Source: a virus. Taken from it: 20,044 nucleotides of DNA. Below, piece by piece: positions 1 through 20,044 of this stretch (position 1 is its first letter; the number at the start of each line of letters is the position of its first letter). The notes below the pieces were generated by a model that worked only from the letters and a program-made list of their open reading frames with translations, ran no database searches and was not told where the DNA came from. Made by a program: the position numbers and the translations under genes. Where the stretch lies: the IMG/VR virus record IMGVR_UViG_3300021379_001326, positions 1-20,044 of that record. The stretch is one strand, 5' to 3'.

Positions 1-52
1 CCTTTTTTCATGCGTCAGGTCGGTTTGAAAATTTCCCGTAATGTGTAAACAC

Positions 53-87
53 TTGTAATTCAGGCATTTGCGCCGTATCTTAATGCA
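53..87 (+). promoter_or_regulatory. Weak promoter candidate upstream of the first gene
   Basis: A TTG at 53-55 is followed 20 bases later by TATCTTAATGCA (76-87). This loosely resembles the Bacteroidota layout of a -33 TTTG and a -7 TAnnTTTG. The following leader is an almost pure CA repeat running into the ATG at 102. Positions 1-48 form an open frame ending in TAA. That could be the tail of an upstream gene, but it is too short to judge. Confidence 0.25.
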
Positions 88-101
88 ACACACACACACA
101 C

Positions 102-578
102 ATGAACTGGACACAAATCACAGTCAGCATGGTGCAAACCGTGACTGACCAGCAGCCCCACCCGGTAAAATTGGGTGACTGGTTGCGTGCCATGAAGGTC
201 AGCAACATTGACCACATCCACAAAAAAAACAGACCGGCACTGTTGCCCCACGGTGAGTTCAGAGGGGGCAGGACGGCAGCCCATTTGTGGAAGCCATCAG
301 GCATCATCCAATATGATATTGACCTGTCTGCCAATCCTGGACTGATTGTGGATGAATGCAAACGGCGTGCAGCTGATGACCCCACAATCCTGCTGTGTGC
401 ACGCAGTGCCGGTGGTGGGGTGTGGGGGTTGGCAATCCGTCAACCTGACCAGGACCAGCAGTTGAACAGCATTGAAACACTGTTTGATGTAAAATTGGAC
501 ACGGCAAACAGCCGGAACATGGCTGCACTGCGGTTCGCAGCCTACGATTCAGAACCGTACACAAACCACACAACATGA
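102..578 (+). CDS. VirE-N / BT4734-like primase-polymerase-type domain protein
   Basis: A 158-residue protein that fits the VirE N-terminal (BT4734/BF3469-like) family, a primase-polymerase-related domain common in Bacteroidota and their mobile elements. Visible hallmarks are the LPHGEF segment (about residues 48-53), a W-K-P-SG-x4-DID core (about 63-73) with the acidic pair expected for metal binding, the ARSAGGGVWG strand-turn (about 99-108), and the C-terminal LRFAAYDSEPYTN segment. In larger family members this domain is fused to a helicase or DUF3987-type region; here it stands alone. It probably acts in phage DNA priming or replication. The ATG is preceded by a CA-repeat leader without a Shine-Dalgarno sequence, and the stop overlaps the next start (ATGA). 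The family assignment is fairly secure; the biochemical role is inferred. Confidence 0.7.
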   Translation: MNWTQITVSMVQTVTDQQPHPVKLGDWLRAMKVSNIDHIHKKNRPALLPHGEFRGGRTAAHLWKPSGIIQYDIDLSANPGLIVDECKRRAADDPTILLCARSAGGGVWGLAIRQPDQDQQLNSIETLFDVKLDTANSRNMAALRFAAYDSEPYTNHTT

Positions 579-868
579 CAGATACATATCAAACTCTGAT
601 GCAGGACCTGCGCAGGACAAAAGAACCGGACGAAAACACACGTCAGTTGGTTTTTACCCTGTCCAAAATCATTGATGAAGAACAGATGTTGCAAAGCATC
701 GTTGACCGTGAAGGGGTGACCTATCAAACCACGGGTGACAAAGGACAGACCTACATTAAAAGCCGTCCTGAATATGTAGAGTTGCAACGGCTGCGGGACA
801 AAAAGCGTGCGTACATCGCTGCCATTGGAATCACGGAAGGTGAAGCCATCAACCCTGATTTTGCATGA
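575..868 (+). CDS. terS: Probable P27-family terminase small subunit
   Basis: A 97-residue, mostly helical protein. Its second half has the layout of P27-type small terminase subunits: a GVTYQTTGDKGQTYIKSRPE segment (about 47-66), then a basic helix ELQRLRDKKRAYIAAIGIT (about 69-87) that matches the usual 'nPa...L..lr..lGLT' ending. Small terminases recognise phage DNA and hand it to the large subunit for packaging. The gene lies about 1.5 kb upstream of the large terminase on the same strand, which fits, although several small genes intervene. It is translationally coupled to both neighbours by ATGA overlaps. The alternative is an unrelated small DNA-binding protein. Confidence 0.55.
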   Translation: MTDTYQTLMQDLRRTKEPDENTRQLVFTLSKIIDEEQMLQSIVDREGVTYQTTGDKGQTYIKSRPEYVELQRLRDKKRAYIAAIGITEGEAINPDFA

Positions 869-1302
869 CTGTACTGCGCAATCCCAATCTGTTCAGCGAA
901 CACCGCAAAGTGTTGGCAGCCCACATGATGGGCAGGTACATAATGGACATTGACCAACTGGTCATCAATTACGCCCGTGGGTTTGTGCTGCACCTGGAAT
1001 TGAAACACCAGGACGAAAAACCCATTGACGCAAAACAATGGGCAACCATCAACATGGTTGCTGACGTGTGGGGGTCATGTCCCAACATCCGGCGCATGTA
1101 CGATGATGGGAACAGTGTTGAACTGCATCATCTAAAATGGCGGGGGTTTTACATATACAGAGGTGGAACCAGTGATGAATTGACGAATGACCAACCCTGG
1201 TCACTGATGGTCCTGCATGGCACGGGCAAACAGCATCAGGAATACAGCGGGGATGATGGCGCGGTGCGTGCACTGTCCGACATAGCGCGGGGGGTGTACT
1301 GA
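865..1302 (+). CDS. PD-(D/E)XK-like nuclease, putative
   Basis: A 145-residue protein of unproven function. Residues 24-47 show a nuclease-like core: RYIMDID (D28, D30) at the end of a helix, a short strand-turn, then FVLHLELK with E45-x-K47. The spacing of Asp to Glu-x-Lys fits the PD-(D/E)XK restriction-endonuclease fold. The middle of the protein (WATINMVADV, then a strand-rich region with FYIYRGG) resembles small phage nucleases with a VSR- or homing-endonuclease-like fold. Sitting next to the terminase genes, it could act in DNA processing, packaging or host-DNA attack. The motif is visible; the activity is inferred. Confidence 0.5.
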   Translation: MTVLRNPNLFSEHRKVLAAHMMGRYIMDIDQLVINYARGFVLHLELKHQDEKPIDAKQWATINMVADVWGSCPNIRRMYDDGNSVELHHLKWRGFYIYRGGTSDELTNDQPWSLMVLHGTGKQHQEYSGDDGAVRALSDIARGVY

Positions 1303-1322
1303 TGGAAAAATGTGTGTGATTG

Positions 1323-1355
1323 TTTGCAGGAATGAAACAATGATGTATATTGCAC
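1323..1355 (+). promoter_or_regulatory. Bacteroidota-like promoter (TTTG-N19-TATATTGCAC)
   Basis: TTTG at 1323-1326 is separated by exactly 19 bases from TATATTGCAC (1346-1355). This layout matches the Bacteroidota -33/-7 consensus apart from one missing T in TAnnTTTG. It lies in the 99-base gap between two genes, followed by a CA-rich leader to the ATG at 1402. It would transcribe the small genes and the large terminase. Confidence 0.5.
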
Positions 1356-1401
1356 CATCATTCAACGGCAAACACGCCAAAAACACACAAACACACACAC
1401 C

Positions 1402-1683
1402 ATGTACATCACAGCAGAATACAAGCAATTGCGCCGGTTGACTTTGAGCACCAAACAAATCAAAGCACTGGACAAAAAAACCACTGTTGAACTTGAAGAA
1501 CTGTATGACACTTTCCAGGAACGCCGTGCCGGATGCCTGAATACCATATCACAACCGGAAGCAAATTTCACAGCAAAAAAGGAAGCACTTGAATGGTTGT
1601 ACGCATGTGACAAAACAATCAATGAACTGCGCATCCGTATTGCACGCCGTCACCAATCTGAAATGGATGCTGAAAATGCATGA
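1402..1683 (+). CDS. Small helical protein of unknown function
   Basis: I do not recognise this 93-residue protein. It is highly charged and predicted helical throughout, with Lys/Glu-rich heptad-like stretches (about residues 17-40 and 55-85). It has one Cys in each of two places and no membrane segment. The ATG follows a leader of CA repeats (1383-1401) and lies 46 bases downstream of a promoter-like element, so it is probably the first gene of the transcript that leads to the terminase. It may be a structural accessory or DNA-binding protein; nothing in the sequence decides this. Confidence 0.65.
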   Translation: MYITAEYKQLRRLTLSTKQIKALDKKTTVELEELYDTFQERRAGCLNTISQPEANFTAKKEALEWLYACDKTINELRIRIARRHQSEMDAENA

Positions 1684-1690
1684 CATCAAT

Positions 1691-1713
1691 GGGGCTGGCA
1701 CAGGGTCAGCCCC
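1691..1713 (+). other. RNA hairpin in intergenic leader
   Basis: GGGGCTG (1691-1697) and CAGCCCC (1707-1713) form a perfect 7-bp GC-rich stem with a 9-base loop, in the 52-base gap before the ATG at 1736. No T-run follows, so it is not a canonical intrinsic terminator. It could protect the downstream mRNA or tune expression. The same two stem arms recur at 10451-10478. Confidence 0.4.
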
Positions 1714-1735
1714 ACAACCATACAACACACACACC

Positions 1736-2023
1736 ATGTCAAACACAATTGAAACGGTGCAGCTGCGCACCATTGCATTCACTCACATGACGAATGCACA
1801 AAATCTGACTGTGACAGGATACCTGAACAGTTACAACAAAGCCAACACCGTGCACATGCAGTATCAGGACGGTGCAGGTGATTCAAACACCGTTGACATT
1901 CACGTGACTGAAAACATGTGCAGTGTTCGACACATCGTTGATGGTATGCGCTGTCATTATCAATTGCCCACCTTTGAACAGGTCATGGACGATTTGAACA
2001 AACTGGCAAAGCACAAAGGATGA
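1736..2023 (+). CDS. Small hypothetical protein
   Basis: A 95-residue protein with no family I can name. It starts at the ATG directly after the CA-repeat leader; an upstream in-frame start at 1589 would run through the preceding gene and the hairpin, so I reject it. The N-terminal half looks like alternating strands (VQLRTIAFTHM, LTVTGYLNSY, NTVHMQYQD, VDIHVTE), and the C-terminus is a helix (FEQVMDDLNKLAKHKG). The stop overlaps the next ATG. It sits among small pre-terminase genes of unknown role. Confidence 0.6.
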   Translation: MSNTIETVQLRTIAFTHMTNAQNLTVTGYLNSYNKANTVHMQYQDGAGDSNTVDIHVTENMCSVRHIVDGMRCHYQLPTFEQVMDDLNKLAKHKG

Positions 2024-2247
2024 AAGGTGCATGGGTAGTCAGCTGGATGAACAGCAGCAACGAACATGAACAGTGCGTGTGCAGTTCGCTGTCAGTGGTC
2101 TGCAAACTGTTCCCACAGGCAGAACCAGTGAAACGGCAGGCATACCGGAACCCGTTGTGCATTTGGTCCCCCATGCCTGACCAGCACGGCAGGACATTGG
2201 TGCAGGTGCGCAGAGTGCAAATGTTCAGACCTAATGATGTCAAGTGA
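2020..2247 (+). CDS. Small hypothetical protein, Cys-containing
   Basis: A 75-residue basic protein of unknown function with four cysteines (CVCSS near residue 19, VVCKLF near 28, PLCIW near 47). It has no evident zinc-finger spacing and no membrane helix. It is linked by stop/start overlaps to both neighbours (ATGA at 2020, TGATG at 2245), which supports real translation. It is likely part of the terminase transcription unit. Confidence 0.5.
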   Translation: MKGAWVVSWMNSSNEHEQCVCSSLSVVCKLFPQAEPVKRQAYRNPLCIWSPMPDQHGRTLVQVRRVQMFRPNDVK

Positions 2248-2399
2248 TGGAAACCATTGTACTATGGAAGCGCAGGCACGTGGTGAACGGGGTTGAATAC
2301 GTTGCGACCACCTACGAAATCACAAATGAATTGGGCGGAAAGTGGATGCGCACAGAATGGATTACGGCGGAACGTGACAACCAGTTGAATCTGTTTTGA
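2247..2399 (+). CDS. 50-residue hypothetical protein
   Basis: A short frame beginning METIVLWKRRHVV and ending NQLNLF. It fills the 150 bases between the preceding stop and the large terminase, with TGATG overlaps on both sides (2245-2249 and 2397-2401). The composition suggests an antiparallel strand pair (VNGVEYVATTYEITNELGGK) followed by WMRTEWITAE. No family is recognised. Perfect coupling on both sides and the absence of any other frame in the gap argue that it is a gene. Confidence 0.5.
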   Translation: METIVLWKRRHVVNGVEYVATTYEITNELGGKWMRTEWITAERDNQLNLF

Positions 2400-3928
2400 T
2401 GCCTTACGATGAAGAAAAGGCAGAACGGGCAGTCAGGTGGATTGAAACGTACTGCACCCATGTGAAGGGTTCAAAAGGTGGTGAACCGTTCATCCTGGAA
2501 GATTGGCAAAAGGATGACATAATTCGTCCCCTGTTTGGGACCATGCGTGATGACGGGTTGCGCCAATACAGAACCTGTTATGTAGAGGTTCCACGGAAGA
2601 ACGGCAAATCAACCCTGTGTGCAGCACTGGCATTGTACATGCTTTGTGCTGACGGGGAACCAGGGGCAGAGGTTATCAGCGCGGCATCAGATAGGAATCA
2701 GGCACGGTTAGTGTTTGAGGTTGCGCAGGGAATGATTCGGCAGAATAGTGAACTGCGTTCACGGTTAGACCTGCAACAACATGCCATCAAATACGGTGCG
2801 AATTGGTACAAAGCCATATCAGCAGAGGCAAACACCAAACACGGTTTCAATTGTCACGCCGTCATCTATGATGAAATTCATTCAGCAACGTCACGTGACC
2901 TGTGGGATGTGCTCACCACGTCCACCGGTGCACGCACACAGCCCCTAATCATGGCAATCACCACCGCTGGTCATGACACCACAACCATCTGTTGGGAATT
3001 GCATGAATATGCCCGGAAGGTCAAACAGGGTGAAATTGATGATGATTCGTTTTTGCCGGTGTTGTACTCTGCTGACAAATCAGATGACTGGACAAAACCT
3101 GAAACGTGGGCAAAGGCAAACCCTGGATTGGGCAGTATCTGCATGCCGGAATACTTTGAGCAGGAAGTAAAACGTTGTCAGAACAACCCTTCACAGGTAA
3201 ATACATTCCTGCGTCTGCACCTTAACATATGGACCAGTTCAGCCGTGGCATGGATTACAGATGAACAGTTTATGAACGGGGGGCAACCCATACCGGAAGA
3301 CAGGTTGAAAGACCTTCCGTTATATGTGGGGCTGGATTTGAGCAGCACCCGTGACCTGACTGCCGTTGCCATGTTATGGCGTGATGATGAACGTGATGTG
3401 TTCTATCTGAAGTGTCACCATTTCGTCAATGAAGAAAAGGCACAATCACGGTCCCTGTCCGGTGGGGTGGATTACATCACCTTTCAGCGTGCCGGGTTGG
3501 TGAGCATAACGGACGGAAACGTGACTGACATGTATGCCGTGCGGAAATGGATTCAGGACCTGTCCGATAGGTATGAAATCACTGCACTGGCATTTGACCG
3601 GTGGTTGTCTCATTTGGTTGTTCCGTACCTGGATGGCATCAACTGCATTCCATTCGGTCAGGGGTATGCATCACAGTCATTCCCAACAAAAGAAATGGAA
3701 CGGCTGATGTGTCAGGGTAAAATCATTCACGGTGGTCACGCTGTGTTACGGTGGCAGATGCAGTGTGTGCAGCTGTCCAGGGATGAAGCCGACAACATCA
3801 AAGTGACCAAAAAGAAAAACAGTGAAAGCCAAAAAGTGGACGGGGTTATATCATCCATCATGGCACTGGGTTTGTATTTGGAAACGGCGCACAATTCGGA
3901 ACCTTTTTTGGAAATTGTCACACTGTGA
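2399..3928 (+). CDS. terL: Terminase large subunit
   Basis: A 509-residue packaging motor and nuclease of the HK97/phiC31-like Terminase_1 family. The ATPase domain shows a Walker A-type PRKNGKST (about residues 65-72), Walker B VIYDE (155-159) and a coupling motif ITTAG (187-191). The nuclease domain shows the acidic residues of the RNase H-like fold: GLDLSSTRD (D313), LAFDRW (D400) and KVDGV (D481). The protein pumps DNA into the prohead and cuts it at the portal. I chose the ATG at 2399, which overlaps the previous stop as TGATG, over the TTG one codon upstream. A hairpin terminator follows the gene. Confidence 0.95.
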   Translation: MPYDEEKAERAVRWIETYCTHVKGSKGGEPFILEDWQKDDIIRPLFGTMRDDGLRQYRTCYVEVPRKNGKSTLCAALALYMLCADGEPGAEVISAASDRNQARLVFEVAQGMIRQNSELRSRLDLQQHAIKYGANWYKAISAEANTKHGFNCHAVIYDEIHSATSRDLWDVLTTSTGARTQPLIMAITTAGHDTTTICWELHEYARKVKQGEIDDDSFLPVLYSADKSDDWTKPETWAKANPGLGSICMPEYFEQEVKRCQNNPSQVNTFLRLHLNIWTSSAVAWITDEQFMNGGQPIPEDRLKDLPLYVGLDLSSTRDLTAVAMLWRDDERDVFYLKCHHFVNEEKAQSRSLSGGVDYITFQRAGLVSITDGNVTDMYAVRKWIQDLSDRYEITALAFDRWLSHLVVPYLDGINCIPFGQGYASQSFPTKEMERLMCQGKIIHGGHAVLRWQMQCVQLSRDEADNIKVTKKKNSESQKVDGVISSIMALGLYLETAHNSEPFLEIVTL

Positions 3929-3963
3929 CACGCACCGGTCCGGTGTGTGTTGTGTGTGTTTTA

Positions 3964-3991
3964 GAGGGGGCACCGTGTGGGTGCCCCTTTC
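3964..3991 (+). terminator. Intrinsic terminator after terL
   Basis: GGGGCACC (3967-3974), loop GTGTG, and GGTGCCCC (3980-3987) make a perfect 8-bp stem, extendable by three more pairs, followed by TTTCTATTTT. It separates terminase transcription from the portal-capsid unit. The same stem sequence with a different loop occurs at 7076-7096. Confidence 0.7.
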
Positions 3992-4006
3992 TATTTTGCA
4001 CCAATG
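3992..4006 (+). promoter_or_regulatory. TANNTTGCAC start element, copy 1 (portal)
   Basis: TATTTTGCAC (3992-4001) lies two bases before the portal ATG (4004). It resembles the Bacteroidota -7 box. If used as a promoter, the transcript would begin at or next to the start codon, giving a leaderless mRNA. No TTTG box is seen at the expected upstream distance, because the terminator hairpin occupies that space. Confidence 0.45.
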
Positions 4007-5236
4007 GCGAACATGCTTCAAAGAGTTACAAAAGCAATCCGGGCACGGGTTGGATTGGATGACCATGCAACTGTGTTGCAGTATTCCAATTTGTACGGAC
4101 CTACAACGTCAGGGGTTAGCATCACCAACACAACTGCGCTGACCATTTCGGCGGTTTACGCGTGCGTGTATAAGATTGCCGGCACCCTGGCACAACTGAA
4201 CCTGGATTTAATTCAGGTTGACGGCAGGACACGTGAACGCGTCAGGACACATCCAGCGTATTATGTGACGCAGGTCAGCCCTAATAAATACTGCACGCCG
4301 TTTGATTTTTGGGAAACCATTATCAGTCACGCCGTTTTACGTGGTGCCGGTCACGCATTGATTGAACGCAGTGCGGATGGTACCGTGCAGAGTTTGACAG
4401 TGCTGAACCCGGACGATGTTGAACGCCGTGAAATGAATGGCGCATATGTGTACCGGGTGCGTAATGAATTTACGGTGCAGCCTGATGACATGTTGGAAAT
4501 CTTCAACCTGTATAAAGCGTCACCCATCATGGTGCATCGTGATAACCTGGGTTTGTCAAAGGCTGTCCAGGACTACGGTGCGCAGTATTTCAGCAACGGT
4601 GGTCAGATGACGGGTGTGCTGTCCAGTGATACCCCGTTGCGTGCTGAACAAATGGAAGTAATCCAAAAGAGTTGGAACCGTTCAGCAACATCATCAGGGA
4701 CAAAACTGCTGCCGTTTGGCTTCAAATACAATCGGGTGAGCATCACACCGGATGAAGCGCAGTTCATCAACACCCGGCGTTTACAGGCAGAGGAAGTGTG
4801 CAGGATTTTCAGCGTACCCCCGTCCCTGATTCAGCTGGATACACAAAGCACATTCAACAACGTTGAACAGCAAAGCATTCAATTCACCCGGCACACCCTG
4901 GGTCCCTGGGCAAAGCGTATCGAACAGGAATTGAATCGGAAACTGTTGACCGTTTTTGAAATGGATGAACTGCAATTCAGGTTCCGCATGGGTGACCTGC
5001 ACCGTGGTGACATGGCAGGACGTGCGGCATTTTATCAGCAGGGGTTACAATCGGGATGGCTTACCATCAACGAGGTGCGCCAATTGGAAGATTTGAACCC
5101 AATCAACGGCGGGGATACTGCCACCGTTCAGGTGAATCAGGTGTCATTGAAACATTTTGACGATTACAGCAGGACCATCAGCCAACCAACAGAAAACAAC
5201 AATGAAGGAAGAACAACGGAAACAATTGCTGACTGA
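4004..5236 (+). CDS. Portal protein, HK97 family
   Basis: A 410-residue Phage_portal family protein. It forms the dodecameric ring at the capsid vertex through which DNA enters and leaves and to which the terminase docks. Recognisable parts are the N-terminal LTISAVYACVYKIAGTLAQL helix (about 43-62), the PNKYCTPFDFWETIISHAVLRGAGHALIER region with NPDDV following, and the core ARRLQAEEVCRIFSVPPSLI-type motif (here RRLQAEEVCRIFSVPPSLIQ). It ends with the helical wing and the ITINEVRQLEDLNPI-like segment (here WLTINEVRQLEDLNPI). Length is normal for the family. The ATG at 4004 is chosen because it immediately follows the start element; the gene overlaps the next by 35 bases. Confidence 0.95.
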   Translation: MANMLQRVTKAIRARVGLDDHATVLQYSNLYGPTTSGVSITNTTALTISAVYACVYKIAGTLAQLNLDLIQVDGRTRERVRTHPAYYVTQVSPNKYCTPFDFWETIISHAVLRGAGHALIERSADGTVQSLTVLNPDDVERREMNGAYVYRVRNEFTVQPDDMLEIFNLYKASPIMVHRDNLGLSKAVQDYGAQYFSNGGQMTGVLSSDTPLRAEQMEVIQKSWNRSATSSGTKLLPFGFKYNRVSITPDEAQFINTRRLQAEEVCRIFSVPPSLIQLDTQSTFNNVEQQSIQFTRHTLGPWAKRIEQELNRKLLTVFEMDELQFRFRMGDLHRGDMAGRAAFYQQGLQSGWLTINEVRQLEDLNPINGGDTATVQVNQVSLKHFDDYSRTISQPTENNNEGRTTETIAD

Positions 5237-7043
5237 CCAATATGGGCAATCAGTCGAGGTGCGCACGGGTGAAGTCCGTGCAGCAGAGTCAGACGAAATG
5301 GTCATTGAAGGGTATGCCGCCGTATTTGACCAGGTGACCAACATTGGTCCATTCCAAGAAGTCATTGACCGTGGTGCATTTGAAGGACATTTGAATGATG
5401 ACGTGCGGTTGTTGCTCAATCATGACGGTGCGCCAATGGCACGCACGTCCAACGGCACATTGACCCTGCGCACGGATGACCACGGGTTGCACTACACTGC
5501 AACGTTGGTTGATACAACTGCGTCACGGGATTTGTATGCCATGATTCAGCGCGGTGATATCAGTCAGTCATCATTTGCATTTACCATTGAAAAGGAAGAA
5601 AGGCAAAAGGATGGGGTGCGCAGAGTGATGCAGGTTGGTTCTATTTTAGACGTGTCACCGGTGACGTATCCTGCATACAGTACAACGGACGTAACTGCAC
5701 GCAGCCTGGACACGGAACCGGAACAGAAAACAGAAACAGAAACAGTTGAAACAATGAACAGGGAACTGACATTGAAAGACCTGCTGAAACTGCGTGAAGA
5801 CTACATGCAGAAACGTCAGGCAATCAAAGATGAAGCCGTGAAGGAAGACCGGGAATTGAATGACCAGGATGTCATTGAATTGGAACGGCTGGCAGGTGAG
5901 GTGTCCAAGTATGACCGACAAATCAAGGTCATGCGGGAAGACCAGAAATTGCAGGAATCTGCAATCCTCGCCGGTGGTCACACTGCATCCCGTTCCGAGG
6001 AACGCGAAATGCAAAACCTGGCAAAAAATTACAGCCTGGTTCGTGGCATTCAGCAGGTGTACCGTGGGCGCACGCTGACTGGCATTGAAGCGGAAATGAC
6101 AGAGGAAGCAAACCGGGAAGCAACGGCAGCCGGTCTCACCTTCCGTGGTCAATTGTCCATCCCACAAAAGATGTTGACCCGTGGTGTGGGTGACGCAGGT
6201 CACTGGGGTGCATCAGACACCACGAATGACCAGGGAACGCAGTTTGTTGGAACCAACGTTGGTCCTGCTATTGAGGCACTGCGGGCAGAAACCACTTTGC
6301 AACAGGCAGGGTGCACGGTGCTGAATGGACTTACGGCGGATTTGAAGATTCCGAAAATGACTGCCGGTGCCACCATCGCCGAAAAAGGTGAAGCGGTGGA
6401 CGCAGACAATTCCGGTCAGGCACTGGGTCAAACCCTGTTGCAACCCCGCCGGGCATCTGCATACACGCTGGTCACTGAACAACTGATGATGCAGGGTGGA
6501 AACGCCGTTGAATCATTGGTGGTGCGTGACCTGGCTGATGCTGTAAATGCCAAAATCGAAAACCTGGCATTTGTGGACATCCTCGATGGAATCGCAGGGG
6601 CATCCGACAACGTTGAAACGGCACTGGGTACCACCTCTGCTGTGGTGCATGGCATCATTAAAGATGCACTGGCTGACGGCGTGAACCGTGGCAACATCAG
6701 TGTGGTTGCCAATCCCCGTGCACACGGTCTGTTGGCTGCCATGCCTGACGTGTCTGCGGTGACGGCTGCAATGGTGGGCAACACCTTCCTGGGTTACCCT
6801 TACTATGTTGCAGGACAGATGCCGGATGACGCAACCAGTGGCAATGAATATTCTGATGGAATTGTGATTGTCGGGGATTTTGCACGTGGTGCCGTCATGG
6901 GCTTTTTCGGCGGGGTTGATGTTGTAATTAATCCGTATACCTACGACATCAGCAACCAGGTCCGAATTTCAATTCATAGGCACTTCGATTCAGACGTGTT
7001 GCAGACCGGTGCACTGCATGCCCGGTATGACGCAACCACCTGA
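5202..7043 (+). CDS. Fused prohead protease and major capsid protein, HK97 type
   Basis: A single 613-residue frame joins two proteins that are usually separate. Residues about 1-165 are the U35 prohead protease: VIEGYAAVFDQ, EVIDRGAF, then LLLNHD (catalytic His74) and GDISQSSFAF (Ser124, the usual spacing after His), ending DVSPVTYPAY. Residues about 185-250 form the charged, helical delta/scaffold domain. Residues about 290-613 are the HK97-fold coat protein, with LTADLKIPKM, E-loop-like charged segments, and NAKIENLAFVDILDG. The start at 5202 removes an implausible N-terminal extension inside the portal gene. A Met at residue 185 (nt 5754), after an A-rich stretch, could give a separate capsid precursor. 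Self-cleavage to mature coat is expected but not demonstrated. Confidence 0.92.
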   Translation: MKEEQRKQLLTDQYGQSVEVRTGEVRAAESDEMVIEGYAAVFDQVTNIGPFQEVIDRGAFEGHLNDDVRLLLNHDGAPMARTSNGTLTLRTDDHGLHYTATLVDTTASRDLYAMIQRGDISQSSFAFTIEKEERQKDGVRRVMQVGSILDVSPVTYPAYSTTDVTARSLDTEPEQKTETETVETMNRELTLKDLLKLREDYMQKRQAIKDEAVKEDRELNDQDVIELERLAGEVSKYDRQIKVMREDQKLQESAILAGGHTASRSEEREMQNLAKNYSLVRGIQQVYRGRTLTGIEAEMTEEANREATAAGLTFRGQLSIPQKMLTRGVGDAGHWGASDTTNDQGTQFVGTNVGPAIEALRAETTLQQAGCTVLNGLTADLKIPKMTAGATIAEKGEAVDADNSGQALGQTLLQPRRASAYTLVTEQLMMQGGNAVESLVVRDLADAVNAKIENLAFVDILDGIAGASDNVETALGTTSAVVHGIIKDALADGVNRGNISVVANPRAHGLLAAMPDVSAVTAAMVGNTFLGYPYYVAGQMPDDATSGNEYSDGIVIVGDFARGAVMGFFGGVDVVINPYTYDISNQVRISIHRHFDSDVLQTGALHARYDATT

Positions 7044-7071
7044 TAACATTCGGGGGGTTTTCCAATTGTTG

Positions 7072-7101
7072 AAAGGGGGCACCACATCGGTGCCCCTTTT
7101 T
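7072..7101 (+). terminator. Intrinsic terminator after the capsid gene
   Basis: GGGGCACC (7076-7083), loop ACATC and GGTGCCCC (7089-7096) form an 8-bp perfect stem, extended by A/T pairs to about 12 bp, followed by TTTTTA. It has the same stem arms as the terminator upstream of the portal, so the portal-capsid pair is bracketed by matching hairpins. Confidence 0.75.
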
Positions 7102-7115
7102 ACTTTGCACAAATG
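7101..7115 (+). promoter_or_regulatory. TANNTTGCAC start element, copy 2 (connector)
   Basis: TACTTTGCAC (7101-7110) is two bases before the ATG at 7113, the same spacing as at the portal start. From the CCCC of the hairpin to the ATG, the two sites match at 20 of 23 positions. It probably restarts transcription for the connector and tail genes. Confidence 0.5.
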
Positions 7116-7679
7116 CAGGTAACCATAGGAACACGGGAAGACCCGGACAACGTTTTGTCATTGGCAGAGGTGAAGAGACACCTACGGGTGACGCATACCC
7201 TGGAAGACACGTTGTTGACATCCATCAGGAATGCAGCCATTCGGTGGGTTGAATCGTACTGCAACATCAGCCTGGGACGTATTGAGGCATACGGGTATTT
7301 ACCCCACTTCAAAACCAGTTATTTTCCGGTGGGTCCGGTTGCCTCTGTTGAATCTGTTCAATATGAAACAGACAACACAGGCACGTTGTCCACGCTTCAA
7401 TCATCCAGCTATCATGTGGACTTGAAGACGCAGCCGGCACGGATTGCATTTAGCGACTATCCTGCACCGTATGAATATGCATTGATGCCAATCAAAATCA
7501 CTTTCACTTACGGGCATGCAACAGACAACCTGCCACCCAACATCATTGCTGCAATCAAGTTGGTGTGTGGGCAGTTGTATGAAAACCGTCAGGAAGAAAT
7601 AACGGGGACAATCACCACGCGTTTGAAATTGGGTGTTGATGCACTGTTGTCATCTGAACGCATATTGTACCAACCATGA
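7113..7679 (+). CDS. Head-tail connector, HK97 gp6-like
   Basis: A 188-residue protein of the phage gp6-like connector family (Phage_connect_1/gp15-type adaptor), which sits as a ring under the portal. The N-terminal signature LSLAEVKRHLRV (about 16-27), followed by an acidic residue pair and a helix with AAIRWVESYCNI, is typical. So is the C-terminal helix LPPNIIAAIKLVCGQLYENRQE. The middle is strand-rich. It comes directly after the capsid gene, as in HK97, and its stop overlaps the next gene's ATG. Transcription probably restarts just before it. Confidence 0.85.
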   Translation: MQVTIGTREDPDNVLSLAEVKRHLRVTHTLEDTLLTSIRNAAIRWVESYCNISLGRIEAYGYLPHFKTSYFPVGPVASVESVQYETDNTGTLSTLQSSSYHVDLKTQPARIAFSDYPAPYEYALMPIKITFTYGHATDNLPPNIIAAIKLVCGQLYENRQEEITGTITTRLKLGVDALLSSERILYQP

Positions 7680-8032
7680 AAAACCCTGGACGGCTTTCGG
7701 AAGTCATCGACATTCGGCGCACCACGTTGACACACGATGGATATGGTCAGCCCATTGCAGACAGCACAACAGACGTTCAGGTGTGGGCAGAGGTTATCCA
7801 CCCCGGCAGCGCAGCAGAGTCCGTGAAGGCTTCACAGATTTACCCGGAACGGTCAGTGACATTTGTGATTCGTCACCCTAACCCAACGGGTGACGCGTCT
7901 GCCACCACATTCAATGAATCTGATGTGGTCATTTACGATGGTGTTGAACACAACATCATTGGTATTGCACCCATTGGACGGCGTGACGGGTTGACCATCT
8001 ATTGCAAACGCAGAGGCACACACGATGTCTGA
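7676..8032 (+). CDS. Head-tail joining protein (SPP1 gp16 / Phage_H_T_join type)
   Basis: A 118-residue strand-rich protein with the family pattern: GRLSEVIDIRR at the start, DGYGQPI about 20 residues in, VWAEVIHPGSAAE, then a strand with VTFVIRHPN, VVIYDGVEHNIIGIAPIG and a final RDGLTIYCKR strand. These proteins close the connector and form the interface for tail attachment. The position between the gp6-like and gp10-like genes is the standard order. Overlapping ATGA coupling on the upstream side and an 8-base overlap downstream indicate coordinated translation. Confidence 0.85.
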   Translation: MKNPGRLSEVIDIRRTTLTHDGYGQPIADSTTDVQVWAEVIHPGSAAESVKASQIYPERSVTFVIRHPNPTGDASATTFNESDVVIYDGVEHNIIGIAPIGRRDGLTIYCKRRGTHDV

Positions 8033-8609
8033 CACAGCGCGGAACCTGGGGAAGGTGAAAGGATTGGAAGACCTGCAACGGAAGTTGAACAGGTTGGCAC
8101 GCTATGGGGCAACTAATTTGAAAGAGGTGCAAAAGGCACACAAAGTGGTTGCACAAATCGGGGTTGATGCTGTGAAAAGTCAAATAACGGACTACCCTGA
8201 AACCATACGCGTGCGCAGAGGGGAACGGAAAAACAAAGGAAAGCGGGGACCGTCCTATGACATCCAATCAGGCAACCTGAAAAACAGTATCGGTATTTCC
8301 AGGAACGTGGTCAATGAAATGAACGTGCTGATTGTTCCCCGGTCAGGTATGGTGGCACGTGAACGGCGTGCCCCACAGGATGGGCAGTTGTTGAAGAGGG
8401 ATGGATATTATGCGCACATGGTCGAAATGGGAATCAAACCACGGACGGCAAAAGGTTACCGGGGTTTCATGGGTGGACCAGGTGAACCCGTAGTGGGTGC
8501 AAAAAACCGGGGATTTTTTAGCCGGGGTATTCGGCAGAGTATGTCAGCCATGCAAACAGAGTTTGTGCGACAGCACCGGCGTTTGTGGGGCAAGGAAGCG
8601 CGGAAATAA
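8025..8609 (+). CDS. HK97 gp10-like head-tail/tail protein
   Basis: A 194-residue member of the HK97 gp10 family. Seen features are VKGLEDLQRKLNRL at the N-terminus, an AVKSQI helix, the SGNLKNSIGI strand that in this family reads 'tG.Lr.SI', then YYAHMVEMGI (the 'YA..vE.G' motif) and a basic C-terminal helix ending GIRQSMSAMQTEF. It is longer than many relatives because of a basic insertion (RVRRGERKNKGKRG, about 62-75). The role is probably tail completion or neck assembly. The stop overlaps the next start as TAATG. Confidence 0.85.
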   Translation: MSDTARNLGKVKGLEDLQRKLNRLARYGATNLKEVQKAHKVVAQIGVDAVKSQITDYPETIRVRRGERKNKGKRGPSYDIQSGNLKNSIGISRNVVNEMNVLIVPRSGMVARERRAPQDGQLLKRDGYYAHMVEMGIKPRTAKGYRGFMGGPGEPVVGAKNRGFFSRGIRQSMSAMQTEFVRQHRRLWGKEARK

Positions 8610-9496
8610 TGGAAGCGGGAAAAGCAATTTATTATCTGCTGTCAAACAGCACGGCGGTGGGCAACATCTGTGATGACAGGATATATCCTGAAATAGCACA
8701 ACAGACGGCAGACATGCCGTTCATCATCTACACCATCCAGTCTGCAAACCCGTCAGGAACAAAGACGGGGACCAGCACCCTGGATGAAGTGCAATTCGAG
8801 GTGATGACGTTCAGCACCAATTACAGTGAATGCATGGACCTGGGCACGGCGGCACGTGGTGCACTGGACCGGGTTGGTGGTGTCATCAACGGTGTGCAGG
8901 TTCAGTCCATTGATTTCAAAACACAATCCGTTGACTACGACTACACCACAGATGCACACATTTTGGTGCAGGTGTATGACATGCGGTTGTCATTCGTTGG
9001 CACGGCAGGTTCATACAACCCCATCAATGTCATTGCTACATACGATGCAATCCAGGTAGGTTTCACCGGGCAGCAAAAGACAGGGGGCAGCAGTGAACAT
9101 GTGGTGAGTGGGACAACGGCAGCACGTCTGCCGTGGTCCGTGCAGGACATCAAAACGTCATCCATTTTCACCCTGGCACCAAACGCAGCAGGGAACGTGT
9201 CGTGCAACGGCACGGGCATTTATAAACTGACGGCGTGCGTGACGTTTAATTCAGAGGGAAACAACGTTGAACCGCACATTTATTTTAAGGTGGAAGGCAG
9301 ACAATTGGAAACCCACGGCACGGCGTACATCAAAGGGGGTTCCAACAATGACCATAGCACTGCCGTCATTAGTCAAATTGTAGAAATCACAAACACGGAA
9401 CGTGTCAGCGTGTGGGCGTATGATGATGCAAACAGCAATGAAGGTGCAACCATTGAACACGGGTTGTTACTCATTGAAAGGATGTCCAGCACCTGA
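8609..9496 (+). CDS. Tail terminator (DUF3168/gp17-like) fused to a C1q/TNF-like jelly-roll domain
   Basis: A 295-residue two-domain protein. Residues about 1-130 match the DUF3168 tail-completion family: an N-terminal helix with IYYLLSNSTAVG, DDRIYPEIAQQTADMPFIIYTI, then strand-loop-helix with VQFEVMTFS and LGTAARGALDRV, ending in HILVQVYDMRL. Family members are usually about 120-140 residues. The extra C-terminal half (about 145-295) is strand-rich and reads like a C1q/TNF-type sandwich: SSIFTLAPNAAGNVSCNGTGIY, YKLTACVTF, EPHIYFKVEGRQL, STAVISQIVEI, ERVSVWAYDD and HGLLLIERM. The start at 8609 is chosen for its TAATG overlap. The second domain would project from the neck or tail end, perhaps as a decoration or adhesin. 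The domain call is by pattern only. Confidence 0.75.
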   Translation: MEAGKAIYYLLSNSTAVGNICDDRIYPEIAQQTADMPFIIYTIQSANPSGTKTGTSTLDEVQFEVMTFSTNYSECMDLGTAARGALDRVGGVINGVQVQSIDFKTQSVDYDYTTDAHILVQVYDMRLSFVGTAGSYNPINVIATYDAIQVGFTGQQKTGGSSEHVVSGTTAARLPWSVQDIKTSSIFTLAPNAAGNVSCNGTGIYKLTACVTFNSEGNNVEPHIYFKVEGRQLETHGTAYIKGGSNNDHSTAVISQIVEITNTERVSVWAYDDANSNEGATIEHGLLLIERMSST

Positions 9497-9519
9497 CCCC
9501 TGATGTGTGTGCAGGTCAT

Positions 9520-9534
9520 TACATTGCATGCATG
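9520..9534 (+). promoter_or_regulatory. TANNTTGCAT start element, copy 3
   Basis: TACATTGCAT (9520-9529) is two bases before the ATG at 9532, as in the portal and connector elements. A weak inverted repeat (TGACC 9494-9498 with GGTCA 9514-9518) lies just upstream but lacks a T-run, so termination here is uncertain. Confidence 0.35.
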
Positions 9535-9714
9535 ATTGATTTCATTATTTCCAACTGGGGTGAATTGCTCATCGCATTCATGGCATTCACAAAGGCTGTG
9601 TTGAATCTGATTCCGTCACCTGCCGGTGACAAACCACGTGCGGTGTTTGCATACCTTGACATGTTGGTAGATGCAATCATCAGCAACAACGAAAAAACAA
9701 AAGGTCAGGAATAA
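9532..9714 (+). CDS. Small hydrophobic protein of unknown function
   Basis: A 60-residue protein. I choose the ATG at 9532 because it follows a TANNTTGCAT element; a start at 9505 would place ten extra residues inside it. Residues about 3-27 are largely hydrophobic (IISNWGELLIAFMAFTKAVLNLI) and could be a single membrane helix or an amphipathic helix. The rest is polar. It sits between the tail terminator and the major tail protein, where a membrane protein is not expected, so it may instead be a small virion or assembly protein. The stop overlaps the next start (TAATG). Confidence 0.6.
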   Translation: MIDFIISNWGELLIAFMAFTKAVLNLIPSPAGDKPRAVFAYLDMLVDAIISNNEKTKGQE

Positions 9715-10121
9715 TGGCAGTAATGAACGGAACTCTGATTGAAGTCACCGTAGGTGGCACGGCAATCAGTCTGCAAACGGAATGCAGTATCAGCCTGAAT
9801 GGTGAACTGCGGGACATCACGAATAAGGAATCAGGGGGCTGGAAGTCCAGCCTGATGGGTCTGCGTTCAGGGTCAATCAATTTCAGCGTGCTGCACGATG
9901 AAGGTGAAGATTACAACATGCAGCAACTGTGGTCAGCGTGGACCAGCGACACCGCAACGGCATCAGTAAAATTTACCACGGGTGTTACCGGTGATTATGA
10001 ATTCACTGCATCAGGTTGGTTCACGTCCCTGGAAATGAACGCCGGCACGGAAGACAATGTGACTGTTAGCGGCACCATTGAACTGGATGGCGCAATCACT
10101 TACACCGTTATTTCCGGATGA
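9714..10121 (+). CDS. Major tail protein
   Basis: A 135-residue tail-tube protein of the TP901-1/Phage_tail_2 type. It shows the expected pattern: GTLIEVTVGGTAISLQTECSISLN at the start, a D-I-TNKESGGWKSSLMGLRSGSINFSVLHDEG segment corresponding to the 't..s.gW.e.l.G.ks.t.s.sg' motif, and SGWFTSLEMNAGTEDNVTVSGTIELDG at the end. It assembles as hexameric rings around the tape measure. The position upstream of the chaperone pair and tape measure is standard. At 135 residues it is near the short end for the family. Confidence 0.88.
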   Translation: MAVMNGTLIEVTVGGTAISLQTECSISLNGELRDITNKESGGWKSSLMGLRSGSINFSVLHDEGEDYNMQQLWSAWTSDTATASVKFTTGVTGDYEFTASGWFTSLEMNAGTEDNVTVSGTIELDGAITYTVISG

Positions 10122-10414
10122 CGCAAACTGTTCAACTGGGTGATAAGACATTTCACCTGCGTGCCACGATGGGCGCACTGCGTGCAGCAAAGACCCAACA
10201 CGGCATTGACATCACAACAATGGGTGATGACCCGTTGGATGTTGTTGTGTTGTGTTATCACTTTGCATGTGCAGGGGCTAAAACACAGGGGCAGGAATTG
10301 ACCATGACCCTGGAAGAGTTTGAAGAACTCATTACGCCGGCGGAACTGCCGGTGATAAGTGAATCCCTGGCAGCAGTGATGCAGGTTGACACAAAAAAAA
10401 AGGGAAGACGGTGA
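10118..10414 (+). CDS. Tail assembly chaperone, G-like
   Basis: A 98-residue protein in the position of lambda gpG: after the major tail protein and before the tape measure. It is a small, helical, acidic protein (VQLGDKTFHLRATMGALRAAKTQHGID at the start and LEEFEELITPAELPVISESLAAVMQ near the end). It ends with Thr-Lys-Lys-Lys-Gly-Arg-Arg, encoded over a run of nine A at 10393-10401. The downstream frame (to 10745) lacks a convincing start of its own and overlaps this region, so a fraction of ribosomes probably shift to make a longer GT-type product. It binds the tape measure during assembly and is absent from the finished virion in known systems. Confidence 0.82.
   Translation: MTQTVQLGDKTFHLRATMGALRAAKTQHGIDITTMGDDPLDVVVLCYHFACAGAKTQGQELTMTLEEFEELITPAELPVISESLAAVMQVDTKKKGRR
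10393..10403 (+). promoter_or_regulatory. Slippery A9 site for programmed frameshifting
   Basis: Nine A followed by GGG, read in the G frame as AAA-AAA-AAG. The downstream T frame is +1 relative to G, equivalent to -2. A -2 slip puts tRNA-Lys on AAA-AAA with full pairing, then AGG. Mu is a known example of a -2 shift at this locus. Transcriptional slippage at A9 is an alternative. Confidence 0.65.
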
Positions 10415-10745
10415 CGGGGAAACGTTGACCGTTGATGACCTGTTTTCATTGGGGCTGGGCTGCATGCGGTTCAGCCCCTCTGTTTTTTGGTCAATGGATT
10501 ACTGTGATTTCATGTGTGCACTTGATGGACACATGGAAATGACGGAACGGGCTGAACAAATGGAATGGGAACGGGTGCGGTGGTTGGCATGTGTGCTGCT
10601 GACCCCACACAGCAAACCAGGCAGGACGATGCAACCCCGTGACCTTATACGGTTCCCCTGGGATACCTTACAACCGAAAGTGACAAAGGCACAACAACAG
10701 GCAGGGGCAGACATGCTGATGAAGATTGCAAAACAAAAGAAATGA
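10395..10745 (+). CDS. Tail assembly chaperone, T part of the GT fusion
   Basis: About 116 residues, in the +1 (-2) frame relative to the G-like gene, running from the A9 slippery tract to a stop overlapping the tape-measure ATG. The translation after the shift reads REDGDGETLTVDDLFSLGLGCM, then an acidic helical region (SMDYCDFMCALDGHMEMTERAEQMEWERVRWL), and ends in a Lys/Gln-rich helix. An acidic ending before the tape measure is typical of the T extension that contacts the tape measure. The frame is open upstream to a TTG at 10386, but I see no good start. The fusion product would be about 210 residues. Confidence 0.75.
   Translation, partial: KKREDGDGETLTVDDLFSLGLGCMRFSPSVFWSMDYCDFMCALDGHMEMTERAEQMEWERVRWLACVLLTPHSKPGRTMQPRDLIRFPWDTLQPKVTKAQQQAGADMLMKIAKQKK
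10451..10488 (+). terminator. Terminator-like hairpin inside the GT coding region
   Basis: GGGGCTG (10451-10457) pairs with CAGCCCC (10472-10478) around a 14-base loop that contains the self-complementary GCATGC, and is followed by TCTGTTTTTT. It looks like an intrinsic terminator but lies within the T frame, about 50 bases after the slippery run. It could attenuate tape-measure and tail-fibre transcription, or simply be coding coincidence. Confidence 0.3.
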
Positions 10746-12778
10746 GGTTATCAGAACTATTGGTGTCCATTGGACTGGAAGCAAAGTCATTGCGCAAACT
10801 CAATCAGCAGTTGGGTGAAACGCAAAGACGGTTCAGAAAGTCATTCGGAAACATTCAAAAAACTGTCCAGCAGTTCGGTCAGAACATGACTAGGCTGGTG
10901 ACAATGCCGTTGGCGGGGTTGGCTGTCGGTGCTGTGAAAAGTGCAGCCGATTTGGAACGGCTTGAAACATCGTTTATCAGTCTGACTGGCAGCGCAGGGA
11001 ATGCAGCAGCCATGATGCAGAACCTGAATGCGTTCACCGCACGCACGCCGTTTCAAATCGAACAGGTGGCAACGGCGGCACGTCAGTTGATGGCATCAGG
11101 TTCCGGCATCAATGAGGTGAACGGACAACTGCAATTCCTGGGTGACATCGCAGCAACGTCCGGGGTCAGCATTGAGGAAATTGCAGCCATATTCAGCAAA
11201 GTCAACGCAAAGGGGAAGGTAGAACTTGAAAGCCTGAACCAGTTGGCTGAACGTGGCATCCCCATATTTAAAGCGTTGTCAGATGCTACCGGGTTACCTG
11301 CTGACAAACTGGGTGCCGGTGCTGTGTCGGTGGAACAGTTCAACACCGTCCTGTCATCGTTTGCACGTGAGGGGGGGTTCGCGTCCGGTGCAATGGAACG
11401 TCTGTCACAGACGGCATCAGGCAAACTGTCCACGGCAATGGATAACCTGAAAATTGCAGGGGCTGAATTGGTGGAATCATTAATGCCTCACATCAATGAA
11501 TTCCTGGATTTTCTGACACGGGCTGCGCAGGGTTTCACAAACATGTCAGATGAAGGAAAAACATCCATTTTGATGATTGCCGGTTTATTAGCTGCTGCTG
11601 GTCCGATTGCAATGGCAATCAGTGCGCTGATGCCAATCATTGCAGGGTTGACCGGTCCTGTGGGTTTAGTAGCAATCGCATTTGGTGCGCTGGCACTGCT
11701 GATTGTGCGCAATTTTGAAGTGGTTGAACCTGCAATCATCAACCTGGTAAACCTGGTCATCAAATTCCAAAACAAAACAAAGGTTTTGGGTCTGATTTTT
11801 AATGTGGTGAAAACTTCGATTGGGACCGCACTGCGGTTTATTGAAATGAAGTTTCAAAACCTGATGACATCAGTGTCATCCATCGCGGAAGCTATTGAAT
11901 TAGCATTCAGCGGGGATTTCACTGCTGCCGGTGCTGCAATGGAACGGGGTGCAGCGGAAAACAACCGGCGCATGATTGAATTTGCGCAGCAAACTGCACA
12001 AGACTTCAACACGGCAATTGATGACGCGTTGAATGCGGAACCGATTGCAGAGTTAGAACCCGGTGCAATTAGTCGGTGGGTGGACAACATTAAAACATCC
12101 ATTGCAGACGCATTTACATCCAGTGGTCCGGTGACCGTGCCGGTGGAACCAACCACGCCGGAAGAAACGGACACCAGTGGTGGTGAGGTGGCACCGACCA
12201 CATTTGGTGCGCAATTTTTCATCACGGATGAAATGGTGAACGCAGCTGATGCACGCGTGGAACGATTGAAAAACACCATGACCATGCTGGGTGACCACAT
12301 GCGGCAGGTGGGCGGTGCCTTCCGTGATTCGTTCAGCAGTGCATTTGATGTGGTACTGGATGGCGGTGACAACATGAAAGAACAGCTGACCAACATTGGT
12401 CGTGACCTGCTGAAAAACCTGATGAAGATTGCAATTGGAAACGCCATTGCTGCGGCATTCAGTCCACTATCTGCGGACAACGCTGCCACGGGTGGCATGG
12501 CTGGCATTTTGAAATCATCCCTGTTGCAGGGTCTCATTCCATCTATGATGCCCAAACTGCGCCGGGGGGGATTGGCTTTCGGTCCCACCACCGCCGTGGT
12601 CGGTGACAACGTTGGTGCAAAGGTTGACCCGGAAGTCATTGCACCGTTGTCCAAACTCAAAAACATGATGGGCGGCAACAACCTATCTGCTACCATCAGC
12701 GGCAGGGACATACTGTTGACCAGCAGCCGTGACCGTAACCGTTCACGCCGTACATACGGCAGCTATTCATTTGCATAA
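10742..12778 (+). CDS. Tail tape measure protein
   Basis: A 678-residue protein with the TP901-type tape-measure core. The N-terminal helices are rich in Gln/Arg/Lys (SLRKLNQQLGETQRRFRKSFGNIQKTVQQFG). They are followed by the signature block AADLERLETSFISLTGSAGNAAAMMQNLNAFTARTPFQIEQV and ISIEEI-like ATSGVSIEEIAAIFSKVNAKGKVELESLNQLAERGIPI. A strongly hydrophobic stretch (about residues 278-325) probably inserts in the host membrane at DNA delivery. The C-terminus is Gly/Ala-rich with LRRGGLAFGPTTAVVGDN, a common ending. Using the rule of about 0.15 nm per residue, the tail would be roughly 100 nm. Coupled to its neighbours by ATGA and TAATG overlaps. Confidence 0.93.
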   Translation: MRLSELLVSIGLEAKSLRKLNQQLGETQRRFRKSFGNIQKTVQQFGQNMTRLVTMPLAGLAVGAVKSAADLERLETSFISLTGSAGNAAAMMQNLNAFTARTPFQIEQVATAARQLMASGSGINEVNGQLQFLGDIAATSGVSIEEIAAIFSKVNAKGKVELESLNQLAERGIPIFKALSDATGLPADKLGAGAVSVEQFNTVLSSFAREGGFASGAMERLSQTASGKLSTAMDNLKIAGAELVESLMPHINEFLDFLTRAAQGFTNMSDEGKTSILMIAGLLAAAGPIAMAISALMPIIAGLTGPVGLVAIAFGALALLIVRNFEVVEPAIINLVNLVIKFQNKTKVLGLIFNVVKTSIGTALRFIEMKFQNLMTSVSSIAEAIELAFSGDFTAAGAAMERGAAENNRRMIEFAQQTAQDFNTAIDDALNAEPIAELEPGAISRWVDNIKTSIADAFTSSGPVTVPVEPTTPEETDTSGGEVAPTTFGAQFFITDEMVNAADARVERLKNTMTMLGDHMRQVGGAFRDSFSSAFDVVLDGGDNMKEQLTNIGRDLLKNLMKIAIGNAIAAAFSPLSADNAATGGMAGILKSSLLQGLIPSMMPKLRRGGLAFGPTTAVVGDNVGAKVDPEVIAPLSKLKNMMGGNNLSATISGRDILLTSSRDRNRSRRTYGSYSFA

Positions 12779-15777
12779 TGGCAATACGATTCAGAAACAT
12801 ATTTCGTGGTGAGAATGGGCAGTATTGGACTGTACACATTCACGACACTGAACATTCCGGTGATTACACAGAGTACGAAAGCGCACCCCCTGGATTCACG
12901 TTGCAGTATGCCGGCGGTGAAGACATATATCACCCCATCATACCATCAACGTGCACGGTGCCCATGTACATTCAGGACAGCACCGGTGACACGTTTCTAT
13001 CCGATTTGGCAACGTCAGATGAAGGCAGGTTCAGGATAACGATTCGCAAAGGAAACGGTGACAACACCGCTTTGTATTGGGTTGGTATCATCACCCTGGA
13101 CAACATCACAATTGAGGATGCACCACACCCCCACGTTGTTGAATTGAAAGCCGTTGACGGGCTGCAACTGCTGTCACGGATTCCATACGATTTTCAGACG
13201 GGACCATTTGACATCCTGAATGTCATGGTGTATTGCCTGAAACAGATTGGAACAGATGACCTGTGGGTGACTGATGGCGTGGAACAGTATGCAATTCGGT
13301 ACCTGAATGACATTGCTGCTGATGAATCAACGTATGATGATGCATTCAATGACGTGAGGTTGAAACCGGCACTGTGGGACCCTGTTGCGCAGGCATATGA
13401 TTACAACCTGGATTGTGAAACCGTATTGACCCAATGTGCACGGATGTACAACAATCGTGTGTATTTGTCTGATGGCAGATTTTGGATTGACCCGGTTAGC
13501 AAATGGATTGCAGGATACAGCAGCCATGCACATCAGGACGTTCAGTGGGATTTAGACCAGCAGGGAACCGGCGGATTGAATCGGTTCACCGTGCTGCCGG
13601 TTGACCTGGCTGCGAATCAGCTGGTGAGGTTGGCAGGGTGGTCATCACAATTCATCACCCCGGTGCGTGAAATACAACGCCCATTGAACTACGGTGAAGG
13701 CACCATCATCAGCAATGAAAATGTGGGCGGTGTGCTGATTTACCCCATTGGTGCATCATCGGGGGACACTCTTGCATCATACACATTCAGCAGTGACAAT
13801 GATGTCCCTGTGAACAGCACGTTCAACATACGTGGTCAGGTTCAAATTGATGCTGACTATTTGAACATAACGAGCAACAGAACCGGACGGCTGCGGTTTG
13901 CAATCACGTTGCAGGTGGGTGACTATTATTGCCGCCGGTTTTTGAATCCGCATGGATTGGAAGTGATTACTGTGGCAGGTGACACATTCAACAACCTGCC
14001 GGAAGAGGATGAAGAATGTTTCATCTGGGAAGACCCCACAAACAAATTCTGGGACCAGTCCAGCAGCAGCCGGATTCAATACGGGTCTGATGTCATCAAC
14101 TATAATTTGGAATTGCCCAACTACGCAACCGGGCAGGATGACCAGACCACCATTGCACTGGACATCACCACACCACCGATGCCGGCTCAAACCGGTGGTG
14201 ATATTCAAATCACCTTTCAATGTGTGTTGTATGACGGTGACGGCACTGATGCCACCACTGCGAAAAAAAATGCCACGGCAGTTGACGTGGTTTTCGCACT
14301 GACTGCCGGGGAAGGTTACAACGGCAGTTCCGTCATCTACAAATCCGAAATTGACAACGGTGCATCTGAAATTAGAGTGGAAGACCCGGTGTTGTTCGGC
14401 AGTCAATTGGTGTTCACCGGTGAATCCTACTTCAACCCGGCAGAGTTGTACAACGTCAATGGTCCGTTGCCTGATTGGGTCAGCGGATTGACAACCACGG
14501 CAGCTGACCTGCACACGGTTTGTGTGGTTGACCAGTTGCGCTATTTCAACAAACCCCGCCGGATTTGGTCAGGCACCGTCCATGCTCAATCTGCCACCCT
14601 TGAAATGTTTCATCAGGTGTATGATTACACCTGGTTAAAATACTTCATGCCGGTGTCAATGACATTCCACGCAGACACTGCCATGTATGACGTGGAATTG
14701 CACGAAATAGGGCAGGAAGGTGCGCCAACCAGCAGCGTGGTCAAACCCGGACCAGGTAAACCCATTCCGGTGCTGCAAAGCGTGGACGCAATCAACAAAC
14801 GTTTTGAACGTGGCATCAGGTCAAACGCTGGCACCATTTCTGACGTGGTGATAGATGTTGAAGCCATCAACCGCACCACGGACAGCAGTGGTGGTTTGTC
14901 ATCTGTTCAGCTGAAATACCTGGGTGATGTCAAAATCAGTGGACCCACCAACGGGCAGGTGTTGGAATACAACAGCACCGCACAACGATGGGCAAACGTG
15001 ACACCCACCGGGGGCACGGACAACAGTTTGTCAGAGGCAGACCAAACGTTGAACGCAGGTGTAACACGCAAAATCATCCTGGATGGTTCAGCTGCCAACC
15101 TCACGTATTTCAAAATCGTGGACGCGAATGATGCAGCGGTGTTCAGCATCACCAATTATGGAACCATTCTGAACATCGTTGAATATTTCGGACTCATTGC
15201 ATACCGGTCCACGTCCACGGTGAAAGGTTCATTCGCGTTGTATGAAGCTGCCGCCAATGGCACCAATTTCATCCAACTGGTTGCGCCGGACAGCGTGACA
15301 GCGAACAGGGTGTTTACCCTGCCGGGTGACTACGGCAGCAGCGGTGATGTATTGCAGTCCAACGGTGCCGGCGTTATGAGTTGGGGAACGCTGTTCAGTT
15401 ATATCACCCTGCAATCATCATTTTATTCATCTGATGGAAATTTCGATTATGTGCCCATAGGTGGCACGTTGGCTGAAACCACCTCGAATCAGTATTACAA
15501 TATTTGGACGGCACCGGCGGCAGGTGAATTGGTGAAGGCAACGTGTATCTGTTCCACAACGGGTGCCGGCAGCACCACCATCAGCGTCAGGAAGTATCCG
15601 ATTCCGCAAACGCTGGCATCAGATACGCAGACGATTCCGTCAACGGCGTACACTACTGCCACATTCACATTTACGGGGGCTACGTTCAGCGCAGGTGACC
15701 GGTTACAATTCGGCTTTGACCCCACGGGCACCCCTGGGGGTGTTCAAATCACCTTCCTGATTAAATTGAACCACTGA
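12778..15777 (+). CDS. Large tail tip / tail fibre protein
   Basis: A 999-residue protein directly after the tape measure, where distal-tail and tail-hub proteins lie. The N-terminal ~200 residues (RFRNIFRGENGQYWTVHI, then VPMYIQDSTGDTFLSDL and ITLDNITIEDAPHPHVVELKAVDGLQLLSRI) resemble tail-tip proteins of Bacteroidota phages. The middle is strand-rich. From about residue 700 it becomes fibre-like: YLGDVKISGPTNGQVLEYNS-x5-WANVTP, then a segment around FIQLVAPDSVTANRVFTLPG and GDVLQSNGAGVMSW. The last ~120 residues form a Thr/Ser-rich sandwich-like domain, likely receptor binding. It appears to combine hub and fibre in one chain, as no separate Dit or Tal gene is present. The fine domain boundaries are guesses. 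Confidence 0.75.
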   Translation: MAIRFRNIFRGENGQYWTVHIHDTEHSGDYTEYESAPPGFTLQYAGGEDIYHPIIPSTCTVPMYIQDSTGDTFLSDLATSDEGRFRITIRKGNGDNTALYWVGIITLDNITIEDAPHPHVVELKAVDGLQLLSRIPYDFQTGPFDILNVMVYCLKQIGTDDLWVTDGVEQYAIRYLNDIAADESTYDDAFNDVRLKPALWDPVAQAYDYNLDCETVLTQCARMYNNRVYLSDGRFWIDPVSKWIAGYSSHAHQDVQWDLDQQGTGGLNRFTVLPVDLAANQLVRLAGWSSQFITPVREIQRPLNYGEGTIISNENVGGVLIYPIGASSGDTLASYTFSSDNDVPVNSTFNIRGQVQIDADYLNITSNRTGRLRFAITLQVGDYYCRRFLNPHGLEVITVAGDTFNNLPEEDEECFIWEDPTNKFWDQSSSSRIQYGSDVINYNLELPNYATGQDDQTTIALDITTPPMPAQTGGDIQITFQCVLYDGDGTDATTAKKNATAVDVVFALTAGEGYNGSSVIYKSEIDNGASEIRVEDPVLFGSQLVFTGESYFNPAELYNVNGPLPDWVSGLTTTAADLHTVCVVDQLRYFNKPRRIWSGTVHAQSATLEMFHQVYDYTWLKYFMPVSMTFHADTAMYDVELHEIGQEGAPTSSVVKPGPGKPIPVLQSVDAINKRFERGIRSNAGTISDVVIDVEAINRTTDSSGGLSSVQLKYLGDVKISGPTNGQVLEYNSTAQRWANVTPTGGTDNSLSEADQTLNAGVTRKIILDGSAANLTYFKIVDANDAAVFSITNYGTILNIVEYFGLIAYRSTSTVKGSFALYEAAANGTNFIQLVAPDSVTANRVFTLPGDYGSSGDVLQSNGAGVMSWGTLFSYITLQSSFYSSDGNFDYVPIGGTLAETTSNQYYNIWTAPAAGELVKATCICSTTGAGSTTISVRKYPIPQTLASDTQTIPSTAYTTATFTFTGATFSAGDRLQFGFDPTGTPGGVQITFLIKLNH

Positions 15778-15920
15778 TGCACCTATCTGCATACACCGAA
15801 GAAACACGTGAGGACATCGCAGATGTTGAAAGGCTGCGTGACCTGTTTGATGAACTGATGACGGTGCTGTCTGATATTGAACGCCGTTTGGAAACCCTGG
15901 AAAATGCGCAAAATCCATAG
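15777..15920 (+). CDS. 47-residue coiled-coil protein
   Basis: A short gene in the gap between the tail fibre and the amidase, starting at a TGATG overlap and ending TAG inside the amidase start region. From residue 7 on it is acidic and heptad-like (EETREDIADVERLRDLFDELMTVLSDIERRLETLEN), consistent with a single coiled coil. It could be a small structural or lysis-accessory protein. No family is recognised; coupling on both sides supports expression. Confidence 0.5.
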   Translation: MHLSAYTEETREDIADVERLRDLFDELMTVLSDIERRLETLENAQNP

Positions 15921-16434
15921 AATCATTCTGCATTGTAGTGCAACCAAACCGGACCATGATGTGACAATGGATGACCTGCGCACCTGGCACGTGGACGGCA
16001 ATGGGTGGAAGGATGTAGGCTACCATTACAGCATCCGTTTAGATGGCACATTAGAGGTGGGCAGACCCGTGCAGAAAGTTGGGGCAGGTGTGAAGGGGCA
16101 CAACACGGACACCGTGCATGTGTGCTATATCGGCGGACTGGATGACACCGGCAAACCGGCAAACACCCTGAATGATGACCAGCGTGCGACACTGTACACG
16201 GTTTGCACGTCCCTGGTCCGTGTTTTCGGTCCCCTCGAATTGATGGGGCACAATGATTTGACAGATGAAAAGGAATGCCCGTCATTCAGAGTCAGTACCG
16301 AATTGGCGGAATTGGTTCAATGGTGCACGGCACCTGACGGAAATGCACCGCAACCAGGTGCAAACAAAGGGGGACCTGAAACGGTGGCACCCCGCAAATA
16401 CTGTCGGCGGTGTAATCGTCGGTTCCGCATGTGA
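15904..16434 (+). CDS. N-acetylmuramoyl-L-alanine amidase (T7 lysozyme-like endolysin)
   Basis: A 176-residue zinc amidase (Amidase_2 family) that cuts the bond between muramic acid and the stem peptide to release phage. Zinc ligands are visible as LHCSAT (His10), GHND (His116) and KECPSF (Cys125). The Tyr and Lys of the T7 lysozyme site correspond to GYHY (Tyr40) and Lys123. The start at 15904 gives MRKIHRIILHCSAT, the normal compact N-terminus; an upstream start at 15877 only adds residues inside the preceding gene. The C-terminus is a Pro/Gly-rich tail ending in a basic CRRCNRRFRM. There is no signal peptide, so a holin is needed. Confidence 0.92.
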   Translation: MRKIHRIILHCSATKPDHDVTMDDLRTWHVDGNGWKDVGYHYSIRLDGTLEVGRPVQKVGAGVKGHNTDTVHVCYIGGLDDTGKPANTLNDDQRATLYTVCTSLVRVFGPLELMGHNDLTDEKECPSFRVSTELAELVQWCTAPDGNAPQPGANKGGPETVAPRKYCRRCNRRFRM

Positions 16435-16525
16435 ACAGGTAGTCATTCACGGCATCACATGGGAAGCAATTGCCATGTGCATTGTCGGAATTATTCCCCT
16501 CTGTTTGTCTTTCTTTGAAAGGTGA
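16343..16525 (+). CDS. Putative holin or small membrane protein, overlapping the amidase
   Basis: A 60-residue frame overlapping the last 92 bases of the amidase gene. After a polar, basic N-terminus (MHRNQVQTKGDLKRW) comes a hydrophobic stretch (VGGVIVGSACEQVV, a short polar break, then IAMCIVGIIPLCLSFF), which could form two short membrane segments. The position right after an endolysin without a signal peptide, and the GTGA coupling to the next membrane gene, suggest a holin. The start is uncertain, and the sequence shows no diagnostic holin motif. Confidence 0.5.
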   Translation: MHRNQVQTKGDLKRWHPANTVGGVIVGSACEQVVIHGITWEAIAMCIVGIIPLCLSFFER

Positions 16526-16701
16526 GCCGATACGGGGACATCATAGCTTTGAACGTGGCATGGGTGACGTTGGAAGTGGCAAAATGGACGGAAGTGGTGG
16601 AAGGTGCGTTGTCCATCCTGGGTGCCGTCACGCTGCTGTGTATCAACCTGCTGCGTCTGCGCCGTGCGTGGAATCAACACCGCAAAGTTGACAACCCGTA
16701 A
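16522..16701 (+). CDS. Small membrane protein with GTG start (holin or spanin candidate)
   Basis: A 59-residue protein that begins with GTG, overlapping the preceding stop as GTGA. It starts MSRYGDIIALNVAWVTLEVAKW and contains a clear membrane helix (about 29-46: LSILGAVTLLCINLLRL), followed by a basic cytoplasmic-type tail (RRAWNQHRK). A single helix with positively charged residues after it suggests an N-out/C-in or similar topology. With the previous gene it makes a two-component membrane cassette behind the amidase. Function as a holin, antiholin or spanin is inferred from context. Confidence 0.55.
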   Translation: MSRYGDIIALNVAWVTLEVAKWTEVVEGALSILGAVTLLCINLLRLRRAWNQHRKVDNP

Positions 16702-16705
16702 AACG

Positions 16706-16737
16706 TTGTGCATTTTGGTGGGGGGCATGTTTTGCAA
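16706..16737 (+). promoter_or_regulatory. Candidate promoter for the replication module
   Basis: TTG (16706-16708), 19 bases, then TGTTTTGCAA (16728-16737). This mirrors the TTTG-N19-TATATTGCAC element at 1323-1355, with G in place of A in the TA. It lies in the 60-base gap before the SSB gene, the only non-coding gap in this half of the window. Confidence 0.35.
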
Positions 16738-16761
16738 CATTGTGCCATCAAAATCACACAC

Positions 16762-17313
16762 ATGGACGCATTCAAATTCATGCAAACTGCCGACAACAGC
16801 GGCAGCCCCTTTGTAAAACTGCAAGACGGTGACACCGTGCAACTGCGTATCCTGTCCCAACCTCTGATGGGATGGGAACAGTTCGCAGACGGGAAACCAT
16901 ACCGGTGGAAGCCTGACGGCAGCAAACCGGAAGGCATGCCGGACAGCAGCGAAAGACCCCGCCCATTTTTGGCATTTGTGGTGTACCAATACACAGATGA
17001 CCAGGGGGTCAAAATTTGGTCATTCACCCAACAGACCATCATCAAACAATTAGAAGTGTTGTTTGAGGGGGGGAAACATCATTGGTCATCTTTTGTCATC
17101 AACCTGCGCCGTAAGGGTGCCGGGTTGGACACCACCTGGACTGTCATTGGTACGATGGTGCCCCTGGAAGATTCGTTGATTGAGTTTGCGACAAAGGCAG
17201 AAGATTACATTGACCTGTCTGCGTTGTACATGGGTGACAGCCCAATAATTCAACCGCTGCCGTCCATCAGCGTGGAACGGAAGGAATCACAACCCAATGA
17301 CCTGCCGTTCTGA
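16762..17313 (+). CDS. ssb: Single-stranded DNA-binding protein
   Basis: A 183-residue phage SSB. The N-terminus and core fit an OB-fold of the gp32-like or phage-type kind: DGDTVQLRILSQPLMGWEQF, RPRPFLAFVVYQYTDDQGVKIWSFTQQTIIKQL and INLRRKGAGLDTTWTVIGTM, with the aromatic residues expected to stack on bases. The C-terminus is acidic and ends NDLPF. This is a close match to the conserved SSB tip (DDIPF in E. coli) that recruits replication and repair partners. It starts at an ATG after a short CA-rich leader (ATCACACAC) and is the first gene of the replication/recombination run. The function call is strong; the exact SSB subfamily is not. Confidence 0.82.
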   Translation: MDAFKFMQTADNSGSPFVKLQDGDTVQLRILSQPLMGWEQFADGKPYRWKPDGSKPEGMPDSSERPRPFLAFVVYQYTDDQGVKIWSFTQQTIIKQLEVLFEGGKHHWSSFVINLRRKGAGLDTTWTVIGTMVPLEDSLIEFATKAEDYIDLSALYMGDSPIIQPLPSISVERKESQPNDLPF

Positions 17314-17537
17314 TGACGAAAGTGGTCACACACCGTGACAGAACATACACGGAAGATGAAGCCGTGCAGATTTCCACCCTACGTGCTGAACGGTGGGGGC
17401 TGCTGATGATGTTTGATGAATTGCAAAAGGTGTCAGGCAGCGTGGCAAAAGAAAAGGCACGGAAAACCTGGAAACGCATTGAAGTCATCAATTCACAATT
17501 GTTCAAACTGACGAAAAACCCCATATATAACCCATGA
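17313..17537 (+). CDS. Small basic helical protein between SSB and exonuclease
   Basis: A 74-residue protein (MTKVVTHRDRTYTEDEAVQISTL...), probably all helical apart from the first strand pair. It is rich in Lys and Arg (KEKARKTWKR near residue 46). It may be an accessory to the SSB-exonuclease pair, but no family is recognised. It is coupled to both neighbours by stop/start overlaps. Confidence 0.55.
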   Translation: MTKVVTHRDRTYTEDEAVQISTLRAERWGLLMMFDELQKVSGSVAKEKARKTWKRIEVINSQLFKLTKNPIYNP

Positions 17538-18313
17538 AACACACAGACACATATGGACCGTTATCATTCAGCAGCCTGAATGCCTTTGCACAGTCACCCC
17601 GTGCATTTGTCCATTACAAAACCGCTGAACGCGTCCAAACCCCTGCAATGAGGATGGGCACGATGGCACACCGGCACATCTTGGAACCGGCGTTGTTCAA
17701 CAGCAGCACGGTAGTTTATGAGGGGCACCGCAGGGGGAATGCGTGGAAGGAATTTCAGCAGGAACATGAAGGCAAAGACATCCTGACGGCAGCGGAAATG
17801 GACCAGCTGCACGGGATGAAACAGGCTATCAAAGACCATCCCGGTGCGCTGCGTCTGCTGCAACAATGTGAAGTGCGTGAAATGCCGGTAGACTTCACAA
17901 AATGGGGCATCAAACACAGGGGCATCGTGGACGCGTTTGGTGCCGGGTTCCTGATGGATTTGAAAATCACCAACGATGTCAGTGAACGTGCATTGTCCAG
18001 GGTGATATATGAACGCCGGTATTACATGCAAGCTGCCATATATGCCCATGCAATGACGTATCATGGATACACGGTTGATGAATGCTACATCATTGCCGTG
18101 CAGAGTTCAGCACCCTATCATGTGACCGTTTGTGAACTGCTGCCACATTATATTGTGCGGGGACATGACGAATGGTGCCGGTTGTTGGAATTGTTTCAGG
18201 ACTGGGACGGGGAACCACACCACGCACATGGTGAGTCATCAACCATTGAAGTTGATGCACCCATGTGGGCACCTTTGCCGGAAGCCATGACAGGTGATAA
18301 ACGGAAGGGATAA
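17534..18313 (+). CDS. Exonuclease VIII/RecE-like PD-(D/E)XK nuclease
   Basis: A 259-residue recombination nuclease of the exodeoxyribonuclease VIII-like (DUF3799 / PDDEXK_1) family. It shows LSFSSLNAFAQSPRAFVHYKT (about 10-30), an entry seen in many PDDEXK exonucleases; MRMGTMAHRHILEP with His46 and Glu51; the catalytic core GIVDAFG-x3-LMDLKITND with Asp133 and Asp142-Leu-Lys144; and Gln166/Tyr170 in YYMQAAIYAHAM, as in RecB-type nucleases. It probably resects double-stranded ends 5'-3' for recombination with the adjacent SSB. A separate RecT-like annealase is not seen in this window. Confidence 0.85.
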   Translation: MKHTDTYGPLSFSSLNAFAQSPRAFVHYKTAERVQTPAMRMGTMAHRHILEPALFNSSTVVYEGHRRGNAWKEFQQEHEGKDILTAAEMDQLHGMKQAIKDHPGALRLLQQCEVREMPVDFTKWGIKHRGIVDAFGAGFLMDLKITNDVSERALSRVIYERRYYMQAAIYAHAMTYHGYTVDECYIIAVQSSAPYHVTVCELLPHYIVRGHDEWCRLLELFQDWDGEPHHAHGESSTIEVDAPMWAPLPEAMTGDKRKG

Positions 18314-18626
18314 GGGAAAACGGTACGAATTGAAAATCGCAGCAATGTGGTCAGATGAATTCGGTGGCACCGTGGAACGGTCAGGCTACGTCAATAAAAA
18401 ATTGGATGATGCCGGGGTGGACTTGGTGGGCACAGACCCATTCAACATCCAGTGCAAAGCCGTTGAATCGAGCATCAACGTTCATCGAATATTGGAACGG
18501 ATGCCGATTGACAGCAACATGAATGTGGTCTTTCACAAACGCAACCACGCCGGCACGGTGGTCAGTATGACGATGGAAGATTTCATGGAAATGGTCAAAA
18601 TGCTGCGTCATTCGGGGGTGTTGTGA
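18294..18626 (+). CDS. Hjc-like PD-(D/E)XK nuclease (possible Holliday junction resolvase)
   Basis: A 110-residue small nuclease starting at a GTG, 20 bases inside the preceding gene. The motif order matches Hjc-type resolvases: GKRYELKIA (Glu12) in the first helix, a basic ERSGYVNKK loop, GVDLVG (Asp43) and NIQCKAVE with Gln53-x-Lys55. It is followed by a strand pair NVVFHKRN and VVSMTMEDF, then a helix. GTG is preferred since the first ATG would remove the catalytic Glu. It likely cuts branched DNA before packaging; substrate specificity is inferred. Confidence 0.7.
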   Translation: MINGRDKGKRYELKIAAMWSDEFGGTVERSGYVNKKLDDAGVDLVGTDPFNIQCKAVESSINVHRILERMPIDSNMNVVFHKRNHAGTVVSMTMEDFMEMVKMLRHSGVL

Positions 18627-18856
18627 CTGAACGCACCTATAAAGCCGTTTTCACGTGTCCTGCACTGGATGAACGCGTGGTTTGGTATGTGAGCAGTCAC
18701 CACAAAGCGCGGAAGATGATGAACGCCCATATCTGTGGATACAAAAAGAGGTTGAAACAGTACCGGGGGATGAAGGAAGGCACGGATTATCATTTGCAGG
18801 TTGTGCCCATGTTTGACCCCCTGCCTGATGTGGGCATCATCGACACAGGCAGATGA
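18623..18856 (+). CDS. Small hypothetical protein with GTG start
   Basis: A 77-residue protein beginning with GTG overlapping the preceding stop (GTGA). The N-terminal half reads as alternating strands (YKAVFTCPALDERVVWYVSS) and a helix with HHKARKMMNAHICGYKKRLKQY. The rest is YHLQVVPMFD, then a flexible end. It is basic overall. No family is recognised. It lies between the resolvase and the initiator with coupling on both sides, suggesting a DNA metabolism accessory role. Confidence 0.6.
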   Translation: MTERTYKAVFTCPALDERVVWYVSSHHKARKMMNAHICGYKKRLKQYRGMKEGTDYHLQVVPMFDPLPDVGIIDTGR

Positions 18857-19617
18857 TTAAATTCATTCACCTGCCGGTCCACATTTGGAACATGGCAGAA
18901 CTGCAACCAGGTCAACGGGTGTTGTTGGCACTGGTTCACGGGTTCACTGCGTCAGGACGTGGGCTGACAATGAGCAACAGCGCACTGGGGGACGTGTTAG
19001 GGGTTAGCCCCCGCACGGTACGCCGTTGGCTGTCACAATTGACGGAAATGGGACACGTGAGGATGTCGGACAACGATGGTCAAAGGGTGGTCATTTTGTC
19101 CAGGGGGGTGGACACAGCTTTGTCCGGGGGGGTGGACACAGCTTTGTCCGGGGGGGGTGGTCACAGCTATGTCCACCATATAGTAAAGAACAATTCAATT
19201 GATACCAATCATAATAATGGGAAGGAAATGAAGAGACCGACAGTTGACCAGGTGACAGAATACCTGATGACCACACCACCGGTGCAGACGGCACGCATGG
19301 GACGTGGTGACGTGAAACGGGTGGCAGCAGATGCCGTGCAGTATTATGAAGCGAATGAATGGCGCACTGCGCAGGGGCATGAAGTCACACAATGGCGGGG
19401 GGTGATGGTGGCATGGGTCAAACGCGTGTTGAAGGATTACAGACCACGGCAGCAAAGACCACAGGCAGACCCTGACCAGCTACGGCGTGATATAGCATGG
19501 CACACCAAACGCATGCTGAATTATGAGTGCACCGGGCGTGCTCACCTGGCAGCATCAGAGGCACACAGCATTCACGAACTGCAACAGCAGTTGAAACAGA
19601 TGGGGCATGAAGGATGA
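18853..19617 (+). CDS. Replication initiator with N-terminal helix-turn-helix
   Basis: A 254-residue protein. Residues about 20-80 form a helix-turn-helix/winged-helix unit (LTMSNSALGDVLGVSPRTVRRWLSQLTEMGHVRM, then a strand pair). Residues 85-100 are a tandem repeat of GVDTALSG, encoded by DNA iterons. Residues 101-130 are a hydrophilic, Asn/His/Lys-rich linker. The C-terminal domain (about 131-200) has AVQYYEANEWRTAQGHEVTQWRGVMVAWVKR, the 'fy.yYe..gW..g...v.dW......W..r' motif seen in phage replication proteins such as gpO- or DnaD-like replisome organisers. It probably binds the internal iterons and loads a helicase. The order HTH, iteron-encoded stretch, C-terminal interaction domain resembles lambda O in plan; homology is not implied. 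Confidence 0.75.
   Translation: MIKFIHLPVHIWNMAELQPGQRVLLALVHGFTASGRGLTMSNSALGDVLGVSPRTVRRWLSQLTEMGHVRMSDNDGQRVVILSRGVDTALSGGVDTALSGGGGHSYVHHIVKNNSIDTNHNNGKEMKRPTVDQVTEYLMTTPPVQTARMGRGDVKRVAADAVQYYEANEWRTAQGHEVTQWRGVMVAWVKRVLKDYRPRQQRPQADPDQLRRDIAWHTKRMLNYECTGRAHLAASEAHSIHELQQQLKQMGHEG
19088..19177 (+). repeat. Palindromic iteron array inside the initiator gene (putative origin)
   Basis: Three 24-25-base direct repeats (19095-19118, 19119-19142, 19143-19167), flanked by half copies. The first holds the inverted repeat TGTCCA-GGGGGG-TGGACA (19097-19114); the second keeps TGTCC and TGGACA around G7; the third has G8 and TGGTCA. TGGTCA also occurs at 19088-19093, and ATGTCCACC ends the array. 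Each repeat is about two helical turns, as expected for initiator sites. Confidence 0.7.
19178..19218. other. AT-rich tract next to the iterons (candidate DNA-unwinding element)
   Basis: Of 41 bases, 33 are A or T, in a genome of about equal composition. It directly follows the iterons and encodes only the Asn/His/Ile-rich linker of the initiator. The arrangement matches the lambda origin, where iterons in gene O are followed by an AT-rich stretch that melts. Confidence 0.55.
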
Positions 19618-19711
19618 CAGGGGCAGTGCGTATCGGTGTCTGTTGTTTGGGTACCTGGGTGTCATCATCACGTTGGTGGTGATTATAGTGATGAAGTTAT
19701 GCCGTGGATGA
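19607..19711 (+). CDS. 34-residue single-pass membrane protein
   Basis: A very short gene overlapping the initiator's end by 11 bases and the HNH start by ATGA (19708-19711). It reads MKDDRGSAYRC, then a strongly hydrophobic helix (about 12-30: LLFGYLGVIITLVVIIVMK), then LCRG. The charge pattern and the double coupling argue for a true product, not a chance frame. The role is unknown; it might be a small lysis regulator or a superinfection-exclusion-type protein, which is only speculation. Confidence 0.5.
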   Translation: MKDDRGSAYRCLLFGYLGVIITLVVIIVMKLCRG

Positions 19712-20001
19712 AGCTGCCCCCACGCCGTAAGGGTGGGCACGGCAGTGACCCACGGTACAACAGTAAGCAATGGCGCAGGTACCGTGCAGCGTACCTGATG
19801 ACACACCCCCTGTGTTGTGAATGCAGCCGGGCAGCGGAAGTGGTTGACCACATCAAGCCGGTGAGGTTGTTCCCTGACTTGGATTTCTACGACAGCACCA
19901 ACCACGCACCCATGTGCCACGCATGCCACAACGCAAAGCGCGGCAGGGAATCACACATGTCCAGGACGTATGATGGTCCACGCAACAAACAAAAGCGGTG
20001 A
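19708..20001 (+). CDS. HNH endonuclease
   Basis: A 97-residue HNH nuclease. Motifs run in order: a basic N-terminus with SKQWRRYRAAYL, CCEC (zinc pair Cys36/Cys39), VVDHIKP (the catalytic Asp47-His48 core), a loop with FPDLDFYDSTN (Asn65), and MCHACHNAKRGRE (Cys70/Cys73 zinc pair and the final His74-Asn75). I choose the ATG at 19708, which overlaps the previous stop; the longer GTG start at 19636 would run through the small membrane gene. HNH nucleases often aid terminase cutting in HK97-like phages, but this one is in the replication module and may act in recombination or as a homing nuclease. Confidence 0.85.
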   Translation: MKLPPRRKGGHGSDPRYNSKQWRRYRAAYLMTHPLCCECSRAAEVVDHIKPVRLFPDLDFYDSTNHAPMCHACHNAKRGRESHMSRTYDGPRNKQKR

Positions 20002-20044
20002 CGGGGATGGGGGTGCAGAAAATGATTCAAGCGGTGCGGGACAT
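19998..20044 (+). CDS. Start of a further gene, cut by the window edge
   Basis: A frame opens at GTG (19998), overlapping the HNH stop as GTGA, and stays open to the end of the window (MTGMGVQKMIQAVRD...). The coupling pattern is the same as for the previous genes. An ATG at 20007 in the same frame is an alternative start. Too little is visible to name it. Confidence 0.4.
   Translation, partial: MTGMGVQKMIQAVRD

Follow-up and report, generated by a model that had tools for sequence, protein, structure and literature searches.

Loss of GATC from phage genomes has precedents. Staphylococcus phage K has lost its GATC (Sau3AI) sites (PMC6532042), and Rosenblumvirus phages such as the 17.6-kb phiAGO1.3 are devoid of GGNCC and poor in other restriction-modification (R-M) sites (PMC6346686). 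A survey of prokaryotic viruses lists GATC among the consistently avoided sites and finds little elimination outside orthodox Type II sites, asymmetric words of the GGAG type not usually being eliminated by phages (PMC6286503). The window analysed here is the whole of IMG/VR record IMGVR_UViG_3300021379_001326, 20,044 bp in length and hereafter called phage A. Like phage K, it is a phage genome freed of GATC, an absence that we likewise put down to a GATC-specific enzyme; unlike phage K, with its 140 kb and its known host and enzyme, it measures 20 kb and is missing several other words too. It resembles phiAGO1.3 in being a small, apparently lytic genome that would evade several R-M systems through missing sites, whereas phiAGO1.3 is an unrelated S. 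aureus podovirus that lacks other words and still holds 2 GATC. Site avoidance is thus already known as a strategy (PMC6286503), and phage A is an unusually clear form of it. Relative to the survey, the group to which phage A belongs adds switching of avoidance between sister lineages, and its asymmetric GGAG purge does not agree with a rule of avoidance mainly at orthodox Type II sites.

A direct count found 0 GATC across the 20,044 bases, in agreement with a preliminary description that had reported none in 20 kb. Dinucleotide shuffling predicts 62.4 ± 8.0 sites (100 shuffles), and a second-order Markov model, a comparison of the kind that the description had proposed, predicts 70. With proteins and codon usage held fixed, shuffling of synonymous codons gave an expectation of 74.7 ± 6.6; fixing the dinucleotide at codon junctions as well gave 37.3 ± 5.1, with a minimum of 25 among 500 shuffles. 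GATG occurs 184 times against 116.7 expected under a maximal-order model, which shows that GAT is by itself no rarity. This phage group does have an odd dinucleotide and codon bias, which depresses many words, for example CAAG and GAGA, and GATC might have been removed as a side effect of it; that codon-preserving nulls still expect 37–75 sites makes this extremely improbable.

The preliminary description had also taken the gap to be specific to GATC. This part did not stand, as GGCC, GGAG and CTCC are equally missing and about as extreme. Under the stricter codon shuffle, the zero counts compare with expectations of 43 ± 5 for GGCC, 27 ± 4 for GGAG and 24 ± 4 for CTCC, and the same null predicts 31 ± 5 CTNAG, 16 ± 3 CTGCAG and 10 ± 2 CCATGG, all of which are likewise absent. 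CCWWGG and CGCCAC are also at zero, where dinucleotide frequencies predict 26 and 15. About 4,300 words were scanned, and some of the smaller zero-count words, being the best of these, are given with reserve. CCWGG is over-represented, with 71 occurrences against 45 ± 5 under the codon null.

The gene content of phage A is that of a compact tailed-phage genome, and the genes described here all lie on the + strand. The left end encodes a protein with a BT4734-like N-terminal (PrimPol-associated) domain (102–578; Pfam PF08800, E = 6.5e-9; PADLOC PrimPol model, 7.5e-10) and a possible small terminase subunit (575–868; PF05119, E = 9.5e-4, below the curated cut-off). The large terminase (2396–3928; phrog_9, E = 7e-152) is followed by the portal protein (3977–5236; phrog_12, E = 1e-99) and a fused head maturation protease and major capsid protein (5157–7043; phrog_80, E = 7e-55, and phrog_617, E = 2e-43). 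Head-tail connectors, a head completion protein and a tail terminator occupy 7113–9496 (phrog_442, phrog_5, phrog_347, PF05521), and the tail tube, tail assembly proteins and tape measure 9714–12778 (PF06199; phrog_9959). Upstream of the tape measure, the open reading frames at 10118–10414 and 10386–10745 overlap, a layout suggestive of tail assembly chaperones produced by programmed frameshifting. An amidase endolysin lies at 15877–16434 (phrog_822, E = 3e-52), and genes for an exonuclease VIII-like protein, a RusA-like resolvase, replication initiation and an HNH endonuclease fill 17534–20001.

The ends of the record could be placed with the help of two relatives. Contig L001, from relative B, spans both ends of phage A: from base 34 to about base 86 it aligns to the 3' end, after which come nine bases, CGCCGGTGA, and then the first base of phage A (L001:34-96). 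Contig L003, from relative D, begins at the same position as phage A. We infer that the genome is nearly complete, at about 20,053 bp, and that the record falls about 9 bases short of closing. The joint at 1/20044 probably represents the genome ends, perhaps formed by cohesive ends that overhang by nine bases. A normal frequency of GATC in the rest of the genome would have spoken against selection; since the record equals the window and the relative's contig bridges both ends, hardly any genome, if any, is left to hold such sites.

Searches with the terminase, capsid, portal and tape-measure genes recovered three related populations; the replication gene of phage A retrieved no relative. Population B comprises L001, L002 and L062/L023, which are 99.9% alike and come from metagenomes of South San Francisco Bay that PMC11334935 lists; C comprises L004 and L021, 99.5% alike; and D comprises L003, L013, L022 and L070, 97–99.7% alike. 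The group spans 77–86% DNA identity, with B and C about 85% identical. In the tree, B and C are sisters, joined next by phage A, and D lies outside, with 100% bootstrap support at the relevant nodes. All three populations share the odd dinucleotide signature of phage A (AG/CT about 0.6, TA about 0.4, TG/CA about 1.6), which more distant relatives, at 69% terminase identity, do not carry; the signature may mark the host of the group. Cultured phage relatives, all below 60% identity and with mixed hosts, gave no lead to that host, and the relatives yielded no tRNAs as a host clue.

The missing words differ between these populations, and this contrast is the decisive line of evidence. Given as observed over first-order expected counts, with overlapping contigs trimmed, GATC stands at 0/62 in A and 0/56 in B, and at 28/37 in C and 26/37 in D. 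GGCC is absent from A (0/80), B (0/75) and C (0/41) and present in D (77/66). The pair GGAG and CTCC follows with 0/89, 0/86, 0/54 and 12/55 in A to D. CCWGG, in excess in A (71/38), is wholly or nearly gone from B (0/38), C (2/21) and D (0/24), and GCSGC counts 15/32, 5/30, 0/18 and 74/44 in the same order. Composition hardly varies among A, B and C, yet the set of absent words does, and composition can therefore be dismissed as the cause; C and D share the bias but retain GATC, which refutes the compositional account. With B and C as sister groups, at least two changes in GATC status are required, either two losses or a single loss with a later regain in C. The GATC sites common to C and D, which bear on this choice, number 2/10 and 1/11, against about 30% expected; they come from overlapping data and are too few to favour either history.

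Contigs of the wider group bear on whether the gap was made in the laboratory, by cutting of the DNA at GATC before sequencing. Such cutting would in principle yield GATC-free contigs, but nothing pointing to it was found. L002, with 0 GATC, and L012, with 11 where 13 would be expected, both come from one metagenome, 3300044676, which shows that the libraries from San Francisco Bay, at least, are not GATC-depleted. DNA cut in this way would, moreover, not assemble to 20 kb, and the chance of a library or assembly artefact is very small.

We then followed individual sites. Not one of 26 GATC of C that align to phage A is kept there, whereas 42% of all tetramers, and 44/78 GATG, are unchanged between A and C. 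The GATC of C fare no better in B (0/18 and 0/16 kept, against 55% and 53% of all tetramers). Within genes of phage A, 16/25 replacements leave both amino acids unchanged. If a host methylase marked the cytosine of GATC, deamination would turn the sites into GATT or AATC, and 10/26 replaced sites in phage A do read so. The other 16, which include CATC, GACC, GAAC and TATC among others, cannot arise by C-to-T change, and the replacements in B are similarly varied. Mutation would also leave an equilibrium, whereas the loss is total, and mutational loss of this kind is very improbable. Mixed, mostly silent replacement is instead the mark that selection against GATC leaves in such alignments; a methylated base that deaminates does not leave it.

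Selection could also have been exerted by another GATC-targeting defence, such as a phosphorothioate-based Dnd system, Type IIM or Type IV enzymes that target Dam-methylated GATC, or avoidance of a CRISPR adjacent motif. Known Dnd contexts include GATC and GGCC, and A and B lack both words. Phages are also reported to avoid GATC as a Type IIM site (PMC6286503). In C, however, the two words are uncoupled, GATC being kept and GGCC missing, and the fall of several distinct words to zero is what site-specific cutters would be expected to produce. We regard such a defence as unlikely.

Taken together, the absence of GATC is best read as real and made by selection, through host restriction acting on GATC as one of several purged words, a reading to which we assign a probability of roughly 0.86. 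The preliminary description's proposal of selection by a GATC-targeting restriction or defence system is thereby supported, by the switching of words between sisters of equal composition, the joint loss of several unrelated words that resemble restriction sites and the mixed, mostly silent replacements. Genomes with GATC would be cut or otherwise targeted on entry into bacteria carrying a GATC-specific restriction enzyme, and the sites would be removed one by one, mainly via silent mutations. Phage A would escape by having no site and shows no DNA methyltransferase: PHROG and Pfam annotation gave none, and the DNA methylase families PF00145 and PF02086 had no match. The same purging would apply to GGCC and to GGAG/CTCC, and in particular lineages to CCWGG, GCSGC and others, with one enzyme per word. 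With several words purged, several restriction systems must be present among the hosts taken together. That the agent is a restriction enzyme, and what its type and host would be, is deduced from sequence; a DpnII-like enzyme, a DpnI-like (Type IIM) enzyme and a GATC-targeting nuclease outside R-M would not be separable by the sequence deficit alone.

Phage A thus combines a word missing against both composition and coding constraint, dependence on lineage, mixed and largely silent loss, and no methyltransferase hit of its own that would point to relief from the pressure. Two observations weigh against purging by host restriction: GATC is near normal in C, so not all close relatives face the pressure, and GGAG, being asymmetric, is of a site type that phages seldom eliminate (PMC6286503). 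No host or host R-M system was found for phage A, a terminase search of genome contigs giving only 57%, 42% and 41% matches. The best of these (57%), on a 17-kb contig in a Pirellulaceae MAG, was rejected as a host lead; its dinucleotide signature is unlike that of phage A.

Among the relatives, no phage-borne methyltransferase was found except a C5 enzyme in a distant relative (G011/L057). The genome of this more distant relative is similar in size, and its C5 DNA methyltransferase, on L069 (G011:C1:20694-21248), is perhaps the alternative answer to restriction.

Near relatives with different purged words amount to a natural experiment, in which site avoidance can switch inside one phage group at 77–86% DNA identity. 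Likely restriction specificities of coastal hosts may in this way be readable from phage sequence alone, and the predicted specificities GATC, GGCC, GGAG, CCWGG and GCSGC could help to locate the hosts.

The asymmetric word GGAG/CTCC is at zero on both strands in lineages A, B and C and rare in D. Avoidance of Shine-Dalgarno sequences alone was rejected as the cause of GGAG loss, as CTCC on the coding strand is also at 0. We speculate, tentatively and with more doubt than confidence, that a restriction-like system, widespread along coasts and specific for an asymmetric four-base word, lies behind its absence from three lineages, and that the phage group records turnover of host restriction repertoires. 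Lastly, a further case of a purged word in the wider group comes from L060: this distant relative on another contig has 0 CTNAG against 35 expected, with normal GATC, GGCC and CCWGG.
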